Assembly: GCA_022316685.1 (NCBI GenBank)
Contig: JAKJHU010000038.1
Location: 916,384-980,383 of the forward strand
Length of the DNA stretch: 64,000 nt
Origin: Progne subis subis
Taxonomy: Eukaryota > Chordata > Aves > Passeriformes > Hirundinidae
Reading direction: 5' to 3'
A program made the translations under genes and the position numbers. The notes beneath the pieces were generated by a model. The model worked only from the letters and a program-made list of their open reading frames with translations, made no database searches and had not been told where the DNA came from. The number at the start of each line of letters is the position of its first letter. The first letter of the stretch is position 1. Shown one piece after another: positions 1 to 64,000 of the stretch.

Positions 1-3000
1 TCTTTGAGTACCAACTGTTTGTACAAAAACTGTCTACTGAATTTTACACAAACTTATAGGTTTTGATTTCCACGGGAAAGGCTTTTCTACCATATATCTT
101 GATATCTTCTAATCTTTCTAAATATAAGAAATATATTTACTTGCCCCTATATGAGCTCTTGTGGATAGGAAAGTGCTACTAGCTCTATTTTTACAGCTGA
201 GAACTTGAAAGTTCTGTCATTCTTTGAATGACACCTTCAGAACTTTTGTGAAAGCAAATCTCCTAAATCCCGGCCAGAGCTCTTAATGTTGGTCTAGCCC
301 TTCTTGGAAACAAACACTCAATTTCTAATTGCAAATCTGCTGTCACCAGAGCAGTGAGTTAATTTCAAATCCTGTTTATAACCTTAGTATCTTATCACGA
401 CAATGTTCAAGGAATTTCTTAGTTATTGGCAGACCAAAAATATTTTGCGTAAATGAGTTGGAAAATATCATGATTATAATAATATGAATCCATCTGGAGA
501 AAAGATGTCCTTACTGATGAATCATTTATCAACAAAGTCATTTTGTTATGTGCATGTTTCAGATGTGCACATAACAAACAGAAGCAACTGTTCTTTATTT
601 TGAAGGGTGACCAGATGTGTCTATGTGCTCAGAAAGTTTAATTTGTATTTCAGCAAAGCAGGAATTGTTCTGGTACACAGAGCTGTTTTAGAGATTAAAA
701 CTTCAGGCTTATGATGCATCAGAGATACCAATGACCTTAAAACAATGGAAATAGTTTCACTTTTACAGCATCTTTCCTCTGATGATGTCAAACACCTGTT
801 TAGAGAGTAAGATTATATAAAAAGATTGCAATATAGAAAATAGATGAATGACTTGGCTTGGCCCAATTAATTTTGTTCTGCTTTGGTTTCAATTCCTTCA
901 ATAACAACTTATATTTCTGACACACCTACTATAGTAGTTCTAAAAAGAGCTATTACCAGAAGGATTCTATGATCCCTGTAGAAGATGGGAGTCCCACTTC
1001 TCCATGATGCCACTTCCTCTCTACAGTTGTTTTACTGGAAATCATTCCTGAGGGTAACCATGCAACCATTCAGAGCAGGGAAACTTTTCATCCAAGATTG
1101 TTGTGTTCTTTAGTCACTGTTTTTAGCCAAATCAAAATTATTCTTACTGTAGGTTTCTTCAACATCTAACAACAGATTGCAAAGACTGCAAAACTTATGT
1201 TAGGTACCATTGTTACCTAAAATTTGGTTACAATAAAAATCTGGCAATATAAACAGTGGTTATATGTACTCTTCAGTGCCCTTTCTGAAGAACATGTCAG
1301 ATTATTGAGTAGTGCATTTCCTTGCCTGATATTCTGCTGAATTGAAAGATAGGAAGCAAATAATTCTATAGACCTTAGACTCCCTGCTCAGACCACACTA
1401 TCTGTTACATCTAACAGGAGAAGCTCAGTGGATCCTGAGGTCACAACCAAATATACAACATTGAGGAGAACTCAAGGGAAAATGGGTATCTTTGTTGTCC
1501 ATTCAGTTATCCCAGAACCATTTGCTAATTGTACAAAGCATGGTTATTGTCTGTATTCTTTTTTTGTCTCCCTTTGAACCTCACTGGAGTGTAACTTTAT
1601 GTAAAGATGGAAAGATTGTTGTTGAAGCTGAATTAGAAATCTCAGAATGTAAGACTTATGTTTCTAATTAAAAGTATCCTCACACACTGGAAACAAAATA
1701 ATTTAGTAAATTTAAGGAGCCAGCATAACCAAAGCCACCTAGGTTTAGGAGCCAGAACAAATGTGTACTGAGGCTTACACAAAACTGCTTGACATGCAGC
1801 CTGGGCTCCTGAGAGGAGCAGGAGGTTTGGATAATCAAAAATAATTAGTCAAATTTTGTCTCCCTCAAAAAAGCCCCAAACAAACCCAAAAGACACTAAC
1901 ATTTTCTGTGGGAAAATGATGTTTTGGGTAAATTCCTGTCAAGAAAAAATGAAACCATATATTTTCAATCAAAAATAGCAGCTGCTTTTGCCTGAGTCAT
2001 TATTGTAGTGTGGCATAAGGCAAAGGCCCCAGTAACCAAGTAGCTCCACGGTTCATGCTGTGGGTTCCCTTGGGCCTATACTGGAAACTGCAGTTCGTTA
2101 TTTTTATTTCCCACTCCTCCCCAGTGGAACTTGAGTCTCTGCTGGGCTGTGTATCCCATGACACATCATACTGTCCTCCTGTAGTTCAGCCACTGCTGCC
2201 AATAATGGGATGTAATGCAGTCACACAGCAATGTTCAATGTGAAATATGGGCTGCCTGGAGAATGTGAGCCATGGAGGATCAGAACTTAGGACTGTGCAG
2301 ATGGATGCAGAGATTAATATTGACTCAAAAGTTGGAGATTAATAGTAACTGAAAAGTTGAAAGATTTTGTCTTTTCGGACAACCATTTAAAAAAATTTTG
2401 TTCTGAAACAAGGTTTTTATTATAACTATTAATATTCATTCAGAAAAAACAGTATCAGACTATTTTATGACATGGATATTTCATATTTAATCTGCTCAAA
2501 TTACAGATAGAGAACGAAAGAAAAATTAACAAAAAGACAACCTGTTTTTCCTTGAGGAAAATAAAATCATATTCTCTGGGAGACCCTAAAGATTCCCTTT
2601 AGCACTTGCGAGAGCCTCCTTTCTTCTGTTCTTTTGTCTTGCTAGTGCAAGCCTGGACTACAGGCTAGTTTAAAAGTTTTCAGGAGGAAACGAAGACAAG
2701 TCTCACTTTGTTTTCCTCCTGAACTTTCATTCTTACAGCACTTGTACTTCTGATTGAACCCAAGGAGCAAAGTGAGGGGAAAGACAGATAGGTTGGATTT
2801 TACTTTTTCTACTGAGATTTTAATTTTTTCTACAGTAAGTAACTAATGTTTTCAGTAATATTCAGGTTGCCTGAGAATAATGAAGTCTTATCCATATGCA
2901 ACTGCAGGTCAGTCAGCTATAGTGTCATCTTGCCTGTGGTGCTCAACTAGTGATTTTGACCTTGGTAGGAATGGATCATTCACTCAAGTGATGAGAGTTA

Positions 3001-4400
3001 ATTTAGCCTTCATAATACCCAGAGCTCAACCTTCTCAGGGCTACGATTTTTTTCAGTGATGCCAAATTATATGCAATCACTGAGTAATGTGAACAGTGAT
3101 CCGCTACTCTGTCTTTGGATGTAACCCACCAAAATCATCCTCCTCATACCGGCAGGAAACAGGTTAAAAATTCATTCAGTGCTGCACATGGTGGAGTGTA
3201 TGAGCTGTGTTATTGCCTAAACAGTATACTGAGAGAAAGTTAAGTTTGGTGATTTTTTTTTCCCCTAATTTTCTGTTCTATAGCTCTTTTCTCCTTTAAG
3301 GGAACTCTATGGGGTCCATTCAACAGAAATCACCATTAAATTTTCTCTCTTGGATTCACAAGCATTTATATCCTATTGTTAGAACTTGGGGAGAAGGCAC
3401 AATTGAAGACAAGCATAAAAAATGAGTTATTTTCATCTGTCTCTGCAAATTCACATAAGGTGTGAAGTAGAGCTTTTTAGTCAAAGGAGACTGGGTGAAA
3501 AGAGCAGAACACCAGAGGTTTTATTCATAACAAACCTGTGTTCTGAGCAGGCAGTTCACTGAGGAATTTCACAGTGTAACTCGTGTAGCTCAGAGCCTGG
3601 GGTTAGGATTGAGGTTGTTCTGTCCTCCAGGGTGCTGAGCTGTAGTCACCTGGCCTGCCCAGGTTCCAGGTCTGTGTGTTTTGCCTTTTTCCAGGAAGCA
3701 GGTTTAGCAAGAAGATCTATGAGAAAGTCTGTGACTTTATTCACACTTAGTGAACATTTTCATATAAATTGCTTCTTTAAGATGTTAGAGGAAGTAGTAT
3801 TTACATTAGGTAGAATAGCAGTGAATTTAGAAGGAACCTTGCACCTTTTTTGCAGAAAAAATAATTGAAGCTGCAGCAGCATGTAAAAATAAATGACAAA
3901 ATCAGTTAAATTAGTGCATTTGATAGATATTGAGACTGTCCTGAGGATGTTGAAATCTTCAAGGATATAGAAGAATGGTTGGAAATCGACTGAAAGTCCA
4001 CAATCACAAGTAGGTGTGCGAAGCTGTTATGCACAAAAATGTATAAAAATAGTAATGTTGAACAAAGGCATAAGTCTTATTGTATAAACCCATTCTGTGA
4101 AACCTTAGTGGTTTAGAAAATTTAAATCCCAAAATCTAATGATCTCTAGAAAAAATTACAGTACTTTCCACTGAATCAATCTACTAAGGATGTGTGTTTA
4201 AAATCTTGTTTCTTTCATCAGTGGAAACTTTCCCGTTGCAAAGGTGGATTCTGTATGGATCAGCTTTTCCAAATCAGTGCCTTAATATCTTTGGCAGGCT
4301 CTGTCAGAAAGGTTTGTCTTGCAAACATTTAAAAAACACATATGTGCTTACTGTTATTTCATAGCAAGTGTAATTTAGAGGGACTGTTCCAGGGTCTCCA
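1..4400. other. Sequence upstream of the first recognised relic exon
   Basis: AT-rich and without a convincing gene. If the dynein gene was whole, exons for the linker domain should lie here or further upstream. I searched for the WWTTEV.....LEEGYENA block that precedes the 5120 exon and did not find it, so those exons are absent, farther away or unrecognisable. Apart from the hairpin at 542-578 nothing stands out. Confidence 0.6.
542..578. repeat. Short inverted repeat, 13-bp perfect stem, 11-base loop
   Basis: The stretch tttgttatgtgca at 542-554 pairs with tgcacataacaaa at 566-578. No terminator or RNA-gene context is evident. Confidence 0.6.
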
Positions 4401-4411
4401 TCCCCTTCTCT

Positions 4412-4428
4412 CCCTCCCACCCCACCCC
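4412..4428 (-). other. G-quadruplex-type motif on the minus strand
   Basis: Four C runs of 3, 3, 4 and 4 are separated by single bases on the + strand, so the minus strand has four closely spaced G runs. Confidence 0.6.
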
Positions 4429-4711
4429 TCAAAAAAAATTCCAAACATACTTGATTGTTTTTGTTCAGAAGCATTGCATTTTAAATAAAGAGGTCCAGAT
4501 TCCTGGGAGTAAATCTGATTCATAGTGACTGCCAGTGGCTTCCAGGGCCACAGACAGGCACTCTGGGCCACCTCCTCAGTGTCACCATTCCCATCAGGGT
4601 GGGGAATTACATAGCAGTCTGATGAAGGAAGCCGTTCGGGGATCCTGCTTTTCATGTTCCTCTGACACAAAGAAGTCGTGATCAAGGCAATCAGGCCCCG
4701 AAGTGTTGTTT

Positions 4712-4735
4712 CCCACCCCTCCCCTCCCCAGCCCC
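4712..4735 (-). other. Strong G-quadruplex-type motif on the minus strand
   Basis: The + strand has C runs of 3, 4, 4, 4 and 4 separated by 1, 1, 1 and 2 bases. This is the second such motif within 320 bp, about 0.4 kb upstream of the first dynein relic exon. Confidence 0.65.
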
Positions 4736-5119
4736 TGAATTTCCTGTAGTAAACATGAAGTGTATTGTGATTGGTTTGGAAGCAGAATTTTAAAGTATAT
4801 GTATGATACTTTAAACATCTGGTAGCTTTATCATGTGTGCAGTTACAGACTAGTATTCCAAGTGCAGTATCAGACTGTTATTTATCTGTCCTGAAATTAA
4901 GTTCTGGGAACCAGCAGAAAAGTGTATTTTTGTTATTAAGGAGTAAAATTAAAATTGAAAGTAAACAGCACCATTATTAGTTTGCAAAAGTTATTTGCTT
5001 TGATTAAAAGCACCAATAAATGTGTCTTGGTTCTATAACTGCTCCATTTAGCACTTGACATATAATAGGTTTTTTTCTCCACAGTGTAATATCTCCATTG
5101 AAATATAATTATTTTGCAG

Positions 5120-5251
5120 ATTGCTCAACTGAATGCCCTTATAAACATGCTGTTAGGGGAACTCGCCCCTGGTGATCATCAGAACATCATGACAATATGC
5201 ACAATTGATGTACATGCAAGGGATGTTGTAGCCACGCTTATAGCACAGAAG
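5120..5251 (+). pseudogene. Dynein relic exon: end of linker / entry to AAA1, reading frame intact
   Basis: Forty-four codons without a stop lie between an acceptor (ttattttgcag) and a donor (gtaatttg), phase 0 at both ends. The translation contains [12 protein letters not shown] and [14 protein letters not shown], a signature of axonemal dynein heavy chains located just before the AAA1 ATPase module. This is the best preserved exon in the window and identifies the family by itself. Against the family sequence as I recall it, usually conserved basic residues are changed (GDHQNIM where GDRQKIM is usual; VVATLI where VVAKLI is usual). That fits relaxed constraint. Taken alone it could be an exon of a working gene; the broken exons downstream argue otherwise. 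Confidence 0.9.
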
Positions 5252-5783
5252 GTAATTTGTTGCAGAGCAATTACACTAATGCATTTTTAAAAGCATAAAA
5301 TAAAGTATAATTTCATTTGTTGAAAAGATATTCTGGTGGCTTATGTATGGCAATGACAGAACACTTTGATTAAATCAATTTTTGTCCTTTTATATTTTTT
5401 GCTTTAGAGTTAGATAATTACATTTACCAGTTAAAGAATTCACATTTTAAAATATATAGATATTTTGTCCAAATATTTAAAAACTTTGTTTAAAATGTAT
5501 GCTGTAATGTGACAGCTGGTTTCTCATTAATTTGCCTCCCATTTCTGATCTTTTCACAACTAATATAAATCTCACACTTATTGGAGATAGCTAGAAAGTT
5601 TAATATATACAAAATATAAGACAGCAATTGCATTATGTTTCCAGGTGGCTTTTGGGTTTTTTCTATAAATAGGTTTTATTTCCCTACCAGTTTCTGAAGT
5701 GGAGTCTGTACTGCTAACCCTTTCCATGCCTGACTTCTGAACTGCTGGTGCCTATTTATAGTAATTTGCTATTCTATCTCCAG

Positions 5784-5985
5784 GCTGTGAACACTCAGAC
5801 AGGAAGGAGATGGTGAGAGGCATCATGGAATGTCTGCTCCCTTATGCATGGTTAGGCAGGTAAGAGAGAGCTGTTCTGTCTTCCATTCCTGCTGCTTGCA
5901 GCCAGCTGACCTCCAAAGGGGGCACAGCCCCCACTTTGAATAAGCAGCTTCTTTCCAGAGTCAGACCTCTAGAGCTTTTCTGTTT
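5784..5985 (+). pseudogene. Dynein relic exon: AAA1 N-terminal part including the former Walker A region
   Basis: The segment follows the acceptor ctatctccag in phase 0, matching the phase of the preceding exon. It starts AVNTQ where dyneins have VENSQ. In one frame there follow RRW, a stop (TGA) where Asp is expected, E and NVC (for NIC), matching RHRWDDTEKHCF..NICDAQF with deletions. About 70 bases on, the DNA resembles the coding sequence for HLT..GAPAGPAGTGK: a ctgacc core, a gggggcaca stretch, then an aag codon at the Walker A lysine position. A donor-like gtaaga at 5860 may be chance or may end the exon early. The second half is weaker than the first. If correct, the main ATP-hydrolysis P-loop of the motor is destroyed. 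Confidence 0.5.
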
Positions 5986-6711
5986 ATTCATGAGGAGTAA
6001 CAAAGAAGAGAAAAACTGTGTAGGTGTCAAGTGTGTGTGTGTAATGCACATCTATTCACTCATCCTCTATAGCCTGTCATCCTTCTATCCATCTGTTGCA
6101 TTCTAGCATTTACTCACTGTAAAATTCACCTTTTGGCAACACATAGCTGCCAAGATCAAGGATTGTGCTGTTTCTCTGCATTTCCAAACACCTTCCTATC
6201 CCTGCAACGGTAAGCACTTGATTATTTTGCTTTATTATAGGTCATAATTTTGCTGCAGACCAGACACAGTATTTAGGTTTCTCAGAAATCCAGTCTTTAC
6301 ATAAATGGCCTAAATAAATAGTTCAAGATGAAGACCACAGTGAACTTGTGGAAGTAAAAATTGTTTTATTTGAAAGAAAGAAATAGAAAAAAAACCACAG
6401 TAAATTATTTCAGTTTACCATGAAACCTTATCCAGTACAAAACGGTCTCTTAGCCTTTTTAACTGGTATTCTGTAAAATTGAGGAAAAAAAGCAAAACCA
6501 AAAGCAACATGAGCAACAAAAAAATCCCTCAACACTCTTACAGTTTCTGAACAAAATCCATTCTACTAAGCATAATCACTTTGTTGTGGTGTGATGCATA
6601 ATAGCAGTTGCATCGAAAATTTGCAGCAATTTAAAATATTCTTTTCACTGAAATTGTTTATCCACATTGCCAAAGCCTTTAAGGAAGTACTGATGTTTTT
6701 CATATTGTCAG

Positions 6712-6778
6712 GAGCAGCTGTTTCTATCTGCTGTGGCTCTCTAACCGCTAACTAGGCAGATGGCACACAGTAGCTGAG
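6712..6778 (+). pseudogene. Possible dynein relic exon: AAA1, FNCSEQMDYK region
   Basis: Between an acceptor (ttcatattgtcag) and a weak donor (gtgtgt) lies a segment whose DNA resembles the coding sequence for VFNCSEQMDYK: a ctctctaaccgct stretch followed by gcagatgg, with a 2-base insertion between. Order and position fit the AAA1 module. The match is short, so it may be chance. Confidence 0.25.
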
Positions 6779-9504
6779 GTGTGTCTGTTGTGTACAGGAT
6801 CAACTTTTCTGGCTTTTAGGAAGCACAGCTGCCATGCTATTATGATGATGATGATCCTTATGTATTTCAGACATTGGAGGCCTTATATAGAGCTGCATGC
6901 TTTGAAGGGGTGATTAGGGTCTTTAGTACACTGAATAAGTACTTAAATAATCAAACTGACAAGCTGTGTGGAAATATGGAATCCCTATTAATGAGAATTT
7001 TGGGTAGGGATCAGGGGACTCTGTAAAAACCAAGTAAAATTATTTGCCGCAGACACAAACGTCTCAATATTATATAGCATGTTAATATCGGTATAAAGTA
7101 GTTCAGTATCTACTAGAGACAAATATGTTTATGAATGAATAAATATGTTTTACATCATTAACTCTGGTCAGTTATTCAAAGAACATGCTGTAGAAAATAA
7201 TGGACAGTGAAAACTAGAGAAGGCCTAAGATTTTTGTCCCAGTTGGCAGAAACTTGATCCATAGAATATTGGAACTAGCAACACTTCTTTTCCTGTATCT
7301 TGATTGTAGTAATTAATATATTAATGTCTACTTTTTCCTTCAAAATAACTACTTCCTTAACATTCTTGTGTGCTTGGGTAGCATAAGAGAGCTGGAGGTG
7401 ATAGTAAGATGTGTCTGGGGCTTAAGGATGCCATGAAGTGCTGACCAGATGCTGCATTTCCTGTTGGTTTAAGGCATTAGTTCATTAGGCCACTAATCAA
7501 AACCATGTGCTCTGCTAACAAACCATTTCATCACCTGAGTGCTGGAGCATGCACATACTGTTTCCAACTAACTGGGACCTGATCCAAGTCAGTGCAAAGT
7601 CTCTTGCTGGCATCAATTGGTGGTAGAAGAGGTTGTCTGAGAATGGTTGTCCTTGTTATTGTTTGTCTTCACATAGCTCAGCTGAAAATATTTTACCCAG
7701 AAATATGGAATTATTTTATCTTTTCTGTATCTTGTTAGGGGATGTTCCATAAAGTATTCCCATCTTGTTACAAAATAAAAATAAAAATAATTAGGGGCCC
7801 ATGGGGTTGATGTGCATAAAGTTTTGTTTTTCAGAAATACCAGTGCTAACCTTTATTTTCTAAAGAATGATGTCAAGGTATTGAGCAGACATGGAGATTG
7901 ATTCATCATTTCAGTCCTGAGTTAAGAGCTGAAACTACTTGAGATACAGACTGGGCAATGTCACCTCAACAGTGCTTATGCTGACCACTACTGTGTGTGT
8001 AAAGCAAAACTGTCCAGCTTCAAAGCTTCCAGCAAGGCTTGTTCCTGATGGCAGTATAAACAACCTAATAAAATCGCATTCTGCAGTTGTGTCTAAAGAG
8101 CTCCAGCCCTAAAACCATGAACAAATATAACATGAAATTGTGAAACATGCTTTTTTCTTCAGCTTAATGCAATGCTATCACTTCCCAAATATAATTTTGT
8201 AAGTTCGGAAAGAGTTGTAAGAACAATAACTTCCTTGCACACGATGAAAACAGCTGAGGAGAAAAGCAGGGAAGTTTGACCATTGAGATTTCACCAAATG
8301 GGAGGAGGGAGAAATCAATTAGTAAAGCTGTGGGATCAATGTGTTGGAGAGGTGTACAAGAACAAAAAAGGAGGATGACTCATGGAGTGGAAGGTGGAAA
8401 GACAGAGCATCTTGACTGGGAAAGGACAAAAGAAATAGTCTGATTCCTCAGAAGCCAATGAAGGCAGACCTACAAGCAAAGTACAAGATGAGCAGTTTAC
8501 AGCAATAACAAGAAATACTGCAGGGTTAGAGGATCATGCAGAGATGGTCACAGAAGAAAGCAGAAGTACTGCAGCGCTAAGGGAAAAGGTTTTCACAAAG
8601 TCACAGATATCAGAAAGCACATGGAAGACAATCACAAAGGTGAAGAAGATGAAGATCAAGGGCGGAGAAGAGGACTAATGAGCCTGGGAGATTTAGGACA
8701 AGCAAGGAGAAGCACTGGTGCCTGCTGCACGGGAGATGAAAGAAGAGAGATTGATAAATCGGAGAAGGGATTTCTTCAAGCAGGTGAAAAATATCACTGG
8801 GTAAGAAGTGAAGAAATCTGCCTTGATTGAGGCCAGAAAAATTTGGTGAGGCAAGATGAAAAGAGAGGAATAGGTGAGCATCCTTCAAAAGCATTTATAT
8901 TTGGTAAGAAAACAGAAGAAATTCCTAATTTATTTTTTGAGGTAATGCTGGCATGTGCTGTTTTAGGGTAAGATGGTTTTGTGGTTGGAAAGTTGGGGAA
9001 ACAGCACTATGGATGGAATTGTGGAAACATAAAAAAATGTACAGATGATGGAATTTACTAATGGAGCATCACAATCAAAATTATACTGTTCGGGTTGCCT
9101 ATGTTCAGTTTTACATACCCAACTCTGAGAAATAACAGCTTAGGTTAAAAAAAAAAATCAAAAAGTGAACAACCAACCAAATCAACAATAACCTTGCAAA
9201 TTCAAACAGGGCAATTTACTTTTTTTTTTTGAGGAAACCATGTATTTTAGAATGAAACATGCTCTGTGAGTAGCTGCTGTGCTTTCTTTCGGTTCAAACT
9301 ACCAGAGTGCATCAGGCTTTCCTCAGGTAGCCTTCATGTTTCCTGCTGGGGAATATAAGGCAGATGATCAAAGGTGTCAGCCACTCACCCTTCCCCCTAG
9401 TGCTGCTTTGTCTTTCTGTAGTAATTTCTGGTTTGGCTTTTTTTTTTTCCCCCACCCCATAGGTAGAACTTCCAGAAATGGCAGACACAGAAATCAATCT
9501 TACT

Positions 9505-9600
9505 AGAGGAATTCCAAAGGAAACTTGGCCCTGAGCATTCAGATTAAAAATGTGGCACAAAGCTTGAGCCAAGTGTAACCTGGTAGGATCAAACACTGCA
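9505..9600 (-). repeat. Dispersed repeat, copy A (inverted relative to copy B)
   Basis: A core of about 67 bp (gccctgagcattcagatta, then gcacaaagcttgagccaag and cctggtaggatc) matches the reverse complement of 13725-13812 with about nine differences, or roughly 87% identity. I do not recognise the family. Confidence 0.75.
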
Positions 9601-11344
9601 TTTCAATGAAACCAGAAGAATTTTTGTATAGAAAGAAGAAACTAAGAATCTTCTCACTGCTTGTTATTTTACTCCTTACTACTGGTACAGCGTCAGTCAT
9701 AATTGTTACTCCAAGTTCATCATCTGAAATAACGAACTGTAGGAAAGAGTAGGCTGTGACAAAAAAAAAAAAAAAAATTGTTTCGAGTCATAGAGGTTGA
9801 CCTATCTCAATAGCCTTTATCCTTTTTTGCTCTGTTTCTCAAGCTGAGCACTAGGCAGAAGCATGCAGAATCCATGTGCTATATATGTATGACTGCTAAA
9901 AATTTTGTTTTCTCTTCATTTTATTTATTCAGTGTAACAAGAAACGTGAAGACAATGACAACAGTGTTCAGGAAACTCGATTGCTATCCTTTGATAATGA
10001 AGTAATAAAACTGGACTGTAGCAGTGTGCTTTCCTTCATAAACCTTTCTTTGGAATGAAGTATTACTATTCCACAGTCATGAAAGAGATCGTCTCTACAT
10101 CCAAGTTATTCTGTGCTTTAAAATTTTGTCAGAGTAAAAGGTAAGATGACCATAATGGATCTTTTCTTTCTTTACATGCATTGTTTATGTAACAGACACC
10201 TGAGTTTACTAAGTCAGTTATAGTTTTTTACCTTTTAGAGTCAATAGACTGGCCCTGCAAATACTTGAGTATCTTGTTGATCCAATGTGGTCAGCAGGAG
10301 AAAGGAGGAAAATGTTTGGGCAGAATAACTCACAGATATGCATTCTTCAGGAGCTGGGCATTAACTAGCATTCATTGACTTTTATAAATCAACTGGAGAA
10401 AGAACTTTATTCTACAGCAAGAAAAAGCCCTAAAGTACACCTGGTGTGAGCTGGCCAGGTGTACAGGTGTACAGGTGTACATTAACATCAGAAACAAAAG
10501 CAGACGAATAACAAATTGCCACTTCACTGGATTTGCTCCATCCAGTAACTCAATCTCCTTTTTATGCTGAGGAGCCCAGAACGAGAACATGGTCCTCCTG
10601 TCTTCATCTCACTACATTTAGTAGTCTTATGCCTCTGTATGCTTCTAGTGCTATAAGGTTTATGTACCACATAAATATTTACTCTAATTTCTATACATGA
10701 CTACATGTTCTCTGCTTAAATTTGCTCTGCATTTTTATTTAATGGATGTGAAACTTCACAATTTACAAATTACAACAGCTAATCCCATCTGCTAAGAAAA
10801 ACACAGTAATAGTCCATCAAGAGGGTTGTTTAATTTTGTTCAACAATTTTTGAAATTACAACAGTAAAAAAAGGTAAATAATCACCTATCAAAGAAGTTC
10901 TAATGTTTTCATGACTTACATGAAGACCAGTAAAACAAAGAAGTCAATTAGTGCATTGTCTTAAATTCAAAAGAAATGCAACTCCCTTTTTACAGTAAGA
11001 TAACACACAAAATCTCATCAGCAACAGTGGATATATAATTTAAGAGTATACATTCCCAAATTAATTACATAAAGGAAAATCTGCAGACAAGAGCAGATTT
11101 GTATATAACACTATATTTCTCTTTTTGCTAGTGATGCACTTCACATAATTCATTCTGATTTTAATTTTGATGATTTTTTAAAACAAAGTGTTTTCTCTAG
11201 GGCAGGGTTAGTGATTAATTTTAGCAATGATTTTGGTACCTGAATTATTTTTGTTTGTACAAGACATTGCTCTTATGCCCTTTAGTCTCCCATGTTGTGT
11301 GCTCTTCTGTGATCAGGTCCACTTGTTTATCATATTTCAGTATA

Positions 11345-11400
11345 CTTTGTGTAACAGCCATTAAAGGTCTTTTCCAATCAAAATGTTTCTATGATTCTGT
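11345..11400 (+). mobile_element. CR1 LINE fragment, 3' terminus
   Basis: The sequence ttaaaggtcttttccaatca, followed by atgtttctatgattctgt, is the typical 3' end of avian CR1 elements, which truncate at the 5' end. Only about 55 bp is recognisable. Confidence 0.8.
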
Positions 11401-12038
11401 CCTCTCTGGGGGTTAGCCACCTAAAGGCAGGCTACTTTCCAATCTCTCTAGAATAGCCTGCTTCCAAAGTAAATAAGTCCCTTGAAAGACCCAGCAGAGC
11501 CCTCTCTGGAGAGGTAGACTTCTCACTTTTCACCTCAGTGAATGAAAAATATCCCTTTGTCTTTGATCAGAAAAGATGCGATGTGCCATTTGAGTTTTTC
11601 TGATGGCAGGGTTATCCTTCTAACATATGTACCAACAAAAGTGCCTATTGTGCCTCCTGAAATCTTTGTGAATCAAATGAACTATGTCTAAAACACTCCA
11701 TGGAAAAGTCTATCTTGTTGTTCTGGGTCCTCAGCACTGCAGCTGGCTCTTTTTCTCTTTTACTATTGCTAGCTTGAAGTATCTATAAGGGTTTATGGCA
11801 AACTGGAGTATAGGAATGCTTTTATGAACTCAATTGCATCTCTGTTGATTTGCTTTCTGTTGTGGTGCTTTGAGTTAAGACACTGCAGGATGGGGTTTGG
11901 CCAAAGAAGAAAGTTAAGTGAGAAATGAAGTGATTTTTAAGCTAATTTTTGTGTTATCCTATGGCACAGTAACTTTCTTTTGATTTTTTGAGGGAGACTG
12001 GTGAATTTGAGATGGCAGTTTTTCATAGTAGTAAATGT

Positions 12039-12069
12039 GGGGGGTGGGGGCAGGTGGGGGCTGGTGGGG
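12039..12069 (+). other. G-quadruplex-type motif on the plus strand
   Basis: G runs of 6, 5, 5 and 4 are separated by loops of 1, 5 and 5 bases. Confidence 0.6.
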
Positions 12070-12882
12070 AAGTCTTCCAGAAAAATATCAGAACTCTTTT
12101 TTGGTAGCTACAAAAACCCCTCTTCTCCTCTTCCTCCCCCCTTTTTTATGGATTATAGTACTGGGCATTAAGTACTCCCAATAAGAAACAGGTAAAGGCT
12201 AGAAGGTCAAGAAACTGTCATGAAGATAGTTTAGTAGATAGATTTGAGATAATTAAAACTTTAAGATATAATGGCATATTCCATTGCAAACAGGCTACTG
12301 AAGACTGTAAGGGAGCTAAAATAATTAAGAATTTAAGCTATATGAGACTCTGTGGCAGAGATTTTTTTTTATTTTTTTATTTTTTTTTTCTTTAAAAAAA
12401 CCTGAATATTTTCTTCCCCTGAAAGTACCTGAAATATATAGGTGAAAGATGGTATAAAATAGTAAAGCACTGCTGGTTTATTAGAGGTTTTTTTCTGATT
12501 ATCCCAAGAGAGATTTACCACAAATTTTCCGATGTGCATATGCTAAATTTAGGTTTCAATACCTTTCTCATTTTATTAAATTATCATTCTAAGAAAGCAT
12601 ATAGGCCTCCTTTTTTGAAAATTGCTTGGTGTAAAAACAGTCTACTGTGCTTATCAAATTCTGAAACACTTATGGTTTTTTAATCTTAGGCAAGAAAATG
12701 TTTATTGATCTGTGAAATGCTAATGAGGTTTTCTTAATATTATCTTGTTTATTGCTACTATTGACAATTTGTTTCCTGTGCATTTTTAAGTCTGAAAATG
12801 TCCAAGTCCAAAGACTGCTATAAAACATTCCTATTTCTTATAGATATGCTATTAATTTGCCCCTGGTGTTAAACCACTGATG

Positions 12883-13130
12883 TGTTTTCTGATGTATGCA
12901 TTAGGAACAAATTCTCATCAGCAGCAACATAGTAAAAGGATGGTGCCAGTACAACTCTGTCTCACATGTTCATATTTTCTTTTCTCCCTGAAGAGTTTAT
13001 GCAATGATGATTTCAGACTTTTGTGTGAAATAGTGTTGACATCAGAAGAGACACAAATTCAGTGAGACTCATGAGAAACCTAATCTACCTCTCCACGTTT
13101 TATTGTATCTATATAGGTGCTGGAGGAAAA
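12883..13130 (+). pseudogene. Dynein relic exon: AAA1 C-terminal part (MNPGYAGRTELPENLKALF / LICEIML region)
   Basis: The frame read from 12880 ends in FRLLCEIVLTSEE, matching the dynein stretch FELICEIMLVAEG. Just upstream are SLKSL and the DNA for CAMM (tgcaatgatg), as in ENLKALFRPCAMM, with a deletion of about three codons (FRP) and two smaller ones. Further upstream, ggatggtgccagtacaactctg resembles the coding sequence for GYAGRTEL. Downstream of 13062 the sequence resembles the RKFITLYTLCKELL coding stretch, with stops. No clean splice sites are left. This is a decayed exon recognisable only by order and local matches. Confidence 0.55.
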
Positions 13131-13724
13131 AAAAATAAACCTTTTGGTAATGCTGCTGCTAGGCAAGCATACTAAAGAATTTGGGGGGCAGGGCAGTATT
13201 CATTAGAAATGGACTATAGAGGATTCCCAGCATATTCAGCAGCAAAAATGTGAGAAATACTCTTGGCATTGTACTTGAATGCCAGCAGCACTAAGGGAGA
13301 AAGCAGGCAAGTCATTAGTGTACACTCCTGTATAAGCTCAGGTCTTGATCATCTCTTTCCAGTACCTTTGGAGAGTTGAGGAAAAGAGGCTGCTAAGAGA
13401 CCTGTCCTTTCTGAGAGAGCTTGGGTGCATAATTATATGGATTTACCTGGCCTTTTCCAAAGGCAGAAATGGCACCACTTCCTCCAGTCCCTCTCCTTAC
13501 TAGTCTTTCTGTACTTCCCTTTTTTCTTAACTCTCTGTTTTTATGAGTGCAATACTTTAAATCCTTCCTGGTGCAGAGAGTCAAGCATGTATCTCACTTG
13601 TGGGGGGACTGGGTCTCCCTTGTTTCCTGACATTGATAACATCCTGAAGCAGTTGTGGATAGTGAGAAGATTATTCTCAGTTTCTTCCTTCTGTACAGAA
13701 ATTCTTTTGGTCTCAGTGAAACAC

Positions 13725-13812
13725 TTCTTCAATCCTACCAGGCTATACTTGGTTCAAGCTTTGTGTCACATTTCTAATCTGAGTGCTCAGGGCCAAATTC
13801 AGAACAAATCTA
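13725..13812 (+). repeat. Dispersed repeat, copy B (inverted relative to copy A)
   Basis: This is the partner of 9505-9600 in opposite orientation (ttcaatcctaccagg, ggttcaagctttgtgtcaca, gagtgctcagggccaaattc). The two are 4.1 kb apart on either side of a dynein relic exon. Short ORFs on both copies share residues only because of the repeat. Confidence 0.75.
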
Positions 13813-14516
13813 GTCAGATGCATCTCCTTGCTAAATAAAGCTGTCCTGCTCTCTGTAAGTTTGATTTTGATATTAAGCCACTGGCTTTATGACTGCATGA
13901 GTGCAAGTTTCCTATGCATGTGGCATTGCCTGATGCTCAGATGAGAGCATCATGTCAGACATGTTTAATCATAACAGTGTTTATTCCTTTTACTCAGAAT
14001 GTACCCCCTTCATGACAAATGTATGTAAATGCTGAGATAAAAATAGCATTTGACAAGATAGTTGGGTATGTTTCATTTTATTAACACATTAGTCAACTTA
14101 TTCTGTTGAAAGTAATATGTGAATAGTAGATATGTATAAGATTAGCATAATTTTTTCAGTCAACATTTGTTCTGTGAGGTTTTTGATTGCGTTATTTTAA
14201 TTAAGCAATAAGTCATGACAAGTACAGTTTTTCATGGTGAGTGTAGTGCTCCGAACAAAGTATTATAAAGCATGTGGCTGAAAGCTGAATGATTGTAACC
14301 ATTTAAAATGTGTATTAACGATTCCTTGAGACTGACTTAGAGTGCCCTTTGGTTTCTTTAGTATATTATTGAAGAAGGAGACCATTTGCTGGTCATAGTT
14401 GCCAGGACCCAGACTCTGCTTTTGGACAGTGAGAAAGGTCCATTTGTGTTCTAAAGCTTTCCGCACTGCCTCTGGAATTGGTTTGCTTATGAAACCACAC
14501 TGTAACTTTTAAATAG

Positions 14517-14580
14517 ATTTGGAGCACGTCATAATGACTATGAAGGAAGCCAAATTATCTCTCTGGAATTGCACAACGTA
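14517..14580 (+). pseudogene. Possible dynein relic exon: HYDWGLRAIKSV region of AAA1
   Basis: A 64-base segment sits between an acceptor (taacttttaaatag) and a perfect GTAAGT donor at 14581. One frame reads RHNDYEGSQIISLEL, which aligns without gaps to the dynein DHYDWGLRAIKSVLV stretch. Identities are few (H, D, I, S) plus conservative W/Y and V/L. It lies in the right order, between the LICEIML and VLMRAL exons. The intact donor helps, but the similarity is low. Confidence 0.35.
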
Positions 14581-16287
14581 GTAAGTGCCCCATGTCAGAA
14601 ATAATAAAGATAAATGAGAAAGAGAGAAAGTATATATTTTTAAAATAAGGCCTGCCAGTCAGAGATTGGGAAATTGAAAATGTTCAGTTTCTTTGTACCT
14701 GTCCACTGGAAACCAAAGAAGAATCCTGAACCAGAAATGCTTTGTATGTAACTTTGTATCAGACTTGAGATATAAAGTAATAAAATGCTGGGATTAACCA
14801 ATATCTGTTTATTTCAAACAATCATTACTTTTTTTTTTTTTTTTTGCACTTTCACTTAATGATGCAATGGATTTCCATGGCCAGGGTCTCAAAGTAATTA
14901 AATGTCTTTGTTGTGATTGTTGTTCTTAACACAAAAGGACAGAAGTAAACTTGGAGCTTATAGACCTGTGTTGGGTTTTGATATTACTTGGTGATAAATA
15001 GGAAAGTGTAAATGTTAACTTCTGGACCTATGAGCATGTAAATCCTCACAATTTCGTAAAATGTTTCATTTTTGTTGTTCACTAGCCCCACCTATTTTTA
15101 ATAACCATTTAATGAGGTAAATGAAAGATGATGACTTCTCCTCCCTCCAACATGAGTCTTCTAGTTGGCATGTGATTCTATGATACAAGAATACTGTCTT
15201 TCCTCCCTCTAGCAGCCTGATCTGAATGGAATAAATCTCGAGATAGTCCTGAGGTATTTATTGTTCTTTTTCTATGTAACAACTCCCTTTTTTTAATGTG
15301 TGTCTGTCGTTAATTAAAATGTTCATATTTTTTAAATTCAAGTCTGTTCAGAGAACAAGCAAAATGATGAAGGATATTGTTATATTGCCCAACTGATTTT
15401 CTTATTCTTGATATCAACTATTTTAAGACAGTCTTCCAGATGTTGTAGAAGAACAGATTGGGCTCCAGCACATGATATGAGGAAAGACCAAGCATTAGCT
15501 TGAAATTCCTTACAGTGTCTACAAAGGACGAAAATATTAGAGCTGGCTTGGTCTGGTGTTTTGTTGGTTTGGTTTTGGTTTTTTTTTGTGGTGTTGCAAC
15601 TTCCCATATCTTCAAACTGAAAATCACCAGATGTGACATGCTGTATGTGGCAAAAGTGAGCCAAAATCTCAATGCCAAGTCCTCTGAGAAGGTGAAATCT
15701 CCTGTCTGAATATAAGTGGAATGGTAAGGAGAAAGTGGTCACCCTCGGAATCCAAATGTGTGTGTTTCAAGTGATAAAAAAATCTCAAGAACTACTGCTT
15801 GAATCAATCTTTTGTCATTTGTTATCATCTGAATCCTAGGAATTTTGTTTGGAGAAAACTAGACTTTGAACACAGTTTGTTTCTTGTTTTAACCTTAGTA
15901 GTGAGTGTGAAGGTGATTCACTGTTCTTACATACCTAAAGGTAATATGAGTGTGATGAAATTGGGTTAAAAGTGTCATAAGATTTGGTAAGGATTCATAC
16001 ATTTTATCTGACTTGGGGCATTGAATCCATGGAAACATTGGCTTTTACACATCATTTTCTCACTCACAAAATTAAGTAATTACATCCTGGGAGAAATGCA
16101 CTGGCATTGAATATACAGTATGCAGACTATGCCACTACAGGTAGCAGATTGAGTTTAACTAGCCATAAGGATTGTAATTGTCTAAGTATGATTAATTCAT
16201 AATGTTTGTTAATTTTATGCCTTATATTATGGTTTGTTACTATAATGTCAGTATTGACTCTTTTTTTGTTGTTTCTTTTTAATCTAG

Positions 16288-16483
16288 GTTTTGATGAGAG
16301 CCCTCATGGGATTTTAATCTTATTATGGCACTCACTAATGATGTCCTTATAGTCCAGGGTCTCATCAATAGCTTGTTCCCCTTGCTGGAAGTTTTATGGA
16401 AAAGCGTTCTGAAGTTAGAACAGATGGTGCATCAGTCCATTGCAGAACTCCGTTTTCAGCCGGAGGAAAACTTTATATTGAAG
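16288..16483 (+). pseudogene. Dynein relic exon: AAA1/AAA2 junction, one-base frameshift
   Basis: After a strong acceptor (tttcttttttaatctag) the frame reads VLMRALMGF and stops at 16315-16317. Ignoring one extra G in the run at 16308-16310, the other frame continues DFNLIMALTNDVLIVQGLIN, then LFP, then HQSIAELRFQPEENFILK up to a GTGGAA donor. This matches [24 protein letters not shown].DLFP...QSI.EL..Q.EENFVLK of beta-type axonemal dyneins with no other gap. The length is 65 codons plus one base, which makes this the clearest single inactivating change in the window. Usually conserved residues (PK after DFNL) are also replaced. Confidence 0.85.
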
Positions 16484-16651
16484 GTGGAAATAATGGTTTT
16501 CTGCTTAGCTTATTGTAAATTCTAAATGGGGTGATTGAAGACCATAATGATCACTGCTGTTTGATGCCTATGAGTTTCAACATCTGGCTAATGCCTTTAC
16601 TAGCCATAACAGTAAGAAAAGGCGTTGTAGACTTTTCTGCTTCTTTCTCTT

Positions 16652-16742
16652 AAACAGTGTGTGTGTATATATATGTTTGTACATACACACAAATGTGTAA
16701 TCTTGCACATGACAGTGTGTGTATGTATACTTCATATATGTA
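16652..16742. repeat. Degenerate TG/TA dinucleotide tract
   Basis: An alternating purine-pyrimidine stretch (tgtgtgtatatatatg, acatacacaca, tgtgtgtatgtata) interrupted by short unique sequence. Confidence 0.7.
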
Positions 16743-17968
16743 AATCACTGTCTATATTAAGATCTGATTTGCACAATACTAAAATGGAATATTAAATGAT
16801 AACATTTCAATGCCAACACAAGCCTTTCTATTTTTAATACCCCAGTTTGATTTCTACTTTAACAATTGGAATTATTTGATTTGACCTCCTTGTCTACTCT
16901 TGCCTACAGATCCAAGCCATAAACCCAAAGTAAATTAACAAATATATCTTTGCTTCTCATGTAGGTTCCAAGAAGAAAGCATTAGTGGGACTGACAGAGA
17001 TAGTCTTTGTAAAGGAGGCTGAAGATCACTTTCTTCAAAGTGATGGACTTTATTGCCCTGATATTTGCCATACTTGACTTTTCAGCAGGTCATTCACTAA
17101 ATCACCATAGTCACTACTCTGTTTTGCCGTTACATTATAATTGGCTTGATGGAATATTGTTAACTGGAGTTGTGATTAAAAAATAATATTTTCATGGGGA
17201 AATTAAAAAGTTATTTCTCTGCTTATGTTGTTTCTTTGCTTGGTTGTACTTCAATCTAGATAATGAAAACAGTTTAGGAAATTTCATTTTAGAAATGCAG
17301 ATGGTATTGTCTCAACTTATTCAGCAACTTGGCCTAGTATTCTTGAAACAAATTGCCAAAATCTCTAACAGCATTGTATTCTGTTGTTTTGGGGTTTTTT
17401 AACAGTCTAGCTATATTTTTTTAGAAAGGTGGAAAGACTTTAGGCACATGCTGTGAATGCTTTGAATTCAATTGAACCTTAATCACAGGCTTAAGGTGTT
17501 ATACTGAATTTGGGCTGAAACACTTAAAACACAAATAAAATCCAGCGATCTGGTCACTATTTAACATTGTTATTGGGTTTTGCCCGTGAAGATGTGATGC
17601 TTTGTAGATTTTTGCCACAGATACCTAGTCAATTAATTATTCGGGCCAGGCTTATAAAGTACCTGTTGATAAAGTGTGGTCAAATCATTAAGCTTTTGAA
17701 ATAACTACGTGGGAATTAATTTTTTTCCTATATTTCTTCATTCTTTTCAAATTAGCAGTGTATTTGTAGCTAATGCTGCCTTGTGTCAGCCACAAGAGGG
17801 TAGAAAGGTATATGCAAGTGATTCATCTACATGATCAGAAGGAGTAGGAGGAGGTTGACAGTAGCTTGGTGATCAAAGGACAATGCTGTTGACAAAATAA
17901 AAAATCAATGATCACAGAACTGTGATTCCTTTTAGTTGCTAATATTTTTTCTGCTTTTCTTCTTACAG

Positions 17969-18107
17969 TGTGAGTTGCAAGACATCTTCCTGTACACATC
18001 CATGAATTGATTTAATTTCTGTATAATCAAGTTTTATATTGGACTGATACTTTTCCTTCTCTTGTTTTCCTCACAGATGTAGTAAAATTCATAACAACAC
18101 CCTCAAA
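17969..18107 (+). pseudogene. Dynein relic exon: AAA2 start (VQLQELL...P-loop...NPK)
   Basis: This 139-base segment lies between an excellent acceptor (ttttctgcttttcttcttacag) and a GTAAGG donor. That is close to the roughly 150 bases expected for the dynein exon running from VVQL to NPK. The frame opens CELQDIF, against V-VQLQELL. Further on, tcaagtttta followed by an ACT codon resembles the coding sequence for SQVL.T after the AAA2 P-loop. The P-loop itself (GNAG.GKS) is not recognisable, and a TGA stop lies where the frame would enter it. Frameshifts separate the matching blocks. Confidence 0.5.
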
Positions 18108-21100
18108 GTAAGGTTTGGCATATTAATTTCCTTTGCAGTGAACCAGTAATAGTGGCATCAAATGCCCATTCTTCAGTAAAATACACTCTACCTCTTTCAA
18201 CACGTTAAGCTCTCTAAACAGACTTTAATGTGATTTATATGTATTGCTGTAACAATCACCAAGACACTTAAAATATAAATCAATACATAGTAAAGCATCT
18301 GTGATTTGGTGAGTAGCCTTTCTGTTCAACACTTTTCTACAGTGCTAGTTAGTTATGCCTTTTTGTCTTCCTCAATATGGCTGTTTTGTCTCACATGGTG
18401 ACTGCAACGACGGAGATAATTAGCAGAGTTGCAAATGTTTCTAATTACTTTATATCAGTTTTAGAGAATCCTAAGTAATTGGCAAATTGGACTTAGCTCT
18501 CCAAGCTTCTCAATGGGATGGAAAGTAATTGGAGTGTCAAAAGTACTGAGAGATGGCCAGTGATACAAATATGAATGAAACAGCAGCCAGCACTGTTTTG
18601 AGTAGCTAGACAACTAATCCATTTGGTACCATTCTCAAAAGCGTATTCCCAAAACACCAGGCCAAGTTGCAGAACAAAGCCGTGCTACACACCTCCTAGT
18701 GTCAGATGATCCAGTAACCGAACAGATGGGGAAGAAGAAGAAGATAGCAATTTGCAGCATGGTAGGGCTTAGTAAGGGTTTCGTACTCCTTGACCTATTG
18801 ACTGCTTCCTCCTATTTTTTTTTTTTTTTTAATTTTTAATTTTTTTACCATTCTAACATCTGAAAGGCATATGAGGTCTGCTTCTCACCAGGCATACAGC
18901 TCACCCTTCTGTCTGCAATCCTGTCTTGCTTATTCATGCTTCCAGTAATAGAAACACTAAGGTATATTTTATTTTGTGGGTACTTCCTGGGAAAAAGAAA
19001 ATGGAAATGCATTTAATGATTGCTTCTGAGGGTTTTAATTTGGCCTAGGATAAAAAGGCTCTAAGGATGAACTGAGGTATGAGCCAAGCTTATCTCCATA
19101 GGGTATTCATCAGTTCTTCTAAGCCAGACCTTGCAGTATGATTGCAGAGCCTCTCTACTGCATAGGTTTACTATACTGAGTCCTATTAACATGCATGGCT
19201 GTGTTATATTTTAAGATCATAGCATTTTATTGAAATTGCAGTAGGGATGTCTGTCTTATGTCAGGAAGATATAAGTATTAGGGTAGTTAAGTTCTGTCTT
19301 TCTATGCGCTTAAAACATCTATAATTCTTTTTAGCTCATCTCTTGGATTAAAAAAAAGAGCACTGCTGCAAAGAGCAGGGTTAGGCAAAAACTTCTTTGA
19401 GGGGACTGTGTACACTTCATGATAATATATAAATTTGAAACATCTGAAAATGTCATATAATACTAGCCCAACCTGGTCTAGAGAAATAAAGTGATAATTT
19501 GAGAATTTCCACTTCTATATTATCAGGTCTTTCTGAAGTAGCCTAATTGAAACCTTTCTCAAGACAATAATTCTTATTTATCTTCTTATTCCTTCTCTTT
19601 ATCTTAACTAAATATTCCAGAATAGTTATTTGGGGTGGGAAATTCTTTATATATATATGGGGATTTCTTAAAGGTTTTTTAGTGCTACAGAGATATTTCT
19701 AAAATGTATGTCTGTGTCAGGTTGCTAGTTATCTTCAATTTTAAGATCTTGTGACTCTAATTTCTTACAACTAGAAGCACTTCCAACTGTGACACTATCT
19801 TTTGCAGAATCACAGAATATAGTGAGTTGGAAGAGACCCACAAGTATCATGGAGTCCAACTCCTGGCCCTGCACAGGACCATTCCCGAGAATCACACTAT
19901 ATGCCCAAAATGCTGAAATGGGGAAAAGTCAGGTAAAAGAAATTATATTTTCAAATACACTCCATAAACACCTGCTTTGCTTGCTTGGGATTTTAAAGGG
20001 AAATATTTTTGTAAAACAATATGTGTGTTTAAGTTCAATACTTCAAAAGCATATGCAGCATAATGAGTAGAAAAACAGATTCTATGAATCACTGTGTGAA
20101 CCCCAGGTAAGCTGCATCAAATTGGTGCATTTTGCAAATCCTTTTGGTAGGGTTTTTTGGTTGTTGTTGCAGGGTTTGGGTTTTGGGAGGTTTTTTGTAG
20201 ATTAGATGAGGTGTAAGGTTATCTGTATTTTAATGCCGTATCTTATAATTTATTTTTACAGAGTATATTTTCCTTCTTTGTTTCTCTGCATTTCATATAG
20301 TCAGCAGTCCATGCCTTGTTTAATTCATCACTCTCCTTATTTTGCTCCTTTGTTAAGCCAAAACCTTTTAAACCAATACCAGCAACAGAGAAATTCTATT
20401 AGAATTTCAGGTATTGCTAATTCAATCCTTGCCTTCTACATTTTTTAATGCTTCTTTTCCTGCTTATATTTTTGGCATATGAAATGATCAGAAGACAGGA
20501 ATTTATTTCAATTTATAGCCAGATAAAGAGAAAATGTAGCTATGCTCTGGCATTGTCTTTGTCATTAGAGGCTAAAGCTGCAACATAAGAACTACAACTT
20601 GAAGTTAATGCCATTGTGAAGCAACATTAGCCTTAAGACTGTATACTGTGAACATTTGGTGTGTGTTCATCCTTCAGTGGAGGAGCTAGAAGTCTCAAGG
20701 ATATCTTCAAGTAAAATAGGGTAAATTAATAACATATTACATAGCTATGGGCAATGGAAATCAACTTTGAAAGTTCAGCTGAAAGTTTACAACATAGTGC
20801 AAAAACCCTTGTTTCCAAAAAGTAAAAAACCCCCCTAAGTCTGCCACAGTCCATGATAGCCCAAAATGGATTGTGCTTGGTGGAGATATTGACTGTATTC
20901 AACTGACTCAGTGAACTGTCATGGACAAAAATGAGGTCAGTGAATTATTGCTATTACTTCTGTATTACTATTACTTCTGTGCAGTGTACACTTTACATCA
21001 GTTTCAAAAATGCCTTTAATAATATTAGCGTAATCAAAATAAGTGTAAACATTATCAGACTGTAATACATGAATAACCACACATAAAAAATTATACATAT

Positions 21101-21519
21101 CATGCTATATAAGGAATAGTCCAATACAGAGCAATCAAATTCACAGCTCAAAAACCTTCAGTTGTATGGTGGATCTCAAAATGGGATTTCTTCTCTTTCT
21201 ACAGGTATGTTTGGTGTTTTCTGTGAGGTGCCTGTCATTTTAACAAAAGTGACATGCAGAGTAAAGTGGAAAGGTCCTGTTTCAACCTGGGAAGAGGGTG
21301 GGGCAGACAGATGAATTGTTCGTATTTTCTATGAAATCTTAATTGATTAGACGATCACCTTTATTCACCACAGAAAGACTTCTTTCTTTATGATGGATAC
21401 AACAGCAGGAGAGCAAACTGTTGGAATTGATATACTTTGTTGCTTATCTGAAAGGAGATTTTTTGCCCTAATTTTGCACAATAGTAGAAACTTCCTTTAA
21501 ATCCCATTTTCCTAACCAG
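18108..21519. other. Relic intron, CR1 fragment only
   Basis: Apart from the CR1 tail at 19806-19911 and short T-rich runs I see nothing beyond AT-rich sequence. Confidence 0.5.
19806..19911 (-). mobile_element. CR1 LINE fragment, 3' end, minus orientation
   Basis: The stretch reads agaatcacagaatat, gttggaagagacc, tccaactcctggccctgc and gagaatcaca, which is the reverse complement of a CR1 3' tail. It belongs to the same subfamily as the copy at 36818, since both share the ctggccctgcacagga core. Confidence 0.9.
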
Positions 21520-21607
21520 CGCCTAGAATAGCTCTTGTTGTTAGATTCTAAGGACTCTATTGTGGCTTTTGAGCCAGAGCCCACAGTAGGGGTTGTGGAG
21601 GGATGCA
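21520..21607 (+). pseudogene. Dynein relic exon: AAA2, DELFGFINPATREWKDG region
   Basis: After an acceptor (cattttcctaaccag) one frame reads GLYCGF, stop, ARAHSRG. A 2-base shift then gives WRDA. These blocks line up in order with DELFGFINPATREWKDG: L, G, F, A and R, then W-basic-D, with two inserted codons and an I-to-stop change. The segment sits between the VQLQELL exon and the KWMV exon, as expected, and immediately upstream of a minus-strand CR1 fragment. Confidence 0.45.
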
Positions 21608-21654
21608 CCGCCCCCAAGAAACTCCTAGAGGGTTTGCACTTGAGGACAAATCTG

Positions 21655-21800
21655 ATGATAGAATTTAAAAATGGAACAGACCATTGTAGATCATCCAGTC
21701 CTCCTATCTGCCAGCACAGGATTTTCCCTCCCAGATATTCTTAACACATTGTTCAATGTAAAAGTCTCAACTCTGGGAGTTTCCAAAGCTTTGCTTGGAA
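21655..21800 (-). mobile_element. Older CR1 LINE fragment, minus orientation
   Basis: The phrases gaccattgtagatcatccag and gccagcacaggattttccct resemble the reverse complement of an older CR1 subfamily. The copy is diverged and its borders are uncertain. It starts just downstream of a dynein relic exon. Confidence 0.6.
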
Positions 21801-24800
21801 AATTTTTGCCTCCTTTTTTCCCCTCAGAAGTAGGAGGACACAGCAGCAGCCATGACCATGTCTTTTAATATATATCTGTGTGTACTTTGGACTGGCTTCT
21901 GCCTGCTGGCTGGTGTGAATAGGGGGCAGATGGATATGACATTTCTCTTTACTGTCTCCAGATGACTTAAAAGTACCACGTGATCCCTGTGCCCTAGGAG
22001 GAGATTTGGAACTGCCTTAAACCATCACCTGTCCTTTAATGAATGTCTCAGATTTTGTAAACTGTGATCCAAAGTGTAATTGCTCTGTTCTGTAATGTGG
22101 TGCAGTTAATTTGTGTTTCAGTCAGAAAATGTTGTCCTAATTTTCTGGGTGGTGATTACTCTTCCAACCAGCGAAATTGGCTTGAATGTTCCAGTGCATT
22201 TTGTTTACTGTTTAAAGGCTGATAAAACTCTCATGTATTATTTCCTTTTTGGAGAATAATAATAGTGCATTCTTCAGTCTTCAGTGTTGATATACCCATC
22301 TTCCAGAAGGATTTTGAGAGATTTCAATTATCAGATATTTCACAATACTTTTGTAAGTGCCTTTGGAAAGCAGAAACTGAGTTTTCAGAAGTTATTCAAG
22401 TCTGTAGTGTAGATGAGCCTCCTATCCTGCAAAAAATATCTCGTGTTTAACACTGTTGTGTGTGAGCAATACTGTCAGATTCATCAACATCTACTCAGAG
22501 CCCAATGAATCCTTGGGATAAACATATTAATGCTGAAATATCTTAGCATTTACATGTCAGGCAGTGCCTATGAAGTCTCCAATGTCTTTTGATTAATGTA
22601 ATAAGTTCTGTAAATAGGACTGTTCTGTAGGGAGAGGTGTGGGAAGTCAGTTTTGTACAAAATCTGTCAGTAGTGACTGTAATAGTCAAAAAACCCTGAA
22701 GGCACCATGAAAATTAAATTTCCATTGGTGTATGTACAATTGTTCTTTGAAAAATCAGTATTAAACAATATGAAGTTTTTAACCCAAGTGATTAGAGGTT
22801 AATGTTGAGCAAATGTAATTTAAAAAGGTTTTTCCACTTTCAAAAGAATGTTTTTAAGTTCTACTTGTCTGCACATTCTTAAGTGGGGGGAAAAAAATGT
22901 CTCTAACGAAAAACTAGCAACGAAAATCTTTAGAGGCAGAGAAAACTTTATAAGTAGAGGAAATAAAAGAGATAGAAGCTGATGAAAAGCCGCTTAAAAT
23001 GGAAAGTGGCCCATTTCCTTGATCTCATGATATATGGTAGACCTAAGAAATTATCAAAATGCTTTCATTAACGCATATTTTGCAATATATACAAAACATA
23101 ATTGTTCAGTTGATAAACCATTGTAGTGTTTTGTAGGAAAAAATTGGTTTCAGTTGACACTATGAATCCTGTTCAAAAAAACATTGCAACTTAATAACAT
23201 GCAGGTGGCCATGACAATGAGTTCTTGCTTTTTTTGGTGAAGTTCTGTCAGCACCAAGTAATGAAAGTATTTCAGTAAGACTTCCAGGGATTGAAATGAG
23301 CCATTTTTGGGCAGTGTATTTATCTGCAGTATCCAGAGGTGACTGGATACTGAGCCTATGTGAATACATTTGACTCAGGCTGGAGTTCGTAAGTAAAATT
23401 ACCAGACTAATCGAAGCATCAGGCTATCTTGCCACAAAAGAAATGTTTAATTTTAGATGCTAAGGTATTTTCCACTTTAAAGCTACAGACAGACTTAAGG
23501 TAGGAAGCCAGATTTCAATATCTAAAGTTCTTTGTCAGTTTAATTAGCTGTTGTCTGGCTTTCTAATAGTTTCAGAATCTGATTTCACATATTACAGTTT
23601 GATGGCTGTGGTGCCGGGGAGGAACCACAGAAGGGTACATCATCCAAAAATCACATGAATTTTAGAGCTATTCATCAGAGGCATTTTCCACCTACATCAT
23701 TGTCCTGCTTCATTTTGTGCCACTTTCAATTTCCAGGTAGAAAACATACACGGAGGATTGTATAATTCCTGAACATAATTTCTTTCCAAAACCTCTTTCA
23801 GACTTTATGCCTTTCCACTTACCATTAAGTGGCAAAGACTTAACAGTTGTCCTGATAAGAGTGTAAAGATAAGGATACATTTCCACTTCTTTGAAACAGC
23901 AGCACAGATAGGATGATTCTTTACCCATATATTTTGCAGTTTATAGTTTGTTTATTCTTTGCAAAATATCTTGAAGACTGAATGTACGTACATTTCCCAG
24001 CAGTTCCTTCACTACATTTTGCACACTTCTATTCACCCCTGCAGTGACCTCATGGGCTTTCTGCCATCTGTCATTGTTCCTTTACTCTAATGTACAGTGC
24101 AGCCTCACGTAGTTTAAGACTTTGACTGATATTTATTAGATAGACAGGATTATTGCCCGCAGATGGCTGTGGTTCACAGCCAGAGGCATCTTCACAGAAC
24201 TAGTGGGAAGAGATTTATTCATGTTACCATGTGACTTCTACTATAAGCTAATTTTAGCTCTGGGTTTCTCTTGATAAGTTAAAATGAAACAAGAACTCTG
24301 GGTCAAATTTATTATTGCCTCAAGTGATGCAGTTTCATTGATTTTTGTTGAGTCATACCTGTATGTCAGGTGTGAAATTAACTGTCCATTTTTTTCATTA
24401 GTAAAATAAAAGGTATGAGAGTATATTTTAACTACAATGCATGTGTGCAGTTACAAATATTTCTGGTCTTGAAGCTGCACCTTTGGAGCAGAAACAACAG
24501 AAAAGATTTATAAAGTCATACAGTTGTTGCCAGTAGATGACATTGTCTGCCAGCTTTACATTTTCTCTGCTTCTTTTTATGGGCCACTGGAGTCATATAT
24601 TCTGTCATTCTCAGTGTGAGACTCGGAACATTTCTTTGGCAAAGTCAGGGAGACTGGCGTGTTGAAAGTGAGCCAACGCAGTCAGGTGGTTTCATTTGTA
24701 CTTGATTTTGAGACTAGTTCTTGCAGCAGATTGGACATGAAAATTGTATTGTATCTTTTTGGTGTGTTTTTATTCATTGCTAGTGAAATAGTTGCTGCTG

Positions 24801-26135
24801 GGAAATTTAAGAAATCTAATCGGTAATAAATACACTGAATTGAATCAGTGGCTTTTCTAATATCTGCAAATTCTGTTCAGTATAGTGCAGCTTTATGTGG
24901 GTCTGTGTTATAACATTGCAACTACCAGTATACAAATTAAAGTGCCTAAGTATTTCCTTGCTATAGACTGAAGCAGAAATTCCCAGCCTCCAGATTGTAA
25001 TCTACAGGGAGTTTATAAGCAGTTGGGCTTGAGGGGACTGGTGCTTGAAACAAAAGCCATCTGGAATACACATGACAAGATTCTGCTAGAGGAGAGTTAG
25101 GAGCAGAAGTAGACATAGGAAAATGCTGCATTCTCACACTGCAAGGTGCTGGGCATCCTTTCCATTTCGCAGGGAAGTCAGTGGGAATTAGGAGCACTCA
25201 GCACTTTCAGCTTCATGAAATTCAGGAATGCCATATGTAGTTAAATATGTTAAACCAAAAGATGAAGTAAATATGCTAGGTGACGTTCTGCCAGCAGAGT
25301 TATTGATGCCAGCGTCAATATAAATTCCCACTCTTTGTCATTACTACTTTTGTTGTTATGACAAAGATGATGTTGGCAGTATTTTAATTTTTTGCTTTTC
25401 TGCATTGAAGCTGATCCAGACTGACACTTGTGAAGAGCACATCTGATCATACTTTCTGACATGGATGTTCCTTCTGTTTTGATAGTGCAACTTTAAAACC
25501 ATTGCATTCATTCCTCAAAATGCCACGGTATGGGTAACAGTAAGAACAGAATTTCTGTTCTGCTTCTTACTGTCCAGCCTGGTTTTCAAACATGCTTGTT
25601 ATGGATGAGAGAACAGAAAGGTGAAGGGAGCATGCTTGCATGTGGAGGATTTGCAGTTGTTTTCTTTGACAATATGAACTCAACACTGTTTTGTCCTTCT
25701 GTGGCCATTGAAGTTGAGCTGGCACAGGAAAGAATGCAATAGCTATAAACCCTGTGTAGGTGGGTCAGTGCATCTGAGAACAAGTACAGTGTTTCAGGTG
25801 CAACACCTGCAGGATTTAACCCGATGGAAAAGTATCTCTTCATGCTTTACTAAAGACATTTCTAGAAGAAGCAGGCTAATTTCAGATTAGACATGTCAAG
25901 ACATGGAGAAGAGTCATTGACACAGCAGGTGCATTTAAATGTAACTGTCTAATTATACAGTGATGCAAGTTTGCTCCCAAGAAACTAAATGTACAGTGCC
26001 ATAGAAAACATGGTATCTGCCTGTCATGCTGTTAAATAGAAAAGCAGTCTTTGGCAGTCAGGCACGTTTCATGTATGAAATCATAAAAATGGTGGTGTGG
26101 CAAACATCTGATCATATACATTCTTAACTGAGTAT

Positions 26136-26700
26136 TGTGCTTGTTTCAGCTGGGGTGAACTTTCATTACAGTAGCTGGTACATGGTTATATTTTAGGGTT
26201 GTGCTAAACACAGGGTTGATAATATAGTGATGTTTTTGTTATTGCTGAGCAGGGTTTACACAGGGCCAAGGCATTTTCTGCTTTTTGTACTGCCACAGTG
26301 GTGGGGGCTCACGGGAGGCTGGGAGGAGACGTAGCCAATGCAGGTGACCCTGACTTACCAAAGGGATATTCCAGACCATACAGCAACATGATCAGTAAAT
26401 AAAGTGGTGGGGAAGAAGAAAGAATGGGGACATTTGGAGCAATGGCATTTGTCTTCTCAGGTCAGTGTTACATGTGATGGGGTCCTGCTCTCCTGGAGGT
26501 GGCTAGACACCTGCCTGCCCATGGGAAGCAGTGAATTAATCCCATGTTTTGCTTTGCTTGTGTGCAGGGCTTTTGCTTTCGCTGTTGAAGTGTCTACCCA
26601 TAAATTCTCTCTCTTTTACCCTTCCAATTGTCTCTGCAATCCTGCTGTTGTGTGAGTGCCTGTGTGGGGTTTGGCTGCTGGCTGGGGTTAAACTACAAGA
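26136..26700 (+). mobile_element. Solo LTR of an avian endogenous retrovirus (probably ERVL-like)
   Basis: The 565-bp unit begins with TG and has a mutated end (GA where CA is expected). It is flanked by the identical 5-bp sequence AGTAT at 26131-26135 and 26701-26705, the target duplication size usual for ERVL elements. The sequence is one I recognise as an abundant bird LTR: a 'gtagctgg' stretch near the start, 'ccaaagggatattcca' at about 26358, an AATAAA at 26398-26403 and the 'gctggggttaaac' end. No internal viral genes are present on either side, so it is a solo LTR formed by recombination. Internal ORFs have no meaning. Substitutions relative to the family suggest considerable age. Confidence 0.9.
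26398..26403 (+). promoter_or_regulatory. AATAAA polyadenylation signal inside the solo LTR
   Basis: AATAAA occurs in the middle of the LTR, at the usual place for the R-region signal of this LTR family. It is probably inert now, but could still act on transcripts reading through on the + strand. Confidence 0.5.
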
Positions 26701-28354
26701 AGTATGTGCGCTTATTTCCTTTCTGCAGATTTGGGGGTTTGCAACATGTAGGCAGGCTGTTACAGAGAAACATAAGTTCTGAAACTTGAGTAGGTATCTT
26801 CAGGTTGGATTTCAAGCTTATTTAATTAGTTTTGATTTGAGAGTTGTGCAGTAGAATTCCTGAATCAGTTTTAAATCGACTGTAATAGTAGAGGATAACA
26901 GACCAATGTTGTTCTGTCGCTACTGCTAATTCCAGTCTAATTCTGGCACATGGGAAAATTCACTGGTGGCTAAATCTAAACAGAGCCTGGACCCTTGTTG
27001 TATGCTGGGGGTGTGAGGCATGTAGTTTACAAACATGGTCCTGGCTTGAGGGCATTTATCAGTGATAGAAGGGTTTTCTTGCCCTCCCACATGCCCTATA
27101 TCAAAATTCTTTGTTTCAATTGGCAGTTCTGCCCTAGACTAACAATGCTTTATCTCTACTCTGTTGTTGAAGTCTAGGCAGGCAAGCAAATGTAGAGAAA
27201 TGGGAAACACAATAAAAAATGTTACCTCAAATGATAATCAGAGAACAATTGTTGTTATCTATGGAGAAAACCTAAGTAGTGAATATTGCAACTTAAATGG
27301 ATTGTGTTATTTATTAATTTACTTGCACTGTAAAGTACAGGCATTCACAACCCTTACATGCCAAATGCTACAGAGTAAGATTCTGGTAGGTTTGTTCCTT
27401 CCATATTTTGTTCAGTATTCTGTTCAACACTCACATTTGCAAATTTTTACTGTACAGTCAGCTATCTGGGTTTTTTACACCTGCTTTTGCCATGCTTTCT
27501 CCTTTACATGGACTAGATCTCTACTTAGCTAGTAGAGTTGATTCTGCAATGTTAACATCATTCAGAACTGCAAAAATTGAACCCAATAATCAATAGATGT
27601 TTTGAGATAATATGTATTCCCCAAACAGCCATTACAAAATGCACTAAATTTTCTTAGCATTCTCTGAAATACCCCTGCTGAGAAGTAAAATGTTCCTGTG
27701 ATGTACACATTCAGTCTAAGACTACCTAATTAATGACTCTAAATGCCATCTTCTCTTAGTCATGATGGAGAAAGGCTATTTGTTTTGAGCCCAAAAACAT
27801 TTACTGAATGACAAAATAGGTATTCAAAGCAATCCAGAACAAAGACAGTGAACATTGTATAATTAAGAAGATGAACATTCACGGTGAATCTTTTAATATG
27901 TGAGTTTGAGATCTATCTTCAGTGAGGTCCCTTGATGTTCTCATATCAATCAACCAGACAAAAATTGCAAAGTGAACGGTGGTGACTCATGTGCTCACTG
28001 GTATATTCAGCCAAAATTACAGAGCTGAGCAGATCCCATAATTTCTGGCTTTCCAGCACTGTCTCTGGCTCTCAGCATCACTTCACCATCACCACCCTGC
28101 CAAGAATTGCTACATTCAGCAGTCACTAAAATGTCATCTATGCAGAAACCATTCATCAGCCTCAGACTTAGCTTATATAGGTGTTTATTTAAGGCAAACA
28201 TCAATCCCACCTCATTTCTGTTGCCCATATCTCTTTATACATTCACTCTCTAAGATTCTGCTGCCGTCTGTAGCCAGTGCTTAATTTGAGCCAAGATACT
28301 TTGGGGAGAGAAAGAAGACAATTTATCTGGGTTTTTTTTTCATGTTATTCATAG

Positions 28355-28470
28355 TCTGAAGAGTCTGTCCTGGAAGAGCTACAGAGATGGAAACGGACTG
28401 GATATCCAGAGATGGAAATGGATGGTTAAAACTGACTCTCTGATGAGCAAGAAATACAACAGATGGTTGT
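28355..28470 (+). pseudogene. Possible dynein relic exon: AAA2 Walker B region ([24 protein letters not shown])
   Basis: After an acceptor (tttcatgttattcatag) one open frame contains RDG and later KWMV, then two other codons and DSLMSKKYNRWLL. Dyneins have [15 protein letters not shown]...[13 protein letters not shown] here. KWMV is exact and (D/E)SL is in the same frame, with about ten codons, including the acidic Walker B residues, apparently deleted. An imperfect internal duplication (cagagatggaaa twice) adds length. Position and order fit; the similarity is short. Confidence 0.4.
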
Positions 28471-28827
28471 TATGTGACCTGATATAACTTATGTCATTAT
28501 TCTCATGCATTTTTCTGTTTTATATTCAGTGTTGTTTTCCCTCCTTGAAATATTACTATCTCTGTACTGACATCAGTTCTTAAAAATTATATTTTAATTT
28601 GTTAAGATTGTATTGTAGACTGCTACAGATCCTCCCTAATTCTGACTAAAATATTTCCGTGCCAAGTTACTCAGTTTCTTGAAAGAATTTTACTAATAAT
28701 TTTATTGCTTACCAAATGTTGATTTATAGGTCACATTAGAAACACCTTTGTATGCATCTTTTAAGTATTTAGAAAATAGCTGTATATAAAAAATTATCCA
28801 CTTTTTTTGCTTATTACCCTCTGATAG

Positions 28828-28904
28828 GACTGCATATGGCCACACTGCAGTCATCTTTCTCTAAACCGTTTTCTGCAAGGCTGAATCCTTCTGAAGACCT
28901 AGGA
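28828..28904 (+). pseudogene. Dynein relic exon: AAA2 end ([23 protein letters not shown] region)
   Basis: A strong acceptor (ttttttgcttattaccctctgatag) precedes a segment containing, in order, DNA like the coding sequence for MRLL, [11 protein letters not shown] and PEDLG (gctgaatcctt, then ctgaagacctagga). These match [33 protein letters not shown] with a one-base loss and a deletion of about ten bases. It lies 0.4 kb after the KWMV candidate. No donor is obvious. Confidence 0.45.
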
Positions 28905-29117
28905 AAACTTTAGGAAATCCTATGTTTTCTGGAAGAGAGCAGTTCACTGCTCTTCACAGACTGCTGATTCTGGTCATAGCCATAAAAGGCCTAATTACAG
29001 CCTTTACTAGAAACCCTGTAGTATCCTTGGCACCTGCTGCTGCTGCACAGAGAGTACTTTTCTTGTTGCACAATGGATCAGTCCTTTTCATTGCTTAACA
29101 GTCTTCCTTCTCACACC

Positions 29118-29257
29118 TTCAAACAAATACCATTGTTTCCTGGAGAAAGAATGTTTAAAGGGTGCTGTAGCATTCACCCTTCCAAATGACAGAGCTGTCT
29201 CTATAAAACTGTCATGCTAGAGGGCTCATTCCAGTATACGAGTACTTCCTCCTGACA
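29118..29257 (+). pseudogene. Dynein relic exon: AAA2/AAA3 connection (NLTILFDKYVP...KIIPIPE...ECLLT)
   Basis: Blocks in order: accattgtttcc...aagaatgtt resembles the coding sequence for TILFDKYV, and a cttcca (LP) follows. One frame then reads RGLIPV and, directly after it, YEYFLLT before a stop, resembling KKIIPIP...ECLLT with the intervening helix (about 13 residues) deleted. Each block is short. Their order, and the position 0.2 kb before the next exon, give the support. Confidence 0.4.
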
Positions 29258-29490
29258 TAATCAGGAAAGGACAGCTAACACATAATTTCGTGGTTTAGGT
29301 TGTCAGGTGGTTCTTGGCTCCTTAGAAGCTCGGATCGCTTACAAGGACAGCAGCCATTTGTTCCTGATGTTGAGTACTACACCATCTTCCTGTACCATCC
29401 CCTTCTATTTTAAAGAGAAGGGCAAAGGTGAATTCTCAAAGAGAATTACTGATTATTAAATTTTCATTGAACTAAAAATATAATCTGCAG

Positions 29491-29702
29491 GAATTTAAAG
29501 CAACTTGCTGGAACTGTTTAAAAGTGGGGAAAGTATCAGTTCTGATCAGATCCTGCCTGATCAGAAAAGTTAATGGAAAATGGTAGGAAATGCAACCTAG
29601 AAGGTTCTGGAACATATTGATAATTAGATCAAATCTGCCATCATTTTTAAATCAGAAATTTTTGTGCAAAGTTGCTGGCATTATACTTTGTAGTGAGTTT
29701 CA
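29491..29702 (+). pseudogene. Dynein relic exon: GGAMVQDQLVDYR..FSKWW..FKTVKF..QGT region
   Basis: The segment follows an acceptor (tataatctgcag). One frame reads GESISSDQILPDQK, aligned to GGAMVQDQLVDYR with one extra codon. After a frameshift, GKW is followed by a TAG stop (29584-29586) where the second Trp of KWW stands. EMQPRRF then matches EFKTVKF, and the QGT region follows with a deletion. Near the end, CAKLLALYF recalls SKLVPQF. At least two frameshifts and one TGG-to-TAG change are visible. This is a recognisable but thoroughly broken exon. Confidence 0.6.
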
Positions 29703-30196
29703 GAGCAACTCACTGAGTTTTCTGAAAACTTTTTTGATCAAATGGTTCAGCTGTGAAAAAGAGAAGGCAGAAGTAAAACCAAAGCTTTGTGAACAGTGTA
29801 CAATGGTCTTTAGCTGCAAATTCAGATCTGGGTCCAACTTTTGAATTCCTGAAAGTCTCTTTTGAATTCAGACTTTTGGTTTAGAGGCACAAAGTAGTTC
29901 TAGCAGTTTTTTACTGGCCCAATTAGGAGCATAATTTAATTAAGAAGGAAGAACATGAAGCTTTTTTTTTTCTCTATTTATTTTATAAGAAAATCATCTG
30001 TCCTATGGAGTAAATGAAAGCTAAGTTTAGATGCTGTGTCAACACCGACAGGTGTAATCAGCACTGTTCAGACTAACACTTTTCACGGCATGTAGGGAGA
30101 GAGCATGCACAAAGGCATTATTCTGGTGTCCAGACCCACAAAGAGTGGCTATCTGGGAATCAGGGCTATGAATTTACTTATGTAATTAATGGAAGA

Positions 30197-30200
<4 letters not shown>

Positions 30201-30238
<38 letters not shown>
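30201..30238 (+). repeat. Poly-T run of 38
   Basis: An uninterrupted T run, the longest homopolymer in the window. No retrotransposed body is recognisable next to it. Confidence 0.95.
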
Positions 30239-33200
30239 CCTTCTGCAGTGAGCTTTCATGTAGTTCTGTTAGGAAAAATTACTAATTCAAAGACTATATC
30301 TCATAGTACTTGGGCACACACATGCCAGTTCTGAGTTTGGGAACATAACTTTTTCCATTGATCACACAGTGAAATATCTTGGCTGACCTCAGAAAGTGTT
30401 GTAAAATAAATTACTTGTGATAGTTCAAACAATGGACTATAGTGCTTGATGTTTATTGTATTATTGTTAATAAAATGTTTGTGAGGTCTTCATTAAAGCT
30501 TCTCTGTTACTGTATTTACTGCTCAAGGGTTTCTGCTCATTGCTGGATTGCCTGCTGATGCCAGTCTCAGTTCTGTGACATATATATTTCATTTGCACAT
30601 GCAAGTGTCTGGGTTTAAACACGTTAACAGGAAACATCATATAACCGATAATTGTATGAAGAAAAGCTCCTCAATTCTGTTTTTCCATAAGAAGAAAGAG
30701 TGTTGGTTTATTAGGTTTAAGTTCAGTTGGGTTATCCATATAGCAAATATTACATCTGTATTGTAAATTATGAAACTTGGAAATGGTTAACTCTTCCCTA
30801 CTTGCCATGCCTTTTCCTACTGGCAGAGCACCTTAGGCACTGCAGTTAATTCTTCATTTAGGGACACCAGCTTTCACAGCACATTTGCACTGTAGTTCCC
30901 CATACTGTCCACACATTCTGGCCACCTATCCGTTCTCTGTTGTTATGAGTTTTTGTTTTCCACAAGCCGTACTGTTTCTGGGATGCTCAAGATTTCTGAG
31001 CAGACATTTTGATCAGCTAATAAGAACGCTGTTTCTAGACAGCTCTTATTATCCCTGCCCCCTTTTTTCTGCTTTATTTTCCTGTTTCTTCTCTTCCTTG
31101 AGGGAACCCAAATTTTAAGGTGCCAGACATTTCTGAGAGTTTAGTAAAAGATGTATTAATCTGCTATTTTCTTCAATTCTTCCTTTTTATTTAGTTTTGT
31201 CCATGGTGGCAGGGGAAGCATTACTGATCTGGATTTAGTTTTAATTAACAGTCAAAACCTAAAAAACTTTACAAGCAGGCATTATTTGTTCCTGCAGGCT
31301 TGTGCTTTTTCATAGTCGGAATTTGCCATTTTAGTTGATTAATGTTTTTCACTTTTCATTTGAAATAGGAAATGAAATGAAAGAAGTTATGATTGTGGAA
31401 GTTTTTGCCAGCAGCAGAAACAATATGCCCAGGGTTTTCTGATATGCACATCTTCTCTCCATTATTAAAGGGAAAAAAAAAAAAAAAAAAATCAGACCAA
31501 AGAAAGTGAAAGAATTTCGAGGTAAGTCTTAAAAGAATACTTAAACTTCTGGATATGAGTCTGAGACCTATGGCCATTTTATATTTGGTAATTTCTATGA
31601 CTATCTTCCAGAAATATTTATTGATAGTAGACTGTTTTTTTGTGTTCAGTATTTGTTCTGTTTTCTAGCTAATTGATTATTTCATGGAATTTTGCAACTG
31701 ATCAAAGAAAAAAAGAGCCAGAATTTTCTTCATGTTTAGTTCCTTGACCTAATACCCAAAGTTTACTCTTTGTTCTGAAAAATTTCCAGATGTTAAAAGG
31801 GAAGAGGATACTTCTTTCCAGATATGAACTTGTTAATTCAGTAAGAGGAGCAGCAGCACATATTGGATAAGTACTGCATGATTCAGGGAGGCTTGCAAAT
31901 CATGATGTTGAAGTGACAGTAACTAACTAACTAAGCAGTAGGAATGCAAAGCCCAGAGGTGGTACAAGCACAATACAAAATCCACAGAACAGTGTTTTCT
32001 TTGGCATAAATGAGTTGTGAATCTGATAGTAAATAATCTAAAATGAGCTTACAAAATCCTTTGTATTTGTATGTGGCTTTACGTGGAAGGATTCTGCTGG
32101 GCATGGGCTCAGTCAGTACTGAAATGCATTTCTTGGGCTAGAAAGCAAAAGCTGTTTTGATGAAAAGCAGTATAGAGAGGTTTGTTATTGGCACTGGGGA
32201 AATGGTGCCAGTTACTCCTTTCTCAGTATGGGCCACATCAATCCCAAGCACAGAGTACTCATATCCCCAGTGAAAAATAGCAGCCTGGGAATGCAGTGCA
32301 TTTATATGGGATGTTAAGTATAACACACTGAGCCACCAACATCACTTTCTGTAGTTTGTTGGAGTTTACAGCATTTTTGTTCTAAATTCAGGATGGGGGG
32401 GAAGGGGGGAAGTGTTATACTCCTGTGAAGTATGGTGCTAGATAATCTTTCTGCCTGGAATAGTATGATCTGTTACAACATGTTATTGTACAGGGAAAGT
32501 AATTTAGTGCTACCAGTAAGTTGTACAAGAAATCATAGGGTTAAGTTTTGATTTGGAGTTTTGCAATTATTACTTTTCATCTCCTTAAAAGATTATATTC
32601 TTGATTCTTGTGTTGGTGGGCTGAAATGAAATTATAAAGCCAGTTACAAAATTTATATCTGGCAAGTTTTTTCTGTGTGGAAAATTATGGGAGATAACTA
32701 TAGTCATGCTCTGGAAAAGCTGAAGGAGGAAAGAAAGGAAAGTTACTGCCAAATAGGTACATGCTGGTCCCATGATGATCCCACCCCTCAGTTATAATAC
32801 CAGTTACTACAAACTCTTCAGACCACCCTTTTAGGTTGATTTGATTTATGTGATTGAATATAGCTAGGATTGGGCTTGAAAGATAGCTGAGTACCTCTAG
32901 GCAACTTCTGAGTATATCAACAGAGCCTGGGCTAGGAGGCCTAGTTTCTTCCTTCCCTGGAGGTGGAATTGTTTGCCAGGGACTCGTCTACCTGCTCCAT
33001 CCCTCTTTCCACCCCAGCCTCCTACGTACACATCTGCAAGCAGAGTAGGCAGCCATCACTGGGAGCTCAAGGAGCTTACTCCTGGCAATGGTCCTGATGT
33101 GGAACTGCTCTTGGAGATGGAATTCCCCACTGCACACCCTGCACACCTGGAGAGGGAGAGGCCTACCTGCCTTACCAGCCTTAGTAGTGTTCTCTGTTCT

Positions 33201-35039
33201 GTTTCCTTCACCACCCAGTCCCTTGTCCTTTCTCCACTACAGCTATGGTGGGTGGCCGTGGGGCCTTCCTGCTGCCAGCTCCCTGGAAGGGAAAAATTCC
33301 TTTTTTTTCCATTTCTGCCATATGGAAACTGAGACTACATCTGGCTAGGGTGATGTGGGAGGCCCAGACAGATATGAGACCTTGCTTCTGTCTGCTCTGC
33401 TTCTGTTCCTCCCAGTGGCAAATAACTTTATGGCCTTTTTCTAAGGGGTGGATATTTACTTAAACCAGAAAACCAGTTTCAGCCTCTGAATCCTGTAAAC
33501 AGTGTTACAGATGATGTGTTTCTGAGCCTGTGGTGAGGACAACTTTGTGGTCCCATGCAGGAGGGACTTGGAGGACAGTAAGCGGGGCACCCAGAGGGCA
33601 CATTCACTGTCAGGCAGAGCCTCCTTTGCTGGGGATGGAAACTGTAGAAGAAAGTTTTCTCACGCTGGCATAAGGCCTTCACCTTGAAGGTAATGGACCT
33701 GTAGGGGATCAACCTTGTTTCCTTGGAGCAGGAGGAAGAAATACCCTGGGAGTCTGGGAGAGAGCTGTGAGCTTTGTCCAGGCACCCAGAAAACTGGGGC
33801 ATGTAGAGCAACAGCAGCCAGCATCTGGCCTTTGGCCTTGGCCTTTCCTTTCACAGGAAGAACCCACAACAACTTCATGAAACTCCCCCTTCTCCACCAG
33901 TACCCTGGAAATTTAGGTGACGCGCTGTGTTTTCGTCCTAAGCATATTTTCCAGCTCTACTTTTAGATCCTTCCAGTCTCTTGGGAGCTTCTATTTCTAT
34001 CTGCATGCATTTTTCCCCACTAATAATTAAAAGTTTCCACTTTGGTAGCTCTTCCTTTTCATTTCTGAATGGATGCACTGTTCTTGGAAGAACCTGTCTA
34101 TGATGTTCTAGAGAGAATCTTGCAGGCATATTAAGGGATCTGATCTTTTCACTAGTAAATTGAAGCAAAGTAAAAATGTACTGTCACCAGTATGCCAATT
34201 TTATTTGTGTTATAGCACCTCGGCCTTGTCATTAGGTAGATTGTGCTGAATTCAGTGAAGTTATTAAAACCTAAACGTTTATTCATTGTCTTTGATTTAC
34301 TCTCTTAATCATTTACTTGTTTGAGAGAATTATCTGTTCTGCATCCACCTGGAGCTTTTATTTTATTACACTTTTTGATCTAAAATTTGGCTAAAAGAAA
34401 AACCCTCAAGGTTGACAAGGACTAGGATTGACAGAACTGTGGCTCTTTGAAATCCCTGTTGTCCATTTAAATTTTAATGTTTCTATCATTTGTTCCTCAG
34501 TGTAAATTAACAGCCATGGCAGTGTGTTGGGTTTCTTTCCTGGAGTCAAGACTTTAAATTTAATTCAATAGCCTAGATTTACAGCTATTCGATATTTCAC
34601 AAGGCAGAATCAATAATGTGACTGAAGTGAAGAAGATAAAAATTTATGGTATCTTGCAATTTAATGGTTGAAAAGATGCAATTGGAGAGATCATAAATTG
34701 TGAAGGAGTTTATGCTTCATTGCTCCTGATTCAGTGCTTGCTGTTAGAACTTGATTTGTGACTATTCACAAGGTGTGATTAATGGTGTGATCGATGCTTG
34801 CTTCAGTGCAGTAAAGCAGTTGTAATGCTCTTCATTAGAATAAATAAAATAAATTGACTGAGGCTTTATAAAAACTGTGTAACATTTAAAATCTAAAATG
34901 TCAATTTTTTTTTCCTGTTACAATTTAGGTTTCTTCAGGCAGTTTCCACCTACATCACATCAGTCATTGTCATTCTTTTTGGATATTATAGAAATCCATG
35001 TGGGTTTGGGTTAGCTTTATGCAAAGCTCAGTGAAGGGG

Positions 35040-35064
35040 AAAAAAAAAAAAAAAAAAAAAAAAA
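35040..35064 (+). repeat. Poly-A run of about 25
   Basis: A homopolymer A tract with no recognisable retrotransposed body upstream. Confidence 0.95.
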
Positions 35065-36817
35065 GACTTGAATAGGGCTGACTAGAGACTAAGATTTCTC
35101 ATGGCTATGTTTTGCCATCCTGGAAAAGTACATGTATTCTCCTTTAGCACATGCAAATATAAAGGGATCAAGGCAGAAAATGTGTCTTACATATGCAGCT
35201 CTACTAAAAACAATGAAAATTAATACTGTTCATTTTTTTTAAATGGGTTGGGTGTGTGATCGGTGCCCTAGCAGAGACAATGAAGATAAAGAGTCCTTTT
35301 TGAATGGTGTTTTTTTGATTTAAGGATGTTCATTACATAATCCAAAACTGTCTCACAGTATGCACTAAACCAGACAGGGAAATACAAAAAAACTGCAACA
35401 CCCTTGAAAGGCAGTAGACTGTAATGATTTTAATGTTGTCATTCAAAGAATTTGGCTCCAGGAGATATAAACAAGAAATAGGGTGGGGGATGCCTTGTGC
35501 ATGCTATTTAAATCCCCTGCAGTATATGGATCATTTTGAAGTTTTAAAAGTATAAACATGCTGTGTAAAACCTGGGGGGTGAAGAAATTGTACCGTGGAA
35601 CATAGGGAAAAAAAATTCTACTGTGGTTTGGATCTAGAGCTCTTTCATTCACTTTGTTTTCCTTACAGAGATAAGCCTGTAAGTAGCTGGAAAAGTTTAT
35701 CAGGTTTCCATTGTGCTCCCTTGCTCTGATTTTCTTTGGTGTCCTTTCTCATGGTGTGTGTAGAGATTTCAGGTTTGTGTTTGATTTTTAAGAGGAACTA
35801 TAGGTAAATCTAAAGTTACTAGACAACAAAGCACCATTTGAACAACAGCAATGAACTAAATGTTTCCTCTAATTTTTATATCTTAAAATATGCTGTAGCA
35901 ACTCCAGGCATCAATGATCACTCATTTTCTAATTGGAATTGCAAAGAGAATGAAAAATGTAAGGAAACTACAAACATTTTTGAAACATATAGCTATGTCA
36001 AATTAATGCTTCTATTATTGCACACAATATTTACAGACTAGCAGTTGTAACTTCCCCTCCCTGCAAAAAAAAAAAAAAATCTTAAAATAGATCATATTCT
36101 GTCAGCAGTCTGGCAGAAATTCAGATATTAACTACAACACATTCTAACAGTGAACACATGGTAAAATGTGTGAGACTATAATGTAAGTAGCTAAGCTTTT
36201 ATTTTGTAGATGGTTTTTTGCTCCCTCACTGTCAATTGAAAAGCCAGTAATTCACATACACATGTGAGTTTCTGTGAAACATAAAAACTGGGCTCAGTAA
36301 CAACAGGCACAATGTAGCTGCAGCCATAGACCCCAGAGCATTGTAGCTGAAAGATCCCAAGAGCCACAGTACTGTAGTGGGCACAGAGGCGTAGTTACAC
36401 CCTACAGTCGTGGTTACTTGACCACCTGAGTTTGCCTCTATCCAACAACTGTGCAAAAATGTAGGGCCACAAGGAAATGTGAAGCTCTAGTTGTGCATAA
36501 CAAAACAGAAGGCTGACTCAACCCGAAACTCCACCAGTTCTGTGGCAGGAAGAATACCTGTGTCCCCACTTGTTTGGTTTGATTGTGGGGTTTTTCTCCC
36601 CAAGGAACTGGTGACATATCCAACATATTACAATAATTTGGGAAGAAGCAATAGCATGGAACTCTTAGAACTTGTTGTTTTAGTTTATTATTATCAAATG
36701 CGTTATCAGTCTTGTTTTATAGAAAAGAAGACTGAAGGATTGAACAATTTCTCTGATATCATATGCCAAATGTGCTGCAGAGTACTTTCCACCATCTCTT
36801 TAGGCCTGTACCATATT

Positions 36818-36935
36818 CATAGAATCGGAATATGCTGAATTGGAAGAGACCATCAGAATTATCCAGTCCAACCCCTGGCCCTGCACAGGATGTCTTAAGA
36901 ATCATCATGTATGTGTCTGAGAGAGCTCTTGCATT
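36818..36935 (-). mobile_element. CR1 LINE fragment, 3' end, minus orientation
   Basis: It begins tcatagaatcgg and continues with ttggaagagaccatcag, atccagtccaacccctggcc and aagaatcatcatgtatgtgt, the reverse-complement CR1 tail. It closely resembles the copy at 19806. Confidence 0.9.
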
Positions 36936-39900
36936 CCTCTTTACAATGGAGAAAACCATACCCATTTATAAAGAGTGTCAGAAAGGATGCTAATAGGATT
37001 TTTTGGGGGTGTTTTTGCTTCTTTCAACTGCTAAAAAAATTTAGTTTCTGTTAAGTAGAGATGTTTTCAGCTATTTAGTCAGTTTGCAGGTATATTCAGC
37101 CAGAAACACATGGGCAGTATATAAAGAGTAGATTTTGTTATCAGGCTGATGAACAATGGTTTTACCCTATTTCTTCAAATGTGACATCCCATAAGAAAAT
37201 ATCTCAGTTTAGGCCAGGTACGGAAAGCAATATGATGATACTGAAGAAGCAGAATATTACTGTGCAAGGGTTTTGAGAAGGCTGAGGCATTATACCATAA
37301 CTGCTAGTTGTGTCTAATCTAATCTCTTCAGAAAGAGCTGCACTCTACACTGTGCTGTGTATAGACATTCTTTGTTGGCTCCACCAGCACTGGGGGTTTC
37401 ACCTGGCAGAGAAAGTTTTGAAAGAGAAGAGGGTTTAAACTGAAATAGTTCTTCCATAGTGCCCTTCACAATGGACTTCTATTTCCCCCCTGATTAAATG
37501 CCTTGCTGCAGTCTAACTTAGTCCACTTCCAAGTGAACTAAACAAAAGTGTCACCCCTCAGGCAGAAGGAGATTGTTCATATAGGAAACCATGTGAACTG
37601 CTTGGAATATGAAAAGGATGGATTTACTGGTGCTGGTTCATAACACACAAAGGTAGCCACGAAGTGCATTCTCCATCAGCCTGTGACATACCATGTGAAC
37701 ATTCAGACAGTTTGTGGTTTCTATTCATTTTTCCTCCAGAGGGAAAGTTGTTGTTCCTTGTCTAAACAAATATATTTCCTCCTTGTCTGAGTGGCATCTG
37801 CAAATGTTGGCTTCTCCCTTGAATCAAATATTCACTTCTCTGTTTTCCCTTTCTTTGTAACACTGTCAGTGGTTAAGGTTTAACAGTACCATAAATTGCT
37901 AAGTGCTTTCAGTAGAGGTTCTTGGATAATTTCAAGTTACAGGCAGGAAGACTGAGGCATGGCACAATTTACCCAAAGCTATACTCTAATTTCCTTGAGG
38001 TGCATCCTATCCAGTGGACCACTCCAGCATGAGGGAAATCATGTCTCTACCCAGTGGTATTGTCTCAATTTTTGAAGGAGATATTGGCTCTCCTTGTAGT
38101 AACCAGCAGATGCTGCTGCAGAGCATCAATACTAAACCTACTGTTGCTGTTTTTATTAGCACTGTTAATGCTGAAAGGGATACCATCTATTCCTGTTTAG
38201 CCTTTGCAAATTTGAGGTGGGCTGATGGTGTCTCTTTCTTTGTTTCATAGGAGAGAGCACTCTGTCTTCCCTTTGCATTTTTTTTCCTAGTTATGAGTGT
38301 CTCTGTCCAGTGTCTATCAGTTTCTTATGGACCCCTTGCAGTTCATTATGGCAATTGCTCAATTTATTAGGACCAATCATGCATTCATACCTGCTTTCAT
38401 CTGAAGTGCACTTTTAAATGTTAGACTACACACTAATCAAGTTGAACATAATAATGAGAGCACGTTCACATTGTTAAGGTAAATGATCCAATGCATTCAT
38501 AGTGAAGACATATTTGAACTACAGTTTGTGCTTTTTGTCGCAATATTGAACATTCTGGGCTAGTATAAATTGTGTTGTTTTGCAGCAGCCTTGCAAATAT
38601 GTAATTCTTTTTGTACTGCTGGTAGAAATCTGGATATTTCATTATAGCTTTGTGATAAATTTCTAAGTGCAATTAGCTGGGGAGGATTTTTTTCTGTAAA
38701 TTTCTTCCTATAAATTAGAATATTAATACATGAGTAGTACATCCACTTGTGCATACATGTATCTTTACACTTACACATAGTAATGACTGATGTAATGAGG
38801 CTGCGCTTGATACTACACACTTCTTCTCAGAAAAGGCAATAGGTATTTTTTAGCAACTTCAATGTTGTTAACACAACATGTGAAGCTGCTGAGTGGAGCT
38901 AAAGAAAGTAAATTATTACTTTGGAGGTAGGAAGATAGGAGATAGTAAATGCATGAAAACTTTCCCTTCTTCATGCTTAATGGGGCACATTTTGGGATTT
39001 GGAGATTTTGCATTTTCCCCTTCCTCAGAAAGGGAAAGGAACTGTTTGATGCAATTGCTAAAATTCTCTAAGAGAACCTAAAGGCTCTTGGTGCTGTATG
39101 AGAAATTCTGTTCCAGGACGTCTGCAAAGAAAAAACACATTTATGTGAGTAAATTGGTCTGATTACATTCCTACAGAGCAAGCAGGATTAGACTTCAGCT
39201 TTGTAAAAGGATGTCGAGTTTTATGGCACTAAATGCATGGCTAAATGATGGTGAAACCTGTGCAAGGTAATCTAGTGAACATGGGTAGTGATAGCAGTGA
39301 CCCATAGCAGACATTTGTGACCATAACATAGTCCCAAGGTCCCAGTGTTCATCTGCTGGACTCAGGCTTCTTGGTAAAGCTGGAGCAGAGCTCACTGTTC
39401 TTGCCATGCCTTCCTTCTGAAGAGCAGTGGAACTCCCAGGGCAGTGAAGTTCTTTGTTCTGTTGCTGCATCATAATGTGAGTTGGAAAATTTCTCATGAG
39501 GACACTTGCCTAATGCCAATGAGTTCATTGCCTAATGTCAGTAGACTATATATACCTTTAGGAAACATGACACCAGGATGCAAGTGAGGTGGTTCTCACC
39601 TGTTTTTCCTCTTAAGGAGGTGTAGAAATCCCTTCTAAGTGATATGGGCCAGATTTTTCCACATTCTGAAGCAAAATTTTTCACAACAGTTAATTTAATG
39701 TAAGTACCACTCCCAGAAATATATCTATACTGGAGACCTTTCACTGCTGTTATTATGACTTTCCATGCATTAGTTAAGTGTCTCAGCATGTGGTTCAGCT
39801 GGGCTTTTAAGTCATTGTTCCCATTTTCAAAGCTGTAGTTTCATTTCTGTATAAAATTCTAGACTAATCATATCTCCTCTAAAGTCACGGGAGCAATTGC

Positions 39901-41373
39901 ACATTAGAGACAAAATTTAGCCTAAGCTTTGCCAACTTTTTCAGGCCAGGGAAAATGATGAAAGAAAAGGGCACAAATCATGGAACAATCCAAGCCCTGT
40001 ACCAAAGTCTCTAAGCCACGTTTCTCAGTGCAAGAGTGTATCCTTCTGCTCTCCATATCTTTCACCTCAGAACATCTGGAAAACAGGATTCTACAACTTA
40101 GGACATAGCAATACAAAAAGAAAATTTTCACTCTGAAATCATGTTTAGATTTAAATACAGTTTAGAGCATAGTGGCCGAAATATTTTTACAGTAGGTTGT
40201 TTATCTTTTACCACTCCTTATTTAGTTACATTTTCTTAATAATTTTTTTTTTTTAGCTACTATAATTTACAAGGTAATATAATGGGTTTTCATTATTTTG
40301 GCTGTACCACTCATGTTCCTAAAATAAAATAAGCAGTGAAAAATGGCACTGTGCCCAAACTCTCAAAGTTATTTATATGTCTCTAAAATTCAAACTGGAG
40401 GAGGCAAATGGAAAATTTGCATTTTTTGCAGTTGAAACAAGCTTAACATCTTGCTTGAAAGTGTCAGATAGCCAAGCCCAAATTGCAGTGAGGACATGGA
40501 AACTCAGATTTGAATGCTGTACTTTAGTAAATATTATCTTAACCAGCTGATATGAAAACATTTGTGCAGCAAATGAAAACAATTTAATTGTTGATACTTT
40601 TTTCAAGAGAAAGGCATAATGCATCATCTGGCTGTACTTCATTTTCCTTCTACAGATAAATCAGTGTCATGCACTATGTGAGCCCCTGCAGTCCTGTCAA
40701 TGAGCCACAAGTCCACATGGTTTTTGCAGACTGACTGAGACTGAAAGGTAGTTTCAAATATTAAGCTGCCCTGCTTTAATGCATCTGGTCTCTTTGTCAG
40801 AGAAAATCCTAATTAGAGAAGAGCTATTCCTGATGACCCTGTAACACTCTTATGGTAGGATAAGTACATTTTCTAGTGCCTCTACTTTCAAATAAGAGAA
40901 CTGCAAGAAACTGTTCAACAAACATCTAAGTAAAATCTCAAATGTGTTGAAAATCTCAGGTCTCAGAGCCGTATTTAATTTTTCATCCAAATATGTCAGC
41001 TGCTAAGGCTAAGATTTACTAAAATAGCTTTTGGTGAAAAATTCTTTTCTGACTGAAGAAACCATTTCAAAGGTTCTGCAAGATTTTTGACTTAAATTTT
41101 AAAAAAGCAACAAGGTGACCACCCCAAGTACTTTGGTAGAAAACTAAGGTGTTTACATTTCAAGTTGTTACAGAGTACTTGTAGCTGGGGTGCCTCTTTC
41201 TCCTTAGTTGTTCCTTGCGAATTTCTACCATGTGCTGCCATGCTAAATTCTCTCCAATGGAAGATGAAATCCAAGCAGAGCCCTTGTTTGGGGGAAGAAT
41301 CATAATGAGATGAAGCTTCAGATAAGTGATGTTCTGGCTCTAAAGCAACATTTCCAAATTGCAGCGTATGCTC

Positions 41374-41433
41374 AAATCTAACCTTGTATTTCTTGTCTCC
41401 ACTGTGGAGACAAAGAAATACAAGGTTAGATTT
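41374..41433. repeat. Near-perfect 60-bp palindrome (inverted repeat, about 1-base loop)
   Basis: The left arm 41374-41402 and right arm 41404-41433 are reverse complements over 29 bases, apart from one extra A in the right arm (at 41412-41414). The centre is a single T. Flanking sequence is not complementary. A random 60-bp palindrome of this quality is not expected, so it suggests a local template-switch or inverted duplication event. A folded RNA would be a perfect stem, but the tiny loop is unlike a microRNA precursor. Confidence 0.95.
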
Positions 41434-44400
41434 GTTGTAACTACTCTCCATGCTGCTCCTTCTCATTGTGTCTGCATTTTCTTAGACTTTAATTGTTTGT
41501 GTTTTTCAAAATGCATGTTGATATTTTTGAATTTGTATTTGTTAGTAGAAATTAACTTAATTTAGTATTTGGATTTCAGAGCAGTTCTCATTGTGCCATC
41601 CACTGGTATTTGGAGCCCACCAAATGAAAATTAAGCTGTCCTACCCTGGCATTGCTGCCCAGTCCTATCTAAGGACTCTAGCCTGCTAGGTATGGGGGTT
41701 TTTTTGGCAGGATCTGTTTTGACAAGTACTCTGACAACCACAACACTCACAGAGGTCCCAGTGATGTTCTGCATTCTTGTTGGATATTGACTCTTCTCAA
41801 GTCTGTGTGTGAGTTCAGGTTCTCATCAATGTAAAAAATGCCACAGGATCCCCCTGTAAGGTCACAAGGGACCATTTAAAATTCAGAGATTGTAGGAGGA
41901 ATAACTTACCAGGTGACAGGGGCCTTTAGTCATCCCAACATTAATCTGCTATAGTCTCAGCACAGTTTACCTCTGCAAGTGAATGCCTGTTCCCACACTG
42001 GGGAAATCAGTACCTCTAGGATATCCTGTGACTTAGATTCGTGCTGCTGGATTTCTCTTCACTCTCCAAATCTTTCCTCTCAACCCCTTTAAACAAGAAA
42101 TCTCTGCCCTTGTTTCTCGTATCCATTTTGCTCACTGGTGGAAGCAGCAGTCTCCCCCACTTGATTAGTCCTTTCCCAACTGAACACTTTCTAGATTGTC
42201 AGCAAAATGTGCTTCTGTGGAAAAACTCTTGCCTCCTGGGCAGTGTAATAGCAAGCTACAACAAGGATCAGGCTCAGTCAGCATTGGAGGATGGCTGCTT
42301 CCTTTCCTTCTTTCTTCTTCCATGCCCATGGGAAAAAGCCAACAGGAAACACCCATTCTTTGAAGGGGTGCATGAGACAAGTAGAAGGAGGAGGAGTGCA
42401 GGCAAGCTGCCCACACATGCAGTACGTGTGTTCCCACATCTGCTCCGTGCTACTTTTCCTGACCAGGCTTCTCCCCTGACACATGTTGACTCACCAGATT
42501 TGGCCTAGAGGTGAGCAGAAATCACCAGCCAAATTATTTGCACATCAATCCCAAACGCTATCCATAGGATGCTGTCCAATGTGGCCTGGTTACACGCTTT
42601 GCCATTGATTTACCACGTGTCCTTCTTGTGTCATTCCCAAGGCAACTTTCCTTCTGCTGAGAGCCTGTAAGACTCCCAGAGAAAGCTGAAATTCCCATTA
42701 CTTGGGTCCAGAGACCAAAATTCTGTGTACAAAACCCAGGACCAAATGCGTTGTGTTATGTGTTAGAATCCAGGGGGTGTGATGCATATGTGCCACTGCA
42801 CATACATGTAGTTTTTTCCATGAAGTCTGATACTTTTGAATGGCTGTAAGCTTTAGAGGCCTTGCTGAGCATCTGTGCTGTGCTGCTAAATTTGTGCTTG
42901 TAATGAGAAAACTGCTCATGTAGCCTCAAGGCGGGTGAGAGTGGCCCCCACAGTCTCCACTCCACCTCTTTCTCTCCTCTTGCAGTACACATCCAGGAAC
43001 TGCTGCTCTCACCTGAGGACACGTGATGGTGTTAGGCTGCAATCCAGATCCATGTCTTACAACTAAGGCCAGGTGATAAACTTTAGTGCTTTCTTAGGAG
43101 GAGCGTTACATTGTCAGCTTTACTACCAAAGGGCTTGCACTAGAGGCAGACGTATTGTTAACAAGGATTAATTCACACTGGATGCTTGGGTTTTTTTTAA
43201 ACAAAATACTTGTCCATGACTGTATGTCTCCCTTTATCCATCTTGTCTCTCATTTTGATTTTACTCTAATTATTTTTTCTCAGTGTTTCCCTCTCTTGCT
43301 GTTTCTTACATTCTTTCATTTTATGATTTCCCAATAAATAATTTTCTGAACAATTGGAGCTGGAATAGTTGTTTCTGAAAAACTTTGCAGTTTACAGTCT
43401 AAGCCCGTGTTTACCAATGCTGAACTTGGTAAACTCAGGCCTCTTAGCGGCACATTCTTACATTCTGTAGAGAAGGGGGAAAGTGAGAATTCATTCACTT
43501 TCTTTTCAAACATAACATGAGCTTCTCCAGTTCCCACCTTCTTTTTCCCTTCATTTGCACTTGAAGCAGCTCTCCTGTGCAGCCTTTCTGCTGGACCTGA
43601 CAGCTCTCTTGAAGGAGGCTGTGTGTTGCAGGGTGTGATGAGTGCAAAGTTCTTTGGCATGGAAAAACAGGCTGCAACATTACATTTGTCTCTTTACTTG
43701 ATGAATAGGATACACTTGTTGATGGATGAATGCTTTGTTCTGAAAGATCCAGCTGGCTCCTGTCTGCATTTATATGATTCATGTGGTAAATAACTACACA
43801 TTTTAAATTCTTAATAAAAATATTTATTATATTGGCTGTATACGATTGATGGAATTCTTTCTTCTTCTGATGCTGCTGTACTATTTCAGTTTTGCATGAG
43901 GTATTGCCATATTTTAGCACCTTTCACTTACTTTAGTTTAATAATCTGATAGTTTAAAACATCTTTCAGATACTTTCTTTTTGGTGATACCCTACTGATT
44001 TCCTCAACATCTGAAAGGGCAATTTTCCTCTATAAGGTGTGCAAAGAAGATCATGGTAGAGGGCCTCTGGCAAATTGTCTTTTTTTATTTCTATGTTGTC
44101 TCATCTGGAAAGTATCTGTTTTGAAGCTTTTGGCAGAGAAAATTTCCAACCAATTTCTTTCACTTTCAGAAGTGGACTGGTTATTTAAAGGTTTGCTTCT
44201 AGTATTTTCCAGACTAATTTGCACTGGGTAAGCCCATGCCATGATAAGTAGTTTGATTCCTCAAGATAGTACCAGCTGAGCGGGTATGAAACAGTGAATC
44301 CTTAGAGTGCCCAGTGAGTCTTCAGAAAAACACTGTGAAGGCTGGATAACTGTGCTGGTTAGCTGGGTTGTCCTAGTTCTGTAATGAGCTTAGGTAGTGT

Positions 44401-46973
44401 TAATTCTGTAATCTCTGCATCCCGCTCAATTGTATGTTATTAGCATGCTCTCTAGCACCTTACTTTTGTCCTCATTTTTATTCCCTTCGTCGATCAGATT
44501 AATTTAAAAAGATGCAATGTTGCATGTAATCAGGAAAAAAACCCAGCAATGCAGGCCTTTTTAAGCCATGCCACTTACCAATCCAGATCTATAAAGAAAA
44601 ATAATTTGTAAGTGGAAGTGAGTTGCAGCCTAAGCTCAAAGGTGCTGCCATCTGTCAAAATGAAATAGTTGTGTTTGTACAGAACCCTACACCCAAGGTC
44701 CTCAATGTTAAGACTATTAAACCACATAACATCCCAGTGAGGGACCTAATAACAGCATATCTGTTATAGAGATCAAGGAGATAAACCCCAGTTAAATGAC
44801 TTGCCCAAGAAATAACTATCTGCTACTGGCAAGAAAAAGAAATGAACTAATTGACCCCATCTTTCAGAATCTGTTTTAATCTTGAGACAATTCTGCTTGC
44901 TCATCCACAACTATTTCACTTACAGTTTACCTTAACATGTTTTATTTAAACAGCCAGAAAACTGTAATGTATGTGAATTATGTAGCATGTTTTCCAATAC
45001 AAAGAGCCCATTAAACATATTCATTTTTCTGTCTGGCTCCTCCAGTTCATGGTTTCCTCTCAATGATAAGGCATTATGAGGCCCTATATTGTATTTTTCA
45101 TTTGGAGATTTATAGACTGCAATTTTTTTCTTTCCCTGCCAGCTTATCCGCTACACAAGCTAACATCATAACTCATTTCTGCCATTGATATGGCTATTTT
45201 CTACAATGTGAATGAAATACCTGGCGTGATAAATATTGAAGTGTATCTGCAGTTTCATTTTCACATACAATTGACACTTTTCAAGGAATAAAACCATTGC
45301 TGCAGTATTTACCAAGTGTCCCATTATAATTCTGATCTTCTTGAAGAGTATTACAATAGAGCAAGCAATTCAAAATAATTTCTCTTCATTTATGGCCGTG
45401 TTGTATTATTTCAACATAATCATGCAGTAATAGAATGAGTTTTGTTTATGACAGATATTTCATATTAGAAAATGTGCATATAGATACCACAATAATTCTA
45501 ATATTGCATTTCACTACATTTTCAGTGACAGGAGAATGCACTATTCTCCTACACCAAGTTACAAATGCTATACAATGTAATCCTGCTGAAATACCTGTTT
45601 GTATTTTAGTTTTTCAGTGTTAATAATCCTTCTGTATTACCAAAAAATTAAGATCAGTTTCAAGTCTCTGTATTTTTGCGTGCTGCTTATTTCCACTTTT
45701 TTACTTTGTCTGTTAAGTGACTCTTCATCACATTAACTTAGTATCTTAAAAACACACATTTATAGTGATTGATGTTAGTGTGTGAACTCGCCTAACATTT
45801 TAACGTAGTATTTCTTTTGCTACTAGGGAAGAGGTATTTCTACAGCTTGTCTTTGCAAATAGGCTGTCTTCATTCTTATTGCTAAGACAGCTTGCTTGCA
45901 ATGTTTTGTAGCTGTTTTTCTGGAGAAAGGGAAACCACTTATGTTGGTTAAAAAGGCTGAAGTCAGGAAATAGGCTGCTCAGTCTGCCAAGGGTATCAGA
46001 CTATCAGGACAATATGCAGTGGTCCATGTCCGTTGCAGTTACCACATGATATCTCCTGTGCTTCTCTGTCTGTAGCTGTAACAGTTCTTCAATGGGCCCG
46101 GTTCTTTCACATAATTGTTTTTTGCACCACTGCTGCTGTAGTAGAATCAGTGAAGTTTCTTTTGAGTAGAACTGTGGAACAAAGAAAGGATTAGAATCCC
46201 TAAAATGCATGCACAGCCTCTGAGTAACTCAATAAGCTCAATCAATGATGAATGGTAACTCTTCAATAGGAATCCTGTCAATTCTAGTAGAATTTTTTGA
46301 CATCCTTTTTATCTATTCTTGATCAAATGTTTTTTTAGAAGAATAAAATACTTATTTAATGCAGTATAGCTATCACTCATTCTCATAAATGTGAAAAGGT
46401 AAATAACTATTTTTATGGTATAAACTATTAGTTTTATAGCCTACCCTTCAAGAGGAAGGGAGAGATAATTGCAATTACAGGGATTTTGGCAGACTGGTAA
46501 TTCAGTTTCAAGTTGTTGGACATGTACATGGAATACTGTGATATACAGATTTATTTTTGCTGCCTTTATGCTAAAGACAAACTCAAAAATAATAGCTACT
46601 ATTTCTGTACATCCTTCAGTTCTGCCTAGTTGAGCCAGGTAAAATTAATTTCAGGGGTTCCTGGACAGGATTTGCTGCAGCAATGAATCAATCAAAAATA
46701 AGTGAAAAGGTAGTGGGCAAAGAGAATAAGTGTCGATGGAAAAGAAACAGGTAAGTCCCAGAATCTTCAAGTCATGGCTTGGCGTCCTCCCTGTTGTCAG
46801 TGAGAAATGATTTGAAGACCTCTCTTAACTTTATGAGATGAGTAATGAGTAACATTACATATGATTTCAGTCAATTGTGTTGTTCATCTGTCAAGCTAGA
46901 AGAGGAGAAGCAATTAAAATTAATACAGAAGAAAACCAAAACAACAACAACAACAAACCACCAGAACATTTAG

Positions 46974-47292
46974 GCCCTGAAGCAGTTGGTATTGGAGAAG
47001 TTTGGATCAGGTAGATCCCATGGGTTGTCTCCTGTGAGGACTGGTGCTCAAAGTGAAATTCCTGCTTGGATACTTCTAGGCATGAGGCATGGCTTTAACG
47101 TTTACTGTAACAGTATCTACTCTGTTGGCTGTGTTCTCAAAAACCCTTGGAAGAGAAAACAGAGAAATTATGCTCCTTTCCGCTGTTAAAGGTAATTAAT
47201 TTCATTGATGATCTTATTTTTCCTGATGCTAATGTCTGTTCTTCCATTTACTTCCATTCTCTAATCAAGTAATACCTTGACTATAGAGATTA
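46974..47292 (+). pseudogene. Dynein relic exon: AAA3 from LEKL through former P-loop and FIDD Walker B to LDYGHW
   Basis: After an acceptor (gaacatttag), in order: VLEKF (for FLEKL); VRTGAQSEI where the AAA3 P-loop G.AGTGKS belongs, so the Walker A lysine is lost; NVYCN (NVPFN); CVLKNPWKRKQRNYAP (for VLEKPLEKKAGRNYGP); a stop at 47187-47189; and a frameshift to LI-FIDDLIFP (LIYFIDDMNMP). From FIDD to the splice site, 31 codons align without a gap to FIDDMNMPEVDAYGTVQPH..IRQHLDYGHW, ending LIK-stop-YLDYRD. The CAA-to-TAA stop lies at 47270-47272. The exon ends with 'ta' before a GTAAAA donor. Joined to the 'g' that opens the next exon this gives TAG, where Trp (TGG) is expected. Confidence 0.85.
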
Positions 47293-50044
47293 GTAAAAGT
47301 TTTAATAGTTTTCAGTTGATGCTATTTATTTTAGTTGATCACACTGTAGTGTCTGCCTCCACTTTTGTTATTTGCTTTGGATGTTTAGAGCTGTAAGAAC
47401 CCAACTTTGAATCAGTCTGCACCATTCACTGAAAGACCAAATGCCTGATATTCCAGAGAAAGGAATTCACAGGATATGTGTCTAAACTGCAGAACAGGAG
47501 AAGAAATTAAATAAAGGCCACCATAAAAGCCATTGATTCCTTTAAAGTTGGAGGTAGACTGTAGGAGCTTTAGCTTGTGCACCAGCTCTAAGGCGTCCAG
47601 TTCCTCACCTGCTATCTGCTAGTGGAAATGCCTTTACAAAGAAACTTCACTGGTAAATTCAGCATAAATGGAATGTGTTGGAAAGCTAATACAACCTTAG
47701 AGTCTTATAAACTTTCTACTGCTTCCCTGTTGCTACCTGTGGATATTTCCATTATGGTCTTTCTTCATGGTCCTTGGAGAGTTCCCACCTGAGGTGGACA
47801 GAGTCACAAGGCTGTGAAGGTGACTCAAATATGTCTTTTGAAAGAGGATGACCTATGTACAAAAGGAGAATCTCCACAAGGGTGCAAAACTTCCTGACTT
47901 GCGGAAGTAAATATGGGAAGTCTTCTACAGAAATGTTCTCTGGTCACTTTCAGAGGTGCTTATGCATTCTTTTATGTCCAAATAGTGACCACCATATCTG
48001 AGAAAAAAGCTATTACTGGAGTTTAAATGCACAGACCCAGACACATGGGCTCAGAGAGAAATATGAGTTCCTAAGAGTTCCATCTTATTTTGCAGTTTTG
48101 TTTGGTGCTACAAGATAGAGCTGGAGACACAGAAAGAAAACCTGAAGAAAACTTAACTTAGATAGACATTGGGACATTAAAAACACACAAAAACTTTGAA
48201 TAATGTTGACTGCTTCCTGCAGTTTGGGAAAAATATTTTTTAACATATAAGTTCTACTTTAAGCTTTGCTGTAGAAAGCCTCCCTGATGTCCTGAAATGT
48301 TCAAAGAAGTGCTAGGTAATAATTAGTGCAGTCAAGACACAAAATTACTGCATGGTGGGCAAAAGAAGCAAGCAATGGATGCAAAGCCATGGGATGGGAA
48401 ATATATTTTTAGATATTGTTCCTGATTTTCTATAACGGTCTGTTGTCAAATCAAGCAATGTATTTCCAGTTGGTTTAGAGGGAATACATACTCTATCTGC
48501 TTACCTGCAGTAAAGTGTTTTGTTGTTATTGTTTTGCTATAGTTTTGGTTATGGGAAATATTTTAGAGCTGGATGAATGGAAGGGCAGAAAGAGATGTCG
48601 CCATTCCTTTATCCCCAGAAGCCAAACAGTCTACTAAGGTGCGCTTCTGGACTTGTTCCCTTTTTGCTTGAAAGACTTTGAAGCATGTTATGTTCAGGAA
48701 CTCCAAATCACCATTATGCACCCTGTTAAATTTGCAAGAGGATGGGGGAGATAGGAGATGGATCAAGGAAGATGGCCTTTGTCCTTTGCAGTTATTTCAC
48801 TTTAAAATAAACATCTGTGTCTGCAGGAAAAGTGGCTAAGAGGGGACAGGAGTTTAGAGTAAATACTTCAGGATGCTTGGATTCAAATGTTAGTATTCTG
48901 CATACGGCTATCTAATAAATCTAGACCAGGAGACATAATAATCCAATGGCCTGCCTACGGTTAGGCATATGCTTTGAAATTAATCATTTCAGTGTTTCTA
49001 CTGGATTGTTAATGTGAAGAGAAGAAGACAAACATTCCAACTCTAGGAATTTACATTCTCTTATTTTTTTTCTTCCTAAAATAGCTAAGGAATTTATAGA
49101 TACAGATTTTTCTGACCTAAAATTATATTTTTTCTATTGTCAATTACAATGCAACAGCCAGATTTGTAGTCCTATGCTATTGCAGTAAAAATTTTAATAT
49201 CTATAAGTAACTTTTTACTGACGCAAATGTTCATCCCTGAAATCCTTTTGGATTCTCAGTGAAGCAAAATCCAACAGACATAATTTAATTATATATGTTC
49301 TTTCCCTTTCCCCTTCAGACAAGGAAAACCACCTTTCTCATATATTGAGAAAATTTTATTGAGCTAATTTGAAGGCCTAAAAAACAATTATCCAAGAAGT
49401 TAGCTACCTGTCATTGCTAATCCCATGCAACATGATATGGAACAGAAGAGAAGATTACTCTGTAAGATGTAAGTAAAGCTCTGGTAGAGCACTCATGGTG
49501 ACAATAAAATAGAGCTTTCAAGGGGGCTGTGGAAAGTTAGAGGTGACAAGCTGAACTAATAAAACCATCTATCCCATAGGTGAATGAGTAAGCAGAGTGA
49601 TTTTCAGCCCAGAATCAGCCTAATACGTAGGCCAGAAGAGGAGTGATAGTGTAGAACATAAACCTGCATTTTGTGGGACAGAGGGGGAGGTTGTTGCCAG
49701 CTTATTGGCTGACCTGCAGTTAGTGGAGGTAGCCCTTGTCTTGGAGGTGACTGCTGGAATTTTTTCCTACATGGAAGATATTCCAAATCTACAAATATAA
49801 TTCAGTGAGAGGAGGCCAAATTTGGACCTGTCAACTTTGACACATCCCTTAAAATATTCCAAATTATAGCAATGGTGTGTAAGGGAGTTGTAACAAAGGA
49901 GAGATTTTCAGCTCTTTTAACAGAGAGCTATATAATCACACTTTCTTGTAGAAGCATTCAGTGTGAAGATCTGTCAATAGAAATCTCAAACTGTGAATAT
50001 ACAATTGCACTTTATTATCCCTTTGTTATTTTGTAACTACATAG
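47293..50044. other. Relic intron between two AAA3 exons
   Basis: Bounded by a GTAAAA donor and a CATAG acceptor with matching phase. No repeats or genes recognised. Confidence 0.6.
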
Positions 50045-50147
50045 GTATGACAGACAGAAACTGATGTTAAAAGAAATCCACAACTGTCAGTGTGTCACAT
50101 GCATGAATCCCACTGCTGGAAGTTTTTCAGTAAATCAGCATCTTTGG
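50045..50147 (+). pseudogene. Dynein relic exon: YDR.KL.LKEI...CMNPTAGSF (AAA3), frame intact
   Basis: A 103-base segment starts after an acceptor (taactacatag) with one base that completes the codon begun in the previous exon. It reads [15 protein letters not shown], then [16 protein letters not shown], and ends at a perfect GTAAGT donor. Beta-type axonemal dyneins have [27 protein letters not shown] here, so family identity is secure. No stop or frameshift is present, but several conserved residues (INPRLQ to VNQHLW) have changed. Confidence 0.9.
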
Positions 50148-51099
50148 GTAAGTACACCAAATGCCATATTTTAACAAAATGTTTTTGCTCACAGTAACAC
50201 TCAAGCTCTTAATTTAAGGAGAATGAACAACCTAAGGTTTTGTTACTGTAGTGCACAGCAGACAGATGGTTCTCTGTCTTGCACAGAGCAAACAAGGAAC
50301 TAAACAGTTGTAAGTACCAGATAAAAGGTGCTGAGAGGATTGGGTACGTAGGGAAACTTCCAGTTAGACCCATTGCCAAGGTGTGGTAATGGGAGCCCAC
50401 ATAACCAAACCAAAGTGTTGTATTGTAAAACAGTAATAGTGTGTGAAACACCCTAGGTGTTCTCAGACATCCTTTGACTCTCTAAGACGTACAGGGAGAG
50501 AGTACACAGAGGTCTCCAAACCTTCACACACCAGCAGGATTATTTGTTTTCCTTTGTGTCTTAAGGATTTATGATGCTACTCTTCTTGGGCCTGGAAACC
50601 AGCCACACACAAAACAGAGAGAGATAGAAGCATCTGGTGAACTTCAGAGTTCTGTCTTTCATGAAAGATGAAGAGATGGGTGCAAAACTCTGTCTGAGGG
50701 GACTTGGTTTTTGTTTTGGTTTTTTTTGTTTTTTTTTTTTTTTAAGAAGTACCTTCATTTCATGTTAAAATTGATTTGTGAATTCTTTGTTTCAGAGTTT
50801 TGGGAGGATGTGCTGGCTGTGTTTTGTCTGCAGCTCAAATGAGCTGTTTGTGGCAGTTGCATAGCAATTTTTTTCTTCCCTTGTGTCAAATCCTGGTTGC
50901 CACTGCCTGTACCTCTGCTCAGTGTTAGGGGTTTCCATTTTTAAGGTGCTTAGGGTTTGAATTCCGAAGATTGGCAAAATGTGTCTGTTAGAATGTGCAT
51001 GTAACAATTACCTCAACAGTCACACTTTTCTGAAAGCTTGTGTCTGTGCTCTATTTATTAAATGCATAGGCTATTAAAGGAAACAACAATTCAGTTCCC

Positions 51100-52690
51100 T
51101 TAATCCCATTTCTGACAGACCCACGTGAGAGCCATGCACCTGTGACTGAGCTGATGGAGCAGCAAAGCAGAGAGGGGGCCTGAGATCAACTCCCTGAACA
51201 ACCAGACCTCACTGAGTGACAGCTTGTTTGTGTCCTGAGTGATGTGCAGGATCTGGTTCGGAATCTCACAATGGAATCGCTGCTCTGTGACAGTGACTGT
51301 AATGTACTTCAATTCAGTCCCCCACAGGGGCAACAAAGGCCAAAAAATCCACCACAAGTATGCTTAACTTCAAAAAGAACAACCCGGTGAAAACAGGGAA
51401 GCCCACTAAAAAGAGGCTAAAATGGGCCACTAAAAGAATTAAATTCTTCCAGGCAGTAAGATGATCTCTGAAGTAGCCACACAGCAGCAGAGCGTGGCCC
51501 ATCCTTTGGGAAAGACTTCAGCAAGGGTGAAAAGAGCCTGGCATGGCTAATCAGCAAAGGAAAAAAAGCTATTAGAAGTAAGATAATTCAGAAAACCAAA
51601 GCTGTGTGTAAACTAAGTTAGAGGGGCTGCATACTAAAGACAAAAAATAAAACTGTAATCAAACTAGCCAAAGGAGTTTAAGGGCTAACCAGCTTCAGGG
51701 ATCAGAATTTTCTCTAAACATTTTTTTGATCACTTTAGCAGAAACAGATCATGACCAGCACATAAATGTCAAAATAGACACACATTTTTTGTACTGATAT
51801 TTGCTGTGAGTAAAACTGGGGCTAATCCCATATAGAAATTTTTTTGTTTGTTGTTTTTTTATGGAGAGAGTGGGGACATCAGCATACCTAGGTCCAAGGA
51901 AGGATTAACAGTACCAAAAGGGAGATCTATGCTATTTAAAAATACATGTGAGGTTTGGTGACAATTTGAACTTCTTCAAGGTAGTAATGATGAGGATCAG
52001 TTGTGAAAAATTGCCAAAGTGATTTGGTAATAATATTACCTAGATGAAATTTAGAGTAAATAAATGTAAAGTACACATACACTGGGGAAAAAAGCCTTTT
52101 TCACATAGAAGATGATGGGCTCTGAACTGGTGAAGAGTAAGACGTGGGGGCTATGATAAATAGGCCCATGAAAAGTTCATCATCATCTCAGTGCTTGGCT
52201 GTAGTTAAAAAATCAGTAGTTAGAAGTTACTAAAGAACAGAGGACAAACAGAACACATAATAATTCCACTGTATAAAGCTATGATGCACCAGGACATCGA
52301 AAATTAGGTGCAGTTCTAGACATGTCATTGCAAAAATGATGTTTTAGAACTGGAAAAAGTCCAGAGAATGGCAGCAAAGATGACTTAACCAACATCTTCT
52401 GTGAAGAGGCTGGGAGGCCTGGTACCATTGAAAGGAGGCAAAGTGAGCAGCCGTGTTAGAGACCTACAAAACCACAGCTGCTAGCAAGAAGGCATGTACA
52501 GACTCACTGCTGTCTCTTACAGTGCAAGAACATGTGAAAGGAATGGGAAAGAGAAGATTAAAACAAGAGTGATTTCATGCAGTGGATAAAGGACCTTTGC
52601 AACTCCTTTCCAAAGGCTTTAATGAACACAGGTTTTCATGCAAACAAGGGGAGACTGGAGTTTATAACTGGGAGGGTGCTACCTTCTGTG
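51100..52690 (+). mobile_element. Ancient CR1/L3-like LINE, decayed reverse-transcriptase end and 3' region
   Basis: From about 52030 the sequence follows the layout of old CR1-type elements: an aatgtaaagtacacatac stretch, gatgatgggctctgaactgg, a tataaagctatgatgcaccagg stretch, ggtgcagttcta, gaactggaaaaagtccagag and the caaacaaggggagactggag region. The part at 51100-51800 (for example ggcatggctaatcagcaaag and gctattagaagtaagataat) looks like an earlier section of the same ORF2. It is full of stops and indels. The identification is from memory of the family and is firmer for 52030-52690 than for the first kilobase. Confidence 0.55.
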
Positions 52691-53090
52691 TGTAGACAAA
52701 GCACGACCCACTCAGAAAATCTCCTGAGCTGAAAATATTCAGAAACTCATATAGGAGAGTATTAGGGGGAAATATCATAGTTCTTGTGTTGGTTTTGTTC
52801 TCATCAGGTGGCTGCTGCTGACCACTTCCTAGTCTGATTGAATCCTTTCTCTGGCCCAGTATGGCTGCTCATGTGCATGTGATCACAGGTAATTACTGAT
52901 GCAAACTTTGCATGTCCAGACTGTTGCAACATATCTTGCTAAACTAAATGTTTTTGGGTTTTTTTAGATCAAGTATCAAAATGAGATTATAGTCGTAATA
53001 CTAAAGTAATACCATGACACTTTATAATTAGTGACTTGCACTATTTTTCTATAAGGTAGCTCCCAATAATGAGATTCAGTGTTGGCTGTG

Positions 53091-53657
53091 AGAGCTGAGA
53101 CAGTGGTGTCTTGACTGTGGGGACAGTGTCGAAGGGGGCAGGTTGGATCACTGGTGACTCGGCTGTGGGACAGTGTCGAAGTGGGCAGGTTGGATCACTG
53201 GTGACTTGGCTGTGGGACAGTGTCGAAGTGGGCAGGTTGGATCACTGGTGACTTGGCTGTGGGACAGTGTCGAAGTGGGCAGGTTGGATCACTGGTGACT
53301 TGGCTGTGGGGACAGTGTCGAAGGGGGCAGGTTGGATCACTGGTGACTTGGCTGTGGGACAGTGTCGAAGTGGGCAGGTTGGATCACTGGTGACTCGGCT
53401 GTGGGACAGTGTCGAAGGGGGCAGGTTGGATCACTGATGACTTGGCTGTGGGGACAGTGTCGAAGGGGGCAGGTTGGATCACTGGTGACTCGGCTGTGGG
53501 ACAGTGTCGAAGTGGGCAGGTTGGATCACTGGTGACTCGGCTGTGGGGACAGTGTCGAAGTGGGCAGGTTGGATCACTGGTGACTCGGCTGTGGGGACAG
53601 TGTCGAAGGGGGCAGGTTGGATCACTGGTGACTCGGCTGTGGGGACAGTGTTTAAGG
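53091..53657. repeat. 47/48-bp minisatellite, 11 full units plus partial ends
   Basis: Full units start at 53123, 53170, 53217, 53264, 53312, 53359, 53406, 53454, 53501, 53549 and 53597. A partial unit begins at 53645, and a degenerate half unit precedes the array (53091-53122). Each unit holds cagtgtcgaag, gggcaggttggatcactg and gctgtggg. Units differ at three sites: aagggggc or aagtgggc, gactcgg or gacttgg, and three or four G at the end (47 or 48 bp). The variants are interleaved. The array is G-rich with one or two CpGs per unit, unlike its AT-rich surroundings. The 48-bp units keep frame, giving a meaningless repetitive ORF. Confidence 0.97.
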
Positions 53658-54835
53658 TTCAGTTGGTGTTACAACCATTCATTCATCACCTTGAACAAGA
53701 GGCTCAGGTTCACTTCTTTTCACCTGATAATTTCAGCTGAAATGAAGAGAGCTGATTAACTAAAAAGGAAGGAGTCCTTTAATCTTCAATAGCAGACCTT
53801 ATGTCTGCCTACCATTTTGTACTGTTAGTCTCCTTTTATGTTTATATTTCACTGGTCACTCAGAAATATGTTTAGCATGGAATTTTGCCTTACCTTAAGT
53901 TCTTCCCTAAGCAGGAACTTTTATTTGAATAGTTTTACTATCTTTTAATACCAGGAAATATACAGATTAAAAAAAAAAAAAAAAAGTGTTCATTTATTGA
54001 AACCATCTTTCCAGCTTCTGAGGTGTTCTCTGTATTGTATTTGAACTTGTCAATAATATTTGTTTTTGTAATTGATAGACTTGAGAAACACATCTCAAAT
54101 AGCATCTCATACTGCTTGTTCTAACTGTTGAGAATCACTGTTCTGATACAGCCTAAATTAGTATATTTTGTAATTAGGTTAATTACAAATGTTCTATGAT
54201 ATGATTTTATTTGAAAATGTTGACTGATCCAGAGTGTAATTTCTAAAAAAGTGTATGAGTCTTAAAAATTTCTGTTCAGCTGTGGTTTTTAAGCTTTCTG
54301 ATTGACAGGTATTATTTTTTCTTCTTTCACACAGAAATGAACACTGAAAATGAGGGGTTCTGTGTTTTGCCCAGTTGTGTCTGAGCCACACCAAGGAGAA
54401 AAAAACATCCTCAGGTAATTTTTTTGAGTTCTCTTGTTTTTAGGTGACTGTTAAAAATACCATAAAGATGTTAATATTAGAATTATAGTTGAATCGATCC
54501 AAGATAGGGGATCAATATGTCACTCTCCTTAAGAAATTTAACAACTCTATAGTCCTTTTTTGCTTGATACTCCACTAAGGTGTTATCGAACATATAAAAA
54601 TATGCTTATATTTTTTTATAAGCAACGTTCATGCTCTGAACTATCCCAATTTGATTAATCATACGCAGATTACTAGTCATTCTGAAAAGAAAATGGCTGC
54701 AAAGGAACACACTGCCCTGAAATCAGGCACATTTGGCAGGCTTCATACTAACTTGATAGTAATTATGATCTCCATCGAGTGAGACAGGCAGTGAATAAGA
54801 TATTTAACGCTGTGTGCTTTGGCTGTGAAAACCTT

Positions 54836-55188
54836 TTTGACTTGTGCTTTCAATTTCTGGGTTTCAGTGTTATTAAAATATCTATGTGGGTATATTTTAA
54901 AAGAAATAATTATCCTTTCCTATACACACACTATTTTTTTAATCTCAGGGAATTTTCTCTGTTTACTGACTGGTCCCCAGAGATGGATGCTCTAACCACC
55001 ACAGAGAGAGCAGGACCATAAATATCCTTTTGCAACACAGGAACTGCAGTTACAGTGTAGTGAAATCTATCATCTCTCTCATGTAAGATGCAAGCTGTCT
55101 GCATCAGAAAAATACCCAGAACTTTCTACCCACAGTGCCTATGTTCAACTATGGTTTTAATTTTAGAGATTTGATGTGTATATTCCAG
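54836..55188 (+). pseudogene. Dynein relic exon(s): HFSVF..SFPG ... GNF ... LHQK..[19 protein letters not shown]
   Basis: The last part is strong. From 55099 one frame reads LHQKNTQNFLPTVPMFNY, then GFNFRDLMCIFQ, matching LHQK.[25 protein letters not shown] without gaps. A TAA stop lies in frame at 55084-55086, twelve bases before the LHQK match. The donor that should follow IFQ reads CTAACA instead of GTAACA, a probable splice-site loss. Upstream, FDLCFQFLG (54836) recalls FSVFVLSFPG, and SGNFLCLL (near 54945) recalls L.LGNFPASV, in a frame shifted relative to the first. Exon length is larger than expected, so insertions or a lost intron border lie between the blocks. Confidence 0.75.
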
Positions 55189-56432
55189 CTAACACAGGTC
55201 TTTCTATGTAGTTCTTATATTTATAAATTGCTCTTCCTCTTTTCTAAACATTGTAGATTGTTCTGCAATTTATGTAACTCTTGTTTTTTTAACACTGTTA
55301 GTCCAACTCATTGGAGAGTTCCCCAAATATACATGTGTAGGCTATGTCAATACTCATATTAACTACTATGCCTGAACATCTAAATTGTGTCATACCATTT
55401 TCTCATGGTAGTCCACTGGCCACCAGAAAGAGAATGCAGCATTCTCAGTCAAAGAGGAGCTTAGCCATAAGATATCTAGACTGTTGTAATTATCAGGATA
55501 GAAGGGCTTAAAAAAGCTCAAGGTACAACTCTCCTACAAACCTGAAAACTACTTCACAAACTCTGAAGGATAAAGAGAATAAATTTGACCATATTTCATA
55601 TACAATTGCACTGGATTCAGTCAATTCCAAATTGTTCTGAAACATCTGGAGAAGTTTTTGTTGTTTGTAATTGTTATCTTAAAAACTGTAATGCATTGCA
55701 TAACAGCCATGATCTTATTCCTCAGTTTCTGTTGTATAAGGCTTCTAGCTGAAGTTTAGTATTTACTGAATAGGTTTGCTAGATCTACTAGTAGAACTCA
55801 AATCTTGTTCCTTGTGCCATTCCAAGGCACTTCTCCTTGGAGAGAAGAGTAGTAGGAATGAGAGGGTAAGACCAAATTTTCAGAATGTTGGATTAATGCT
55901 TCTAGTCCAGTCAGGACTATGAATGTGGTTGCTGACTTTGCAGTGATGTGGAAGGCAAAATACTGACATGTTACAATAAAAAAAGTTTTGAAGGCTCAAA
56001 ATTCTGGCACCAAGACAAGCTGCCACATGATTAAGAAAATAAGTTTGTGCTCCAGACTGCTCTGAAACTGAATGGGAACAGTTCCTGAAAATAGTAATTC
56101 TCCCAAATGTGTTTATTCCAAGCCTATCTACACTGCAAACTACTCTGTTCTGTGGTGTGAACCTTGAACAAGCTGATTCAAGTACCAGAAACAACCTAAA
56201 TGTGGCAGATCTGTGGTCCCTGCACACTTAAAAAAGCCAGGAAAATATGTCTGCAGAGATCTGATTCCTAGGTAATCAAGTTGTTTTCTTACTGAAGGCA
56301 GCTCAGACACAAAAACTTACATGGTATCACTCACATCTAATAGATGGGCTCTGATACATGGGGTCTGAAATAGCAAAAGACAAAATTTGGTGGGCTCTGG
56401 GTTAAAGGGTTAAAACTGCCAGCTGCTTCTTT

Positions 56433-56477
<45 letters not shown>

Positions 56478-59400
56478 TTTGGGTTTTTTGTTTTGTTTTG
56501 TTTTTTGTTTTTTGGGGTTTTTTTTGTTTGTTTGTTTGGTTTGGTTTATGTGTGTTTGCTTAGCCAACAAACCTAAGCACAACCTGAGGACCCCTGAGAG
56601 GTCCTTTCCTCCCTCCCAGTTTAGTAGATTACCAGAAGCTTATGCACAGAGCAGGCTGTAGGGAGGGAAGAACAAGCAGAGTGCTGGGGCGTCCAAGTGG
56701 CTCCCATTGGAGATGATGGCTTCCTTCCTCATCCTTCTCAAGTCCACCTTCAAATGTTACTGTACTGGTTGTCTTCTCAAATGTGAATGGTCCTTCCATT
56801 TCCTCCTGCTGCCTCGTGCCCACAGGGTTTGGCAGGATCTTTCTTGAAAAAGCACTTACATCACAGTTCCTGCACTGCCTCCTGCATGTAGGCAGAAAGT
56901 GAGGATGGAGATAAAAAATAAGAGAAAGCAAAGAACAGTTAACAATTCTGAGTTTCCCTCAAAACAATTATTGAAAAAATACCATAAGATTTGGAAACTC
57001 AGTGAACCTATTGTGATTTTTCCCCAAGCTAGCTTTCCTTTTGTTTAGCCTTTATCTGGGTTAGCTTTTAACAAAATCAGCTGTCACTTTCTATATGAGT
57101 GAGAACATTTTTAGTAGTGTGGATCAAGCTGGCAACAAGTGAGCAGTAGTGTGAGACCATCAGCAGGTGCGTGGGAGACAGCAGCAATTTGGGAAGCCTG
57201 AAAGAGTGCTGGTGGGGGAAATCAATGTTAAAAAAGCATTGTAAAAATCTCTCTGGTCAGGTATTGCTGGAACAACTGTGCTGCTGAGAGCATAATTTGT
57301 TTTGCTATTCTTCAACAGTTTCTGATCTTTTTATGTTATCTCTAGGATTTAAAACAATTTCCTTTTTTTCAATGCATTTGGAAATATTAATCTTTGGATT
57401 GAGGTAGGAATTTTACCCATAATTCCTGAGGGCTGTTTATTTAACATTTGTTTAGAAGCAAAGAGGAGAGCAGTTTTTTGAATCTCACACTACATCTGGA
57501 TCAAAAAGTCACTGCAAAAAAGAGAATTTTAACAAGAAATACCTCAATCATGGAAAACTTCCAAATAAAATTTCCCAATAATTATATCTGTTAGACATAA
57601 AACCAGCTAAATTTTATTGAATCAACTTGTACGTAAATATGAAAACAGTAGGGAAAGTATGGTTACAGGAGCCACCTACACACCAAATATTTATTAGCAT
57701 GCTTGTTGAATTTAGTATTAAGTGTCAGGGTGATTCCCTGCTGTAAAAGCCCAAGTGAATGCAATTGTATTAGCACTTCGCAGCAGAGAGACTCTAATCT
57801 GCCAACTCCTAAAAATTAATGCAACATTCTTGAGGAAACCATGCTGGAACTGGCACTCTGGGTGAAATCCTGAAGCGAAGAGGAACATTTTCATTGCCTT
57901 TAATGAGTCCATCATTTGTTGACTGATAAGAGCCAATGACAGAATGGAGAGCTGGAGTAGCAAAGAGATAGTTAATGAAGGGTATACTAAAGGGGCGAGG
58001 TGAACAACACATCAGAAACAATGGGGAGTGTCTTAGCCTCAAGTCTGATGTGCTTTTCATAATGCTGGTGTAGTCCTTTGGTATTCAGTGTGTCAGGATA
58101 ATCTATACTGGGAGTGAAGTTAGGAACAATACAGAGCAAAAGAGGCAATCCAGAAAAAAAAAATTTCAAATGGAAGCTGGGACTCCAGGAGGATAGTCAG
58201 GTTATGCTACAGAGTAAGAGGTGTGCCAGAGGTAAATAAAATGGGATTATAACAAAGATGAAAGTCATAGAAAGAAGGGGTAATGGGGAGAATTCTGTTT
58301 CCAAAGCAAACAAACAACCTAATTACATAACTCCTTTTAAAACAGGACATTAATTGTCCATTGAACATAGGCGCTGTGGAAAGTAAATATTCATCTTTTG
58401 GTGACCCAAGAATGCATATCATTGACTGAAACTTTTGTTTCTAATGAGGGATTGACAGTGTCATCAATAAGGAAAAAAGTTTTTTGAATTAAAATGTTTT
58501 TGCAGGGAGCACTTTCACCACCCCAGTTTCTTATTTCCTTGGTCCTTTTATGGCTCCATGAATTCATACTGTATTTCCTTAATTAAATGTATGGAGGAAA
58601 AAGATACTGAACATTTTAACAAAATTTTCATCCATGCTACAGAAGGTACTTGGAGGTATGATTCTCAGCATGAGGTAAGACAGGTATCTACCCTGTTCCA
58701 TGGCATATTACACTCTATGTACTAGGAAGATGAAAGGGATGTTTTTATACTGAAACTATAACTTTTACAGGTAAATTGTTAATTATATTTTATTATTGTT
58801 TGTTTACTCTGCTCCTGGTCTGAATGAACATAATTTCAATATAATAGAAAAGAGTATAAAAACAAAATCACTGGAGTCATAAGAAGAATTCTGTCTTCTG
58901 TTTTACTTGAAGAAGTATACTTATTGAAGTTTCTTCCTTGTGATGAGATTATTTATCTTTTATTGTTCAGATGCTACCACCTCATGGTTGCATGCCATGG
59001 TAAAGACTAGGAGAATATTCATGATCAATGAAGGGCACACAGAAGTAGAGTGTACTCCAAGGAGAGCGGAGTAAAATGATAGCATAAAGTGCCTGGAAAA
59101 TATCGTCCCATAATTTTGGTGTGAACTCGTTTTCTTCCAGAAAAGGAGCTGAAATGAAAATCTTTCAACAAATTCTGCACTGCATTTTCAGCTGTTCAGC
59201 TGTCTACAGAGAGAAGACCCAGCCCAGGATATCTAGCAGCCAGAACTTCTGGAAATGGCATACTGCCAGAGTCTGACAGAAAATAAATTAAAATATTATC
59301 TACTGGTTCTATATTTAACAGGGTTGTTCCCAGACTTCGTAAGTGCACGCACAAAAAGAGAAAATTGTGGTAAAGGGTTAATATGCTGGGTGAATACTTG

Positions 59401-59839
59401 TTTATATCTCTATATTGTTAGCACCAGGGTGTTGATGAGCACATATTTATCCATAAGCCACTAATTTACTGCCACTTTGCCCATGGTGTTGGAGAACCTC
59501 GTTACTTCCCAGTATCTGATTGGGAGAAGCTGACCAGAATTTTAACAGAATCATGAGAGCACTACAACGAGCTTCATGCTGCAACGCACTGTGCTGTCTA
59601 AGGCTGCCACACTGCACATCTAAGTTTCTTTTCTTTTGAGACATACAACATGTGCTCTAGCAGAGTTAATCACTGACGTGCAAATTCATTTAACGGTGAC
59701 TTGTAGGAGTATTAAAAATAACCTCCCAGGTTTAAGGATATATGCTGAGTATCCCAGGCACTTATCACAGTTTTAATATGAACTGTAACCATTTTTAGTT
59801 TTAATGCTTCCAAGAAGTCTTCACTCACTGTGAATTGTT
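55189..59839. other. Relic intron
   Basis: Contains the (TTG)14 microsatellite and its T/G-rich tail. Otherwise AT-rich with no recognised feature. Confidence 0.55.
56433..56474 (+). repeat. (TTG)14 microsatellite with T/G-rich tail
   Basis: Fourteen uninterrupted TTG units are followed to about 56550 by T/G-rich low-complexity sequence. The glutamine run it encodes on the minus strand belongs to a chance ORF. Confidence 0.95.
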
Positions 59840-59929
59840 GGCTCCTTCTCAGCATGACCCACTGGCCTGCTACTGGTCCTGTCAAATGTACCGTGGAGCC
59901 CAGAGGGAGACTGTGGTTGAGCTGTCCAG
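59840..59929 (+). pseudogene. Dynein relic exon: GLLFS..LKTPLDLVRLWLHE..RVY.DK..DE region
   Basis: The segment starts GSFSA (for GLLFSTA). A deletion and frameshift lead to DPLACYW (for TPLDLVRLW) and then, at codon level, R, RE and VVE (for R..RDKLVDE), before a GTATGT donor. Placement right after the [10 protein letters not shown] exon is as expected in dynein. Identities are scattered and two compensating indels are needed, so confidence is moderate. Confidence 0.45.
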
Positions 59930-62900
59930 GTATGTTAAAACTCCTTCTTACAATGTTACAGAAGCTTCAAACCCTCTTCTTTTTGTGGAGATACTAAAAA
60001 GGATACCAAAACACAACAACAAAAAAATCTCTGTGTGTTAGAAACATACACAGAGCTTTAGAAAAGAGATTTATTTAATGCTGTTAAACTAGCCCCATAT
60101 TTTGTTAAGGGTTCATGTGGTGCATCTGCTATCATCTGTTTAATGTATTCCAAGGGGTCATCTCATATAGGAGCAGTTACTAATCTGCAATTAGAATTCA
60201 GTGCATTTTGAAAAGAAAATTAAGAGTAGTTGGGTAAAGAGAATGGAGTTTAAATGTAAATTTACTAAAACTTCTTTTGGAGGAATTTCTGTGGCATACA
60301 TTTCATGTTTCTAAATCTGACAAGTACTCGGTAAAGTGGTTCAACTTTCCATTCCCATACAGATTTTATTTTTGTGCTGAAATGCTAAATTCTGCACCAG
60401 TTCAATTCTTTTAATGATTTATTAAATTTTTTTCCACAAAATTTGTTAGAGAGTCATTATGTCATTTAATTTAGGCTTGTTCGTACAAGCAAGGATTTCC
60501 ATGTCCATTTCTCAGAACAAAATACTCGTTGCTTTTGCTGGGTGCTCACTTATTGCATTCCGTATAGTTTTAACTGTAAAATGGCTTTGGTTAGATTTGT
60601 TTTGTATTTGTTTCTTCACCCTCTGTTTCTCATACAAATCTAAATTGGTATCGGCTTTGAATTGCTGGCACACTCAAAATCTGCACCTCTCCCGTTACAT
60701 AGCAAGGTAAAATAAGAAAATATTTCTGTTTACATTGGCTCCTTCCTTTCATCTCCTCAAACCTAAAATGACTTTGGTATAAATTTAAGTAAAGTGTCTT
60801 ATTACAAAAATCTTGGTGCATCCAAAAATTACTCGTTTATAGTATTCTCAGGGAAGTAATTGGATTTATCTCAGTGCTAAATGATGAAGAACCCCCAAGA
60901 AATAAATGCAGGCTTCATCCACTGGGACCCAAAGCAGAAAGCAAATTAGCTCTTTATCTTGTTTGGATTTTTGTTAATCAAGAAAAATGCACTTAATTAC
61001 TGTGACAGGAAGCAGTGCATGTAGAAACTGCACTGAGCCTGGAGCCAGATGTCATGCAGTCTAAGATAGCTTAAGTTTGTTGTGCTGCCTCTCTGTCAAC
61101 AGAAGAGAACCTCCTCAATCACAGCTAGAACTTGTTATTTTATTCAAATAGGAATTTCAGTAACTCACATAAGAGAAACTTTTTTTTTTTTTTTTTTCAT
61201 GGCTATGACTTTTTTTCTTCGGTTTTGGCTTTAGTTTTAGTTTTTTAGCATGGCCTTTTGAGATTTGCGGTTGTTCTGAAACCTGGACAAACTTAACATC
61301 TCTGTGACCTTTCAACCTCTCAATTTGTTTTGCAACTGGCTAGCGAAAATTGCCAACTTTGAATCAACAGACAAGCATTTTGTTATTCATATTCTCATTA
61401 CTGAATGAGAATGGAAATAAAGCGAATTAGATACCTTTAAAAAACCTACATTCATAAGGTGAATTAACACAAAATGCAGAGCAGGACTCAGCCAAAACCT
61501 TTATTTTGTTCCCTCTGGCTGCTCTGGGAATCACAGAAGTTCACATCAGGAACAGTTGGATCAGCATAGATCAGTTTATGAAGATTTTATTACTATATTC
61601 TAGTCCATTACTTTTGATAGTCCAAATATCTTAAGAATGCCTGCTATCATACAAAAATAAATATTCTTAGTCCTATTTTTATAATTATCAGCTGAATTCT
61701 TGAGACTTCTTGTGGCAATGCTTTCTTAATTGGAGTTGGAAGTAGTCTCAAACAAAGTCTATACTGTTTGGCAGACTTTCACAGCTCATTGGAGTTTTAT
61801 CAGGTCTCCAGACTCCAAGGAGAAGGTCAGGGTAAGGATTCTGGATTGTTGTGATGTTACATTGAAACATGAAGTTCATAAAGCCTTGCTGACTCCCAAA
61901 TGCCAGCAAGGAGAGAGTGCTTGCTTTCCACAAGGAATGGCCCAAGTCAGATTGTGTGCCGGCAGTGGGGTTAAAGCTCAACAGCAGATTGCAGGGTTTC
62001 TTTCTGCATTAGTGGTTGGACTTGATGGTCTTGGAGGTCTTTTCCAGACTTAGTGATTCCATGATTCTTCTCCCCATCATTGCAGAGCTTTCAAATTTTG
62101 ACCCTGGAATACTGCTCTGTGAATCGTCTGGTTTCATACATGGGCTGCCCTTGTGATTGCATTCCATCAGTAAGCAATGTCAGAAGGCAAATGAAGGTTG
62201 GTCACCACATGTGTGCATAGTTTCTCATCTGCTCTTTTTTATTTTTCTCAGCCTTTGGAATGCTAATTTAACTTCCGTGTTTATGTTGTTTGGGCACCTA
62301 TCCCAAATTCAGACCATCATTCAGCAGCCTATTACACCAATTCCCAGCAGAGTGCAGGGATCCATGACAAACGACGTGCAGCCCAGGCAGGGGGTGAAGG
62401 CTGTGGTGTGAGAGAAACACTGTCAGAGGCACAGATCCCAGTTCTTAGCTCTGTAAGGCTCTGCACAAGCTGGGAAGCCACTACCTCACAGACAGGTGAT
62501 AGGGTACCAGACAAGTGGCTAGGTGAAACCTAAATGCCTGTTCCTGGCTCCTACTGTGTTCCTACTATCACAGTTTATCTGTAATTTAGGAATGAAACAT
62601 ATAATCTTACCAATTGCCCTGTAAAAGTTGTCAGCTCCTTGTTTACACGGTTCCATGAAATAGATAGTGTTTCAAGGTTACTTGTGACTTTTTGTTCAGG
62701 TGACAGGGAATGTTGCTTCTAATTAACTCACCATGTTCATCACAATCAGATTCTTTACATCCTTGGGACCTGCATTACAGAGAAATTGCCTCCAAGTATG
62801 ATGTAGTAAGAAGAAACTAGCATTATTTAATCTACTGGAAATTCATAGAAAGTAATGTGACATTTACCCCATTTTGACTGACAAAGTAAAAATATTACAG

Positions 62901-63289
62901 TATTACAATATTTCTCAAAATATATGTTCAGCAAAACTATATTTGTATTAATTTTTAAATTATTATTTTTACATTATTAGAAAGGCTTCAAAGATAGATC
63001 TTTTACTAGGAATATGCCTCAAGTTATAGAAATAAAGTAAGTATTTTATATTTAGAATGAACAATAAAATGTAGTCAGTGATGAAAGAGTACTATGAAAT
63101 GGAGTCCAGAATATCAGAAATAAAATCTGCAGAGAAAAGATTTTTCTGCTTTTTTCATCAGCAAAATTTTGTAATTACAAAGTTTTCTCCTATGTGTCTG
63201 ATGGGTGATAGTCTCACAGCACCAGACTGAAGGCAATGCTTATTGAAGACTGATCTTGGTATATTTGTCTATTTTTACTTTATTTTTAG
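59930..63289. other. Relic intron with a CR1 tail
   Basis: Holds the CR1 3' end at 61985-62070 and a T run near 61182. The dynein exon for the short KD..LFD..Q.E stretch is not recognised. Confidence 0.5.
61985..62070 (+). mobile_element. CR1 LINE fragment, 3' terminus
   Basis: It contains ggttggacttgatggtcttg, gaggtcttttccagactta and the end gattccatgattctt, the diagnostic CR1 3' terminal repeat type. Sequence from about 61840 may belong to the same insertion, but I cannot define its 5' border. Confidence 0.85.
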
Positions 63290-63474
63290 AAAGAGGTACA
63301 CTCATGGCATCTTTACTGAATCTCTTACAAGTACTTTGCTATGTAACAACGAAGAAAATTTTGGCTCAAAATCCCAGACTAATGGCAATCAAAATGTCTC
63401 ATGTTGATTTTGAAGAATTCTTAAAAGACATAAGCTAAGTTTCCAAGGATTCTGGACTCTTTGCTCTAAAGCTG
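63290..63474 (+). pseudogene. Dynein relic exon: HFAQGIGDPKYMPV...LLVDVLE...LVLFEDA region before AAA4
   Basis: After an acceptor (tttactttatttttag) the frame contains ILAQNPRLMAIKM, matching HFAQGIGDPKYMPVTD with a clean three-codon deletion (GIG). EEFLKDIS and a TAA stop (63436-63438) follow, aligned to KLLVDVLE. After a shift, ctggactctttg recalls LVLFE, and the segment ends at a GTAATC donor. This is the last exon before the AAA4 P-loop exon, which should lie beyond the window. An AATAAA near 63592 is probably incidental. Confidence 0.55.
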
Positions 63475-64000
63475 GTAATCACTCAACTTCTTGGCATGAC
63501 GTTATTTTAAAATTTTCAAAATATTTTGATTATCTCGAAACTAATCCCTCTGCCCCTTCTTTGGGAAAGCTTGAAACTGTGTAACTTTGGCTAATAAATA
63601 AAATTCTTCCTTTCCAAGAATAGAATTTCTCATAAAGTTGCAAGTCTGATTTTCCCCGCCTGTTTTAAACCTGCTCTAAATACAAGATAATGTAAAGTTG
63701 ATGGTTTCTGTGATGTTTCCAGAAGTGGCCATGACAGGATAGCATTTCATGTGGAACGTCATGCTTAGAGGACTGAATTAGAAGATTGTGGCTGTAACTA
63801 TTAGAGGAGGGCATAAGTCCTCAATGGTAACAAACAAGTGTCAGAGGAAACATAAAATCTTGTCCAACAGCACTCATTTCCTTCCTTGCCTTCTGTTTCC
63901 AAAACAGGGGTTTAGTGTAAAAAAAAAAAGCATTAATGTTATTTATCAGTTCTAACTTGGGATCAGGAAAAGCAACTGGGAATTTTGTATGAAAGGTGTC

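Follow-up and report, generated by a model that had tools for sequence, protein, structure and literature searches.

The locus examined here raises two questions: which dynein heavy chain it once encoded, and whether any working gene is left. The window, meaning the whole 64,000-nucleotide stretch of Progne subis subis DNA analysed (contig JAKJHU010000038.1), had been described in an earlier note as holding a dead DNAH9/11/17-type motor gene. Humans have three beta-type outer-arm heavy chains. Based on its sequence, the window very probably contains a central part of a multi-exon gene that is now dead and once encoded a fourth vertebrate outer-arm beta-type dynein heavy chain, sister to DNAH11.

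Dynein segments in the window

Short dynein heavy-chain segments with stops and frameshifts are found in protein order on one strand between 5117 and 61806. The colinear chain scores 923.6 bits with a profile of the fourth paralogue (110–142 in 10 controls) and 722.9 bits with a DNAH11 profile (96–125 in 11 controls). With the former, 15 of the 37 forward segments outscore the best of 397 control segments, so the ordered, one-strand chain of at least 14 segments previously proposed is a fair description; three of the 15 (the pieces at 23357, 25486 and 31740) are only marginal, at 26.3–26.8 bits vs a control maximum of 26.3. In six frames, the DNAH11 profile HMM gives 10 plus-strand matches in protein order (domain E ≤0.0024) and one minus-strand match (E 0.19). 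The tblastn check with turtle and crocodile DNAH11 also recovered an ordered plus-strand chain, amid some weak unordered matches.

Concerning the domains, Pfam entries follow the expected dynein order AAA_6, AAA_7, AAA_lid_1 and AAA_8, in the pieces that begin at 16310 (E 1.8e-4), 50040 (2.9e-6), 55087 (8.8e-7) and 61696 (0.0012), respectively. AAA_7 and AAA_lid_1 reach the curated cut-off; AAA_6 and AAA_8 are below theirs. The Pfam scan gave no dynein match for the exon pieces at 5117, 45863 and 59428. Against PDB, the exon at 16310–16486 matches DNAH17 (E 1.6e-8) and then DNAH9 (E 3.7e-7), the best of 4 matches. A chance or paralogy artefact of the generic AAA+ family would fit the three single pieces at the control maximum, but it is refuted by the order, the strand, the domain order and a total score many times above the controls, and we give it practically no weight.

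About 1100 codons, corresponding to residues 212–1306 of the tuatara fourth-paralogue protein (P0187, A0A8D0L2M4), are spread as separate pieces over approximately 57 kb, with splice remnants present. A processed (retro) pseudogene was rejected because the introns are still there.

Other features of the window were also recorded. A minus-strand match to the dynein C-terminus (24051–23776) has a score reached in 1 of 60 shuffles with one query and in 0 of 60 with another. Two fragments, which we take to be CR1 3' ends, are 84% and 77% identical over ~100 bp to a bird-type CR1 end and would point to a bird source. The Pfam scan of ten long non-dynein ORFs returned nothing over the cut-off, and the Rfam scan nothing at gathering cut-offs.

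Exon remnants and their borders

All remnants lie on the plus strand; residue numbers are those of P0187, and splice borders were judged by eye. The first, before AAA1 (5117–5254; residues 212–257), is stop-free and identical at 42 of 46 residues; it has AG and GT borders and is likely an exon at 5120–5251, the AG at 5118–5119 agreeing with the start near 5120 given earlier. The AAA1 remnant (11778–11912; 366–410) has stops at 11811 and 11871 and a GT after it. A possible AAA1 fragment (13009–13047; 458–470) scores 26.1 bits, slightly below the control maximum of 26.3. The end of AAA1 is found at 16288–16486 (528–593), with AG before it, GT at its end and a sub-cut-off AAA_6 match; its reading frames differ by one frame jump, which confirms the frameshift noted near 16308–16310.

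An AAA2 remnant in two pieces (20852–20938; 677–706) has a stop at 20912 between them, and a piece upstream of it (20572–20685) is below the control maximum. Three more remnants follow: a short one (23357–23389; 745–755; 26.8 bits vs the control maximum of 26.3), one in two pieces, the second barely over the control maximum (25434–25530; 770–804), and one in two frames (30534–30612; 808–839), with a stop at 30576 in the frame of its first piece. The remnant at 31669–31821 (850–907) equals the control maximum at 26.3 bits; it is found by the fourth-paralogue profile and is not part of the DNAH11-profile chain.

The AAA3 P-loop remnant (45863–46063; 909–974 from 45866) has AG before it and a stop at 45971. 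The next AAA3 remnant (47141–47284; 980–1028) changes frame near 47178–47188 and carries the previously reported in-frame stop at 47270; the other stop reported there, at 47187, sits where the reading frame changes. A third (50040–50144; 1030–1064) is stop-free, identical at 31 of 35 residues and over the AAA_7 cut-off, with a donor-like GTAAGTA just downstream of 50144. The AAA lid remnant (54947–55188; 1066–1145), over the AAA_lid_1 cut-off, has a stop at 55084 and no GT after it. Two frame or codon jumps are seen in the remnant at 58533–58655 (1159–1199). The one at 59428–59583 is identical to tuatara at 48 of 52 residues and 92% identical to skink, and keeps its AG border, with one stop at 59554. 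The last supported piece is the AAA4 P-loop remnant (61687–61806; 1267–1306), with an altered P-loop, a stop at 61693 and a sub-cut-off AAA_8 match.

The stops listed here other than those at 47187 and 47270 are additional to those in the earlier note, and all lie in supported frames. The stops that it placed at 29584 and 63436 lie outside every chain segment and are therefore unsupported, as are the pieces that it placed around 29.5 kb and 63.4 kb; the peptide at 63.3–63.4 kb has no Pfam match, and the supported end of the chain is 61806, not 63474. Its splice-site remnants are recovered in part: borders are seen at the remnants starting at 5117, 16288, 45863 and 59428 and past 50144, but not after 55188.

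Assignment to a fourth paralogue

The first reading of the gene was DNAH11, chosen because the only rivals then compared were human DNAH9 and DNAH17. Summed exon scores were 1257–1338 for DNAH11 vs 1124 and 1155 for these two, and with the fourth clade absent the diagnostic sites favoured DNAH11 over DNAH9/DNAH17 by 14 to 2, with 9 matching neither. In trees of that composition the window forms a long branch that joins DNAH11 close to its base, with a DNAH9/17 position allowed (AU 0.47); for this reason further paralogues were added, which led to the fourth clade and overturned the reading.

With these included, the window joins the fourth-paralogue clade with a bootstrap of 100, and the AU test rejects positions in DNAH11 (1.2e-8), in DNAH9/17 (1.2e-41) and outside the clade (3.1e-9). 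Sites diagnostic for the fourth clade, the alternative or neither are distributed 21:2:10 against DNAH11, 44:4:27 against DNAH9 and 51:3:24 against DNAH17. Identity to the window is 67.8% over 522 codons for tuatara P0187 and 68.7% over 252 for skink P0195, 54–59% for 21 DNAH11s, 46–52.5% for the 15 DNAH9s with at least 200 common codons and 44–49% for five sequences labelled DNAH17 (one of which, P0258, falls in the DNAH9 group), all values being biased upward since the segments were located with a profile of this dynein family. Two short DNAH9s give 61% over 41 codons and 46.8% over 62.

A decayed DNAH11 orthologue is thus very improbable, even if the DNAH11-profile chain scores far above its controls and few bird DNAH11 records occur among the matches listed: the sites and the AU test are against it, and two exons are 86–92% identical to the tuatara and skink fourth-paralogue proteins. 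DNAH11, the left-right dynein, shares the domain layout as a sister paralogue. The tawny frogmouth sequence, the only bird DNAH11 model among the matches listed, groups with DNAH11, apart from the window. DNAH9 and DNAH17 belong to the same outer-arm beta-type subfamily but have lower identity and are rejected by the tree. The earlier note was therefore right about the family, but the gene is none of the three that it named.

The fourth paralogue is recorded in tuatara, skink, frog (P0177), caecilian, teleosts (including the fish 'dynein 9 like' P0175 and P0179) and shark (basking shark P0173). It is publicly named 'DNAH11-like', 'dynein heavy polypeptide 9 like' ('dynein 9 like') or plain DNAH11, the last being the name of the tuatara and shark copies. 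The window shares with it the clade, the exon order and residues diagnostic against DNAH9, 11 and 17; it differs in its stops and frameshifts, a lost splice site and the loss of about one third of the invariant residues. Within the clade, shark and teleost placements are rejected. A position sister to tuatara is favoured, and archosaur-like (AU 0.478), skink-sister (AU 0.21) and amphibian-sister (AU 0.083) positions are not rejected; the tree favours a sauropsid source for the window gene, most likely a bird given the two CR1 fragments.

Extent of decay

Stops and frameshifts interrupt the reading frame that a working motor would need. Together with the ordered chain they bear out a dead multi-exon gene across nearly the whole window, and disabling mutations beside retained introns would fit a unitary pseudogene. 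The window retains 325 of the 483 codons invariant in seven relatives and has 7 stops; by comparison, a relative left out of the set keeps 94–99% of the invariant residues (twelve relatives, one at a time). Simulated neutral evolution with 0.2 substitutions per site produces an equal residue loss and 7.7 stops. These values supersede an earlier decay estimate made against DNAH11 (165 of 245 kept).

Decay is uneven over 11 exons (chi-square p 3e-7): invariant residues are retained at 79 of 86 positions in three exons and at 27 of 65 in two others. A single neutral rate therefore misfits, unless the two low values come from frameshifts that stay hidden. Some exons might still be used, either for a shortened isoform or in a regulatory role, with the rest dead. 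The exons at 5117, 50040 and 59428 keep 28 of 30, 25 of 28 and 26 of 28 invariant residues (neutral-simulation P 0.0025, 0.0125 and 0.005), and two of them are stop-free with donor-like signals. However, 11 exons were tested, the low ones may only hide frameshifts, and the exon at 59428 carries the stop at 59554. We consider such residual use improbable.

Possible loss of the gene in birds

In motile cilia or flagella, the ancestral protein would have served as an outer-dynein-arm motor. The gene presumably ceased to be under selection, after which point changes and small indels would have built up at a near-neutral rate, with DNAH9 and probably DNAH17 bearing the load; the locus would now yield no motor. 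DNAH9 models are present in 11 bird species among the matches listed.

The window could instead be a dead extra duplicate, with an intact fourth paralogue elsewhere in the genome. The analysis covered this window of the genome, which leaves room for this reading. On the other hand, among the matches listed, which were also selected by length, 22 of 259 proteins best-match a fourth-clade reference and none of the 22 is from a bird, and a duplicate would require the copying of an entire multi-exon gene, introns and exon order included, followed by its death. We regard a duplicate as unlikely.

A wider loss can be proposed tentatively, at somewhat less than even chances: birds may have lost the whole DNAH11 branch (DNAH11 and DNAH11-like), keeping DNAH9 and DNAH17, after their embryos dropped the cilia-driven left-right organiser. 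The losses would have occurred at different times, the frogmouth DNAH11 being a younger, less decayed relic. A test for residues shared by the window and the frogmouth gave 3 of 40 (permutation P 0.13), a comparison that used the wrong paralogue. Titles and abstract openings among the literature matches listed report no DNAH11 loss in birds.

Implications

If the assignment holds, the vertebrate set of beta-type outer-arm heavy chains once numbered four, and the locus preserves dead remains of the fourth that could be dated. Comparing where that gene was kept or lost among fish, frogs, lepidosaurs and birds would amount to a natural experiment on the ciliated tissues that needed it. Since public names mask this paralogue, studies of 'DNAH11' outside mammals may mix two genes. 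In people, DNAH11 mutation leads to primary ciliary dyskinesia, according to PMC7331728. If birds are also without DNAH11, their cilia would run without the gene that is mutated in this human disease.

Dynein remnants across the window

The window (64 kb, GC approximately 38%) contains no start-to-stop ORF longer than 155 aa. A 59-aa piece at 16310-16486 matched DNAH17 (E 1.6e-8) and DNAH9 (3.7e-7) in a PDB search. Using turtle and crocodile DNAH11 as tblastn queries, we found in-order plus-strand matches spanning 5117 to 61.8 kb, in line with the earlier note, which had described a dead DNAH9/11/17-type dynein gene; some weak unordered matches were also present. In the six-frame profile HMM search, the plus strand gave 10 in-order matches and the minus strand one (E 0.19). 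Ten peptides, seven of them exon pieces, were compared with Pfam: with increasing coordinate, four of the seven matched AAA_6, AAA_7, AAA_lid_1 and AAA_8, and two of these four exceeded the curated cut-off.

The chance level of the chain was assessed with a purpose-written colinear local-segment alignment, in which frameshifts and introns are permitted. The forward chain scored 722.9 bits with a DNAH11 profile, vs 96-125 in 11 controls (the reverse complement, the reversed profile and nine permutations). A profile of the fourth paralogue, a vertebrate outer-arm beta-type heavy chain called ‘DNAH11-like’ or ‘dynein 9 like’ in records, gave 923.6 bits vs 110-142 in ten controls (eight permuted). 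With the latter profile, 15 of the 37 forward segments score higher than any of the 397 control segments (maximum 26.3 bits), three of them marginally (26.3-26.8 bits). Eight more segments below this maximum were retained for the decay count and the main tree because they are positioned in order between or beside better segments.

Concerning other features, a minus-strand stretch at 23776-24051 weakly resembles the dynein heavy-chain C-terminus (approximately 27% identical, E 0.003, one query); it is on the wrong strand and in the wrong place for the dead gene, and near chance in shuffles. A minisatellite (47-bp unit, 11.5 copies) occupies 53104-53651, within an intron of the dead gene. Self-comparison, to which single-copy repeats are invisible, revealed one interspersed copy pair, 19806-19905 and 36821-36923; these match (84% and 77%) an approximate CR1 3' end, presumably of the bird type, which had no match in one shuffled control.

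Identity of the gene

DNAH11 was at first ahead of human DNAH9 and DNAH17, with summed scores of 1257-1338 vs 1124 and 1155, and with 14 DNAH11-type residues vs 2 (neither, 9); an early tree lacking the fourth clade did not reject a DNAH9/17 placement (AU 0.47). The separate clade was recognised when 27 further fetched proteins were compared with the window. Its members show higher identity: tuatara P0187 67.8% (522 codons), frog P0177 65.2% (509 codons), shark P0173 62.1% (522 codons) and skink P0195 68.7% (252 codons), well above the 54-59% of DNAH11 proteins. Identity to skink and tuatara reaches 92% and 91%, respectively, in exon 59425-59583, and 86% and 89% in exon 50040-50144.

In the maximum-likelihood tree the window falls inside the fourth clade with bootstrap 100, adjoining tuatara (85) and skink (88). 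The AU test rejects placing it with DNAH11 (1.2e-8), with DNAH9/17 (1.2e-41) or outside the clade (3.1e-9). Diagnostic sites (fourth : other : neither) number 21:2:10 against DNAH11, 44:4:27 against DNAH9 and 51:3:24 against DNAH17, where one of the five DNAH17-labelled proteins (P0258) groups with DNAH9. The window gene is thus firmly a member of the fourth clade: the subfamily proposed earlier holds, but the gene is none of the three named dyneins. Within the clade, shark and teleost placements are rejected and a sauropsid placement is preferred; the AU test does not reject the position outside tuatara and skink expected of an archosaur (0.478), a skink-sister position (0.21) or an amphibian-sister position (0.083). 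The tree position and the two CR1 fragments make a bird the likely source.

DNAH11 and the fourth paralogue are two genes, since four species have a protein of each: tuatara (P0119/P0187), basking shark (P0130/P0173), caecilian (P0107/P0181) and reed frog (P0158/P0177). Both P0187 and P0173 are plain ‘DNAH11’ in public records. Humans have three genes of the DNAH9/11/17 subfamily, and therefore lack the fourth. In an insect-rooted tree with amphioxus and Ciona, the fourth clade and DNAH11 are sisters and DNAH9/17 lies beside amphioxus and Ciona, which hints that the DNAH11 and fourth-paralogue pair split off before the genome duplications of vertebrates, or else changed fast early on. The group of amphioxus, Ciona and DNAH9/17 that excludes the other two has support 0.920. 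In two trees the arowana protein P0258 is placed with DNAH9, despite its DNAH17 label.

Extent and age of decay

The 676 aligned codons, marginal segments included, hold 8 stops and 10 jumps in frame or codon, and 440 residues are the same as in tuatara; the gene is dead, as the earlier note had stated. Seven relatives share 483 invariant positions, of which the window keeps 325 (67.3%), with 7 stops, whereas twelve relatives, whose working state is assumed from conservation, keep 94-99% when each is omitted in turn. In a neutral simulation, 0.2 substitutions per site produce equal loss and 7.7 stops; without the weaker segments (233/330 kept) the estimate is approximately 0.17. At bird neutral rates of about 2-3 substitutions per 1000 sites each million years, the simulated divergence corresponds to a decay age of approximately 55-100 million years.

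Decay is uneven between exons (chi-square p 3e-7), more so than one single neutral rate allows. Exons 5117-5254, 50040-50144 and 59428-59583 have retained 79 of their combined 86 invariant residues; the other eight keep 41-92% each, and exons 45881 and 47189 fall below neutral retention. Hidden frameshifts in the low pair would most simply account for the unevenness; the three well-kept exons, being above neutral expectation, could conceivably still be in use.

Distribution in birds

Among the best 120 of 2871 and the best 120 of 604 matches (90% clusters; one unnamed, in the second set), DNAH11 is named in mammals, turtles, crocodile, squamates, tuatara (first set), amphibians and fish, and in no bird. 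The best 120 of 524 matches include 24 bird rows, 23 of which are DNAH9 or DYH9 from 11 species; the remaining one is a tawny frogmouth DNAH11 (P0169, ‘LOW QUALITY PROTEIN’, 2967 aa). This protein keeps 1049 of 1222 (86%) residues invariant in other DNAH11s, vs 96-99.8% for 21 others each omitted in turn, and is therefore apparently decayed or badly modelled. DNAH11 may have been lost in birds too. In a 2015 paper, however, chicken DNAH11 is assigned to chromosome 2, with a transgene lying in its "thirteenth intron" (PMC4447378); some kind of chicken DNAH11 annotation therefore existed, which counts against loss in all birds. For the fourth paralogue, we hypothesise loss across birds.

Functional implications

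Judged by subfamily, the living fourth-clade relatives would be outer-arm beta-type motors. Birds are described as lacking a ciliated left-right organiser (PMC5872349; PMC5947769). In chameleons, which likewise have no motile cilia there, Dnah11 is still reported to be expressed later, in ear and kidney (PMC10126504); organiser loss alone is therefore no predictor of dynein loss. Loss of the fourth chain would most simply reflect redundancy with DNAH9 and DNAH17.
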